64,000 nt of DNA from Amphirosellinia nigrospora. Taxonomy: Eukaryota; Ascomycota; Sordariomycetes; Xylariales; Xylariaceae. The stretch is taken from NCBI GenBank assembly GCA_004123355.1, contig SCHM01000004.1:1798001-1862000 (forward strand), read 5' to 3'. The translations under genes were made by a program, and so were the position numbers. Below the pieces are notes generated by a model. That model searched no databases, had not been told where the DNA came from, and saw nothing but the letters and a program-made list of their open reading frames with translations. Below, in pieces: positions 1-64,000 of the stretch. Every line of letters starts with the position of its first letter. Within the stretch, counting starts at the first letter, position 1.

Positions 1-114
1 GAATTCACCAGCAAGTCAATCAACTACCCAGGCAGATTGCAATTCATTCAAACAGTATTCTTTCTAGTATTGATGATCGTATTAGTTTATGGTTTGTTAT
101 CACCATTCTGAGAA
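1..114 (+). CDS. possible C-terminal fragment of an unknown membrane protein
   Basis: Frame 1 is open from the first base to a TGA at 112-114, giving about 37 residues. The last 20 are strongly hydrophobic (core LVLMIVLVYGLL) and end in SPF. This could be the C-terminal membrane segment of a gene starting left of the window. It is too short to recognise and could be chance. No function is proposed. Confidence 0.2.
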
Positions 115-797
115 CAGCTTCGACTACCGTCTTGTTCTGTGATACAGCGCGGCGGTAAGTGTACTTCAGGCTACCTAGAGTGTGCTCGGACCAGATCGTA
201 TGAAATCGAAATTGAGGAAACCCAAAACAGAAACGTTACAGGGGCGCGGCTTCACTGCCAGTGCACGACCTACTCTTTTCAGTGGCACTAGGTACTACGA
301 TCCACCCATCTACATCTGCTACAGTGCACAGCATACGGCCATTCACGCCAACCGGTTTACGGGTCAAGGCCTGATAACGACAGGGTGTCTCTCTGCTGCT
401 GAGGTCCCGTCGACGAAATCCCAATCCCAATCCCACTCCCCCTGTTTGTTGCCCACCAAACAAGATGTGAGTAGCCGTTGCTGTGGCCTGCCATTGGTTA
501 TCGCGCATCTCCATCACACGCCTGCTGTCTTGTTGTATTGTACTGTATATCCACCGAGTCTGTCCCAATATTGCCCGCTCATAACACTTGTAATGTTTAC
601 ATGATTATATTGAATTTTCCGATTCTTGAGCAATACTCGGTGATAAACTCTCGGTCCTCAGGGGCCAGCCTTCTCGTTCGTGTTCCCTTCGTCTTTCATG
701 CTTATTTCGTCGGCTCTTTGGTCGCTGTTTTGGAAGCCGGCCTTTCTTCGAGGAGGAGCGAGACGCCATCTGCTAACTTAGCCATGTATATAGAATC
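115..797. other. spacer upstream of the chitin synthase
   Basis: No convincing coding sequence. It presumably holds the chitin synthase promoter and leader. I see no clear repeat or RNA gene. Confidence 0.4.
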
Positions 798-3700
798 ATG
801 TCTCTCCCTGAGAGGCCGGGGGCCCTGAGCCCGTCGTACGAGCAGCGCACTTCATACCGACAGTCTCCCGCGCGACGCAGTCGCCCAGCCGATGTCGAGA
901 CCGGAACCTACTATCCTGTGTCCGGTCGTCGCCCTAGCCAACACCAACGTGTCGCATCCGGAAATTCATTCGCCGAGACAATTCGAAACCCTGAGGTGAT
1001 TCCGGATAGACAACCCTTGTCACCAACAGATGAACCACTGCCTGATGGCGTTCCGACACGCAAAAGAAGTCTAATACGCCCCGAACGTAACAGAAAGACA
1101 GAGACACCCAAAACTACCACTACCGAAAGCATGCTGCTCAAATGGATACTCTTCCATCGTCAACGGGCAACGATCCGATTTACGAAGACGCGGAGAGTAG
1201 TGCCAAGCTATCGGGAGAACGAAGTTTGGCGCGACCTCGGATAGCTCGCCGCCACGGGAACGTAGTAGCGACTTGGAGAAGGCCAAAGCAAAAACTCATG
1301 CGTCGCGCCGCCGACGCTCCAGTGGCCATGCGACATCGAAGTTGGCAAAGGAATCGAAGCGGAACAAACCTAAAGAGATGATCCGACCTCCAAGTTTTTG
1401 GAATGGCTACTGTGCCCTCGTCACATTCTGGTGTCCCGATTTCATTCTTAAATGCTTTGGCTTTCGATCGAAGGAGCAGCGCAGAGCTTGGAGAGAAAAA
1501 ATGGGCCTCATCAGCATCATTTGTACCTCATGGCCTTTGTTGGGTTTCTGACCTTTGGTTTACCCAAGTAGTCTGCTCAACTCCTGGCGTTCGGCTTCAC
1601 ATTAATGACTTCCGATGGTTTCATGATATTCACGGGACTGCATATGATTTGACTAAATCGGCCCATCCTCCGCACCTGGCATTCCGCTGCGATCAGATGG
1701 CCGATATGCCAATGTCCTCTATGACATACCGGGTATGAGTTATGGCGGCCGAGATGGAAGTTTCATGTTCCAAAATGTGAACGGAAATGCAAAGGTCTTA
1801 TCACAGCCGCTGAGAAATCTCAGGTTCCCACCAATAGTGATGGTGACCTCGCCTGGTATTTCCCGTGTACTACGTTCGACCAAGACGGATCAACCAAGCC
1901 GAACTTTACTTCGCCCTATGGCCTAGGATGGTCATGTCACACCACCCAGAAAGCCCGAGACACGTTTATCTTGGGCTGAAGGGCATGACGTTTTCTTCAC
2001 ATGGGAGGACTTGAAGAACAACTCACGCAACTTAGTGTATATTCAGGCCAAGTTCTGGATTTGGATCTGCTGAACTGGTTTAACGAGACGATGTGAAAAT
2101 CCCCGACCGCTTCAAAGAGTTGAGGACAAGAGCACCGCGGCTAATGCTGCTATTCGTGGCGCGATGTGACTAGGCATTTTCCAATGCCGACGACAAGCAA
2201 CTTGCTGAATGCATGGAGGAAATTATCAAGGTTGGGACTGTAGACACAGAGACGGTTGGCTGCATTGCGTCCAAGTCGTCCTTTATGTGTCCCTGGCTCT
2301 TATTCTGGCGTGGTCGCCGCAAGGTTTGGCTTGGCACTCCTATTCAATGTTCTTCAGTCGCAAGTATGCGGCAGTCAAGACCTCACAAAGTGCAGATAAA
2401 AAGAAACGCAACCGTCAAATCGAGATTGGACTGAGGATAATACCGTGCTCCAGTGCGAATGCCCGGGATATCACAGCAGCTATGGTGGCTTGATAGGATC
2501 AGCAGCGTACTAGCGCTTTCTTGCCTACCACCTCTCGCTTCTCTGCTGTATATGCCCTGGTAGTGAAAGGAGTAGCCGGCCGCCATTGCCCACTACAATG
2601 CAAGCCAAGCGTCCACGGGGCTTTGCTTCACCCCAGTTCAATGTACAGGCAGGGAAATGACAGCAGAGCCAGCATGCTCAGGTCTGATACATATGGCAAC
2701 GCCGCGAGTCCATGGATGGCTACGTCCCGCTGGATTTATCCACGAGGCCGTGGTTCCTCAGCCGCCTTCTGACTACCACCATTGGCTTCCCCTGATCCAT
2801 TCCATCTGCTTAGTTACAGCCTATCTGAGGCGAGCTCGGCCTCCGAACTACGCTGGACTCGATTGCCATGACGATTATCCTAACAGCCACAGGTTATTCT
2901 CGTTATCTGCGACGGTCTCATTAAAGGAAAGGGTGAAGCGCTGTCCACTCCGGACGTCTGCTTGGGGATGAGAAAGACCACACAGTCTCCCCAACGAAGT
3001 TGAAGCATTTTTCCTATGTTGCTGTCGCCAGTGCTCAAAGAGGCACAACATGGCAAAGATCTACGTGGTCTACGACTATGGAGCTAAGTCTACTATCCCG
3101 GTAGATAAGCAGCAGAGGTGCCTATGATGCTTGTGAAGTGCGGCACTCCCGATGAAGCCACGAAGGCCAAGCCCGGCAACAGGAGAAAGCGCGACAGCCA
3201 AATCATCTTGATGTCGTTTCTCCAGAAGGTCATGTTTGACGAGCGCATGTCAGAGTTGGAGTATGAAATGTTCAACGGTCTGGAAAGTCACTGGCATTTC
3301 ACCCGATTTTTACGAAGCTGTCTGATGGTCGACGCCGATACAAGATCTCCCTGACAGCTTGACCCATGTTATGTGCCTTAGTACGGGATCCGATATTATG
3401 GGTTTATGTGGCGAAACGAAGATCGCCAACAAGAGCAGAGCTGGGTCAGCCATTCAGGTGTTGAGTACTTCATTTCTCATCATCAGTCGAAGTCCTTCGA
3501 ATCCGTCTTTGGCGGTGTTACTTGTCTGCCTGGCTGTTTCTGCATGTACCGCATTAAGCCCGAAGGCCCAGAATTCTGGTTCCCATTTTGGCCAATCCTG
3601 ATATCGTGGAACACTACTCGGAGAACGTAGTTGATACTTTACACACCAAGAACCTACTACTTCTAGGAGAAGATCGATATCTAACCACGCTCATGTTACG

Positions 3701-4521
3701 AACCTTCCCAAGCGCAAACAAGTCTTCGTTCCTCAGGCTGTTTGCAAGACGACCGTTCCAGACGAATTCAGCGTGCTACTTTCGCAACGTCGAAGATGGA
3801 TCAACTCGACTGTGCATAATCTAATGGAACTGGTTCTCGTCAAAGATCTTTGTGGCACTTTTGCTTTAGTATGCAATTTATCGTCTTCATCGACTTGATT
3901 GGTACTCTTGTACTGCCGCGGCTATCGCGTTCACCTCTATGTTGGTAAGCTCACCTTATTATTGCCAAACTCGCTTTCTATTACTAACAAGTCTATAGTT
4001 ATTATCTCCATTGTTGGGCGACGGTGCAAATTATTCCTCTTGTCCTCTTAGCGTTGATTCTTGGTCTACCTGCGGTTCTCATCGTAGTGACAGCTCACCT
4101 GGACGTATGTGATGTGGATGGCGATCTATCTCCTATCCCTTCCTATTTGGAACTTCGTTCTCCCTGCCTACGCCTTTTGGAAGTTGATGATTCTCCTGGG
4201 TGAACTCGAAAGACGGCAGGCGAAAGACGAAAAAGCCGGTATCGAGTAGAGGCGAGTTTGATAGCAGCAAAATTAAAGATGCGGAGATGGCCGAGTTCGA
4301 ACGCGAGCGTCGAACGCGAGATAACAACTTCTGGAGCTCACAGAAAGTGTTGCAGGTGCGGCAACTGGCCTAGAGGGCCCGGTACGCTATCTCAGCACCC
4401 ATACGACGATCAATACTATTCGGACATTGAGCACGTGGTCGTTATGGACACCAAATATCTTTTCAATCAGTGTCTTGCCATTGAGCTTATTTGGTCAAGG
4501 GAACAATGCCATTATCCATGA
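798..4521 (+). CDS. class IV chitin synthase (Chs3/ChsD type), frame broken many times in this sequence
   Basis: A membrane enzyme that polymerises UDP-GlcNAc into chitin at the plasma membrane. The start [19 protein letters not shown] and the order of segments match class IV enzymes: basic N-terminal tail (SLIRPERNR), first membrane region ([18 protein letters not shown]), long outer loop, second membrane segment near 2280, catalytic domain from about 2740, and C-terminal membrane segments near 3850-4200. Catalytic signatures are readable: MVDADT near 3327, [10 protein letters not shown] near 3525, [10 protein letters not shown] near 3670 and QRRRW near 3785. One canonical 54-bp intron lies at 3945-3998 with TACTAAC and TATAG. 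The frame changes about thirty times or more, almost always by one base, while the residues between slips stay conserved. This suggests indel errors more than an old pseudogene, but decay is not excluded. The 3' end is approximate. Confidence 0.8.
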
Positions 4522-7500
4522 CTGAACGACTGCTCTTTCTAGACATATAGGACGCAGCGGTATGGAATGGGCGCAACGGGGCTCTTTTTCCTTTTAAATT
4601 CTATACATGGCTATACTATACCAAAACTACCTATTTCATCAACCGTTCCATAGCACGTAGGTCAACAATGCTCATGTTACCCCATATCAACTTAAGACTT
4701 CAGTTAGCGCACTATATCGTCCCAATTAGATGGCAAGATGAGGTTGGCACACGAACTAAGCCACTGCAGTTAATAAGAGTCGCGAGCCTACTGCCTTGAT
4801 CGGCCATCTATCCAGCACTACCTAAGTAACACATAAGTACGGAAGTGGCACGACTAGACTAAAATACTCGATTGACGGGGTCCAAAACACGTTCTGCCTA
4901 CGTTAGTACTGAACACAACCCGACCCCAGACATGTCAGCCCATATAATATAATAAAAAGCACACGGCATGATCGGTATCACAGGTAAAGTACGTTAGGTC
5001 ACATGGGTACCGATACACCGTACGTATTATGAATTATAAGTAAGGTACTTTTGAATGTCTCAGGAGAAGGAAGCCATTTGTCGACTGTTTACTTCTATTA
5101 TGCCGAGTTAGGCCTTATCTGTAGACCGGTGAGCTTTCTTTCAATACTCATCCCCGCTTTCTCACCGGGCTTTATTAATACAGTAGGTAGAAATGACAAC
5201 AGGACGAGGAGTGTGTATCTGGTCGATCCTTGGCAGCAATTACAGACCGGAGCAAATCTCGAAAATCCTTCGTGATACATCAGAACCCCCACGGAGCATC
5301 CCACGCAGCAAAAGTACCAAAATTTATCGAGATTCCACCCTGCCCATTTACACACCAGCTCACGCCTTGTGGCTTTCCCTCTCGGGCGGGTGGTCGGTGG
5401 GTTTTACAAGTCTTTGCACGGCTAGCCGCCACTTTCCCGGGCACGTGAGTGAGGCTCGAGGAAAGCGGCCGTCGGCGGTTATACATACGAGCCTAAACGA
5501 TGTGTGGCGCTATGCCCCGGAGCACAAGTGAGGGTGAATCCATGCGGAATCATGGTTGCTTAACGCGGAGTGAACCGCTCTGCTGGGTCTAGCGGTTGGG
5601 AGTTCTACTTCTGCCGGAGCCAACAGTTGTCATTTGGTGCCCGAGCAGGCCTGAGAAATACCTGTCATATTCCAACACGGACGTCGCGTATCACTTGCGG
5701 CTGATTGTTGGCTGTTGTGGGCCCTCCCCCACTGCTACCATACGTTGGATGTGAAAGTATTCTGCATATAACAACAGTTGAAACGGAATAAAGCACTAGT
5801 CACCACGGTATCCCAGCCTGGATATTGACAAATACATCAATACACCGCACGTTAACACCAATAGCTCCCGAAGTGATATAGAGTCATATATCACGCAGCG
5901 GTATGGAAAGAGAAGAAGAGTACCTGATCTGTATGCATTGCGTTACATGGCAGTAGACGTGACTAATCAGCAATGAAATCTAATAGTCTATATCCTTGAC
6001 AGAAAACACACAGTGACGGCGACATCAAGCCAAACCCGCTACTCACGATGTCGGCATAGAGTTGAGTAACCATGGTAGACGAACTCTCGTCTCGTCACGC
6101 GCGGGGTGCGTTGCGATCTTGCAGATCCAGTGCACGCTCACGGTTGCGTGTGTGGCGCTGTGTCACCACTGAACCGCCCTCGAACCCGAGTCTCGGAAAT
6201 GACCAGCTCGCTGGGGTTCAACTGCTCGGGTCGATGCTCACAAAGGTGTGCTATCCGCTAATTGTAGCGTCCAGCCCCTTTATGCCGGCACCCGTGCCTC
6301 GAGTCCGGTTTTCTGGACAGTGGGTATTGAACGAAGTGGCGGTGGTTGGAGGTGTGTGTCGGTTCTAGGGCCCAGTCCAGTGGGATTGGAACCAAGTCGA
6401 AGAATGGACGGGTTGAGGCGTAGAATGCAAGTAAGCCAGCAGGTCAGCCAGCCTCTCTTACCAACGAGGCACTAACCGAGTTACCTTCCGTCACTATTAA
6501 CCAGCACAGTGAGAGTGATTGTCTCAAACTGCCTTCGCTCGCTACGCCCGCAACGCCTCGGCGGACCGTTCATCCTTCCCAACAGCACTCAACAAAGGCA
6601 TTCCCAGGTATTCTACTTGCAATCGAAGTCGAGTCGCATGATGACAGGTGCGTATTCACTCGGACCGTTGTTGGGGGCATAGTGGATATAAGTGACATGT
6701 CACTTATACTATATCAAACTAGGGTCATGCGGAAGACGCCCTCCAGCTACTCACCGGTAGGCGTACTCTCAACGCCGCCATCTATCTAAATTGTAAATAG
6801 AACATGCTAGGCCCTCAGTAAGCGGCTTATAATCTACGGCAGATTCAGCCATGGGAAGCACCCTATCTACCAATCGCAACTGCGAGAGGCCCCGGAACAC
6901 ACAAGGACAAGTCGTCCCCGAGCCATGGCTTCAAGTCAGAGATAGTTTGTTCGAACCGCCGGCCGGATCCTTGCTATTTAGGCCATGAGAATACGCTCGT
7001 GCAAAGCCATAGGCCGCGGCATCCAGGAGGTGACGGGTGGGTATGGGGGAGGGGGCCTCGGGCGTGCGTGAGATATTGATATGTGCCGGTCAAGGTTATT
7101 TCTGATGTGAGCAGACCTTGGTCCAGTGAAGCGCCGGCGCTTATCGAGGCTGTCAGTCAATATTACAGCATCTAGCAGCAGCCAAGCACAGCTACAGAAT
7201 GACGATGACGATAGATGTATACCGAATAGGGGTCGTGTATATCGCGGTGCGTTGGTGATGCTATTACTAGATATATTGTATTCGCCTTGGTTGATAGGTT
7301 TGCAGAGATACACACACGTTCGGTGTTCAAATTCGAGATACGACGTCGATGCCTACGTAGGTAGTGTAAGTACCCAAGCGGAGACGATTAATAAGGTAGC
7401 GACGGCGTCGCATCAGATGTGACCAACATCCCAACGTCTAACGTACGGATAGGGGATAGGTCGCCGTATTAGTCGGGCGGGTCGGTCGGTACCTTGGTCC

Positions 7501-8816
7501 CCTGTAATGCAAGGTTACAAGGTTGGAGGGGAAGACCCGCTATTCGCCATTATCTGGCTGACCCTGCCCTGACCCTGTTCCGTCATGTTGGTCCATGTCC
7601 CCCACCGACATGTCCCTCGTTGAAGAGGTTCTGGAGAGAGGTCGGCTGCCTATGTCGAGCCAATCATCCCAATCAGCTGGCCTAACTCTGCTTGCGCTAG
7701 GCCATCTCCAGCCCTCTGCATTCCCACCATTCCCACTGCTTCTACTTACGGCTGTATCCTGTATCCTCTCCTGCACCTGCACCCCGTGACCAGAACGACA
7801 CTTCAAGGTTCTCATTATCAAGCACGAGAGGCGAATAACCGTCACCGTTACCTCATTATTTATCTTATTAGCTCCAAGTATGCGGTTCTTTTTGTTAACA
7901 CGGCTCTCACACACGGCTGCCGCCTTTCTACTCTCGTTAAGAATAACAGGTACTTAGCTGTACTGATTACGCATCGACTGAACCTTAACTGCAACCCTGA
8001 TCCTTCGTATATTTCTCAGCTGCCCGGCTTTTGCCACACGTCCCGATTCATGTGAATCGACGCCGTACTCCTACAACACACACACGAGACTCCTTTCCCT
8101 TTCAACGCCAGGCCCTACATGCACTGCAACGGTGTACACTCCGGACAGACTCTGGACAGACTCTGGAAGCTGCATGCCCTGGTACGTCGACCATTGTTTG
8201 ATCGACGCTGGGCATTTACTTGCGGCCAATATCGTCAGCCCCTATTAGGCCCTGTTGGAGTACATATCTACCCAGAGCAGGACCCAGAGCCTACGTGTTA
8301 AGGACTAGGTTAGGCCGGCTGAACCATCCCAAACGAGTCGCCAGCAGAAGATCGTCGCTCCCGCAGTTTCCCCATCAGCCCTAGCCACCCAGCCAGACTG
8401 CCTGTCAGACGCCTACATCCTTTGTATGAGCATTTTTATAACAGCTAGATCTCGGCAGACTAGTTGCTCCCAACACTATATACCGTATCTAGGTCTTTTC
8501 ATACTTGTAGGCCGTAGTGTATCCCATTTCTCGTGTGCGAAAGATACATTACGCTATCCGCAGGGTTTCAGCAGTCGTGCAAGCCTGCGTCAAGTGGCAA
8601 AGCGGAACATGCATCGTTGATGATCTGGAAAAGCAACGTCTTCTACATATGCTAGAGGCTAGGAGGCTTGGCTAGTATTCCTCATCATTACAGCTCTTAG
8701 ACCGCCCGAGACACTTAGTCTGGTACCGATAACCTGGCTCGTGGTCTTCTTCATCTGGTCACGGCGGCCCGATAGACCAGTGCCGTATACCGTGTCCGCT
8801 CTACTTATTAAAAACA
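4522..8816. other. 4.3-kb region with no recognisable gene
   Basis: Only short ORFs under about 125 codons on both strands, none resembling a known family and none with paired splice signals. The indel density in the adjoining chitin synthase means a fragmented gene here could be missed. The right part presumably includes the promoter and leader of the WD40 gene. Confidence 0.35.
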
Positions 8817-10821
8817 ATGCGCACTCAAAATCAACTGCCCAGCTCTCCCTCCTTGGAGCCCGATCGTCCTATCGCCGAAGGAGATGTATCCCAGAGTCAC
8901 TCCGTTGGATTGACTACAAACACCTCGTCTCATCATCTAATTACTACGAATCACGAGGACCTGCAGAGCTCTGGGCCTGCTTCCTTGCTTTATCTCCCCG
9001 CTCATGCGCAGATTCACCACCACTCAACTGGAGAAGGGGTTAGCGAAGCTGAGGCGACTGATGAGGAAGAGAACATCGACGATGATATGGTAGATGTTGA
9101 GGAAGGCGGTGTTCCTTTATATGATATCGACATGGAAGAAACGTACGACCAGCTACCCACCCCACCGCTACAAGATACGCTACCAGCATTTGAACTTGCC
9201 GGTGGCTCTATAAACAATCTAGCTCCTCAAATATTTTTGCCCACGCCGGCCGATCCTTTCATTGGCCCGGTCATCGTCGGTTCTCCTCAGCAGGCATCAG
9301 AGCAGGACGTGGACGATCAAGATGCCCTCGATTTTGACGCTGATGGGTTCGAACCTCACCCCTCTTCTTAAATAATGCCAATCAAGGCATTCTTATGCCC
9401 GATAATCATAATTGCTTTGATTTTCTGAGACTCTGGCGAAGGTACAAAAGCGAAACCAATTGAAAGATATAAAAGATAGCCCCCACAACGCGATTAGCAT
9501 AACGGAGGTAAAACAGCCGAGGATTACCTACGATGACCTAAAAGGCGACGAGTACGATCTACAAGGCATCAACTGGCAACACATAGGTGTGACCAGGAGC
9601 TCGGCACGAAAATGTCGCGTTAAAACTTTTCGGAATTATACTAATAAGCCCAATTCAGATACCTGGAATCCCTCCATCCCTGATAGACTACTTACTCGCT
9701 ACGAAAACTATTTTCGATTTCGAAGCATGGATTTACGATCAGATGTACGTCTACTACACTTTCAACTCCGCAACATCATGGGTTGCGCCTCGCGGACGGC
9801 TGTGTATTATCCCTGCGTATCTGGCACCGTCCGAAGGTTGGACCCTACTACTGGGGATGTTAAAACTGCCATGAAGTTTAAAACCACCGATGATGCCCAG
9901 GTTTCTACGATAGCGGCGGAGGAGGGCATGTTAGTCACAGGCAGTTTCTACGGGACATATCGCTATCGCTCCCTGGAGACAGAAGACGAGTCATTATACT
10001 ACGATGGGCGTCTTACCGATCATGTTAGTGGTATTACCAACCATGTCCAAGTTAATTCGTCTCGCTATTCATACACACCTGTAGCAGCATTTGCCTCCAA
10101 CGATTATGGTTACCGAATGGTGGATCTAGTTAGGAACGAGACTATTCTTGACAGGATGTATGATTACGCGCTTAATTGCACTGCCCTTAGTCCCGACAAG
10201 AGACTCCGGGTGATGGTCGGTGATCTGCAAGAAGTTCTAATTACAGAGGCTGAAACAGGCGAAATCCTTCAAAAACTTAAGGGGCATAGAGACTTTGGGT
10301 TTGCTTGTGATTGGGCACCGGATGGCTGGACTGTAGCCACTGGTAATCAAGACAAAAGCATTCGGATTTGGGACGCTCGGAAGTGGAACAATAGTCAAGG
10401 CAAAAGCACCAGTGTCAGTGAAATCCGGACCGAAATGGCGGGCGTTCGCAGCCTACGATTTTCACCACTCGGCTCCGGGAAACGGTTACTCCTCGCAGCT
10501 GAGGAAGCAGACGTAATCAACATCATCGATGCGCAAACTTTCAACTCCAAACAAACAATCGACGTCTTCGGCGAACTTGCCGGTGTATCTTTTACCAGTG
10601 CTGGCCAAGAGGTTATAGCTCTATCGAGTGACCCAGTACGTGGAGGAGTACTATGTCTCGAACGGTGCGATTATGGTGCGGAAGACACATTTGAGTACAC
10701 ATCTGAACAGGGTTACGACTGGTTACCAACACCTCAGCAAGTTGTGAACCATCCTGGAACGCAAGTAACACTGACACAGAAACGACGACAAGCCGCCATG
10801 GCAGAAGACTGGCTCTTTTAA
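8817..10821 (+). CDS. WD40-repeat protein, fungal C2A9.03-like family
   Basis: A beta-propeller protein of about 668 residues of unknown role, resembling a fungal family related to fission yeast SPAC2A9.03. The first 185 residues are acidic and low in complexity (EEENIDDDMVDVEEGG). A short conserved region follows (NHNCFDFLRLWR), then the family motif DLQGINWQHIGVTRSSAR and DYFRFR-like YENYFRFRSMDLR. WD-type blades come after it; the clearest is GHRDFGFACDWAPDGWTVAT followed by DKSIRIWD. The end is EDWLF. I chose the ATG at 8817 because it opens the acidic region in frame. Two one-base slips (missing bases near 9365 and 9450) separate the N-terminal and propeller frames, and no intron fits there. 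The function is not inferred beyond a scaffold. Confidence 0.8.
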
Positions 10822-11610
10822 TGGAGAAGAAACGCCCAGAACAGCATTTAAATGCATATGGTGAATAAGCGTTTGGAATGAGTGGCATTGTCAGACCTTT
10901 GGACACCTTCATTTCCCCCTTGCCCATTATAATACCCCCGCCACGTTGTCACCGTGTGTGCAGGTGAAGGCATGCGTTTCTAGTCTTGGCGAATCAAATA
11001 CTAGATAAAAAGGCTCCACGTAGGGACGCACAGAGGCGCTGTGATATTGGATATTTTTGCGTGGAATCGTACGGAGGTTCCTATTGGGACCTCGCCGAGT
11101 CTTGGGAATTAATTGCTATGAATAGATTTCATTTAGTAACACATATAATACGTACGCAAATAGTTAGGAGTAGACGATTTGAACTGGCATTCCTGCTTGC
11201 AAATGTATCTTTTCGCCTAATTAAAGCTTGCTTGCCATGTACCCCCTTTTTCGGATAGTACAGTAATCCTTTTGGCTCATACACCTCACGGCGCTTCCTT
11301 AGGTATTCAGTCTCCCTGTTAACCCCTATGGTCAGTTCCTTTCGTACGTATGATATAAAGTGGGGTCTTTCAGCTTGTAGCAGACCACTCTTGAAAAGAA
11401 GCTGCTCGACAGACCGCACAAATAATTGGATTGTACTGCCGCTCTGTATATCAATCTATAAAAATAAAAATAAGATCAGGATGTCTAAACTCTTTAGAGG
11501 TACATATTAATCTCCTAGGGAGTCTCTTTATATTCCCTTTTATACATATGGTAATCCCTTCCTTCACCTAGCCCCCACATAACTTTGCTAAAGGGGCTTG
11601 TTCGGTGCAC
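10822..11610. other. convergent 3' spacer between WD40 gene and lipase
   Basis: Both flanking genes end here, so it should hold two terminator and poly(A) regions. It is AT-rich near 11450-11560. No gene seen. Confidence 0.4.
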
Positions 11611-13594
11611 TTAAGCCGCTGCGGACGCCGTGATGTTTATCGCCACGTCGACCCACGTGCAGCCCGTGGTGTTGTACTTGTTCGCAAAAGTGCCGTCAAG
11701 TGCGGCGGCTAGGAAGTCGAGGGCCCGCGGTCCGCCATTGATCATTTCGTCCGTGTGCCCGCCGATCGAGTTGCGGTGATACAGGACGTTGGCCCCTACG
11801 CCGCAGTACCGCGATATCACCTCGTCCGAGTCCGCGATGCCGGCCGTGGCTGTGTATAGATGATAATCTGATTAGTTTTTCACGTCCATGTTTTTTCTTT
11901 GGCACACCTGCCTCCACGTCCCCCTGAGAAGGGAGAGAAGGAAAGGGGAGAGAGAGAGATGTATATAATAGAAGCGATGGATGGATGGATGATCACTTAC
12001 CATCATCGTGAATTGCCTTGTACGCGAACACAGGCATCTGTGGGATGCCGTGATATCCTTGATACCCGTTATTACCGACGGCGCGGGCCAGCTCCGGCGC
12101 GCTCAAGACGGCGTCCAGCCCGTTGACGAAGTATTCGTTGAAATCCTTGCCGGCATAATAGATGAACTCCTCGTCGACGTTTAGGTGTAGCGCTTCGAGG
12201 AACCCGGTTGCGTTGCAGGGACCTTCGGTCTTGAGCTGGCTGAGCACGAACTTGCGGGCTTCGGGGTACTGGGACGTCACTGCGAATCGATGGGGAGAGT
12301 GTCAGTTCAGTCAGTTTGAAGTAAAGCCCAGAAAGAAGAAGAAGAAGAAGAAGAAGAAGAAGAAGAAGAAGAAGAAGAAGAAGAAGAAGAAGAAGAAGAA
12401 GAGAGAGAAAGTATAGGGGGATTTATGAGAAACAAAAGAGCAGAGAGAGAGAGAGAGCCCTTTTATTTAACTCACGTCCGAGAAGTCCGGCTGGGATCAG
12501 GCCGGCCACGGTGGATGTGGGATCGGAGAGTATGGTGGTCACGTTGGGAACTAGACCGCCGATGGCCACGCCGGCGAAGTCGAGCTCCGGCGCGTACGAG
12601 GCCTGGAGCTCGGCGGCGAAGGTGCTCGCTATGCTCCCGCCCGAGTACCCCCACATCGCGTACCGGGTGTCCTCGGGCTTGCCGGGGAAGGGGTGCGAGG
12701 AGAGGGCCGCGCGCACCGAGTCCAGCACCGTGTGCCCCTCCTGTGGCCCTGCTGCGAAAGAGGCCAGGGGTCCTTCGAAGTCGGGGACATTTACTGTGTG
12801 TCATATATCACACGTCAGTTCGTTTGTTTCGAAGTTTAAGAATCGAAGATATAGGCCAGAAGAAGAAGAAAAATCTGGTCTTGATGATATGTCGAGAGCA
12901 ACTTCACAGCCTCGGACTGAGAGTATATGATAACACCGTGGTTATATCACGGGTTGAGAAACGAGGAGAAAAAAAGTAAATCACGGAAGACTCACCATAC
13001 CAGCCTCGAGTAAGTGCCTTAGTAAGACTGTCTGTGGCAGCGGGATACCTGCGAATGCCTCGGCAAGAACCGAGGAGAGAAGGTAACTGGGGCTACCATC
13101 GACGTCGGCGGTGTTATGGGGGGTATTCTGGTAGGATAGCAGAGCCGCCTTCCCATCACAGGCCTTCGTCCCGTTATTCCTGGGGAGCAGCAGCGTCGTG
13201 ACTGCCCATGACGGCCGGTACCGGGTATCTGTTGTTCGGAAAAGGATGTTGCTACAGAAAGTGTTAGATGTGTGTGTGTGTGTGTATGCTTTTAAGAAAC
13301 ATCTGGGAAATCTAGGGAAGTCGAGAGAGTGTGTGAATAACAATAAAGATATTCGGGGAATCCGTACTAAGCTGCCGCAGCCGGCACGATGGCCGTGATG
13401 TTACTGGGATCTGGACGGATACGGAGGATCGTGCCCGGCGCTGCCGACTCGAAACCAGATGGCGCCGTGTACCACGGGTCCTGGCTGGGTGGTAGGGCGT
13501 TGCTACGAACCTGGTGCTGCCGAGGGACGCTGTGCCCATGAGCTGGGAGGAGAAGGGCGCTCAGAGGCAGTAGGTAGCCTGTGGAGAACTTCAT
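11611..13594 (-). CDS. secreted lipase of the LIP family (Candida antarctica lipase A type)
   Basis: Predicted extracellular lipase of 437 residues, hydrolysing triacylglycerol or other esters. A signal peptide (MKFSTGYLLPLSALLLPAHG) precedes the mature chain. The nucleophile serine sits in GYSGG (MWGYSGGSIAS), and the likely catalytic histidine in NSIGGHTDEM. Family segments VNVPDFEGP and AIGGLVPN are present. There are five exons: 13368-13594, 13001-13251, 12476-12793, 12001-12279 and 11611-11849. All junctions are GT-AG and the exons sum to an exact multiple of three with no frame slip. The exon 2 donor is a choice: GTATGG at 13000 keeps the frame, while the nearby GTGAG at 12995 does not. 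Two introns carry microsatellites. Last residues are INITASAAA. Confidence 0.9.
12332..12402. repeat. (AAG)n microsatellite in a lipase intron
   Basis: About 23 uninterrupted AAG units (CTT on the lipase strand), followed by a shorter AG-rich run near 12443-12457. It lies wholly inside lipase intron 3 (12280-12475). Confidence 0.95.
13269..13285. repeat. (TG)n microsatellite in a lipase intron
   Basis: About eight TG units inside lipase intron 1 (13252-13367). A (CT)n run also lies at 13625-13643, just upstream of the lipase start codon. Confidence 0.9.
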
Positions 13595-14901
13595 CTTATC
13601 TCAAGGCTCGGTTTCCTCTCTTTTTCTCTCTCTCTCTCTCTCTGAGGCTTTGGGGAGGGGTGTGATGAAAACGTGGCCCAAGGCATATTATTCTCCGGAT
13701 ACGACTACTTTTTATATTATTCACGGGACTCATCTTTGTCCGAACGACCAACCAAAATCCGAAATATTTCGGCCTATGTCCGAGGAATACGGGAGACTCT
13801 ATGATCAAAGACGTAACTAGTCAACTTTCTCCGAGGTGGGCCGCTCTGGACGCTTGTACAAAATTACCCTTTTCGGAAATATGAAGCGCGTCACGGCATC
13901 GAAAAGCCCAAGGCCGAATAGTAGCGTGTGGGGCCGTAGTTGGATAGCGAACGCCGCTAAAACTCACACCTCTTATCTGGTGTACCGGTGATTTGTTAAG
14001 GATTTTATATATTTTTCCTATTCGGGCAGTATGAGGCTCGTTGGCAGTCCGTCCGTCCGTCTCAGAATATAGCCCAAGACATATTTCATTTGTTGTGAAC
14101 ACCAGTTTATTATTGGATCTTGTTGATTGGATATATCGAATACAACTCATACGAGACAAGAAGAAAGCAACGACTATGTACGTATCTGTTATGCACCTTT
14201 AAACTCTTAAATACTGGGTTGAATGACAGATGTTGCGAATTTCAAGCACGGAGGCAAGCACATACCGTGAGCGACATATAGGGAGAAAACAAGAAATGAA
14301 AACGCCAAGTTTACTATCAATGGCATTTCTCCTACCGAATTCGCAGTTAATAGAGAGCATACTTAGCTGTCATTGGACATGAAGAGTTCATTTGATGTTA
14401 GGAAATACAGGATCCCGGAAAGAAACAAATATACAGTACACAGCCCTTCAGTTTGTAAGATATTTCTGGTAATCGCTTTTAGATCAAAAGCAGAGTTTAT
14501 AAGGAACTATAAGTTTCCAGAGTTCAAGGTAATTAATTCACAATTAAGAGGAAAGGAAAGGGCTAGACGGCCCCTCACACTAAGTGAAAGAGAAAGACGA
14601 GACATTTAACTAAATCCGATATAGTGCTGAGAACACCAGCTCAGGTAAGTGTCCAGGAAGACAATACCGGGGAGATAATAGACACAAGACACAACTAAAG
14701 CACACGAACGAAGACGGGATCACGACATCGAAAATTCGTTAAATAGACACTAGTAAATTACAATATTATGAACCAGGCCCATCACAATGCGACGACCTGG
14801 GAATCCGATACCAGACATTGACTGTCGTCGCGAGCGAAGGGTTATATATGCAATTGGATGTGATCTGTTTCACCGAACACCTAAATGACTGGCTACACAG
14901 A
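13595..14901. other. spacer between lipase and GH17 gene
   Basis: Holds the lipase promoter side with a CT-rich tract at 13625-13643 and the 3' flank of the glucanase gene. The middle is AT-rich. No gene recognised. Confidence 0.4.
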
Positions 14902-16652
14902 TCAAGACATGCTGATGCCGAGAACTGAGGCACAACCCCAGTGTTGCTCGCACTGGCACTGGGTGTTACCATCCTTCCAGGCATCCGAAGTAAGACTGAA
15001 GATGACAGCCTTGTCACCAACGGCCTGGACAATAGACTTGATAGCCGAAGCCTGTTGGCTAACACCAGGGACGGCCGAGCCGAGAGCCTGACCAGCGGAA
15101 GGCCAGCCGGTCTCCATAATACGTCCTTCCTTGCCGGCGCAGATGTTGTCGATGATGTCAAGCTGGCCCTTAACAAACTGACCAGCCTGGTCGGCGGTAG
15201 TCTCGGTATTGAAGAAAGCGTGGGCATTAGCACCTACAAAGTCAACAACGGGGCAGATAAGGCCGGCGAACTCCTGTTGCTGCCAAATGTTGACGGTCTC
15301 AGCAGTGGAGTAGGGGCCTGTGTAGCTGAGCTGCTCCTTAGTCTGGGAAATGAGACCAGCGAGCTCAAGTAACCGTGCAGCACAGCCTCATTACCAACAG
15401 TGATCAGAGAGACAAGATCCCATCGGCTCCAGCTCTTGATAGCACTCATCTGCTCCTCGACACTGGGGTTACCGGCGTGGCAGCCGGGTTGATCAACAAA
15501 GATACCCAAGATCATCTTGATACCATGAGCTTCGCAAGCGCCACCAACAAATTCAAGGGTGCTGCAGTCGGTCGAGTAGACACGGATGGTGGTAACACCG
15601 GCAGCAGCAATGGCAGCAATATCGCTGTTCACCTGGCTCTGGGTCTTGCAACCGCCGCTGGCAGAGGTCTCATAAGGAGTGTAGGTGACAGCCCAAGGCT
15701 TACCAGGCACGCCCTGGCTAGGGGTCTTACCTGGGCTGCCGCTGGGCTTAGGAGTCTGCTTAGTGGTGGTTGGCTGGGGCTCAGGAGTGTACTGGGTAGT
15801 AGTCTCTGGGGGGCGCCGGCTTGGGGGTCGTGACAGGGTAGGTCGGCTGAGGGGCAGGAGTAGTCTCAGCAACGTATGTGGTTGGGACGGCCTCGCTGGT
15901 GGACGGGGTGGGATATCGAAAGGACAATAGACGACAGTGTTCGTCTCGTAGACGGTGGTCACAACCTCGGGCTGAGTGTATGTACCGGCTGGGTAGCTTG
16001 TCACAGTTGGGATGGTCACAGTTGTGTCCTGGGTCACGGTCGTGGTAGTGGGAGCAATAGTGTAAGTACCAGCGGAGGGGCACACGTATGAGGTGGTCTC
16101 AATGACGCTGGTTGTCACACCCTCGCTAGTGGAGACGGTGGCATACGGGCAGACCACGGTTGTGGCAGTGGTGACAACGGTGGTAACACCACCGATAGTG
16201 TGGGTGCCAGCCGGGACGGAAGTCGTGTACGGGACAGGAATCGTCGTGGAGTCAGTCAGGGTGATGGTTGTCGCCGGGAAGGTGTAGACACCCGTGGTAG
16301 AGCATGTCTGGGGAACCGGCGTGGGGACGACGACCTGAGTGGTGGACACGGTCGTGGGCACGGCGGTCGTGGGCGCTGGCGGAGGCGCAGGGGGGAATAC
16401 AACTGTTGACGTTAGGACAAAAATTCTTAACAAAGCTCCTTTCTCCCAGCAGCTTCAGTGCTGTTTAAGGGGTAAAAAATGACATACGGGTAGGCTGGCC
16501 GTAGTAGGTGCTGTATACGGTGGTGCAGCCGCAAGTGTTCTCGGCCTCGTAACCTTCTTCGCGTGGAGAGCGGCGTGGTTGTGTCTGTGGTGAACGCTGC
16601 CAGCGTTGGCACCGGCGGCAAGCGCCGCGGCGACGGCCAAAGTTGCCTTCAT
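14902..16652 (-). CDS. GH17 cell-wall beta-glucanase, BtgE-like
   Basis: Predicted wall-bound or secreted endo-1,3-beta-glucanase/glucanosyltransferase of about 555 residues. A signal peptide (MKATLAVAAALAAGANA) precedes a His-rich stretch and a small Cys motif (ENTCGCTTVYSTYYGQPT). An intron follows (16403-16487, with CTAAC and CAG). A long Thr/Ser/Pro region contains degenerate repeats around CSTTGVYTFP, CPSAGTYTIA and PAGTYTQP. The C-terminal half is the GH17 barrel: KPWAVTYTPYE at its start, general acid in TVGNEAVLHGY and nucleophile in METGWPSAG. The order matches Aspergillus BtgE. Four one-base slips (near 16553, 15909, 15811 and 15369) break the frame. The middle pair cancels over about 33 residues in a Thr/Pro linker. 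The start ATG is fixed by the signal peptide. Confidence 0.85.
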
Positions 16653-19068
16653 TTTCCAAATTTTTCTATCGAAAACTCCTGAGCAACTGAACTCCAAATC
16701 TACCGGTCGTATACGGACGGCTGTCTGTTCCTCTTCGTGATGTCGTGATGAAAACGAGTGCCCGCTAAAAGAGTGAAGCGGTGGGTGGGATGTAGCGATG
16801 GCGAAGGACCAAAGATCAATCGGCGTCAAGCGTGGACATTAAAAGCAGTCGCTTGGTGAAAGAGAGGAGGAGGGAAAGGGGTTTTGGGCGGACAGCATGG
16901 TCGTTAGTTTTATTACGTGGCTACGGCACCATGGGTCTTTTGGCGCCAATTTGCCTGGCTTTGTTTTTTTTTGGTATGGCGCAGCGAGATGCTGGCACCT
17001 TTCGTTCGTACTGACGGGGTAGACTACCAGGTTGGTCAAGCTCAGGGGGGCCCCCTTTGTACACACAAATGTACAGTACACCCAGTTTCTTCCTCCTCAG
17101 GCTTAATGGCTGGGTACTTGGCGTAGGATACCAAGTGGTCCCTCTCATCAGAGCCGGGTAGATAGCGTAGTATATGCTCGTGTGGGTATCCTAGCTTCAC
17201 CGTATTGTGTGGTGTGAGACCAGAGGCGACCTGCAAAAGCATCATCACACCGCACTTATAGACGCCATCGTTCACGACAATTCCTCGTCGACTGTCTTCG
17301 AGCGAGCATCGATCTACACTATCAATACTAGTCTTGAGCTTGCGGACTGTAGACTTAGGACTTCTTCCCACAGCCATGCGTAGGTCAAATGACCAGCTAT
17401 ACGAAGCATAGCCGTTTCTGGTGACGGTGATAGGCCTTTCAGGTCATCGGAAGCGCCTCTCGTCCTGGGAAGTGCCATAGGGCACCGCAAAGACGACAAA
17501 TGAGTGGCCTAGCCGTGAGATGAGGGGCTCGTTGATTGGACGGCCGAATGTTCAAAGCATTGTCCGGCATTCAGACAGGATCATGAGGTGGAGAGGAAGT
17601 GGAGGTGCGATTTGGGTAGAAGAGTCCAAAGAAGTTGACAAACATTCGAATTCAGCTAGTCGACTTCTCGGGCCCCAGATAGCGCGGGATATTTGCAGGG
17701 GTTGTGTGGATCGATGACAGGCAGGGGAAATTGCTGGTGGTCCAAGCGAAATTACTCTACTACCTGTGAAACTTGGAGTATTTGCGACTTTCTTCCCTTT
17801 GTCACAACACGTGTGAGTATGAGTACCTGTACTATAGGTCTTACTATCCCCACCAACACCAGCACAATAAACTCCCGAGGCAGGCCATTCAGTGTGTTCA
17901 CTGGAAGTACTAATTAGTCGAGGCACAAATGTTCAAGAAGACAATGGATAATAGCGTAGTACAAGAGGATCAATCACACTCACGCATCAGAAAGGCTACG
18001 GAGCAGCCGAAGTAAATGTCTCACTTTACAGATAATTAACTAGTGTAACAAAGCAACACCACGACCACTCTTAGTACAATATACACTACATTGGAGACGT
18101 GCAGCGATGCTGATCGTTTCTAAGTAAGGGCTGGCTGGATCGAGGTTTAGCCAGGTTAGTAACCTGGTACGCTAATCCAGAAATGTACCTGCATTTGACC
18201 TGCCGTCTTAAATGTGGAGCAAATAGCTCGTACCTGCATCTGTCTAACGCATGGCCGAGCCGTTATCCGTCTAGGGTCATTCATGCAGCCCCTTTCGATT
18301 CCTCCTCACTCGTACGTACCAGGTAACGTTGTTGTCAGAATAAGAAAGAGCTAATACTTACAAGTATACCTTAAATATGTATGAATAAGTCACTAATAAC
18401 AATGAAAGATGGAACACTTCAATCCATCAGTTCAATTTGAGTTATCTATGTACCGTATATTTACAATTGTACGGTATCTATCATTGTACAACTCTTTTAT
18501 TTTCAATAAGGGATAGGAGAGACGGAAATCGTAGATTTCCCATGCTCATAGCCTCCCGGTTCTTTTCCGGTGAGCGACAACAGGGCGAGACCTCAGCTTT
18601 CCCCACGGCCCCAAAAATCAAGCTTTTCAAAGGGGGCCTCAATACGAACTATTGAGATTTGACTCCATCATCAGCTACCTACACTACTTTCAATACATCG
18701 TAGCACCGTTATTCCGTCCCGAGATTTTATGCCACTCACTTAAGTATATATGCCAGCAATCTTGGCGAGCAGATAAATTTTCTTAGCATACGAGCTTTGA
18801 GCAGTTTACATATTAACATGATGTTCTGAATTCTGTATTGAATTACCGACGTTTCAGGTGAATAAAGGATGCGCCGATTCCTGATAAGCTACCATAAAAT
18901 AAGGTAAGAGCGGTGTCCGAAAAGTGATTGATAATAAAGGCATGCAAACTCGGCCTCCCAAAGCAGTTACATAATAATTGGATGTAAGGTCGGTATATCG
19001 ATGCCATTAATTAACATAACTCTCTACCTGCCCCCTTGATAAACTTCATTCCTGTACCGCTACTACTT
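16653..19068. other. 2.4-kb region with no supported gene
   Basis: The left end is the upstream side of the glucanase gene. A minus-strand pair of short ORFs at 17042-17499 (containing KLGYPHEHILRYLPGSDERD) looks a little protein-like but matches nothing I know. The rest is AT-rich with no clear signals. Confidence 0.3.
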
Positions 19069-19650
19069 TTACATCTGAAACAGAACGGTCAAGGTGACAG
19101 ATACAAGAAAGAGGCCAATCTAATTTCTTATTAGTCTTAAACGATGAAAAGGTGGCCCATGTCTTGAGTAAACGCTTACCGAGATCCTGTTCACGACGCC
19201 ATCGTCGGAGACTGGCTTGCTGGTTGTGGTGGCGATGGCGCTGGTACTGGCGCTGGTACTAGGTTTGGACGTTATGCTTCCTCCAGCGCCCATCGTCTGC
19301 GTACCCGTCGTATAGTTCGCCGTAGTTTCGGATGGCATACCAACCGTGTCCGTCATAGTTACGACTAGCGAACTAGTCGTCACCGACGAACTCACGACTG
19401 CAGTGATCGTCACGCTGGAATAGTTACTTGCTGGCGTGGTTGAGTTATATGAGCTATTAGAGCTCGGGCTGAGTGTCGTGGCTAAGGTAGCATTAATAGT
19501 GGTCATGGGAGGACTAGTGACAGCGATGGCTGATTCGGTATATTTATTGGCAACCGGAATCGTGAATTCAGGCATATTGGTGCCGTTGGGATCCATATGA
19601 GCGAAGACAGCACCGGTTAGGGCCATGATTGCAAACATTTTCACCGCCAT
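19069..19650 (-). CDS. small Ser/Thr-rich GPI-anchor-type surface protein, two exons
   Basis: A predicted 173-residue secreted protein. The signal peptide is MAVKMFAIMALTGAVFA. The middle is rich in Ser and Thr with several NxS/T sites (NATLATT, NSSYNST, NYSSVT), as expected of a heavily glycosylated wall protein. Exon 1 (19180-19650) would run on to a polar tail. A 60-bp intron at 19120-19179, with GTAAGC donor, GACTAAT branch and TTAG acceptor, joins it to a 17-codon exon (19069-19119). The spliced end is GVVNRIS then IGLFLVSVTLTVLFQM, a small-residue site followed by a hydrophobic tail, which is the pattern of a GPI signal. I do not recognise the family. The splice is inferred, but signals and reading frame agree. 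Confidence 0.7.
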
Positions 19651-20354
19651 GTTTGGTTAAGTGATACACTCAGATATAGGATAACTTAAATTAGTGAGAA
19701 CAAGATGAGTCGATGGAAAGCAGATAACACGCATGCCAAAGTTGTCGGGTGACGGGCTGATGAACATATCTTATGGACAGAGGCTCAGGTGCATCTTTAT
19801 AGTATTATACTCCTAATTACACCTCCATGAAGCTCTAGAAGCTAAGGGGCAGGTTTTGATACATTCCATGAGGTGGTCTCGGCAACGAAGACGTCCTTCT
19901 GCTATTACGACATCTCGGTGTTGAAAGCGGAGAAATGCGTACCGAATGGTTCGTGAAATCGAGACACTCGAACGCAGCATGGTTATAAATAGCATTGGCG
20001 CATGCCAGGCCTGAGACAAGAGGCGCTACGTTGCGACGGCCACCGATCTAGATGGTATCGAATGGCCTGTAAAAATCCATGGTTGGTGAATTCCGCCTCA
20101 AACCCCTAAGTAATTCGAGTGTCATGAGAACGAATAGCTCAGCAGGGCTGGGTTGTATGATAAGATGTTGTTGTGTTGCCAGTTGTCGTGTGACTTGGCA
20201 CCTGGCGCTTGGCACATTGCCACCCCTCCCCCTCTACTACTATGTATGTAGTCCAAAATTTCGACATCCAACACGCCCCAAGCTCTACTTAGTGCCCGCC
20301 CATTCAACAAACAGCCCTGTGTTCACACACGGCTAATCGTAATCCGGAGCCATC

Positions 20355-23300
20355 ATGTTACAAGCTTCGGGTCGGTCGTATGTCTGCTGGCGATGTGCAG
20401 CCCGCCGTTTGGGGCCTGTTTCGTCCTCTCCATGGCTGCGCACACCGTCTGTGGCTGGGTCCCTCTGCAAGGCCACCCAATACACCGATTCGGCTTCTGC
20501 AAGAGTAATGAAAACTAGTTCACCCAGATATCCATCCTACCTATCAATACTAATTTGCTATTCCAGAAAATGGCAACTGTGCACCACACACAGTCTCAAC
20601 ATGGTACACTGAACAAGCCCCCTGGGGCGGGAGGAGCCAACACGTGAAGTACCAAAATTACCTATCCGGGAACGTCTTCGTAGATGGGAAGAGGAAAACC
20701 CGAGCGAGGGAGAGGTGATGCTAATGGATATGGCTGACCATGGCTACTTAAACAACAACATCAGCCGTCCACAGAACTTGGGCATGGTAGAGATAGATTC
20801 CGATGCTCTCTCACCCCTGTTCGCTGGTGACGAGTTGGTAGACCTGCGTTCGGATGATGCCATGTTGAGTCCTGGAGATTTGGTTGAGCTGAGGTAACTT
20901 CTTGGTTTTAGCCTCTCACAATCTGCTTCTACTAACATAATACTCATAGCTCCGAAGGGTCAAGGCGACCCAGCCTCGCCATCTGCTTGGGCCGCATCAA
21001 CGACTATGAGCATTTTTACACAGATAGCGGCAAATGGCTGTCAGCTATGGGTGTCAAGACACTATTTGTCGTGAATCAATTCGCAACACCAGATGAGCTA
21101 GAGCCAGTTATTGCGGCCCTGCCCTCGGCCGATATCTCAATCGAGCACGTAAACCGGTTTCAAGATCTAGGAGAAGGCCCATCACGAGCGGCGGGGAGCA
21201 GCCCTTCTGCGCAAAATGCTACTATTTTCTCAGAAAGCCGAAGCTGTGTACCAGGCGAATGCTGGTACCCTTGATGCCTCCAGCTCCTTCATTGGTGACC
21301 CTGTCAAGCATCGATATCTCACCTTACATGAAATTGCGGATCTTCTACTCTCCGACACAAATAAACCCGGCGGCATTTACACCCCTCACTCGCTTTATGC
21401 AGTCCATCGAGCCCTGCTTCAAGATGAGGTATTTTTCAGACCGCTCCGGCACATGGGACATAGAAGATCGTACTTGTTCGAAGTTAGTCCGCTTTCAGAG
21501 GTCCGTATCATACAGAAGGTAGAGAAAATTGTGCGAGACTACCTGGATCAGCAGGGCTATGACAAAAACACCAAGCCAACAGTCGACTCACCTATTGATT
21601 CTTTCGTAGAAAATGCACGAAAGATGATTGACGAAAGCCGGAAACACCGAGGGTGGTCTGAGAATGGCATTGGTCCGTCTGCCAAACCAATTCAAATAAT
21701 ACCAGACTGGTCTGCCACAGACCTAGAGATCTTACAGTTCATTGAACTCTGGGCTAGCTACCAAAAATTCCCGAAGAATTCACGTTTACAAACCCTTGGG
21801 GCCGCTATTCTACGAGCTATTAGTCGGTATCAGGAAGCCCGGGGATATCTGCCCGCCACGGTTGGACTTTCCTCCAGGAAGTTGGCTGGATCCCTCCGTG
21901 GGAGATTGCAGCTCGCTATAGTGTACGGTTCCCGGGCGTCGAGATTAAACGGGGAGGTAGCTACATCCGTCCTTTCTTGGGTATGCTTGATAGGCACTTG
22001 AAACGAGATAGTTTATCGCTCATTCGAAAGCCCTTGAACAACGTTACTGCGTACTGCATTGATGATGTTACGGCTCGCGAAATTGATGATGCGGTATCTC
22101 TCCAGAGAACGTCGAAACCCAATGAATACTGGATTCATGTACATGTTGCAGATCCGGCATCATCATTTGGCGCCGATACGCCTATGGCCAAACACGCCGA
22201 GCTTATTCCTGAAGCGATATACCTCCCGGACATTTTGAGTCCATGTTACCCCCAAGTATTATTCATGATCGATTTTCCCTAGCTCCTGACAGGCCCTGTC
22301 TGACGTTTAGTGCGCTCGTGAACACGGATGGAGTTGTTCTGGATAAGAAGATTGCCGCAAACACCCTAAAGGGCACTATTTACATGACGTACGAAGATGC
22401 TGCTTCGGCCATTGGTGAGACCAGCGAGGACCCTTATGCTGAAAGTGCGGGGTGGGTTCTTGGTACGCTACCAAAAATCGAAACGCCAAAAAGGATTATG
22501 ACTAGGCACGACGACTTGACGGAAGAACAGAAGAGTGATCTTGTTATCCTTTCTAAACTTGGCAAGGCAATCCAAGCGAGGCGGTTAGAGAAGGGCGCAA
22601 CACAGTTCTTCCAGCCTCGCCCAACAGCAACTGTGGGGTTCGAAGGCGTAAAGCTCAAAGACTATGCCAATTTTATTACTGCTGCCGGAGATCCTAACAT
22701 TCATGTCCACTATTCTCGACGTTCTGGGACTGATCTAGTCGAGAACGCTATGAAGTTGGCTAACGAGGTTGCCGCACATTGGTGTTACGAACGAGGTATT
22801 CCTATTCCATACCGAACAGAGCCTCACGCATTGCGCAACGCTGCCCTTGTTCAACAATATGCATGTGATGTACTCAATCCAATGTTGGCTTCCGGGGTTC
22901 GCCCCGATGAGGCTGTGTGGAGGCGTATGCGATCACTAATCGGCGTCGACGAGCTTTCGACAACGCCTAACCCACACTTCACGCTGGGTAGTGACATGTA
23001 CACCAAGGCGACATCGCCGCTTCGCCGCTTCGGCGATCTAATCGTGCACTGGCAAATTGAGGCGGCCCTGCTTGAGGAGAGGAGACTGGGACGTAAGCTC
23101 GTTGGCGGCGACGGCGATAAGAAGCCAGCCGACGACCTGGCTTTCCTGCCGTTTGACCGCGATCGCCTCGACCGGATGTTACCAATGATCCGCCTCCGTG
23201 AAAAGCAGGCCCGTGCCCTCGCCAACGGCGACGGCGCGGACCAGTGGATTCTGCAGGCAATGGTTCGTGCCTGGCGGTTTAAGGAGGCCTCGCTGCCCGA

Positions 23301-23598
23301 AACATTTAAGCTGACTGTGCGGCACGTCACTCGAAGCTTCATCTTAGGCCGACTGGACTGGTTCGAGCGTCGAGCAATCCTAAAACACGAATCGCTTAAC
23401 GATGTCTTCGTATCTACAGATGCGCGACTTGGTGACGTGATCGAGGTCCGCCTCGTCGACATCGATGTCTACTCTAGGCAGATATTCGTCGAAGCTTTAC
23501 GCGTGGTAGAGAAAGCTGGGGGTGAGCCACCAGGATTAGGGGCGCGCATAACCCCGCCCCCGTTGACGGCGTGGCCAAGGATATACCTATTGAAATGA
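20355..23598 (+). CDS. cyt-4: mitochondrial 3'-5' exoribonuclease, CYT-4/Dss1 (RNB family)
   Basis: An RNase II-type enzyme of about 1041 residues, expected in mitochondria for RNA turnover and intron processing. In yeast the homologue Dss1 is part of the mtEXO degradosome. The N-terminus is basic with few acids, like a presequence (YVCWRCAARRLGP). The RNB catalytic region shows IDDVTAREIDDAVSL and HVHVADPAS, with clustered aspartates for metal binding. Later family blocks include YTKATSPLRRFGDLIVH. Introns at 20505-20566 (CTAAT, CCAG) and 20894-20949 (CTAAC, ATAG) are canonical. Four one-base slips (near 20641, 21194, 21861 and 22229) cancel in sum, and the exons total 1042 codons. The slip at 21194 lies in a G4 run. 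The N-terminal ATG is the first in exon 1. Confidence 0.88.
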
Positions 23599-24939
23599 CC
23601 TAGGTTGATCCTCAGATAATGTGATACGAGGAATGCTGGTGTACAAATACTAGAGCTTACACGAATTTTATACGATTATGGGTCATGAGATGGGATACCT
23701 GTGTAGGAAAGTAGACTGGCCGGATATATGTACTATTTCGTTGTATAATATATAAAGCGATATTGCTGGATAGACTATCTGGCAAGCAGGCAACTCTACA
23801 TTTCAATCAACAAGACACTGTAATATACGATAAGGGAGTCTTACGTATAGTATCTACATACGCCTATATCAACTCTCATACCGTACACAGACTCAAAAAC
23901 ATTTGTAGCGATCGTAACTAATCCCCGTCGAACTCCAGAAGACTTGAGTGGCGGTGGGCATTCAATATTAGGTGGTAGGCTTCGCATAGCAAAACGGCGG
24001 CTTTTCGTATTCGTTTAAGGTTGGTTGTCACACCAACTACTTTGATTCAGACGGTGAGGTACAGTCAGTTACTAGTAGCTCAACCCCATGTCTCTCTCTC
24101 TCTCTCCCACCTCGGTTTACGTCTCGTAATAACTGAGACAAATGAATTCTCGTGTGTATCACTCACCCACCGTCTCTGGCATTACGTAAAACGTTTTCAT
24201 ACTCATCGTGGTGAGTACTGCATAAGATTCTTGCGGCGCCATAGCTAGTGCAAGTGTAACAACAAACGGCCCATTATATACGGAGTAGGTTTGATGGTGC
24301 GATGTAAAGGAGTTAGTGGTGGTAGAATATGATAAATCGTGAAATAGCATCGAATACAGCATAGCATTCAACATGATCTATTACATGTTTGAAAGTCGAA
24401 GTCCTAGATATAGTACGGGCACATTCAACTGATATCGGCCAAGATGGGTTCTAATAAAGTATTAAGTCGTTAAAGCCATGCCTTGATCGGCTGGTCGCTG
24501 GCCTATGTATGTTATGAGCTATATTGGTTGGTTCAAGCAATAATCAGCTGACAGTAATAGTCAATATCTTTGTCTGAAACCCAGTAAACCATCCATTCCC
24601 CCTAATTTTAGCCCTAATTCGTTTTTGTTTCCACGAGGATCCCGATAGCCCATAGCGTGTATGTGTAGTGTGTTTTATGCGACTCTGTATATCGCATACA
24701 GGAAGCTTAATACAATGGTGGACGATCATAACATCGTGAGACCAAAGAAATCCGACCACCGTTTATTTCCATTCCAACGCCTTTCAAAAATGCAGTTCTA
24801 CACGACGGAATCGGTTGATGTATTCCCTTCTTCCATTCTGTTTCACCAAAGGGTATCTCGTTTAGTAATGTGCGTCTCGGACCACACTACCACTGAATCT
24901 AATCAGACTAAACAGACTGGACCAGGCTCAAGCTAGTAG
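23599..24939. other. convergent spacer between CYT-4 and Reg1 genes
   Basis: 3' flanks of both genes; AT-rich with a (CT)n run at 24091-24106. No gene recognised. Confidence 0.4.
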
Positions 24940-26755
24940 TCACCTTCTCCAGCCAACATTCCAGATGACGTGAGCGATGTCTCTGGCCGTGTTGACCGTC
25001 TCAATCACGCGGCCAATGATTCCATCGCTGGGCTGTACATCACCATCTTCATACGGCATAAACATGCCGGACTCGGTACGGCGCATGCCAGCTGGTTGTT
25101 CTTCCTCTCTCAAATCGCCAATGGTAGTAGACCGACGAAGATCTGACTGTCGTGGAATTTCCTCAGGTAGACTTGTACTCGTGTTCGGTTTGCTGCCCGG
25201 AATGAACCCCATATCACCCTCACTATCATGCTGGAAAAATGCGCCCGATGGTGACGGTCGTAATGTCTCTTGTGACGGTGAGGGTGATATCATCGGACTC
25301 TTCACTATGCCTGTGCTGTGCTTAATGGCGCTATCAGGCGGTGCTGGCGAGTCTTCCCTATACTTAAGAGTAGTTGATGGGAGCATTGCGATCGTCTTGC
25401 TTTCATTGATATTATTGATAGGCATCTTTTTCCGCAAATATATAGGTTTCTTCCGGTTTTGGTGGTCTTCATCATGATTGCGTCATCATCCGAGTCGCTA
25501 TCATCGCATCTCCAATGGTGAGAATCTAGTTCGTCATCATCGTCGTCTCCTTTTATCTCAACCGCAATACATTGCTTAACTTGTTCGTCAAAATGTATAT
25601 GTTTCCTCTCAGTCGCAGGGGACGTCAGACCTGATGTCGCAGCTGATGGCACAAGACTCGTGTTCGCTCTACTTCTCCTTCGCTTGGAGAAGGGGAAAGT
25701 AACGATATCGGTGTGGGCGCGGTGCAAAATAGGTCTACTCATCCTACTAGTAGCACCTTTCTGCTGGGCTTGCACGGCGGCGGCGGCTTGCTTAAGTAGC
25801 GAAGAAGATGAGATTGATCGCTGAAGCATGACTTCGGACATGGACCTCTTTTTTAAAATGGGTTTTTTGTGAACGAAGGAGTCTGATCTGGATAATGCTG
25901 AACTGCTTCGTTCGGGACTACTGGAAAGCATCGTACACTGGCGCGTCTGAAGGGGTCCATATAACCAAGTAACATCGCAGTCCTTTAGCCTTTGCGCAGA
26001 TATTAGCGTTAAATCACAAAAGAAAGGAGAGAATAATATATACCAGTTCAGAGTCTCCGGAGAGACAGTTTTCAGTCCGTATTTAGCCTTCATCCACGTC
26101 CTCCATGAAGCGTTCTCTAACCGCGGCGCATTAGGGAACTCGCCTCTCTTCGATATTATGTAGCGCCATGATGACCAGATATCTTCTCTTCCAATTGTGC
26201 GACAGGTAGTCCACATGATGGGGGGTGGTGTTCGACAGCCGTATCGTCTTCGGCATGCTCGGGAACAATGGGAGACCCAGGGCGCGAGTACTAGCAGATG
26301 TATCATCTGCTAAAGAAGCTACGTAGGTATCCTCGGCATGTTTGGAGTCTAATGAAGGCTCTATATCGTCCAATTCGTCCAACATAAAATACGGATTATC
26401 GCCATACTCGGAAAGGAGCAACGGGTCGCGGGATTCAACGGACGCATCGCTCTCATACTGCCATCCAATGAGACACTGGTTGCGGGCGTAGAAGTATAAG
26501 AAAGATTGGATTCGCTCTCTACGTGAGGGATGGTGGGCGACGATGGGCCGGAAGACGGGCTTGGGGCGGGCACGACATGGATCGGTTGGTGGTGGTAGTT
26601 GTCAAGGAAGAGTTGGTCTATCCTAGAAGTTGAGGCTGAGGTGTGAAAGCCTGTTGACGTATGACTCGGACGCCGAATTTGGACTGCGAGTGTGACCGTC
26701 GCAGAGCGGATGGCGTGAAGAGATCGCTCTCCTCCGAGGAAAGAACCACGGCCAT
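24940..26755 (-). CDS. Reg1-like regulatory subunit of protein phosphatase 1
   Basis: About 587 residues. In yeast, Reg1 targets the PP1 catalytic subunit Glc7 to Snf1 and glucose-repression substrates; a similar role is inferred here. The conserved domain is visible: DYLSHNW, EDIWSSWRYIISKRGEFP, ENASWRTWMKAKYGL and WLYGPLQT. The likely PP1-docking site is ERKHIHFDEQVKQCIAVE, where KHIHF fits the RVxF-like site of Reg1. It is followed by an acidic run (GDDDDDELDS). The C-terminal signature is VNTARDIAHVIWNVGWRR. A 54-bp intron lies at 25990-26043. The start is the ATG at 26755 (MAVVLSSEESDLFTP). Four one-base slips (near 26635, 26454, 26190 and 25447) break the frame. It converges with the CYT-4 gene. 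Confidence 0.85.
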
Positions 26756-29700
26756 GTTCCGATCTATTTTCAGATCGGGCGTCGACCGAAACGCACGATA
26801 CACTCCTCCGACTTGGCCACTTATAATAAGACCGCGACCACCGTCATGCCAACCGGGTTCTCTCGGCCGACACTGACGTGTAGAACGCGGGCGCGCAAAA
26901 CCTTGCTTGATGTGGACAGTCGAGACTGGGGACAGGTTCTTTGTTACGGTTGCGGGTTCCGGGGTTTGATTCGATGGGGCTAGACTGCGCCTCGAGCGTT
27001 CAAAGGTGTATAAGAGATGTATACGGCAGGCTACTGGGGGGTGTTGATAGTACGAGTTACAGTGAGGAATCCGTGGCAAAAGCCGTGAAGAGGACGGTTT
27101 GGCGGATTTCGCATGGTGTGTATCTCTTATCCCGTATTATCGGCACGACTTATTCACAACCCGAGGCCGGTGGAAAAGAGGGAGAGGTAGGCAGATGGAG
27201 GATGGGATCGGGAAAGAGAAAACGATGGAGATAGCAGACTTGTGGTGTTGTGGTGGTTATCAGGATGGATTCGGCACTAGCGAGGGTTCGCGGCAAAATC
27301 AAAATCTTGAGCGTCTTAATTAGTGCCGCCTGTTGAGTTTTAGCACAACCAGGTTCGGGAGTGGTGAGTGGTGAGTGGTGCGTGGAGCGAGACGATGGAA
27401 TCCGGGAGATCGGAAGTCCACGCCAAGGAAAGGGTTAGAGTGTTATAGCAGCAGAACTGGAGTCGAGATGTCGAGATTGCCCCAGTCCTGCCCAGTAGGT
27501 TGCGCTGTGATGCAGAATGCACTGCTAGTGTCGTCTTGTGGGGCGGGATGGCAGCCCCCGCTTTGCGCGTGAGTGTGGTGTGTGTGGTGGTACAAGTACT
27601 CGGATACCTAGCTAGCTGCCGTAGCTGTAGCTGGTTGTACCTATAGGTAGTCGGCCCTGGGCGCCTATCTAGGTAAGTCCCTGGAGGTGTACCTAGGCAC
27701 GCTACAGGCCCAGGATCTCAGCTGCGCCCCAGTTCTTGTTGCGCTAAAATGCAAAAACTTATCTCATGTTACGTACATTACTGTAGGTTTGGTTGGATCG
27801 AAAAGAAACGGTAGGGCAAGACCTCCTGCAAGACCTCGATGGTGTTGTGGGTTACGACGGAAGTACCTGCCGCAGCCTTTCAATAATAGTCACACTATAG
27901 TATAGTACTATAGTTGATGCTCCGGATGGGAATGCGGTTTGGATAACGAGTCATGAACAACATATCGGATAGGAATGTCAACATCGGCGTGGTGTAAGTC
28001 GTTTGTTTCCCTATATGGAGGCGAGCCAATGAATTGCCACCTCGACGGCCACCGGCAATGCCGTAGGGGAGAATCAGGGCGATGCTTGGTAATTGCACCA
28101 CACTACTGCACGCCGCGCATGCCAGCTTGCAGGCCGCATCGAGAGGGCAAGTCTAGTCTCCCTTGGGGTGCCAAGGGCATGTAAACAGTGCAGCAAAAGA
28201 ATGCAATTGCACTGGCACTGGCACTGACACTTACGGGGCTGATGGTCCAATTGACCTGGTCTAGTAAATGTCCGAGCCTTAGGTCAATTGCCTACTAATT
28301 GACAAGACCAATTATGCCGAGTGATAAGGAATTGGTGTTGCTTAGGCATGTAAACCTTTTTTGAGGGCAAGGCGAGAGGAATTGGAGGGGGGGAAAACCG
28401 ATGTTTGAGCTACGAGGCGTATGCAGCATGCTACCGTCACGCTTCCGCTGTGGGGAGAGTAAATCTAACCTAATAATAACTAGATGCTAATATGACCAAC
28501 CCTACGGCATACAAGCACACACAGCAGTAGGCGGAGAGGAACGAGAAGAAGGGAGAAACGATAGATCCGCAGGGGAAGCTGACGCCTTAGATCACTGACC
28601 CAGAAACATTGCCTACAGTGCAGAGGGCAGGTAAATACTATAAAGTGTGTGATTTGCGTGCGAGTGACAACGGTGGTGAGATATCTGGGGTAAAGTCATC
28701 AAATAGCTCTGGTCATCTGATCACCTGCACTACCTTAGTACCATGGATTTGGGCGTGTATCAAGCCCTCACCGCTGGTGATAGTCATCAACAATGCCACA
28801 AACAGTCTCACAAGGCTACGCCTCTTTGCCAGGCAAATCCGGGGATACATGGATATGAGACTATATTGGAAAAGATGTATGAGGTACTCGAGGGGGTTTG
28901 CGCGGGAGGAAGAAATTCTAGGAGAATACAGTAAGTAAGGTGACGCCTTGGTATCCCTGGCTTCTGCCCTGCCGAGCAGATACTGAGTAGGCTAAGTGAT
29001 CCAAGTTACACGTATAGACAAACTATCAACCGGAGGTTAATTCGAACAGGACCGGTCGAGGGAGCCGTCTCCCGTCTGACAGAGTCGGTCCTGGTTAGAT
29101 GAGACCGGCCAACGACTGACTTGCCTATTACATCACCTGTGTACAGTGTGTATGTGTGCTTACCTACGCGCACGTTTTGGGCGGGGACCCGGCACGACGT
29201 TTTCACCTACCAGCATGACAAGGCGAACAGTAAGGATTGTTGAGAACTGTGCAGGATATTTGTGTTGATTCACCTACATACATCCTTTTTTTTCTTCTTT
29301 CTCGGTGAGACCAAAAGTTCTTCCCACGCCGCCGACGCGCGTCGGAGCACACACGATTCGTAAACCGGGCTCTCAGACTCGGAGCTAACCGGGTACCCAG
29401 ATAACAACTTAACGCCGGCGGCTAACAGGATATTGGGTAAACTCAGTTTGGAGGGTCTTTGCCATATAACCTTCCAGTGCTTATAGCCATTTTCAAGTGC
29501 CCATCGATAAACTTGCAAAGCAATACCATATTATATAGCGCGGCCAGGATGCGACCACACGTCGGCCCTCACAGCCAATGTATTCCCGGTTGACTCGGCG
29601 CATACCCGGAAGCTATTGCCCGGCCTTGCTATACAATGTGTAACAAAAACCTTGAAGCCATCGGAGAGGCCATCGGAGAGAATGGCTCACACCAAACGGC

Positions 29701-32700
29701 AAAATAGACTCGATGTCTCACTCAGCATGCCCAGACCTGGCTGATCTATGTCCCTACTAAGGAGAGCCTGTGGTCATGGGGTTACCCTGTGGACAACGAC
29801 TTCGACGAGACCAGTTGAGGCACCATCTGAACCATAATACGAGGCGCTGATCACGACATATCTCGTTTCCGATCCCATCTAAGGATCATGGTCTTTAGAG
29901 GTTCTCGAAGCTCTACGCTACACGACCCGGTAGGTTGGCATCCACGTAATCCCCACCCCTCGCCCCCCGCACAAACCACAAACTCGCAACGGCTGTCTTG
30001 GGCCGCCTAGGCTAGTAACTCTGGCTAGTAAACGGAATTGTCTAACACGGTTAAGCCCCGCGCTGTCTCACAATGCGGTTGCGGGGAAACTGAAGTATGT
30101 AGGTACCTAGATAGGTGTGTTACCTGGGTAGAGAAATTAAGGTGCTGGTTTTGGCGAGCTAGATCCATGATGCATCTTGGTCCTCCCTCACATGTAGTGT
30201 AGGTACTACGGTAATCTAGTACCACCAAGTACCAGGTATGTAGTACAGCTAGCACATGGTCTTACGTTGTGCATACATTTCATACATATCGACAATCGAC
30301 CTCAATGGTTCAGATTCTCATCACATCATGCGTTATTACAAACACCCAATCGCTCTCCCAATGTGACACCGCTAATATCGTCATACGAGTACGTAAGTAT
30401 ATAGTAAGGTGCTAGATAGTAGATTGAAGGCCAGGTATGAATAGAGCGGAACTAGTAGAACGGATAGCTATAGTAGTCGGTCTAGCGACGTCAAGGGGGA
30501 ATATATGGACTCGAATTACATCATTGTCCCTTGATATCATAATTGGATTCGGTACTTCATATTTATAGAAATAAGTCGTTGCTTGACTCACGAAACGATA
30601 TCAGACGACATATGCCATTATCTAGCTCGAAACTAGTTAGTCGACGAGCGTGTATCTACTATGATATAACAAGTTGCAGAGCATTGCCGAAAAGGTATCA
30701 CTCTTAGAGCGTACCTGAATGGGGTTGTTGATTGTCCCTCGAACAGACCTCGAATACCCCACTTCAAGGTGAATGAAAGAAAGGTATCTTCTCCCCGCCC
30801 GTGGTGGAATTGATTCGCCCATAGCTGCCAATGGCTCAAGCACCGATCGACGGCTTATACAGTACATAGTAGGTAAGTCTGAATGCATTTCGGCAAGCTA
30901 AAATGGTCGACTCATGCTCTGCGTAATGAGATTTGATCTACACGTGCAGTACAGTGACTAATGATATCCGTGTCTGCCCGTGTAGGTAGTATTGTATCAT
31001 ACTTAGAGATAGGCCTTGCCTGGATAGGCCTCTAGCTGGAGATAAGGATCTCGAAACGTTTTGTTCTTGACGTGCCTATCCGGTTTGCTGCATGCTTTAC
31101 GAGAGTCTAAAAGAAAGGTGCCTGAGTCAATCCTACTCGTGAGCTGATGATTACAGTAAATGCATTCGTTGCCTTGCTGCAACGGTACAAACAGTTCGCC
31201 CGTTGAACTCGCTACAAGCTGGATAAGGTCTATGCGTAAAGTTGCTCTTTTTGAGGTCGTAGAGGGAACGAGTGATCAGAATGGAAGCCACCGTGTGTGG
31301 TGAGGATAGACACGGTCTGTTGTACCTACCTTCAGCAAAGTAACCTTGGAAGTGCCTTGTCAACCTAATAGATTGTGAGATTGCCAAGTGCTTTCCTCTT
31401 TGTACTCAATGCAACATTATTCAGTAGCTCGAGATTTGACTTTAGGGCTAGAGGCGGGCCTGGAATCCCTTGCGTTAGTCGACTTGAAGCTGTCGTCTTT
31501 CATCACTCGAGTTCTAGAGCGCCGATCTTTGTGTGCTTCGGAGTAAACACTCGCATTTTAAACAACAATGAGCTCACCGGCACCGACCGGTCTGCACCAA
31601 AAGAGCGCTACAACTCTCAAATGTCACCCGCAGTCATATGAAGGCCCCAGTAATTGAGCTCCAACGCATCCATCAGGCTTTCATCATCTGCATTGGAGGG
31701 TGGCTCGCTGCCCTTACCATTCGCTTTCATCATAACCGGCAACCAAATCGCGCGCTTATCAGAGCTATCAGTCAGATCTGAGATGCTTTATCTCGGGAAT
31801 GGGTACGAGCTAGGGGGAAGGGGAAGGGGAAGGGAGGCTGACGGGTTATCGCGGATCGTTCCCACACACCCCTGACTTCTGCCCTGGCCTACAGTCCCAA
31901 GTGTGTGGTTGCATTATGCTAGGTGACATTGCAGTGTCACTCTGATGGACTCGCTTATTTCTGCCAACGTTCTCTATCGATGGAGCCATCTGCAGTGCCC
32001 TGCGCGTTATCTCGAGTGCATGTCTGAAGCGCCGACTGGCGAAACAATGCATATCGCGGTATGCCGAAGCAGGCAAGCCCGTGTACGTTATCAGTCTTGT
32101 GGTTTCATACTAAATGAATACCCATCAAGTATAGGGCCAGGAGAAGGAGGCACGAACATGTTCGCCAAGAGATGGAATTACACATTCGAGGACACAGCTA
32201 ACGCTGCGGCCGTTCATTCTGCAGGGAACGGCTGATGGAGATGACATTGATTGACAAGAGAGCTGGACAGAGACGAGCAGACATCACGCGATCTTCCCAC
32301 GTGAAAATAGATCCAGCGCCGGGCTTCACAGCAGATCATGGCAGCCAAGCGAGCCGATGCACGTATGATTTGCAGTCAACGACGTTGCCTTCGGCGTCTG
32401 CACCTCGCGCCAAACTACTTTGCCGTGTACCCATACCATTTTCAAATCATACCCTATTCAGACTCTTGTGACACGGCGCGCAGGTGGAAGCGAACTCAAG
32501 AGCCAATTGAAGACAACATGTGGAGGAGCTACTTCGGCTTCATATGTCGTCCGATGCAAGCCTTATGAATGTCCTTGGCAATGGGCGGCTCATTCGCCTA
32601 GCACCCGGGCCGCCGTTGGCTGTGCATGCGATAGCGGTCCCGTTGCGGGCTAACGACCCATCGTAATTAGTTGTGGCCTGGCGGATTGATATATAGTATA

Positions 32701-32991
32701 TATCCACCTTTTCCCCTTGCTATTCCTAGGAACGCTGCATCTCCTGCGTCGCTGTAGGCGCCTTTATTATCGCCATGGTCCACTGTTCTACATCGGCTCA
32801 TCTGTGCGGCAACACGAGTAAGGCACATACATGAACCAAAGGTGTTTGCGGGTCCTTATTTTCACATGCTTTCTTTCAGTGCTATCGGTCAGTTCATTTG
32901 CTTAATGTGTCATCGTGCCGTTACTGTCGCGTCCGAATTCTCGATTGGGGCACTTGTTGAAACTGTTTATACTGGCGTTTCTATAACTCGT
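26756..32991. other. 6.2-kb region with no recognisable gene
   Basis: Only short unrelated ORFs. Small tandem repeats occur: GCACTG x3 at 28209-28226 and GCCATCGGAGAG x2 at 29657-29680. A 10-bp inverted pair (CAATTGACCT / AGGTCAATTG) lies near 28245-28290. TAGGTACCTA-like words cluster near 27600-27700 and 30095-30240. No transposase, reverse transcriptase or terminal repeats were seen by eye. Confidence 0.35.
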
Positions 32992-34629
32992 CTATGGTAT
33001 GTCTTTTGTCGGCTCATCCCTAGGAGCAAATGCGACATCGGGAGGTACACGAAAAGAGGCACAAAACATGCGCTTATTTGGTGCCACAGCCCTAATTTCT
33101 AATACGGCCGCTTCTCCGGGAACCTCTGGGTCGCCGAGTTTGATGGGGACGCCTAGCTCGGCCGTAATCCGTTCGCATACGTCTAGCATTGGCGTTTCGC
33201 CTTCAGCCTTGGCTGCGAAGCAGTGGACGTGGACCATGGGGAGCTTTGTGCGAGTGTGAGGCTCGAATAGCTGCTCATGTCCGGCATAGAGCCCACGGTA
33301 GTGGGGGAGGAAGGTGATCGCTGAGGCTGGAAGATTCATCACAAAGTGCGATATCGTCGGGGGACTGGGATGCGCTCCTCCGGCTCCTCTTTCGCCTTTT
33401 CGTCATCCTTCTGCTGTCGATGTCTATTGGCGTGCTTCTTCTTTTTCGTGACAGCATGTTCTCCACCGGTAGAAGCAGCGTAGACCAAGTCGGCGGCTTT
33501 CCTGATAAATACCCGGCCGTCCTCATTAAATGCGCGAACGTATTGGGCGACCTAAAAGCAAACAACTATAAGTATTGCATCCCTGCCAGAGCCACGGTGT
33601 CGTCGTACCTTGTTACGTTTAACATTTGAGTCGAGAGATCCATAGCTATTAGGATTGTAGTCGTTCGCCCATACAAAAACACCCCTCTTCCCGGCGGGAA
33701 TAGCAAAAGGGCCAATACCCGCCATAACATCACACACTACCTCACCCGGCTTGAATAAGTGAATGAGACGTCTATGTTCGCCTTCCAGCTTGCTATTCCA
33801 GTAGACTTTAGCGTAGTCGAAATTGAAAACACAGTCATTTTCGCGCGCCTCGACGTTGAGGTCGTCATCGCCAGACAGGACCTCGTATGCAAAGGTGCGG
33901 AACTCGGACTCGGTGCCGACGTTTGCCACTTTGTTGATGACGGTCCGCACGGCGGGGTTCTTGTCTATCAGCACCTCGGCGATCAATTTCTTGTATGGCA
34001 GAAACTGCTCCCTTAGATTCAAGTGCGCCACATGGCCGGCCTGGTTGAAGCCTGTTGGAATGCCGTCGTGTTCGTCGCGGGGCTCCGGCGGCAGCAGACA
34101 CCGCATCACCTCCTCGTCCAGTATGTGTAGTCAAGCGACAGGTCGTATGGGACGATGCCCAGCTCTTGCTTATCCACCCCATCGCGGAGAAGGGGTGTCC
34201 ATGTGTCGGGCGCTATACACGTCGATTTTGGTCAGAAGACCTCGTCACTCTAATTTGGTAAAGCATTTGCTCACCTTTCGGCCGCACCTTAGGATGGAGA
34301 AGCAGACATCGAGCGCCCTGCGACGCAAGGGCCTGGTCTGGATGTGGAACCACAACCGACACTCTGTCAGCCGTCAGGAGCGTATTATCCTTCTGCAAGT
34401 TCTGGCGCCATTGTGAGATCTTCTTCTTGTCTGCGACAGCGACGGCTGTGAGGTTTATTGTCTTAGCGAAAAGCGTACGGTCCAGCACGCCGATGGTATG
34501 ACGGATAGCGGGCGGGCGCAGAAGGTTGCTCATGTCCTCCTCGGTTGTGGGATCCTAAGAGCCGATGGTGGTAAGTTAGTGCGTCCGTTGAGAATCGAAT
34601 GCCAAGGGGCCGGAGTGACGTACCGCCAT
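32992..34629 (-). CDS. TRM5: tRNA (guanine37-N1)-methyltransferase Trm5
   Basis: Makes m1G37 next to the anticodon using S-adenosylmethionine, preventing +1 frameshifting in translation; cytosol and mitochondria in yeast. About 483 residues. Family blocks are [39 protein letters not shown], the SAM motif [45 protein letters not shown] and VHVHCFAAK. There are four exons. The first is only ATGGCG (34624-34629), spliced over a canonical 69-bp intron (34555-34623; GTACGT, CTAAC, TTAG) to give [17 protein letters not shown]. The other introns are 34213-34274 and 33552-33608. Two missing-base slips, near 34117 and in a G5 run at about 33359-33363, break the frame. It is divergent from the AlkB gene. 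Confidence 0.92.
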
Positions 34630-35367
34630 AGCTGGAAAATTAGCATGTTCGTGATCGCGGAACTTTGCGACTCTGATTTGGGTAGATAATTAGGTACCGG
34701 GACCCTTGCCTGCGGGGCAATGCGGGCAGCCCGCCTACTCTGGTCACCTTTCATGGCTATTCACGCCCCCATTTCAACCCGAGTTGGATAACCAACATGT
34801 ATACTTTATTTTGCCATCTTTTTCTTTTTCCAAGAATCTCATATACTTAGAGAGAGGGAATATTTCTCGAATACGTAACAGATATATGTAAAATAAACTT
34901 CTATGTAATGCCTAAGATTATGATGTGTTTCAATATTTGTCTCTTTCCTTTCACCAAGCTATAAGTAAGTACATACCTCTTTATTCTGGTGCAGCGCTTA
35001 AGATGGCGACTAAATGTACCTATGCCAATACGCAGATGGTAGTATGGATAGCTGAAAAGGGGGCGCTCATAGGAACGCTAAATATTGCGGGCTTTAGCGG
35101 ACAGGTAGGGCTGCGGCTGTGGCACTCTGCATGCAAGGCTGATGATCGACCAGCGACACATGCGTCATAGGTCTGACGAGGCTGAAGCGTGAAAGCGGCT
35201 GAGCGCTAGATCATCTATGACGGTTATCTATTAGTTTATTGGGCAACCATCTTCACCGCTGTTCATCCGATGCTGAAGTACGCTATCTTTATTTTATAAG
35301 AAAACAATTGCTGCTCTTTAATTTGGTCAATTGTAGTTCTTTGCGAAGTCATAGTATACTCATAACG
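34630..35367. promoter_or_regulatory. divergent spacer between TRM5 and AlkB genes
   Basis: 738 bp between two start codons, so it should hold both promoters. AT-rich at 34800-34960. No specific factor site is claimed. Confidence 0.4.
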
Positions 35368-36826
35368 ATGTCAAAGAAACGAACGATTGATGCATATTTC
35401 GGCGTGCCGAAGGCCAAGAGGCCGCGCGATTCTGATACCTTGATTCCCGAGAATGAATCTATATCAGGTAAGTCACACAACTTCTCGAATGATTCATATC
35501 AAGACACGGTATTGTGGGTTTACGTAGCTGAGAAGTAGGCAACGGGCTCCCGCATAGTGGAGCGTAGTACAACATATAACTAATACAATCAACTTAAAAG
35601 ACTACAAATTCCCACTCAGCAGCGGAGAATATAAGAATAATGGGTTTACGACGCATACATCGTACCCATTCCCCATACCGCGTCTACCAGGAGCTCTCGA
35701 GGCTGAGGTCTCCGGTCCGCCAACGCGGGCCGCACGCGCCATAGCCGACCAGCCAGACCTCGACCTTTTGTATTTCGATCCGTATATCTGCGGCCGGCTT
35801 CCCGACATCTCTTCGAATTTCTGCGGGCCGAGTTACCGTTTTTCGTGTCGAGTATGACATTATGCGAGGCCCGACTAAGACACACATCCGCACGCCTCGG
35901 GTAAGAGTTATGGCAGTTTTTAAATCATCGCTCTCCTATTATTCCGTCGACTAAGAGGATAAAATCCCCTCTTGAAATTTGGTTATATTGAAGAATACCT
36001 AGGGTATCTTTGCCCCTCGAGTTGTAGTCCTTTGCTGATTCCACGATGTATATAGTGGACAACCGTATTTGGGCTGGACGAGACGGCGCTTTTCGAGACT
36101 AGTCTCCCGTCTAAATCCAGTTCACTATCTGATCCTAAGTCTACAATCGAGAGGGTGGTGGATGCGCGTACAGGGAAGCCAGTTCCCGTTGGGCAAATAG
36201 ATGATACAAAGGGGCAAAAGGGGCAAACGGGTTACAAAGCAATACCCCGTCCTATCCCTCATTGTCTTGACGTCCTACGGAGATCCACCGAGACGGCGAC
36301 GGGATGTCAGTTCAATTTTTGTCTCGTGAACTACTACGCCTCGGGCGCCGACAGTATCTCATTCCATAGCGATGATGAGCGGTTTCTAGGCCCACTCCCG
36401 GCGATCGCGTCGTTTTCGTTAGGTGCATCCCGAGATTTTGTGATGAAACACAAGCCACCAAAGTCGGAACCAGGGGAGACCACGATCAATGGGACATTGA
36501 AGGCGCCACTTAAGCTACCCCTCACGACTGGCGATATGGTGTTAATGCGCGGCAGGACGCAGGCGAACTGGCTGCATTCAATTCCTAAGCGTAGTGGTAA
36601 GAACGAATGGGACGGCGGGCGTATTAACATCACCTTTCGACGGGCCTTGGTGAGAGGAGGCACAGAGAATTATTATCAATACAATGTTGGCAATGGTCCT
36701 GTTTATAAATGGAATAACGCAGCCCAAGAGATGCGGCCGTGGTTGCACGCCCCGAACCATAAGCATTGGGTATCTCCTCTCGCTCTAAGCCCACTCATAT
36801 CTCCGTTTTACAGATCGAATTTGTAG
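35368..36826 (+). CDS. AlkB-like 2-oxoglutarate/Fe(II) dioxygenase (ALKBH2/3 type)
   Basis: Predicted oxidative demethylase of alkylated DNA or RNA bases, about 390 residues. The N-terminus KKRTIDAYFGVPKAKRPR combines a PCNA-binding (PIP)-like motif with a basic nuclear-type patch. The dioxygenase core is clear: NFCLVNYYASGADSISFHSD with the iron-binding HxD, LPAIASFSLGASRDF, the second iron histidine in NWLHSIPKR, and the 2-oxoglutarate arginines in RINITFRRA. Three exons: 35368-35467, 35601-35900 and 36056-36826. The first intron ends with a CTAAT branch and AAAAG acceptor. Two missing-base slips in exon 2 (near 35789 and in the T-run near 35840) separate ICGR from LFEFL-type sequence and YDIMRGPTKTHIRTPR. 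The 3' end lies 83 bp from that of NUS1. Confidence 0.88.
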
Positions 36827-36909
36827 TAATGCTCATCCAACGCCTACATGCGTCTATTTATGCCCTCGCTCTCTACATTTATAATTTCAAAGCGATTTAT
36901 TAGCGGGCT

Positions 36910-38006
36910 TTATTTCCCTAATTTGAAGGTTGCCTGTGCGTATTTTCGGAGGGCCTGTAGGAATAGTTGATACCCTACTCCTTGGTTATCAGGAGCACAG
37001 TGGATTTCAGTCAGGCGAATGGCCCATGGCGGATAACCTTGTAAATCAACGTAGGGCTCAAAGGAGATAAGAAGATCTGGTTCGCTCATGACAGCTTCGG
37101 ACAGCTCATTGTCAATTACGTCCGTTGTAATGTCTTCAGCGGCGATCTTTTCCTTCTGCACCATCTCGGTCAGAACCTTCGTAAGGTCCACCATAGCTTC
37201 CCGACCATCGTCCTCGGAGACGAGGATGAGATCCAAACCCTGGACATTATCAGACCCAATTGTAGGGGCGCCTCGGGCAAACAGCGCAAGAGGTGGCGCC
37301 TGGTGTTTGCCAAACCAAGCCTTAAGCCGATGGCAGACACTGCGGTGCGTTTGCGTCATGTATCTTTTCAGAACACCTATACTCTGTGTTAGCGATGGCA
37401 GACAGAACCGGCGCCGGAGAAAGCTAGTACCTGTCTTCTCATACACGGACAGTGTAGGAATCCGAGCGGCAGCACACCACGCAGCCACCTCGGAAACCTC
37501 ATTCACCAAATTTCTCCAAGGCATCCCCCTTCCGCCATTTTCGAGGGTCAGGATTATGCTCAGATGGTTTGGTAATCTGCTTAGCGTGGCCACATCCCGA
37601 GTTATGTACTCGGGGGAGTTATAATGATGCTTGAGGATGGACACTATGCGACTGGAGACGGCGCGGTAACCGCCACGGGTGCGGATGTAGAGAGAGAAGA
37701 TGGCGTGGATAAAGAGATAGAGGAGGGCGTAGAGCTGAGCCTTTAGGAATTTCCTGATGCCGAAGCGGGATACGCTCTGTTTCTTTACGCGACTACTACT
37801 TCGCTCGCGGGACGGGGGTGTGGGGAGGTAGTTCTGGCATGTAAGGTTAGCCTTGAGCTGATACAGTAGTAAGGGTTCAACTAAGATGCATGTCGAGGCC
37901 GGAGACTAACCCTAAGCAACTCCTCACGTTGGTCGGGCCGGAGCTTTTTATGTCCAGACTTTTCATCCTCCCGATATATTTCGGTATCTCTGGTTGTAAA
38001 GGACAT
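36910..38006 (-). CDS. NUS1: Nus1 subunit of cis-prenyltransferase (dehydrodolichyl diphosphate synthase complex)
   Basis: The ER-membrane partner of the cis-prenyltransferase that makes the dolichol backbone for N-glycosylation and GPI anchors. 321 residues, three exons: 37911-38006, 37431-37833 and 36910-37376. The introns are 37834-37910 (GTTAGT donor, CTAAC, CCAG) and 37377-37430 (54 bp). A short charged N-terminus precedes one membrane segment (FLKAQLYALLYLFIHAIFSLYI). The inactive prenyltransferase fold follows: LPNHLSIILTLENGG, TLSVYEKTGVLKRYM, and near the C-terminus TEIHCAPDN then QLFLQALRKYA. No frame slip: the exons total 322 codons. The start ATG is the only upstream in-frame choice. 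It is divergent from SEC10 and convergent with the AlkB gene. Confidence 0.88.
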
Positions 38007-38805
38007 GCTTGTCCTCTTAAGGTGTATTGTGCGTTTTGATGAATTAGGTACGAAAGCGCGTATTGAGGTCGTTGGTCTATGACGATCTAAAGGGGAGGTA
38101 GGAAAAGTTAAGCATCAATTAAAGAGTGTTTTGTTGGCAGATGGTGTCCTTTTCTTTTTCTCTGGCCACTCGCATCGCCTCGTGTGGTTCGTTCGTGGTT
38201 GTAATTGCGTAAGCCACGAGATAGTTCAACTGAGACACAGCGTAATATAACGAAGGAACGCCAATCACGGTGGGCGGAGTATGACGATTATCATGGGGAG
38301 TCCAGGTCTAGATCGAATATGGTAGTCTGCTGAACGATACTTGGTGGAGCGACGAAAAGAAGTGTCAAGCTTCAGCGGCCTGTAAGCCGGGTGCCGGAAT
38401 GTGACCTCAGCCACAGATTGCGTGGCCGAGTGGCCGGGAGTACGGGGGTAAGGGGCGCTGTTCCCCGCCGCTAATGGGCACTACAGGAGGTTACGCGCTG
38501 CTGCTATTACAGAAGGTACCTAACCTGCATGCGACAGCTGTTAGTTTCAGCGAACCCTCAACGAACTACATCGCCAGCAACCTCTTTTTTTGACACAACA
38601 CAAGAACTACTACTAATAGACATTGGCAATACTTAATTGGCATCGGCTACGAGTGGACTCTTCTATTCAAGTACACGACACGAACCAGCGTACGCCGAGA
38701 CGGGGCGATTTGCAGCGACTTCCATTTCCCCTCCATGGTATTGGCGCCAGTATCGACGACCCCGACCATAACCACAACCACAACCGCGCCGCCGTGACCG
38801 ATCTG
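38007..38805. promoter_or_regulatory. divergent spacer between NUS1 and SEC10
   Basis: About 800 bp shared upstream region of two secretory-pathway genes. An open frame from 38623 joins SEC10 but looks like leader sequence. No defined site is claimed. Confidence 0.4.
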
Positions 38806-41424
38806 ATGGAGAGGGGTGCGTCTGGGTCGCGAGCCCTATTCCCCAAGGGCCCTAGCTTTAGCCTCGAGGATTTCTCAAACAAAGATTTCATCGTCCGCGA
38901 CTTTGTCGACAGTCTCGCCGAAAATGCTGTCTCCCAGAACCGACGCTCGGGTGCGGCCCAGCAGGCTTTTGACCCTAAGCCTCTCATCAGAGCCTTTGAG
39001 AGTATGACGCCCACAGACCTTTCCCTTCCATGTTCGCAAGTTGCGCTGCTGACGCCGCCCTCGCCCTCTCTCAGATGCGCTAGAGGGTCTCGGTAGCCTC
39101 TCTGAAGAATTGCAGGGGAAGGAGTCGGAGCTTCTGACCCAAGTCAGACGAGCCGAGATACAGCACGATCAGACCCTCGATACCCTTGGTCGCAAGTTGG
39201 ACCAGTCCATTAACCAATTCGAAGCGCTCGACGTCACGCTCAACAACCCCAACGGTAACGACAGGGGCAGCCGCGGAGAGGCAGGTGGTAATATCGCTGT
39301 ACAGATTGGAGAGAAGCTCGAGGAACTCGACCGAAAACGCAGACGGGCTTTAGATGCCAACTTCTTAATACACTGCTGGCTTCAGGTTAGCGAAACTGGA
39401 GAGTTGACATCTCTGCAAGACATTCAGCGCCAGGGCGGCTCCGAAAACAAGGTCCGGTGCGCTGTCATTGCACACCAGTTGATGCGCATCAGTCAGAGGC
39501 TGGACCCGGCATCGTGGAATCAGACCAACGGGCACCAGCGGAACGGCATCACAAACGGCGTCAATGGCGCCGACAGGTCACACAACACGCGTGAGATATT
39601 GGAGAAATTCTGTGAAACCCTAGAGCAAGACTTGCTTAAGCAATTTAACAATAGTTACCGCAAACAAAACTTTGATGACATGATGGAGTGCGCCAAGGTA
39701 CTGCACGATTTCAACGGCGGGGCTAGTGTGATAGCTGTCTTTGTCAACCAGCACCAGTTTTTCATCGATAGGGACCAGCTCATAACCGACGAAGTTACGA
39801 TGGATGGCGAGACCTGGGACCAGCTCGCCGATCCTGATGCCGAACCACCGGGCATCGAGCCGAGCCTACAGTCGCTTGTCGATGAAGTCCGGATAATCAT
39901 GCAGGAGGAATCGTTCATAATCAAGAGGGCCTTCCCCTATTATGAGACAGTTTTAATAAAGTTTATCCAACGTATATTCCAACAATCAGTCCAGCAAAGA
40001 CTGGAAATGGTACTGGAAAAGGCCAGTACTATCTCATCTCTTGCTTTCCTTCGATCATTACACTCCTCACGAACATACATCAGCGCTTTAATCGAAGATC
40101 TGAAAACACATGGCTTGACAGAACACCCGGAGCCTTGTTCTGCGCAGATTGCCCAAACCCTAGATCAGCAGATGGAAGAGCTATTTGTTCCGTATATCAT
40201 GGGAAATTCATACATCGACCGAGAGAAGAGGAGTCTGGAGGAACTCTTTAACTCTCTACAATTCCGCTTTAATATCTACCATTCCAGAAGAAAAAAGGCC
40301 CCAACTGGTTTTATGGCTTCCTTGGCGCAACGGACTAATCAGCTTATGGAATCTGCTAAGGACGCATATCTGGAGAGACTTGAATCGTCCGATCTGACAC
40401 CCACCCAAAAAGCCATGATGTTGAGAGTCGCCCGAGTACAAGAAACTGACAACAATAAGAATGAAATTGAGGTATCTGAAGAAGAGGGATATCTATCGAC
40501 GGCAAATGCTAAGAGGATGATGACCTGGCTCGCGGAAAGTGTCCGACGGACGCTTGAGCTGGGTAGTCCAAGTGATACACCTAAAGACGTTGCAATCCTC
40601 CTGAATCTTCTAATGACGTATGGGCAGGTATACATCGAGACTGCCTTGGAGGCTGACCTTGAACGTGCCACTTCACAGGAGAATGTGAAGACTGAACCGG
40701 ATTTGTCTTATCTACCATCGATTCGGCCGGCGGTAACCGTCACAGCATCATGTCCCGTTTTATAAACACTGTATTGATTCGCTTAGCGGAATCCAACACC
40801 ACCGTACGACGGAGCATGGAGGCGCAATCTAAATTAGGCATTGAAGCCATCGAAAAGAAAACGAATAGTGTTATGAAAAGCACAATGGAAGTTATCATTA
40901 ACTGGGTTACGAAGTCGTTGAACCAACAGAAGAAGCTTGACTTCCTACCCAGAGACGACCTCGATCTCGTCGACTCGCTGCAGACGACTACATGCACATC
41001 AATCTGCCTCTTCCTGTCACGCTGCACGAACCTCCTCAACCAGTCCATCGACGGGCAGAACCTCGAGGTGTTCAGCAGCGAGCTCGCCCTCGCCATCCAG
41101 CGGCTCGTGTTCGAGCACTTTAAAAAGTTCAAGGTCAACGCCACCGGCGGTCTCATGGTCACCAAGGACATCGCCAAGTACGTCGCCACGCTCAAGGAGT
41201 GGCCACTGTCCAAGGACGTCGAGGCCGCCGTCGAGCTCCTCACCGAGATCGGCTACCTCTTCATCATCGGCCCCGAGGCCCTGCGCGAGAGGGGCAGGAA
41301 CCTCGCCACGGGAGCTGCCGTCGCCTCCACGAAGAAGCTCGGCAAGGCCGATTTCAAGGCCTTTATCCAGAGCAGAGACGATGCGAGAAGTGTGGGTGTC
41401 CAGAGCGTGCTTACGGGGTTGTAA
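38806..41424 (+). CDS. SEC10: exocyst complex subunit Sec10
   Basis: A subunit of the exocyst, which tethers secretory vesicles to the plasma membrane at growth sites such as the hyphal tip. About 848 residues. The N-terminal block GPSFSLEDFSNKDFIVRDFV is typical of fungal Sec10 and supports the ATG at 38806, although the frame is open to 38623. The rest is alpha-helical with family segments DFNGGASVIAVFVNQHQFF, HSRRKKAPTGFMASLAQRTN and FINTVLIRLAESNTTVRR; it ends VQSVLTGL. A canonical 73-bp intron at 39002-39074 (GTATGA, GCTGAC, TCAG) restores AFENALEGLGSLSEEL. One missing base near 40740, between PAVTV and MSRFIN, splits the frame. With it counted the coding length is 849 codons. Confidence 0.92.
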
Positions 41425-42042
41425 TGCTGGGTGGGTGGTGTTCGTGGGACAAAAGTTGAGTAATGAACTCTTGGGGCGTTTCGATATATAAATATAGGTT
41501 TCTAGCCGAGACGAGATGAGATGAGGTGAGATGATACCATGAAGTCATAAATATTTACTCCGTACAAACACACTACTTCTTTTGAAAATATTTTTATCGT
41601 CAGTCCTTGATTATCTAGCAGGGACAAGTAAATACTACACCGTCATCACATAGACAAGCAGGCAAGAGACAATATAGGATAGGAGTTACGAGTAATCCTT
41701 TTATTTCAGATAGATAGAGTTTTTCGTATCATCTATCTCAGGCCCCCTCTCCCACCCATTCCGAATAAGCCAAGTCCAGAACCTTCCTTTTCCCACCATA
41801 GAAGTTTCCTTAGCCAGCCCAGCCAAACAAAGTAGAAGGGCTCTTCTGAGCCAAAATGCCCTTGATGCGCTCCTGGGACCAGAGAGAGTGACTGAAAAAA
41901 AGATCTACCTAATATGCCTGGTTAGGTGATGGATACAAGGTATGCCCAACGCGATTTTCTGGTAGCAAAGAAGTATGTTGCTTGCTCTTGGTTATTGTCT
42001 CGCTCTTCCTCTCACTCCGAATATTTTTGATACAAAACTTTC
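41425..42042. other. convergent spacer between SEC10 and homeobox gene
   Basis: AT-rich 3' flanks of both genes. No gene recognised. Confidence 0.45.
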
Positions 42043-44303
42043 TCAGCGCCAATTCCCCTGACTAAGGGAAAGTAGGCCGGCCACGCAATCCATGTCCGGG
42101 CGCTTGCTAGGCGAAAGCTCGCCGCGCATGAAACGCTCGACGTCTTCACCGTTACGTTTTCCTTTTCGCGGAAGCTTCTCGCCCGACTCGTCACATGCGG
42201 CGTTCTCGCCGTCCTCAAAGATCGCTACCGCCGCATCGCCGGTTTTGCGTAATCGCTGCCCCGGGATAGGAGCAGTGTTCGCACGGTTCATGAGACGATG
42301 TTTCGCGTCCGTTGAACCGCTAAGAAATAGTGACTTTGTTGCCGCATCCTGCTCGCCTAAAATACGACCGACGCGCCGCGGATTCTTTAGGAGTGGTGCT
42401 ACTATTTTTGTTGGTGACATGTTGGCCTCAGGTGCCGGTAAGGGACGTTGGCGGTTGGGGTTACCGTTTTCGTCTGGGCTCCAGTTCTCCTTATCCGAGT
42501 CACCGGAGGGGCTAAGGATATCGAAATGGTGGCCTTGCTTTTTCCGCTTCTTCTTTTCTGGCTCGAGGTGATCTTCGTCCGCTTCCACATCGGCTAATTT
42601 CCCCGAGTCCTCTATCGATATATAACGAGCCACAGGAGGCGAGGTTTTTGCACGTGCGAGCCTAGGTTTCCTATCCAAAGAAACCCGCGCTGTACTTAGC
42701 GTATTACGCTTGCTTTGGTTTGGTTGTAGGATACCTGGGTGAGACGGAGGCTGAGAGTGGGAATGGTGATTATGGATTAGATTGCTCAGACTTGCAGAGC
42801 TGCTTGATGACCGCATCAAGCTAATAGCCGCTATGGCGGATCCTGAGGACTCGTTCTCCGCTTGTCTTGTCAGTTCATCTCGAGTATCAGCTTCACAGCA
42901 TGATTCCCAGGCGAGGACATCACGTGATCGACCACGGGTAAACTGAGGTGGAAAAGGGGCCCCAAGGTTTTTCGTGAGGGTGGAAATCGGCGGGAGCGTA
43001 ATACCAGAGAGTGCACTTCGGCTTCGCTGTAAGGTACGGTTGCTGAAAACCGGTGGCAACGTCTCCATGTTAGGAGGAAGTTGTGCGGTAGGACGTGGTG
43101 GTGATTGCTGAGCGGATATCAATTCCGCCTTGCCATCTAACGATAGAGACAAGCGGACCTGAGAAGCTGACGACGAAGAATGCGCATGCAAGATTGGCGG
43201 TGTTCGCCAACTGATGATGTTGAGGATGAGAAAGAGAATCTAGAGCCACCAAGATTAATACCTGAGCTCATGGCGTAACTAGCATCCCATTCGTACCTAA
43301 ACGAGTCATCACTGGTCCTTTCTCCAGTGCCAGATGTCGAGAAAGAATCTCTGGTAGCCCATCGGTTTGTCATATATCCAATTGGTGTCGCCGACACCTC
43401 ACCATAGGTGCGCGACTCAGCCTCCGATCTAACGAGCCTTGTTGGCGAAGGCGGTGTGCTGGTCATCACCTTCTTCAATTCTGAGTCCGTCTTAACGTCC
43501 CTATCAGGCTTTGGCACCTCGAAAGCCTGAGGAGATGAAGGTCGAGACCTATTTTGGATTAACAAATCATGAGGGCTTGGAGGACGTTCCCCATGCTCGA
43601 CTGGCGTCGTCGCGCCGGCAGGTGAGCCTTGAGGTAACTCAGCAGCATTTGGCAGAGCAACTGGTGCAGGAAGTGGCTCGATTGACGCAGGCATTGCATC
43701 AGACGATAAAACACGCATGCCATTCCCATATCTAAGTGCCTCAATCTCCTGTGGTGAGAGCGGGCGAGATTTTCTGCGGTCGTTCTGCCGTCGGTTCTGG
43801 AACCATATCTACGTCATCCGGAAACATCAGTTCTGGTCTGACTTATTCCATACTCGGTTGACTCCCACGATGCATGTAAGTCATTGCATGTCCAAGTTAC
43901 TAACCTGCACTTCTTTTTCATTCAACGAAACGCGCTTTACAATTGTCGAGACGCGCCGCCTTGTCAGGCTTTGGGTTCGAGTTGTAAGCAGCTTCAAGAA
44001 TAGTTTTATCTTGAGACCTAGAAGAGAAGACGGGCCAATGGTCAGCCAATTGACCACCAGAGAAGCACAACAGCCTGTTCCCACGAGCCGGCGCAGGGTT
44101 CATTGTACGCACGTGGTCCTCTTCCGCTTGCCCTTGGGATGCTTCTCGCTTTCCGCCTTCTGGTTTTGGAAAGGGGTTTCCAGTCTAAACGAAGATTCGA
44201 AGCATAATGTTGAACTATCCGGGTTGCTGCTCTGGGAGCTGGCGAAGGAGAGGTCGTGTCGATCGCTCGAGGGCGACGGCGTGGACGCGGTGGGAAACGA
44301 CAT
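42043..44303 (-). CDS. homeobox transcription factor, YOX1-like
   Basis: A predicted nuclear DNA-binding protein of about 689 residues. The homeodomain is split by two introns (44018-44112 and 43809-43904). It reads KGKRKRTT, then DKTILEAAYNSNPKPDKAAR, RVSLNEKEVQ, and the recognition helix IWFQNRRQNDRRKS. Outside it the protein is Ser/Pro-rich and disordered, with short conserved pieces such as SDDSFRYEWDASYAMSSGI and a basic KKKRKKQGHHFDILSPSGDS. The C-terminus DCVAGLLSLSQGNWR is typical of fungal YOX1/YHP1-related factors, which repress M/G1 genes in yeast; the target here is not known. Two slips that cancel (an extra base near 43943, a missing base near 43200) break the frame. Confidence 0.85.
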
Positions 44304-45877
44304 GGTTGTTAGACAACTATAAACACATGATATAAAGGAAAAGACGCTACGGGAAATGGAAACGAGAGACGGGCCCCTTCAATTGGACTTGTAAACAACA
44401 CACAACTGCGGTACACTGGTCGAGGGAAGAGGGTATCGCGACACGAAGAGGGCTTTCAACTGGGAGGAGCAGAAGCGGGTGTTATTATGGGAGAATGGGG
44501 CTGGGGTCTAATTGAAGGTGGGGCCTCTGAGAAGCGTGTCTTTCCTGGCTCCACACCGTACCTTATCTGGGCAGTGAATCGCGTCTACCACGGACCCCTT
44601 CTCTTCGCGACGCCAGCCAATCATCGCCGCGCTTGCTGTCCGAAAAGGGCAACTTATTTTTATTTACTTCCATCGTCACAAGCAATGCGTTTCCAGGTTG
44701 CCCACCCGCTACTGCCCATACTGGATGGCTTGCGCTACTAAGGTACATGAGTAATTAAAAATAACACCTCCAAAGCCACTCACTCACTCATTTCCAAGTT
44801 GCTGGAGTAGATGCTAGATTACGTAGAGACATGCTCTAATGAGATCTACAACACTTTTATAACGTGGTAGCTACTAAATACCTACCAAGAACCCTTACAA
44901 ATTCCAGCCCACCCCCAGTGGGCGAGTGAGCACATCGCAAAGTACATTTGACTAGGCAATCATCATCATAACATATTGATAAGCCGCCCTGCAGTAGATA
45001 CAACGCTCGGGGTGTCTAGTGGTGTGTGTGCTTTAGTGCGTCATAGCAATTAATGTCTCGATTAGGAAAGGCAGATAATAACTATATGTACAGAGCCATA
45101 ATGTATGATCATGCAAAGCGGTGGCATGTGTGAAAATGCCATCTCATATGCCACCATCGCAATCTATATTATGGACAGTAGAAATGGGAAATCTCGAAAT
45201 TTTCTATCGTTGATTACTATAAGACCAAAACAACAACGCATACTCTTTTTGGGTTGCCATGCAGCAACCAAGATGTTGAGACGATAGTCATGTCTATATA
45301 AAGCACTCCAGCTTTAGTACTAAAATAAATCCTTACATCAGAGGTAGGGCCATAGGCGGTCGAGGGCTTCCCGTTCGAGGGAGCTTAAGGCTCGGGGTTT
45401 TTGACTTTTGAGCCATACATTGATGTTCGATCGAACTCCTTCTTTCAAACCTTCAATTATTACACTTGTCACCACCACCCTTCACAAATTTATGATTTGC
45501 AGACGACAAATTTGAAAATGGAAATGCTTATGGTTTGGTCTATGGAGGTACCAGAGATTGGGCTCCATAACAATATGCTCTTCATCTTATCTAAAGAATG
45601 TGACGGGCTTGATTAGCTGAAAGCTAGTTAGTTGCTCCGTACTAGATGGTAACCACATACTCCTCAGTTTGTACTTTCAGAACCTCACAATCAGAAGAAA
45701 TGAATGAACCAATCCCTCGGCCCAGCGGGTCAATTGCCTATTACAATATGAAAACCTCATCCGGTGCCGTACGCCCAAACGCCGTAGCCAACCAAAACTA
45801 GAGCAGAAGGAATGCTTTGCGCTTGCTCAAATGTAGTGTATCGTCTAATCCAAAACCATAGCTCTATGTCTATCGCT
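44304..45877. other. spacer between homeobox and NAD kinase genes
   Basis: Upstream region of the homeobox gene and 3' flank of NAD kinase. AT-rich at 44750-45600. No gene recognised. Confidence 0.4.
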
Positions 45878-47879
45878 CTACATCCCTAAGAGACTCATTT
45901 GCCGCCGTAATGGACTTGCGGCGATGCTGCCATCCTCGCTAGCATAACAAGCGGAATCGGTATCAATGTCCCATTCGGGTTCATCATCTTTCACTGAAGC
46001 GGCCTGGCTACCTGATGTGCTCTCGAAGGCCTTTTGGGTAGCAGCTCTTGTGTTCCACTGCAATGTCCTAGAAACGCTATCGAACCATTCAGTGTTTGTG
46101 CGCATGACTGTAGGAAACGGGTATTGCGAAGCTGTGATGGTGACGTGATCTCCTGGTCTCAGCTCTACCCGTCCCTTGCCATCGAAAGCACAATAGGCTG
46201 TGGCACGGGAGTTTCGTGGGACAGAAACACGGAGAAGCATGGTGTCGCTGAGCACCATGGGTCTGAATGATAATGTATGGGGGCATATGGGTGTAAGAAG
46301 AATAGCGGGAATATCGGGATGAACAAGGGCCCCTCCGGCGGAGAGTGAATAGGCCGTTGAACCTTTCTTAAATATTAGTGGTGCATATAAAATCGGAGTA
46401 TCCACATGAAACATACCTGTTGGGGTGGAAAAAATACATCCATCGGCTTGAACAACGGTCAAAAGTTCGTTATCTCCGTACAGTTCCAAGTTGGAGACAT
46501 ACGGAGACGGGCCGCGATCAATCACGAGCTCATTCAGCACTTCGAATTGCTCACCCTCCTCCACCTCTCCTCCCGATGCGCCATTGCGGTAAACGGTGCA
46601 AGTAAATCGCATGCGCAGATTAACGCGCATGCCTTCGTCACCCATGATTCGGTTGAGATGTTGCTTATATTTCTCAAACTCAAAAGTGGTTAGGAAACCG
46701 AGGCTGCCGAGGCTAAAAGAAATGACCGGCGGGACAATTCTTTGAAATAGCCAAGAAGTAAACAAAACCGTGCCATCACCTCCAAGGGTGCAGACTAGGT
46801 CAAACTTTTCTGGTTGGCTCCAGCAAAGGTCAGGAGACCAGTAATGCAGCATCGACGGGAAACGAGGATCCTCGTCAATAATGCTAGCAGCACCAAACCG
46901 TTTGGAATGTCGTAGCTTAGCATCAACATAGACATTGACTCCGACATCCAAGCCGTAGCGAGGAGTTCTCAATAGCCACATAGCTAGTTCCCTAGTCAAA
47001 TACACAAGCTCATTATCTCGGGCTTTTGTGACGATCATAACGTTTCTGACAGCTCGTCGAATAGGCCTGCGCTGCAATTGCTTAGAAACTTCTCGAACAC
47101 CTGTGGCGGTTTGGACGAGACGAGAGTGCGACATCCACTCGTCATTCTTGATTTCTTCGAGCACCTTGTCAAAATCAACTGCATCGTCAAAGCGATTGTG
47201 GTAGAAGCAAGGCGACTGCAGGGATGGGAAGGCTGTGTTTGGAGTTGATGTCTGGAGGGCAAGTTCGTTGAGGGCATCGGTGAGCTTCTGGGAAGATGGA
47301 GCTGACGTAGACGGCCGCTTTCCCGCGGCGGAATGTGTAGACAACATGCTGTTCAGTGAAAGAGCCTGAGGTTTGTTGTTTCGACCACGAGCGGCGGAAG
47401 CCAAGGCCTTGATAATAGTCTGTCGAGGAACCGAGTCTATGGAGAGAGAGCTATTCTGATGACCGGGCGACTTGTTGTAATTATTATTATAGTCGGGCAC
47501 AAGGGAGTCAGGGCTTGTCAAGCCTTCAGCAGCATGCTCAGGCTGTGATCCGCCCTGCTCACCATCGTGGTATACTGCGGGAGTGTTTAAATCCGAGGCG
47601 GATTCTGCGGTAGCAGTGGCATTTGGGGGGGGTTGGGGTAGTGGGAGAGGGATTGGAATCGGAAAGAATGGAAGACGGAGACAACGCTGCGCCTGTGCGT
47701 CCACCTGCGCCTGCGCCTGCGCGGTCAGCAACCGAAGCAGAAGAAGCAGCCGTGGCAGGACAAGGATTGTCGCTGCTGAGGGTACCGGACACCTCCATTG
47801 AGGTATTGATAGCAGGCGCCACGCCGGATATGGTAGTAGACGTAGGACTAGGCGCCGTGACCAGCTGGTCGAAGAGCAT
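45878..47879 (-). CDS. ATP-NAD kinase (Utr1/Yef1/Pos5 family)
   Basis: Phosphorylates NAD(H) to NADP(H). About 648 residues. A long disordered N-terminus precedes the kinase domain: RNVMIVTKARDN, then FDLVCTLGGDGTVLFTSWLF with the GGDG motif, PPVISFSLGSLGFLTTFEF, NELVIDRGPSPYVSNLE, and DGCIFSTPTG joined to STAYSLSAGG. That junction spans a 54-bp intron (46363-46416), which is open in frame and would add 18 residues to the active site if kept. PICPHTLSFRPMVLSD follows. The N-terminus depends on a G8 run at 47625-47632. With seven bases the frame joins MLFDQLVTAPSPTS at 47879; as given, the longest frame starts at 47731 with an odd Ala/Gln/Pro leader. Confidence 0.9.
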
Positions 47880-50321
47880 TGTCGCAGAAATGGAGCCGAG
47901 TGAGTATATGCGCTAACCGGTTACGGATGCGGCCCGCACTGTTTGACGTTTGGACGTTATCACCGATAGTAACCAGTCGGTACCAGTCGGTGATTGCGAC
48001 AGGTGCTGCCGTCGTTAGCGTCTGAATGAGCGCAAGATCCTGATGCAATCGGAAGCGGGGTGCGTACAGTGGTCAATAGGGGAAAGGGTGCTATCGCAAT
48101 TACTTTCCACACCAACTGCCGGTCTGTTACCCCACAGTCCAAGCTGAGAATGCAGTTCAGCTGGATCGTTAAGTTCTATAACTCAGCTGCGTGGTTCGTC
48201 ACTCTGCAGCTCAGCTGGTGCGCGGCTCGGGGTTGCTACCGAATTCTAAGAATACATCAGTCACGTCGGTACCACCGGGAGTCCTTGCATATCGTAGCAT
48301 ATTCAGAGACTGGGAGGAGTGCGAGAGACTATCAGGAGATTGGGCTGGACAAGCAGGTTGTCGAACTTTAAATGACTTACACGAGCCCCAACGTTATATT
48401 GGGTATTGCTTTGAGTTGGCTGAGTATTCCTACCAATCCACACTTCTTTCCAAAGTTCGTTATGGATGTGATCAAACCTGAGTCGGTGTTCCTGCAATAA
48501 GTGGTAGCAGCGCGATCTATGTAGGCGTTGATAATGATCTGCAATGGCGCTAGGTCGATCCGATTCGCTGGGAAGATGCTTTAGTAGTTGGCGATAAAGC
48601 GGCTAGAGACCGAATAACTGCTGTTAAGCCGCACGCTCAAGATGGTAAATTATGTTGCCGTCACAACCTGTATTTACTTGGTTGTTGCTTTCTCGCTAGC
48701 CGGTACGGTCTATAGTGGTGCGGCGAAAGGAACTAGATTATTTGGTGATATTCGCGTAGTGGGGAAGAGTGGCCTTATAGATATGTTCGTCGAAGGCTGG
48801 TGCAGGCTCGGCAATGGCCAGTGTTCTTCAGCAAAGGAAAGATGAATTAAGGAAGAGTAAGGACGTAAATAGTAAAGAATGGAGGAGTAGAAAACGAAGG
48901 ATCCTCAGTAATGACCGGCAATAAGGTGTTTAAAAACCCCCAAGGTGATTGCAAGAACTACCGGAGTTCTGCTACGAAGAGAAGGCTGGAGAGCTCAAGG
49001 ATAGATTCTCATGAGATGCTTCGCCCGAGGTTCGTATCAGCTTTTAAACTAAGAATAAAGATCCCACGGCTGATGAACTGGGCGACCCGCGTTGGGATTT
49101 CAAGGTAACAGAATGGTGGGGCGCTATCGTGAAATGACCCAGGGCTTCGAGACGGCTAGGTACCTAAGTGTAAACCTCTCAGGACTCAGGGTCTTCCTCC
49201 AGCATCCGCAAATAGATAATTGAGGATGATAACGGGAGGGATAACTAGGCCTACGGCAGTTTGACCCACCACAGCTCAACTTCCTTCTCCATATTTTCTG
49301 TTCTCAGGTTGGGTGTTTCTTCACGTTCCAAGTCTCATCCTTCGCCCTTGAGCAGGGATCCAGAGGCGAGGAACACCGAACAGGCTTCCCCTATTCGTCT
49401 CAGCACTCGCTTTTGAAATTCAGGATGCTGTCAGTGTTTAGAGCTTGCGACGGATTAGGTCATCACATTGCCAACATCGCTTCCAGTTGTTCTACCAATA
49501 AACAGAGCGCCAATGGAGGATCAGAATACTTTCACGTGACAAGCAACATAGAGCTCTTGTATTATTATCAGCTTCAGACTAGATAGTGAGCTGCATGACG
49601 ATCCAAGACCTCGTGCTACCAGTCATGTTAATCAACGATGGACCGGTAATCACACCAAAAACAGATGAGTTCGATGGTGATCATACTTCATGTGCTATCG
49701 TAGTACGAATCAGATTCTTCGATTGAACGAATCACTCGGGATTAGCCGCCGCTCTGCGGCTTGTTTGCCCAAATTGGTCGCCGTTCAACTCAAAAGTTGC
49801 GTAGACCTCGCTCTCGGCATTGCAACAGGCATTGCAACAGGGACTGCAACAAACGATTAATGTGTGCTCGTTTTTGGCAATTTGCGCAGATACCGTCCTC
49901 GCATAATAAGGGCTTCTGCCTCCACTTCAATGGCCTGTTGTGCATTGTGAGGGTCGGATGAAACACCGCCTGTTCAGAACGGCAAATCGGCACCTTCAAC
50001 CTTAGCCGTAGCCTGATGATGGATCCACTAGTACAACAAGGTGGAAACCTAGTGTCAATAAACACCCAAAGAGTGATCAAGACTTAGCATAGACGTCTGC
50101 TCCCGAGAATTGTTGATACCAATCATGAAGGCTACTCATGTCGATGCGAACCCCAGGTCCATACACGAAGAGACCGACAAGAAACGCCAACTGATAATAT
50201 CGCACAGAAGCTGAAGCTGTTCGGGGTGAAAAAAGGCGGTCACGAATTGACCAGGGAGTTAGATGCGGGGATCTAAAACCACTTCAAACAACGTACTCTG
50301 TCTGGTAACGAAATACCCCGT
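47880..50321. other. 2.4-kb spacer between NAD kinase and RRP46 genes
   Basis: NAD kinase promoter side and RRP46 3' side. No gene seen. A short tandem repeat built on GCATTGCAACAG lies at 49817-49850. Confidence 0.4.
49817..49850. repeat. short tandem repeat (GCATTGCAACAG-like)
   Basis: Two exact 12-bp units followed by a diverged third (GGACTGCAACA). Intergenic. Confidence 0.85.
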
Positions 50322-51205
50322 TCATTTCCAATATAGATCTGAGGTTGTTTTTTGTTCGATGGTAGACCTAATGAAGCGCTTCAGATTTGCGCCGGTAGGT
50401 AGTCCTTCATTCATAGGCGTGTCTATATCGTCAATGTTCGTTGACGTGCAACATTGGTCATGAGCCGTATTGTAAATGTCGTCCCATTCCTCCATCCTGA
50501 AGGTCCCTTCGCTCTCGGCAAGTAACAGTTCATTTTCGGAGGTGAAAGCCAGAACGTGGAACGACTTGGACTGCTCGATCTGCCGCGGTGTTGGGTTGGC
50601 GATGATTTGTTGGTGACCGTCTTCCGCGACGATGGCAAAGGACATTGAAGTGAGCGTAGCTGTCATCGGAAGCGAGGCTGAGAGCAACGAAAGGACCGCT
50701 GTCTGCAAGAGAGCGGGTAGCACAGGGAGGTTCTTCAGCCGTAGTCAGTATTACCACCTCTTTAGAGTAGCTATTAGTGAAGATGCGTACCACGTTCGCC
50801 TGAACAAGCTTCCCGTTGACATAGTCATTCTCCGGGGTAACGGTGATCTGCAGTATAATCTGGATGAGAGTTCGTGGGAAATTGTTGACAAGTATTATCT
50901 GGCGCAGCGTCGACTGTAAAAGGGACTCGAGATGGCGCTCTCGCGTACCTGGACAGGGAGGATGCAGTGTCAGGCCATCATCGAACCACGGAGTAACGTA
51001 ATGGGTTTGGCATACCTCCCACACCGGCGGCCGGTCGTACGACTACATCTATGATAGCTTCTTCAGGGAGCTCGTCTCGTTTTTGCGCCTCGATGGGGCC
51101 GTTCACTGCACCGATCACAGTATATCCTGCGTAAGAATACGTCGCGGAGCCATCTGTCTTGTGGAGATGCGACAACAGCGCCTCTGGTTCGGTCGTGACC
51201 GTCAT
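50322..51205 (-). CDS. RRP46: RNA exosome ring subunit Rrp46 (RNase PH fold)
   Basis: One of the six RNase PH-like subunits of the exosome core, needed for 3'-5' RNA processing in nucleus and cytoplasm; in fungi the ring acts as a channel without phosphorolytic activity. 252 residues. Segments include SATYSYAGYTVIGAVNGPIE, RHLESLLQSTLRQIILVNNF, TLIQIILQITV, then LPALLQTAVLSLLSASLPM and FAIVAEDG. The C-terminus is TTSDLYWK. Three exons: 51016-51205, 50791-50948 and 50322-50732, with introns 50949-51015 and 50733-50790. No frame slip. I chose the ATG at 51205 (MTVTTEPEALLSHL) because it begins the conserved part. An in-frame upstream codon at 51301 would add 32 less typical residues. It is divergent from the PP2A-activator gene. 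Confidence 0.88.
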
Positions 51206-51764
51206 GTTTTGCGAATTATGCTCCTGGTACGGGAAAGTGAGAGTCGGTTCATAGAGAGGGAAGTCGTTAGAACAATGCGTGCTCTCAATTAAATCTTGCA
51301 AGTTGGAAAATTCAATAGGTACCTCGACCTATTTGTTGATGATTTGCGACCTAGGCTAGGTAGGTGGGCACTACTAGACTAGCAGCAAATTATCAATAGG
51401 TACCTATCAGCATCTGCCCCTCCAAGATAAGCGGACTGCAGGCCACTGGGATCCACCTGGCTGCCGTGCACTAAAGTCGATGAGGGGTCAAGCTTACAAT
51501 AAGGGAAGTATCGACTTGGGGGACCTAAGCTTCGAAATGGAGCCTCACATCATTGTCAATCATAAGGTCTTACTTAGGTCATCAACAATAAATCATTACC
51601 TATTTGGAGTTGTTCAGTCGAGCGTTTGGCATTCACTTGGCCGGGTTCTGTCATCAGCACTATCTACCTCTGTATTAAGAGAACTTCGACAGCAATCTTC
51701 AGGTCTATTCAACTCACGAATATATCATAAGATTACAAAGTTTTTTTGTTAAAAAGTAAAGAGA
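51206..51764. promoter_or_regulatory. divergent spacer between RRP46 and the PP2A activator gene
   Basis: About 560 bp with two copies of a TCAATAGGTACCT word, near 51307-51321 and 51392-51406, plus other CCTAGG/TAGGTA words. It likely holds both promoters. Confidence 0.45.
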
Positions 51765-53033
51765 ATGGCTACACATCACAAGCCCCCGCAATCCCGAATT
51801 TGAATGAAATGATACCGAAGTTGGAGCCCAGGCGAAGACGTCAAGCACCTCAGAATAGTACACCGTTTCCAGAGACTCCGTCGCTGCCTTCACCACCAGA
51901 TAGTTCCACATTATCATTCCAGATTCCTGCACGGCGCATTTTAACCTATACGGATCACCAGTTGTTTCTTTCGTCGCCATCATACAACCTCGTCGTTGGT
52001 TTCATATTTGGCCTCTCTGATGCCGTCGTAGACACGCCCATCTCAGCCGTCAGGGAAGAAGATTGCAGCGCATCCATAAGGACCATCATCGGTATCCTGG
52101 ATGAAGCTGAGGCGCTGGTTCAGGCCACGCCGCCAGATGAGGCAGGCGGATCACGATTCGGGAACAAAATATTTCGCAACTTTTTAGACAAGGTCAAGGC
52201 GGCTAGTCACGCATGGCACAAAACCCTCGGGTTAGATTCGGATGCCGCCATCGAAGAAGTCGAGACGTATCTCAACCAATCTTTCGGCAACCGCAGCAGG
52301 ATCGACTACGGCTCTGGACATGAACTTAATTTCATGATATGGATATTATGCCTATACCAGCTACGGATCGTCGAGAAGTCCGACTTTAAACCCTTAGTCC
52401 TGCGCGTCTTTGTGCGGTATCTCGCCCTCATGCGCGCGATCCAATCAACTTACTACCTCGAGCCAGCAGGGTCACACGGCGTCTGGGGACTAGACGACTA
52501 CCAGTTCCTACCGTTCCTGTTTGGAGCCAGTCAGTTACTACATCATCCGTTCATCACACCGCTTGCGATCCACCAGCAGTTGACGATTGAGGAGTTCGGC
52601 CAGGACTTCATGTACCTCGGGCAGGTGGAGTTCGTGAACAGCACGAAGACGGTCAAGGGGTTGCGATGGCACAGCCCGATGCTCGACGACATCTCTTCGG
52701 CGAAGAGTTGGACCAAGATCGAAGGCGGCATGAAGCGCATGTTTATCGCTGAGGTCTTGTGCAAGTTGCCAGTCATGCAGCACTTCTTATTTGGCTCGTT
52801 AGTCCCGGCCGTCAAAGGCATGAGCTCAGAGGGTGATGCGCGAGGTGCAAACGACGAGGATAACTTCGAGGGGGACACCATCGTGGTCGAGCATAACGGT
52901 GTCAAGCACGTGCACCAGTTGAACAGCTGGGGAGATTGTTGCGGGATTCAAGGTACCCAGTGCGATTGCAGCTGCCCAGGCAGCGAAGAAGACAGGTGCT
53001 GGTGAGAGCCTGCGACGAATCCCGTTTGACTGA
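51765..53033 (+). CDS. PP2A phosphatase activator (PTPA; Rrd1/Rrd2 family)
   Basis: A peptidyl-prolyl isomerase-type chaperone that activates the PP2A catalytic subunit. About 422 residues, which fits Rrd2-type lengths. Family blocks are RRILTYTDHQLFLSSPSYN, SRFGNKIFRNFLDKV, SFGNRSRIDYGSGHELNF, AGSHGVWGLDDYQFLPFLFG, QDFMYLGQVEFVNSTKTVKG and LRWHSPMLDDISSAKSW. Single exon. Two slips that cancel are proposed. A missing base in the C5 run at 51783-51787 joins MATHHKPP (ATG at 51765) to AIPNLNEM. An extra base near 52949 restores the usual tail IKVPSAIAAAQAAKKTGAG ending at 53033. Read literally, the gene would start at 51809 and end at 53005 in a false Cys-rich tail. Confidence 0.9.
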
Positions 53034-53537
53034 GAAACGAACGAAGTTGATAAACCTATTGCCTATCTGCCTACAAACCCAAAGTAATGAGCGGCCTCAG
53101 AGAAGCCTCATAGTTTAGCTACTATATCATGAAGTGGCTAAGGTGTTTCGACAGTTGAGGCCTTGCCTTAGTAGACGTTACGTCACGCTAGAGAGCACCG
53201 ATGAAAAGCAAATGGACGAAGTGTCCTATAGGAGATAACAATAAAAAACCATTTAACTTCACATATGCATTACTGGATGTTCCATGTATGATTATTAATG
53301 AATTTGGCCCTCCAGTTCAATGTTCTACACGATATGATGGCGAGTGACTAAACTAATCCTTTATGTCCGCCTTCTCATGAAATGCAATTGCAGCAGGGTA
53401 TCAAAATCAAGACTAATAAACGCCTGAATGCTCCTGCCGAAAAATATGAATATGGTCGTAGTGATCGGGACAGAGTAATGGTATATCCCACAGAGACGTA
53501 ACCGTGCCATCGTGATCGTCGAGCCTTAACTAGGCAT
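53034..53537. other. convergent 3' spacer
   Basis: 3' flanks of the PP2A activator and the basic proline-rich gene. AT-rich. No gene recognised. Confidence 0.45.
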
Positions 53538-54485
53538 TCAATCTTCCCAAATTGTTTCTAGGTCAAGGTCACCACGACGCTCGGCACCACATACACTCCA
53601 ACGCTTTCGTTTATCCCTCGATCCGATGCCTAGAGTCCTGCCACGAATAGGTGTGTCCAAACTGATCCGGTTCTTCGACTCTCCATTCTCTGCGGCATCT
53701 GCAGCAGCCTTTAGCTGGGCAATTCTCTCCGCCTCTAAGGCTGCTTCCTCGGCATCTGGGGTATCAGGAATTGTCTCGAGACTAGAGATGCTGGGACTTC
53801 TTGATCGCATCGAACTCGGCGTCGATGGAATCGAGGAGGATGGGTAATACGAGAAACCGTAGCCAGTACCCGAATGATCCAATCTGAAAGATGGGGATGC
53901 TGTTCCGGAAGTGGGAGGGCCTGGGAAGGTGAAATTTGTGGTCGGCATCGAATAAGAGCTATGGTGGAGGGGAGAAGATGCTCGTTTATACGACGGGAGA
54001 GTGTTGATACTCGTAAGGCTTGGGGTTGGAGAGCTGCTTCTTTCGGCGTGTCGTCTGTCACCATCAAGCACGGAAGATCGGACTGGAGAGGGAGGAGGGT
54101 ATGCCTCGTCAACAGGCTTTCGAGGTACCCGATATCTGTTCGGAGATCCCGATGGGCTGCCTGGACGAAGCTGCGGCGGATAGAGGATCCTTCCTGTGCC
54201 GTCGACACCTGGCATAGATCGAGTGCGACCCATCGAAAGCGGTGGGAGACTGGCTGCCGACTTGGAACGGGTATGTAAACCTGAGAGGGGAGATGCCGTT
54301 CGTGGTTTATATGGAAGCGATACTGAGGAAAGGAACAACGGGGAACTTGGTGAAGGCGGCTCAGTCGACCGGCGGATAGTGGGAGGCTTGCGGTTCGCAT
54401 CTGTGTCGTTTGATGCAAGACGCAAGGTTGGTAGAGGAGCAGAACGGAATTCCTCCATTCTCTCAGTCTCGGGAACAGGTTCCAT
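53538..54485 (-). CDS. basic Ser/Pro-rich conserved fungal protein, function unknown
   Basis: 315 residues in one uninterrupted frame, starting MEPVPETERMEEFRSAPLP. Most of the chain is low-complexity Ser/Pro/Arg sequence and probably disordered. A short acidic helix-like region rich in Ala and Glu (DAEEAALEAERIAQLKAAAD) precedes a conserved-looking C-terminus, RDKRKRWSVCGAERRGDLD then LETIWED. I recall the same end in Pezizomycotina proteins labelled basic proline-rich protein, but no function is known to me. It has no signal peptide or membrane segment. The start is the first ATG of the open frame. The upstream region (to about 54800) is not clearly coding. Confidence 0.7.
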   Translation of the reverse strand: MEPVPETERMEEFRSAPLPTLRLASNDTDANRKPPTIRRSTEPPSPSSPLFLSSVSLPYKPRTASPLSGLHTRSKSAASLPPLSMGRTRSMPGVDGTGRILYPPQLRPGSPSGSPNRYRVPRKPVDEAYPPPSPVRSSVLDGDRRHAERSSSPTPSLTSINTLPSYKRASSPLHHSSYSMPTTNFTFPGPPTSGTASPSFRLDHSGTGYGFSYYPSSSIPSTPSSMRSRSPSISSLETIPDTPDAEEAALEAERIAQLKAAADAAENGESKNRISLDTPIRGRTLGIGSRDKRKRWSVCGAERRGDLDLETIWED

Positions 54486-55427
54486 TTTGGCGTCTGTGGG
54501 TGGCTTCAGGTCGGACTATTGTTGTTGATACGGGCAAGAGGCTGGACTGTCGTCTGAATAGTGGTTTGGCGACTTAGTACTGATTATTATGAGAACACTA
54601 ACAGCAATTTTGGCGACAGTAGACGTGGCACGCCTTGTTTTGATGTTACTGCTCAGGGTTGCGCTGGAATGCAGTTTCAGGTGATAATAGAAGTGAGATA
54701 ACCGAGGCCGGAAAAGCGAATGATCTGGTGGCCCAACAAGTGCCGACTGCAGTTTGCAGTGCAACCGGCTCCGAAGAGAGGAAATAGGCGATTCCAAAAC
54801 GGCCTAGTGTTGAAGCAGCTAGGCGTAGGGTTGCACGGGTTGTACGTAGGTTCTGGATTGTAGATTATCGTGTAGGGGCTTGGTGCAATAACCTTGAAGT
54901 GAGAGCGGTCTACGGAGCAGCTGATGGAACAAATCGGCGGATACGGGTGGCGTTCCGGTCACCTCCCCGGCAGGCCGTTAGTACTGAGTCTAGTGCTGAT
55001 TTTATGGCGGTCGACAACGCTGTATCACAGAGGATTGTCCTCAAGTGCTCGAGTCCGTCCAGGCCTGTAGCCAGCCAGCTAGTATGCGTAGGTTTGTTGA
55101 TACAAGAGGAACCCGTAGACAGGACGAAGCCACATCCGTCGGTTAAATGTCACCTTGTGTTTCTCAATACACGACTGGCGGCCATTCGTGACGAGTGGGC
55201 ACCTTTGCGTCCGTCTGTTTTGTGGCACAAAGGCGTAAACAAACACCTGGACTGGAGAGAGGGTCGAGGTAAAGGGTGGGGAGACAAGATGGGGGTTCAG
55301 TGAGGATATTTATGAGTCCGGACGCAGGGAATCGATTTCTCAGGGTCGTGCGGGTTCCCAACATGCATCAATCGCCCTTCACGGGATCGGAGGGCCAAGA
55401 GGGGATGGAGTGCAGGTGGATGCTGTT

Positions 55428-55474
55428 AGATAGATAGATACAGTACCTCAGGTAGGTAGGTAGGTAAGGTAGGG
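55428..55474. repeat. adjacent AGAT and GGTA tandem runs
   Basis: Three or more AGAT units at about 55428-55440, then GGTA units at about 55451-55474, in the spacer left of the MITE-like element. Confidence 0.85.
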
Positions 55475-55760
55475 ACGTATAGTTGCAAAGCGGTTCCCGT
55501 CGAGTGGGTTTGGGGGTTTGGCACTTCGTGGGGTTTTGGGGTTTTGAGGCTAGGTACGCAGGACACCTACCGTGTATGGCGGTAGCATGGCGGTAGCGTA
55601 GGGGTCAGAAGGCTAGGTCATTGATTTTAGACAGGTTCAGGGACTTGAAGATCAGCCAACCTGCATTTAGCGCGCGCCCTTGTACCTGCTGTAGAATTAG
55701 GTAGCCTAGCGCCTAGTGATAATTGGTCACCGGCCTTTGGTCTTCCGGACCCCCTGGCTC

Positions 55761-56320
55761 CGAGTCAGATTTACGGATATGAGTTTTCACTATCTAACTA
55801 TGAAACTAGCCAGATTCGGCAACACCCCCACTACATCTCTTCGGTGCTCCATATCCTACCTAAATTAGGTTAGAGTTAGAGCAGCCAAGAAGCAGCGCGC
55901 GGAGAAATTTAAAAATAACAGTTTAGATATAGACAATTCTAAAGTTGCGATCGCGTTTACAAAAGTTAAACTTACAATAATAACAACGTTCGATAGCTAG
56001 AAATACGATAAACATAAAAGTAAATAACACGTTTTTTATAAATAAAAATAAAAAATGCGCGTAGTATTTTGACGTAGTCAGAGATGCGCGCGGTACGTGT
56101 GTATACGTGTGTATGTGGCTGTGATAGCTGGCAAACAGCTACCTTGACCGTTTCTTTTGCGTGTTTCTCTTTTGAAGAGGTGGATTCTACGGGGGTATGC
56201 CGAAATGCTCATACAAATTGGGTTAGAAGGCGGGTGGTGGGGAGTATGGTGGGCTTCTTGACTAGAAATGGTTAGTTTCATAGTTAGATAGTGAAAACTC
56301 ATATCCGTAAATGTGACTCG
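55761..56320. mobile_element. non-autonomous DNA transposon (MITE), MULE-like, with 52-bp inverted ends and 9-bp target duplication
   Basis: The two ends, 55761-55812 and 56269-56320, are inverted copies identical at 50 of 52 positions; they begin CGAGTCA and contain TTACGGATATGAGTTTTCAC. The direct repeat CCCTGGCTC lies immediately outside each end (55752-55760 and 56321-56329), as a target-site duplication. The 560-bp interior has no transposase frame, and its 55890-56070 part is very AT-rich with short GCGCGC patches. A 9-bp duplication with long inverted ends fits the Mutator-like (MULE) superfamily, typically 8-11 bp; hAT elements usually give 8. The near-identical ends and perfect duplication suggest a fairly recent insertion. 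Superfamily is inferred from the ends alone. Confidence 0.85.
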
Positions 56321-57811
56321 CCCTGGCTCTTGCACAAGCGAGGGAATTGACCCGTCCCTGTCACCTTTCAGCCTTTTTTGTCTCTGATTCGTGTATTCCA
56401 TGTAGTTACCAGAGCGGTGAGAAACTGGCGAGGCTAGCTACTCAGTACCGACGACTGATTGTTGAACTATTAACAAACGGCGCTGATGGCATTTGCTACC
56501 TATGCTGGCTGCTGTTATGAACTTACGTTCTCTATGTGGAGCCTGTTGAACGACGATCTACATAGTATATCTGATTCCCTCCACACCAACAACGGGTTTC
56601 ATGTGATTGACCGACAATGTGAACTTTCACCCGCCGCACTAGGAGCCAATGGCAATCGGGACTAGTGTGGGCGGTCTTCTGAGCACTGCTGATCTTGTTT
56701 ACTCGTAACCACGCGCCGCCCAAAACTCAAGTATTCCCAAGATTCAAACGTTGGCATACATAGTAAAGAGCCATTTATGAGGGCGGTGTACCTAGGTATG
56801 AAACTATACCAGATTCTCCCTTGACGAACTTATTCAAGTTGTAGGGTACCACAATTCTAATTCTGGATTCATGCCTTGTATGCCTCCCGGGCAATTAAAC
56901 CTTTTAAGCCAGATGCTGGCTGAGGCTCAAGTGCAGGTTGAATCAAGGTGTTGAAATCATGCGAGCCCTTGAGGTTCTATGCAACCAATCCCAGCTGCAG
57001 ATTAGGTACCTAGGTACCTACTATGGGTAGGTACTATGTATGTACATATAAGACAAATAAAACGTCTTTGATTATGATTGCATGCGCTGGGAGGACTAAT
57101 CCAGGTTTACATATTGTTATATGGATATTATAAGTTCTAACTTGCTACATTGCTAGCAGTTTAACAAAACATCCCTATGATACTTACCTTATAGTTAGTG
57201 CCTACCTACCTTACTTGATAGGTATACTGATTTCAATATTCAATGTTGAGAAATAGAGTTCCTGATGTAGCTGAGATGCCGTATATGCGTGCTAAAAGCT
57301 AGAGGTGGTCTGTGCATTAAACTGCACGTCACCAGAGGTACCTATTGCCCTAACCTAGGTAGGAAAGTACATAGACTGACCAAAAAGCTCAACCTATCCA
57401 GATCTGGGCTTATCTGGCCAAGTCCCAAGTCCCAAGTCCCCAGTCTCGAGAAAGATGCAGGTTCACGACAAAGTGACCCTAAATTGCATACCTTAAACCC
57501 ATTGATTTTCGGCATCAATTGTGTCGTGTCGCATTTGCTCCGCCGTGAGCTTCCCACCCCTCCTCCTCCTCCTCCCAGCCGAGGATTCAAAACGGGCCGT
57601 TGTCCTCGACTCGACAAGCTACCCGACATTTGATTCCTGATACCCGTTTCCTTCCGCCGTCTTCCTCTCGCTCCGTTCTCGTTTGCGTATGCCGACCAGC
57701 ACTCCTTCTACATCTACCTCTGCCTCCTGGTAGCACGGGCTCCCACCGTTTCGTTTCCCATGCAACCGACAGAGCCGGCGTCTTGAGAACCACAGCATTC
57801 CCATCCGCCAA

Positions 57812-58969
57812 ATGGCGCGCCCCATGGGGCCCGTCCGTCTACGGAGGACGAACTATGTGACGCTGAGCATCGGGGCCTTCCTATGCCTTTTCATCCTGTA
57901 TTTCTTGATCAATGATGGCTCCGACCCCTCGTCGACCTCGAAGTTACCGCATGCAAACCAGTCCCCTCTCCGCAAACCATCATCTTCCAAGTCTAAGCTC
58001 ATTGGTGAGCGGCCACCTGTGCGGCGCTTCAACCTAAATCACGTCACAATTACGCCGGATCCAATCGCAAACCGAGAGGCCGTCCTTATTCTGACCCCGA
58101 TGGCTCGATTTTATCAGGAATACTGGGACAATCTGATCAAACTCGACTACCCCACGACCTCATCTCGCTCGGTTTTATCCTGCCGAAGAACAAGGAGGGC
58201 AATGCCGCGACCGCTGCTCTCCAGGCACAAGTCACGAAGACCCAGAAGGGACCGCTAAAGGGCCGTTTTAGAAGCGTCGTCATTGAACGACAGGATTTCG
58301 AACCCCCAATTATTTCTCAAGATGAGGGAGAGCGCCACAAAATGGAGAACCAAAAGGTGAGACGGGCCTCTATGTCGAGAGCGCGCAACTCGCTGCTGTT
58401 CACCACCCTGGGAGTCGATACGTCCTGGGTGCTGTGGCTGGATGCTGATATCATTGAAACCCCTCCATCTCTCATCCAAGACCTTGCGGCGCACGACAAG
58501 CCCCTGATTGTGCCAAATTGCTACCAACGGTATACCGACCCCGAGACTGGCAAGCCCGCAGAGCGACCATACGACTTCAACAGCTGGCAGGACAGTCCGA
58601 CTGCCCAGGAGATTGCTGCCAGAATGGATCCAGACGAAATAATTCTGGAGGGATACCGTGAAATGGCAACATATAGGTCCCTTATGGCTTATATGGCGGA
58701 CAGGCAGGACGAGAAAGACTTGGAGGTGTCTCTCGACGGCGTGGGAGGAACGGCGTTGTTGGTCAAGGCCGACGTCCATCGGGATGGTGCCATGTTTCCA
58801 CCTTTCTCGTTCTACCACCTCATTGAGACTGAAGGATTTGCAAAGATGGCGAAGAGGCTGGGATGGTCCGCCACGGGCTTGCCAAATTACAAAGTAAGTT
58901 ATTTGCTAGTCGTCACTTATACTCTACAAGTAATTAACCTCTCTCTAGGTGTATCACTATAATGAATAA
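57812..58969 (+). CDS. ANP1: Anp1-family alpha-1,6-mannosyltransferase subunit (GT62), Golgi
   Basis: A type II Golgi membrane protein of the mannan polymerase complex that extends N-glycan outer chains using GDP-mannose. About 367 residues. A short basic tail (MARPMGPVRLRRTN) precedes one membrane anchor (VTLSIGAFLCLFILYFLI), a stem, and the GT62 domain: EAVLILTPMARFYQEYWDNL, ARNSLLFTTLGVDTSWVLWL followed by DADI (the DxD-type sugar-nucleotide site), VSLDGVGGTALLVKADVHRD and FPPFSFYHLIETEGFAKMAK. A 55-bp intron at 58894-58948 leads to a tiny last exon coding VYHYNE, the usual Anp1 end. One base is missing in the C4 run at 58150-58153 (LDYPHDL is expected). Single copy here, with no partner gene adjacent. 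Confidence 0.9.
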
Positions 58970-59761
58970 ACGTTTCAAATACGAATAATAGTATTTCAAT
59001 ATCACTTTGGAACGCTATGCTTAGCGATTGCGTTTTAAGCTATCGTCAATGCTAGATGGCAATCACACATACCTCAGGCGCCCCGAGTCTAGCAAGAAAA
59101 GATATACTTTCTGTAACATTTTGTAGCAATAACGTTATGGCAGGGCCAATTCGGTTTATAGTAGTCGGCCGGAAGCTCACAGCTTCAAACAGACGGGACG
59201 GGCCAACCCAAGAGTAATGCATCTTGGAAAGTAAAGGTACCTAGAGTGGTACTTGGGATATATTTAGCCCATCACCGTATCGCATCATTAAATTAAGCAT
59301 TGAATCGATTTGAAGACATCGGTGCTATGAAAACTTGCCGTGTCAATCACCTTATACAGGAAACGTAAGAAATATAGAAATATCGTGTCTCGTGTGATAT
59401 CCACCACAACTCCAAGTTGTTGTACAATTTACCGGCAAGCTCCTCCAATGGATAAGGCCTAACACTCTGCTTGCTTTGGTCCGGATGAAGTAATGTACTG
59501 AGAGTGACTGGAGGCGTCTTCACTCATGTTTATCTCCGAGCGGCGTGGAGCACTTCCCATTCGCTGTGACCTCAACACTGTGACCGACCACACACAAACC
59601 TCGCTCATCATATGGTTGATGGCTAGCAGGCCACCATCGAAACCCCGATCCCGCATATAACCACGTATTACTCACTTCTCCTATAATTCAATTTTTTGCC
59701 CATGCTCTCTCCTAGATCACTCTCTCCCATACTAAACCCCACATAATAATAAAGATATTCA
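58970..59761. other. convergent spacer between ANP1 and the PEX4-like gene
   Basis: AT-rich 3' flanks. No gene recognised. Confidence 0.45.
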
Positions 59762-60418
59762 TCACGGACCGTCGTACCGACCCCTGTCCTGCGTACACCA
59801 GTACTCGGTCAGGCGTCTCGCGGCGAAGGTGTCGCCGGCGCGGATGAGGGCGGCGACGTCGACGTTGAGCGGGGAGTCGATGCCGGGGCAGGAGAGCAGC
59901 ATGCGCACGGCGCGCACGCACTCGAGGACGCTGTACGCGGGCGTCCAGGCCTCCTTGAGGAGGTCGAGGCAGATCTCGCCGTCCTTGAGCGACACGTTGG
60001 CGTGCACGATCTGCGTTCGGAACGCGATCTTGGGCGGCGCCAGCGGGTACGTCGGCGGGATCTCGATGCTCAGGAGCCAGCGGCCACCTGTTTTTTTTGC
60101 GGTCACGTCAGCGTGTATGTATGGCGCGGGCGGGCGGTGAATTGAGGAGATCATGGGAGAGAAGAGGAGATCTCTAGGAGAGAGAGAGAACGTGAGGAAG
60201 AGAGAGAGAGGGAGGGAGGTAGGGAGGGAGGGTTGTCCACGAACCGTCATAGCCTGCGCCGACGCCCTGTCCGTTGATGACGGCCTCCCATCGCAGAAGC
60301 TCGTCCTCATTCACGGGACCGAGGCGCTCGATGCCCGTCTCGGTCGGCGCCTCCTTCTCCAGACGGCGAGCTCGCGAAGCAGGCGTCTTGCCGCGCTGCG
60401 GGAGGAGCCTGACGACAT
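59762..60418 (-). CDS. PEX4: ubiquitin-conjugating enzyme (E2), Pex4-like
   Basis: Predicted peroxisomal E2 that monoubiquitinates the import receptor Pex5 for recycling. About 166 residues. The N-terminal helix is SRSAARRLLRELAVWR, followed by LGPVNEDELLRWEAVI, RWLLSIEIPPTYPLAPPKIA, and the catalytic region VHANVSLKDGEICLDLLK with the active-site Cys. The usual HPN triad appears as HAN. The remainder, AWTPAYSVLECVRAVRMLL and DSPLNVDVAALIRAGD, is closest to fungal Pex4 proteins. The two exons, 60245-60418 and 59762-60087, flank a 157-bp purine-rich intron. One missing base near 60354 joins the N-terminal helix to EAPTETGIERLGPV. E2 identity is sure; the Pex4 assignment is likely but not proven. 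Confidence 0.82.
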
Positions 60419-61482
60419 GGTTGTCTATTTCTTTTTCTTAAGTCCGCCCCGGTAGGTCTTGACCTGCGCGGTCGGGACAGGAATGCACCTCGAATACGTG
60501 GTCGAGTCACAGTCGCTGAACGAGGACTGGTTTGAAAAAGATCGGTGTGTCTATCTCTGGAGGGAGTTCGTTCCGAAATAGTTGTGAATTCGATGAGCAC
60601 TCGATAACCGACTTGCTACTAACTGGACTGCTTGCCGTATACTGTACAACTATAACTATAACCTTGTTGGATGCTCTAGATGGGATCTCCCAGCTTAAAA
60701 TCACGGCGCGGCATTGGTCAGAATTGGAACCGCTTGACAGGGGTATGACCTGATATCCACCTTGCTTCTAAGCGGGCCAAGCCGAGGTTTGCAACTGGAG
60801 GCTACATAGTATTGCGGGCTAGATTCTTCACGATCTATGAATCGAATCTAACGCAGAGGATGCTCTTCATTTTATCCCTGACAGAAATCACTACAGGAGT
60901 CGGTCAATGAAATGTGCATTTGATAGAGACACTATATAGCAAGGCATATGTTCATTATATTTGTACATAGCTAACTAGATGTGTCGGCTGGCAACGGCGG
61001 CGTTAGTATAGGTAGCTTAGCCTCATCGGCAATCTCTAAGACTCGCTTTTGGAGTCAAAACAACTACGGCAAATCTCCTGCCACAGCTCCCTTGCCATAA
61101 CCTCGGGTAGCCCTATTTCGAGAAGAAATCAACCTTCTCCGTCTGTCTCGGCGAAACCCTATGTTTTCGCCGATTGCAACCGTGCAGCCCCTCTAATTGA
61201 GGCGGATGGGGGGCCTTCCATAACAGTCACGGCTATCACCATAACCGTTATACTGGTAAGTTATACTTTGATAATGGGCTGCGCAAGTCCTGCATGGATG
61301 TAAATTTCAAGCAAAGCTCATTGGTGTGAGGCAGTGTGAGGACAATTGGCAATGACCCGCGTATTCCGACGCTTCGTCTCGACTTCTTGTTTTGTGACTA
61401 ATCGACAGCAGACCATCGAACTAGAAGGGATGGGCCGAGGAAGATTGACATGCTTGTGCATAAGAGTAGATCGTAAGGCTAC
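60419..61482. other. spacer upstream of the PEX4-like gene
   Basis: Upstream side of PEX4 and 3' side of the next gene. No gene recognised. Confidence 0.4.
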
Positions 61483-64000
61483 TCAAGAGCTACTGGACGC
61501 CCTCGGTTTCCAGAATTGCATCATCCTCGTCAAGCGCTTTGACTTGCTGGTTTTGGATTTCTTTTCCCCCTCAGTCTCAAATGGCACCTCCATGCTGAGC
61601 TTACTACGCTCTCCATGTGCACTACTGATGAGGCGACTTAAGCTGGCCAGGCTGGATCGACGACGTCCAAAAGCGGTAGTTGTGAAAGACGCCGGTCTTT
61701 GCTCATGGAACGGCATGTTTCTTGGCTGAACACCTGGGAACAAGCTCTCTCGGGTCATTGTCGAGTTTGCACTATGTATAGAAGGAGCATCCATAGACAG
61801 CCGGACAAGTTCTGGTCCTGGTTCACCCATCAACAAGGAGTGATATTGGTTGTCGTCAGTAACCGAGGATGGGGCCGTAGATATTCGATGGGCGTCGTAC
61901 GACATTGGCGAACGCGGTGAAGGGAACGAGGATGATTGACCCATTGAATACGGACTAACAGGCACCATGGGTGGCCCAGAAAAAATTGTTGAGGTTGCGT
62001 CAAACAGTGTAAATTCTCTTTGGGTTGTTTCCCGGCGTGGTGGTGTAGCCAGTGGGTCAGGGTTTTCCAAAGAGCTTGTAGATACCACTTCCCTTCTTGT
62101 AGCAATAGGGTAAGTTTGCTCCCTTGCAATAGTCTCCCTATAAAGACTACTGGAAGAATTTGCATTACTGACTCTTCTTGGTGCCGGCAAACTAGAACTA
62201 CTCCCCTTCCTATTGGTAGAGGACACCATTGATATTTCAGTTGGTGGATCGGCCAATTCTGCACTACGCTCCTGCCTTGGAGTAGAGGCTGCATCGTCCG
62301 TATCACGTCCATCGTCTTCATCTCCGGTAGTTGTGCCCTGCGACTCGCTGGTTGAATCTTCGGCTGCAGACTCACCGGTGTGGCTGTCTGCTTCCTCCTC
62401 CTCCTCCTCCTCCTCGAAAACATCTGCCATAGTAGAAGAGCTACCGAATCGGTGAATACTGAATCGTGCTCCTTCAAAAGGTGGCATTTCAGGTGCACTT
62501 TCAGCTCGACGATGATAATGCATTCCAGGACCACTGAAGCCTCTCATTCCAGCAGCACTATGGAGTTGTCGTTGGGCGGTACCCCAGCTTTTTGGGCCTC
62601 ATCCCACTGGGGGTCACGAGTTGGCGTATTGAATGGACCAAGTGCCGCATCGAGATCAATCATCGGGTATGCTGCTTCATCTTCGGGGCGGGCTTCAGGG
62701 CGTTTCCCTTTCCTAGGGTTTGGGGGCATGTGCTGGCTTGGATGAGTGCCTGTTTCCGTCCCAGGCGATTGATCAGTGGTTTCTGTGAAGTCATCTGTCT
62801 CGTCATCATTTGCAAAACGGGTTATAGGTGGTGTTTGTGATCGGCGACGGGCTTTTGATTTCTGAGCACGCGACTTCGAATTGCGTGTGAGTATTGAGCC
62901 AGCCCAAGACTTTACCCTTTTCTGTCTCTTTTTGCCAGATTTCTTCTTCTCTTCAACCGGAAGTGTGTCTTGGCTGATACCTGAGTCTTCTGCCGCTATA
63001 GTAACGTCGCTAGTGGACGTCGTAAGATCTGTGCATTCTTTCGTTGTTATGTCAACAGATGTTGTACTCGCCGGTCCAAATCTGGTAGGTGACCCGGCAG
63101 AAGCGAAAGAGTCAAATCCGAAAAATGTCCATCTTTTAGGAGTTCTTGTTGGAGTTGACATTGCTGAGGCAGAAGGGTTCGTCTCCGTTAGATCATTGAG
63201 CATTAGCATCGAGTTACGTCTCCTTGGTGATGTACTGCCCTCGATATCTACTGGAAGATTCGAAGTACGTTCTAGCACCGCGCCTGCAGTGCTTGGACGA
63301 GAGCTGGCTTTTATACGTGGGCCTGGGGAGCCTATAATAGCAGGTGAATCACGGTCGAGGTTCGTCGAGTTCGTAATAGATGCAATTGATGAGATGCTTC
63401 CAGACACGGAATGTCCTGGACGCACTGTACTGGTTGTATCCGTTGAAATTAGTGATAACGGGCGTGGTATGAACTCCAGCGTGTCAGAGAATCCAACCCG
63501 CGCACGTGTGGCTGGCTTTGGGCTCAGTTCCGGCATAGACTGACTCGGCTTTTCTGGAACTACATCCGGAACTGCGACCCCTTCGCCTGGAGTAGCCTCT
63601 CTAGCACTCGGTCCATCTCCGTCGATTCCCTTTTGATCCTTGACGTTGGGAAAGATGTATGGATCGCGAAATCCTGCGGGACTAGTAGGAGCACTACTAC
63701 CTCTCGACGAAGGGCTTGGGCTTGCCTGCAGTATTAGTGAGGTCATGGCTCGAAATGGCGCCAGAACGTCGATGGGAATGGCCTCTCTGGTGTCTACGAG
63801 GCCCATTTATTGGTGCTAAAGTTGGTGATGCAAATCCGCTTTCGCTCTTGGTCGGGCTCGTACTCATTAACGTGATTGGGTCCCCCGCCTTGAGTTTACC
63901 GCCAACGAATTCACTACCTCCGCGCCGGTGACCCATGTGGTTGGGGATAGTTCTAGGTGAAGGGGGCTGGAAGGAAGGGCTCAAAAGAGTCGGATCTGTC
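61483..64000 (-). CDS. large Ser/Pro-rich conserved fungal protein (annotated elsewhere as cell-wall proline-rich), 5' end beyond window
   Basis: At least 838 residues, open to the right edge, so the true start may lie outside. The N-terminal part SPSFQPPSPRTIPNHMGHRR then GGSEFVGGKLKAGD and HSHRRSGAISSHDL is conserved in Pezizomycotina proteins called cell wall proline-rich protein. Further blocks are TRARVGFSDTLEFIPRPLS, RPGHSVSGSISSIASI and PKRWTFFGFDSFASAG, then basic KKKSGKKRQKRVKSW, an acidic run of nine Glu (a CTC microsatellite near 62391-62415), and a C-terminus KSKRLTRMMQFWKPR. It has no signal peptide or membrane segment in the visible part, so a wall location is doubtful. Two slips that cancel lie near 63725 and 62562. 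Function unknown. Confidence 0.72.

Follow-up and report, generated by a model that had tools for sequence, protein, structure and literature searches.

One-base frame slips in conserved genes of an Amphirosellinia nigrospora contig recur across the assembly and are very probably long-read consensus errors

The window, that is, the whole stretch of DNA analysed here, covers 64,000 nucleotides of Amphirosellinia nigrospora and corresponds to positions 1798001-1862000 of contig C6 in an assembly of 48,114,038 bases (48.1 Mb) and 11 contigs. A sequence-only reading of the window had claimed that 13 conserved genes (WD40, GH17, CYT-4, Reg1, TRM5, AlkB, SEC10, homeobox, NAD kinase, PTPA, ANP1, PEX4 and a Ser/Pro-rich gene) carry one-base frame slips, and had attributed these to indel errors rather than gene decay. 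For every gene region, the frames of the coding strand were translated apart, stops being written as X, and then scanned with Pfam. For two matched pieces of one profile, we defined the excess as the DNA between the pieces minus the profile distance. The scan confirmed slips in three of the 13 genes, namely in the RNB domain of the CYT-4-like gene, in SEC10 and in ANP1, where one domain was carried on in another frame with an excess of -1 base each, a value obtained by arithmetic from the match coordinates. There is therefore no room for an intron at these three junctions. The positions of the genes, slips and runs are listed in Table 1.

Table 1. Genes, confirmed slips and claimed slip sites in the window (positions counted from the first base of the window)
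Feature	Position	Strand	Observation
Claimed slip in the GH17-like gene: G6 run (coding strand C6)	15808..15813	-	Run present
CYT-4-like gene with SH3_CYT4, WH_CYT4, RNB and OB_cyt-4 domains	20948..23502	+	Domains across three frames (Pfam)
Slip, RNB domain of the CYT-4-like gene	22225..22261	+	Pieces overlap; one base short (excess -1)
Claimed slip in the TRM5 region: G5 run (coding strand C5)	33359..33363	-	Run present
TRM5/TYW2 N-terminal part and first half of the methyltransferase domain	33603..34082	-	Match ends at profile position 86 of 164; slip or intron
SEC10 gene with Sec10_N and Sec10_HB domains	39074..41406	+	Pfam
Slip, SEC10	40741..40744	+	Sec10_HB profile 421 to 423 over the frame change; two bases in place of the expected three
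Claimed slip upstream of the NAD kinase domains: G8 run (coding strand C8)	47625..47632	-	Run present
Claimed slip upstream of the PTPA domain: C5 run	51783..51787	+	Run present; PTPA domain itself in one frame
Slip, ANP1, containing the CCCC run 58150-58153	58141..58159	+	Adjoining frames, excess -1

In the CYT-4-like gene, RNB profile positions 1-78 matched 22025-22261 in one frame and positions 67-324 matched 22225-23070 in the next. The Sec10_HB profile was matched over positions 1-421 at 39455-40741 and over 423-635 at 40744-41406, and the Anp1 profile over 2-51 at 58019-58159 and over 46-262 at 58141-58806. Genome-wide profile searches returned coordinates for SEC10 and RNB identical to those of the window scan, and those for ANP1 agreed within three bases. 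The frame of the CYT-4-like gene also shifted between the SH3 domain (ending at 21127), the winged-helix domain (21195-21494) and the RNB domain (starting at 22025), and either an intron or a slip could account for these shifts.

The recognised domains of six other genes (WD40, PTPA, NAD kinase, AlkB, PEX4 and Reg1) each lay in one frame, and the slips claimed for them must therefore fall outside the parts recognised by Pfam. The AlkB match began at profile position 49 of 194 and the PEX4 match at position 44 of 140; these two domain starts, as well as the continuation of the truncated TRM5 match, were unrecognised by Pfam in every frame. Likewise, Pfam matches with E values up to 1 gave no continuation in another frame for the remaining parts of TRM5, AlkB, PEX4, GH17, the homeobox gene and the C-terminal domain of NAD kinase. 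The homeobox and Ser/Pro-rich genes had no Pfam match, and GH17 had one weak match below the cut-off. The reading had also placed several slips in five homopolymer runs. All five runs are present in the sequence; the CCCC run lies inside the confirmed ANP1 slip interval, and the other four are claimed slip sites. Its count of 28 corrections in the window, split into 20 missing and 8 extra bases, is plausible, three of these slips having been checked individually by homology. The argument that every exon sum then divides by three is circular, the corrections having been picked to give that result.

Four core families served as controls across the assembly: CCT/Hsp60 (Cpn60/TCP1), proteasome, HSP70 and the RNA polymerase second subunit, with 37 loci together. 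For the first three families (34 loci), matched pieces no more than 2 kb apart were grouped, and the junctions between neighbouring pieces were scored. The 35 junctions comprised 16 slips with an excess of -4 to +4 bases, 18 that were intron-sized (38-152 bases) and one that was neither (-31). The RNA polymerase second-subunit domain was found at three loci, the number to be expected from Pol I, II and III, and two of them carried seven slips, all of the missing type, with an excess of -22 to -1. Taken together, the four families showed 23 slips at 13 of the 37 loci, two of the slips being loosely placed. The slip-bearing loci were spread over contigs C1, C4, C5, C6, C7 and C8 and thus do not represent a single locus. 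Over about 11,600 summed profile positions the rate was roughly 0.6-0.7 slips per kb, probably an underestimate, since pieces without a match were left uncounted. As for direction, 18 of the 23 slips were of the missing type and five of the extra type (or two missing bases), a predominance of losses over gains that comes close to the 20:8 given earlier for the window. The slips are not confined to the window, and the earlier reading is to be widened to the whole assembly. Local causes acting in the window only, such as misassembly or collapsed haplotypes, were dropped since the slips are genome-wide.

The same rRNA genes occur in several copies, and their comparison is the strongest test of the view that the slips are artefacts. 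Three stretches around 5.8S copies on contig C10 (L073, L074 and L075) were compared pairwise. L073 and L074 differed by no substitution. Their alignment of 4,004 columns contained six gap events, all of them changes of run length by one or two bases; five lay in runs of G or C, and the sixth was A versus AA. The other two comparisons also showed no substitutions, with four gap events in 3,273 columns (L073 and L075) and five in 3,267 columns (L074 and L075). One four-base event, present in both comparisons with L075, was not a run-length change and may be a real difference. In addition, 33 dispersed 5S copies were compared, of which we counted the 17 with at most five substitution-type differences from the consensus, leaving out the other 16 with at least six substitutions. 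Eight of these 17 near-identical copies lacked one to three bases; 11 bases were missing in total and none was extra, and eight of the 11 fell in a C5 and a G4 run. The C5-run variant was common to six of the 17 copies and may be real. Among the 16 divergent copies, 14 lacked at least one base and three had extra bases, real divergence being indistinguishable from error there. Run-length differences free of substitutions would be the pattern expected from consensus error; rDNA and 5S copies can also truly differ in run length by real slippage. The indels in rDNA and 5S copies, together with the same one-base slips in core housekeeping families throughout the genome, support the earlier attribution of the slips to indel errors and not to gene decay.

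Gene decay, in which pseudogenes gather indels by drift or repeat-induced mutation, is a highly improbable source of the slips. Six of 20 sampled 10-kb regions were AT-rich with a RIP-like composition, a sign of active mutation processes in the genome, and 16 of the 79 matched pieces of the four control families contained an internal stop. However, RIP produces substitutions rather than indels, and an intron or a slip at the end of a piece can also give such a stop. Under relaxed selection, decay would be expected to leave substitutions and stops beside the indels, mainly in dispensable genes, whereas here core families were struck, including two of the three RNA polymerase second-subunit loci, and 63 of the 79 pieces were free of internal stops. 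The rDNA stretches, with indels but no substitutions, also argue against it.

That introns were misread as frame slips is equally hard to credit. In its favour, the intron-sized junctions made up 18 of the 35 in the first three control families, some of the frame changes between CYT-4 domains are compatible with introns as well as with slips, and NAD kinase apparently contains an in-frame intron within its NAD_kinase_C domain, judging from the translation and the two matched stretches. However, the 16 slip junctions (-4 to +4) and the seven in RNA polymerase (-22 to -1) were without exception nearly exact or below the expected length, and no junction showed an excess between +5 and +37 bases.

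Programmed frameshifting is known, for example in Euplotes, and the present genes resemble that system in that their reading requires a change of frame. Pervasive programmed ribosomal frameshifting or indel editing of RNA could explain why several conserved genes require such a change, with the profile match restarting at once after it. Programmed frameshifting would be marked by a fixed motif and a single direction; the 21 contexts inspected by eye (14 and 7) shared no apparent motif. Unlike in Euplotes-type frameshifting, no common site was thus seen by eye, both directions occurred (18 missing-type and five extra-type), some genes carried several slips, and indels were also found between copies of rRNA genes. 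The latter are untranslated, and translation-level mechanisms therefore cannot explain their indels. We consider frameshifting or editing on this scale very unlikely. Still less probable is that the nuclear genes truly contain an indel that breaks the frame about once every 1-2 kb and are still decoded by way of tolerant translation or RNA indel editing.

Judged from the sequence, the slips are very probably residual one-base indels of a long-read consensus that accurate reads had not fully corrected; such indels are a known artefact rather than biology. We infer the long-read origin of the assembly, as well as its platform and its polishing history. A consensus of this kind loses single bases and miscounts runs, and the errors left in the contiguous assembly would mostly be losses, with gains of a base less common. 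Each such error in coding sequence shifts the downstream frame, so that one real gene appears as several short open frames. The assembly resembles ONT or PacBio CLR long-read-only assemblies in its one-base indels, mostly losses, which lie in runs and elsewhere, and in its genes split into short frames along contiguous sequence, with coding and rRNA-gene DNA affected alike. Indel errors of long-read-only assemblies are described in reports on filamentous ascomycetes (PMC9453082) and small genomes (PMC12007338). For ONT-only assemblies of filamentous ascomycetes, the former gives BUSCO completeness of 1.1-3% unpolished, 87.7-90.8% after one round of polishing and about 98% finally, and states that small indels in such assemblies frequently cause frameshifts (PMC9453082). 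In the small genome treated in the latter report, gene-fragmenting errors made up under 0.05% of the sequence, and their correction took the pseudogene rate from 23.3 to 5.6% (PMC12007338). The slips are thus a warning about quality and not a statement about biology: until the assembly is polished with accurate reads, any gene prediction on it is likely to split or truncate genes, to inflate the counts of short proteins and pseudogenes and to mislead claims of gene loss.

The link to homopolymer runs was clear in the rDNA and 5S copies and weak for the coding slips as placed. With slip positions known loosely, within some 10-70 bases, six of 14 coding slips lay near runs of at least four bases compared to 3.2 expected (P 0.07), two of the 16 control slips being skipped as too loosely placed, and none of the seven RNA polymerase slips did. 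In this weak tie of coding slips to long runs, the assembly differs from the long-read-only error pattern. Long-read consensus also loses single bases outside runs.

Slip rates in the window and in the rest of the assembly were also compared with ab initio frame models. The better model, trained on likely ORFs of the window, was run at three penalties on some 23 kb of coding sequence in the window and placed 7, 8 or 18 slips there; at the loosest penalty, each of the three slips confirmed by Pfam had a call no more than about 60 bases away. For the window its rates per kb were 0.30, 0.34 and 0.76, versus 0.32, 0.61 and 1.03 for 14 sampled regions with >40% GC; by this model, the window does not appear special in slip rate. 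The longest ORFs per 10 kb in the six window pieces were also similar to those in the 14 of 20 sampled regions with >40% GC, a comparison that by itself does not separate introns from slips. A first model, trained on sampled ORFs, was replaced as the weaker one, having recognised just about 12-13 kb of window coding sequence. In a trial it detected 42 of 84 and 50 of 84 deletions at penalties of -6.5 and -5, with 2 and 11 calls, respectively, in 36.5 kb of long ORFs. Its rates per kb were 0.16 in the window versus 0.13 outside at a penalty of -8, 0.24 versus 0.28 at -6.5, and 1.00 versus 0.50 at -5, the last pair speaking against an ordinary window. The homology result is independent of both models.

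A two-frame Sec10_HB match was also found outside the window, at a second locus that we take to be perhaps recyclin-like. The NAD kinase frame in the window was uninterrupted across an apparent short in-frame intron, recognised by eye, within the ATP-NAD kinase C-terminal domain, and an ORF-based prediction would therefore retain extra residues. A GAG/AGG-type triplet repeat encoded poly-Glu and poly-Arg in two frames, resulting in overlapping spurious ORFs. The gene resembling undecaprenyl diphosphate synthase may be a NUS1/NgBR-like prenyltransferase subunit.

Coordinates of the features, in the window unless a contig is named
Feature	Location	Strand	Remark
Second Sec10_HB locus	G000:C4:10884101-10886136		matched in two frames
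NAD kinase frame	45878-47920		
GAG/AGG-type triplet repeat	12325-12410		end approximate
Undecaprenyl diphosphate synthase-like gene	36910-37905	minus	sub-threshold match, E 5.8e-05
5.8S copy L073	C10 near 104		
5.8S copy L074	C10 near 43832		
5.8S copy L075	C10 near 58339		

At least three 5.8S copies, a lower bound because 39 of 1190 candidates were scored, lay at one end of contig C10, with spacings of 43.7 kb and then 14.5 kb. Among the 20 sampled 10-kb regions, six on contigs C4, C5 and C6 (L018, L019, L022, L025, L026 and L027) exhibited a GC content of just 5.6 to 19%, a TA/AT ratio of 1.14 to 1.26 and depletion of CA+TG. Judged by this composition, they are RIP-type AT-rich isochores, and their GC content was exceptionally low for such regions.
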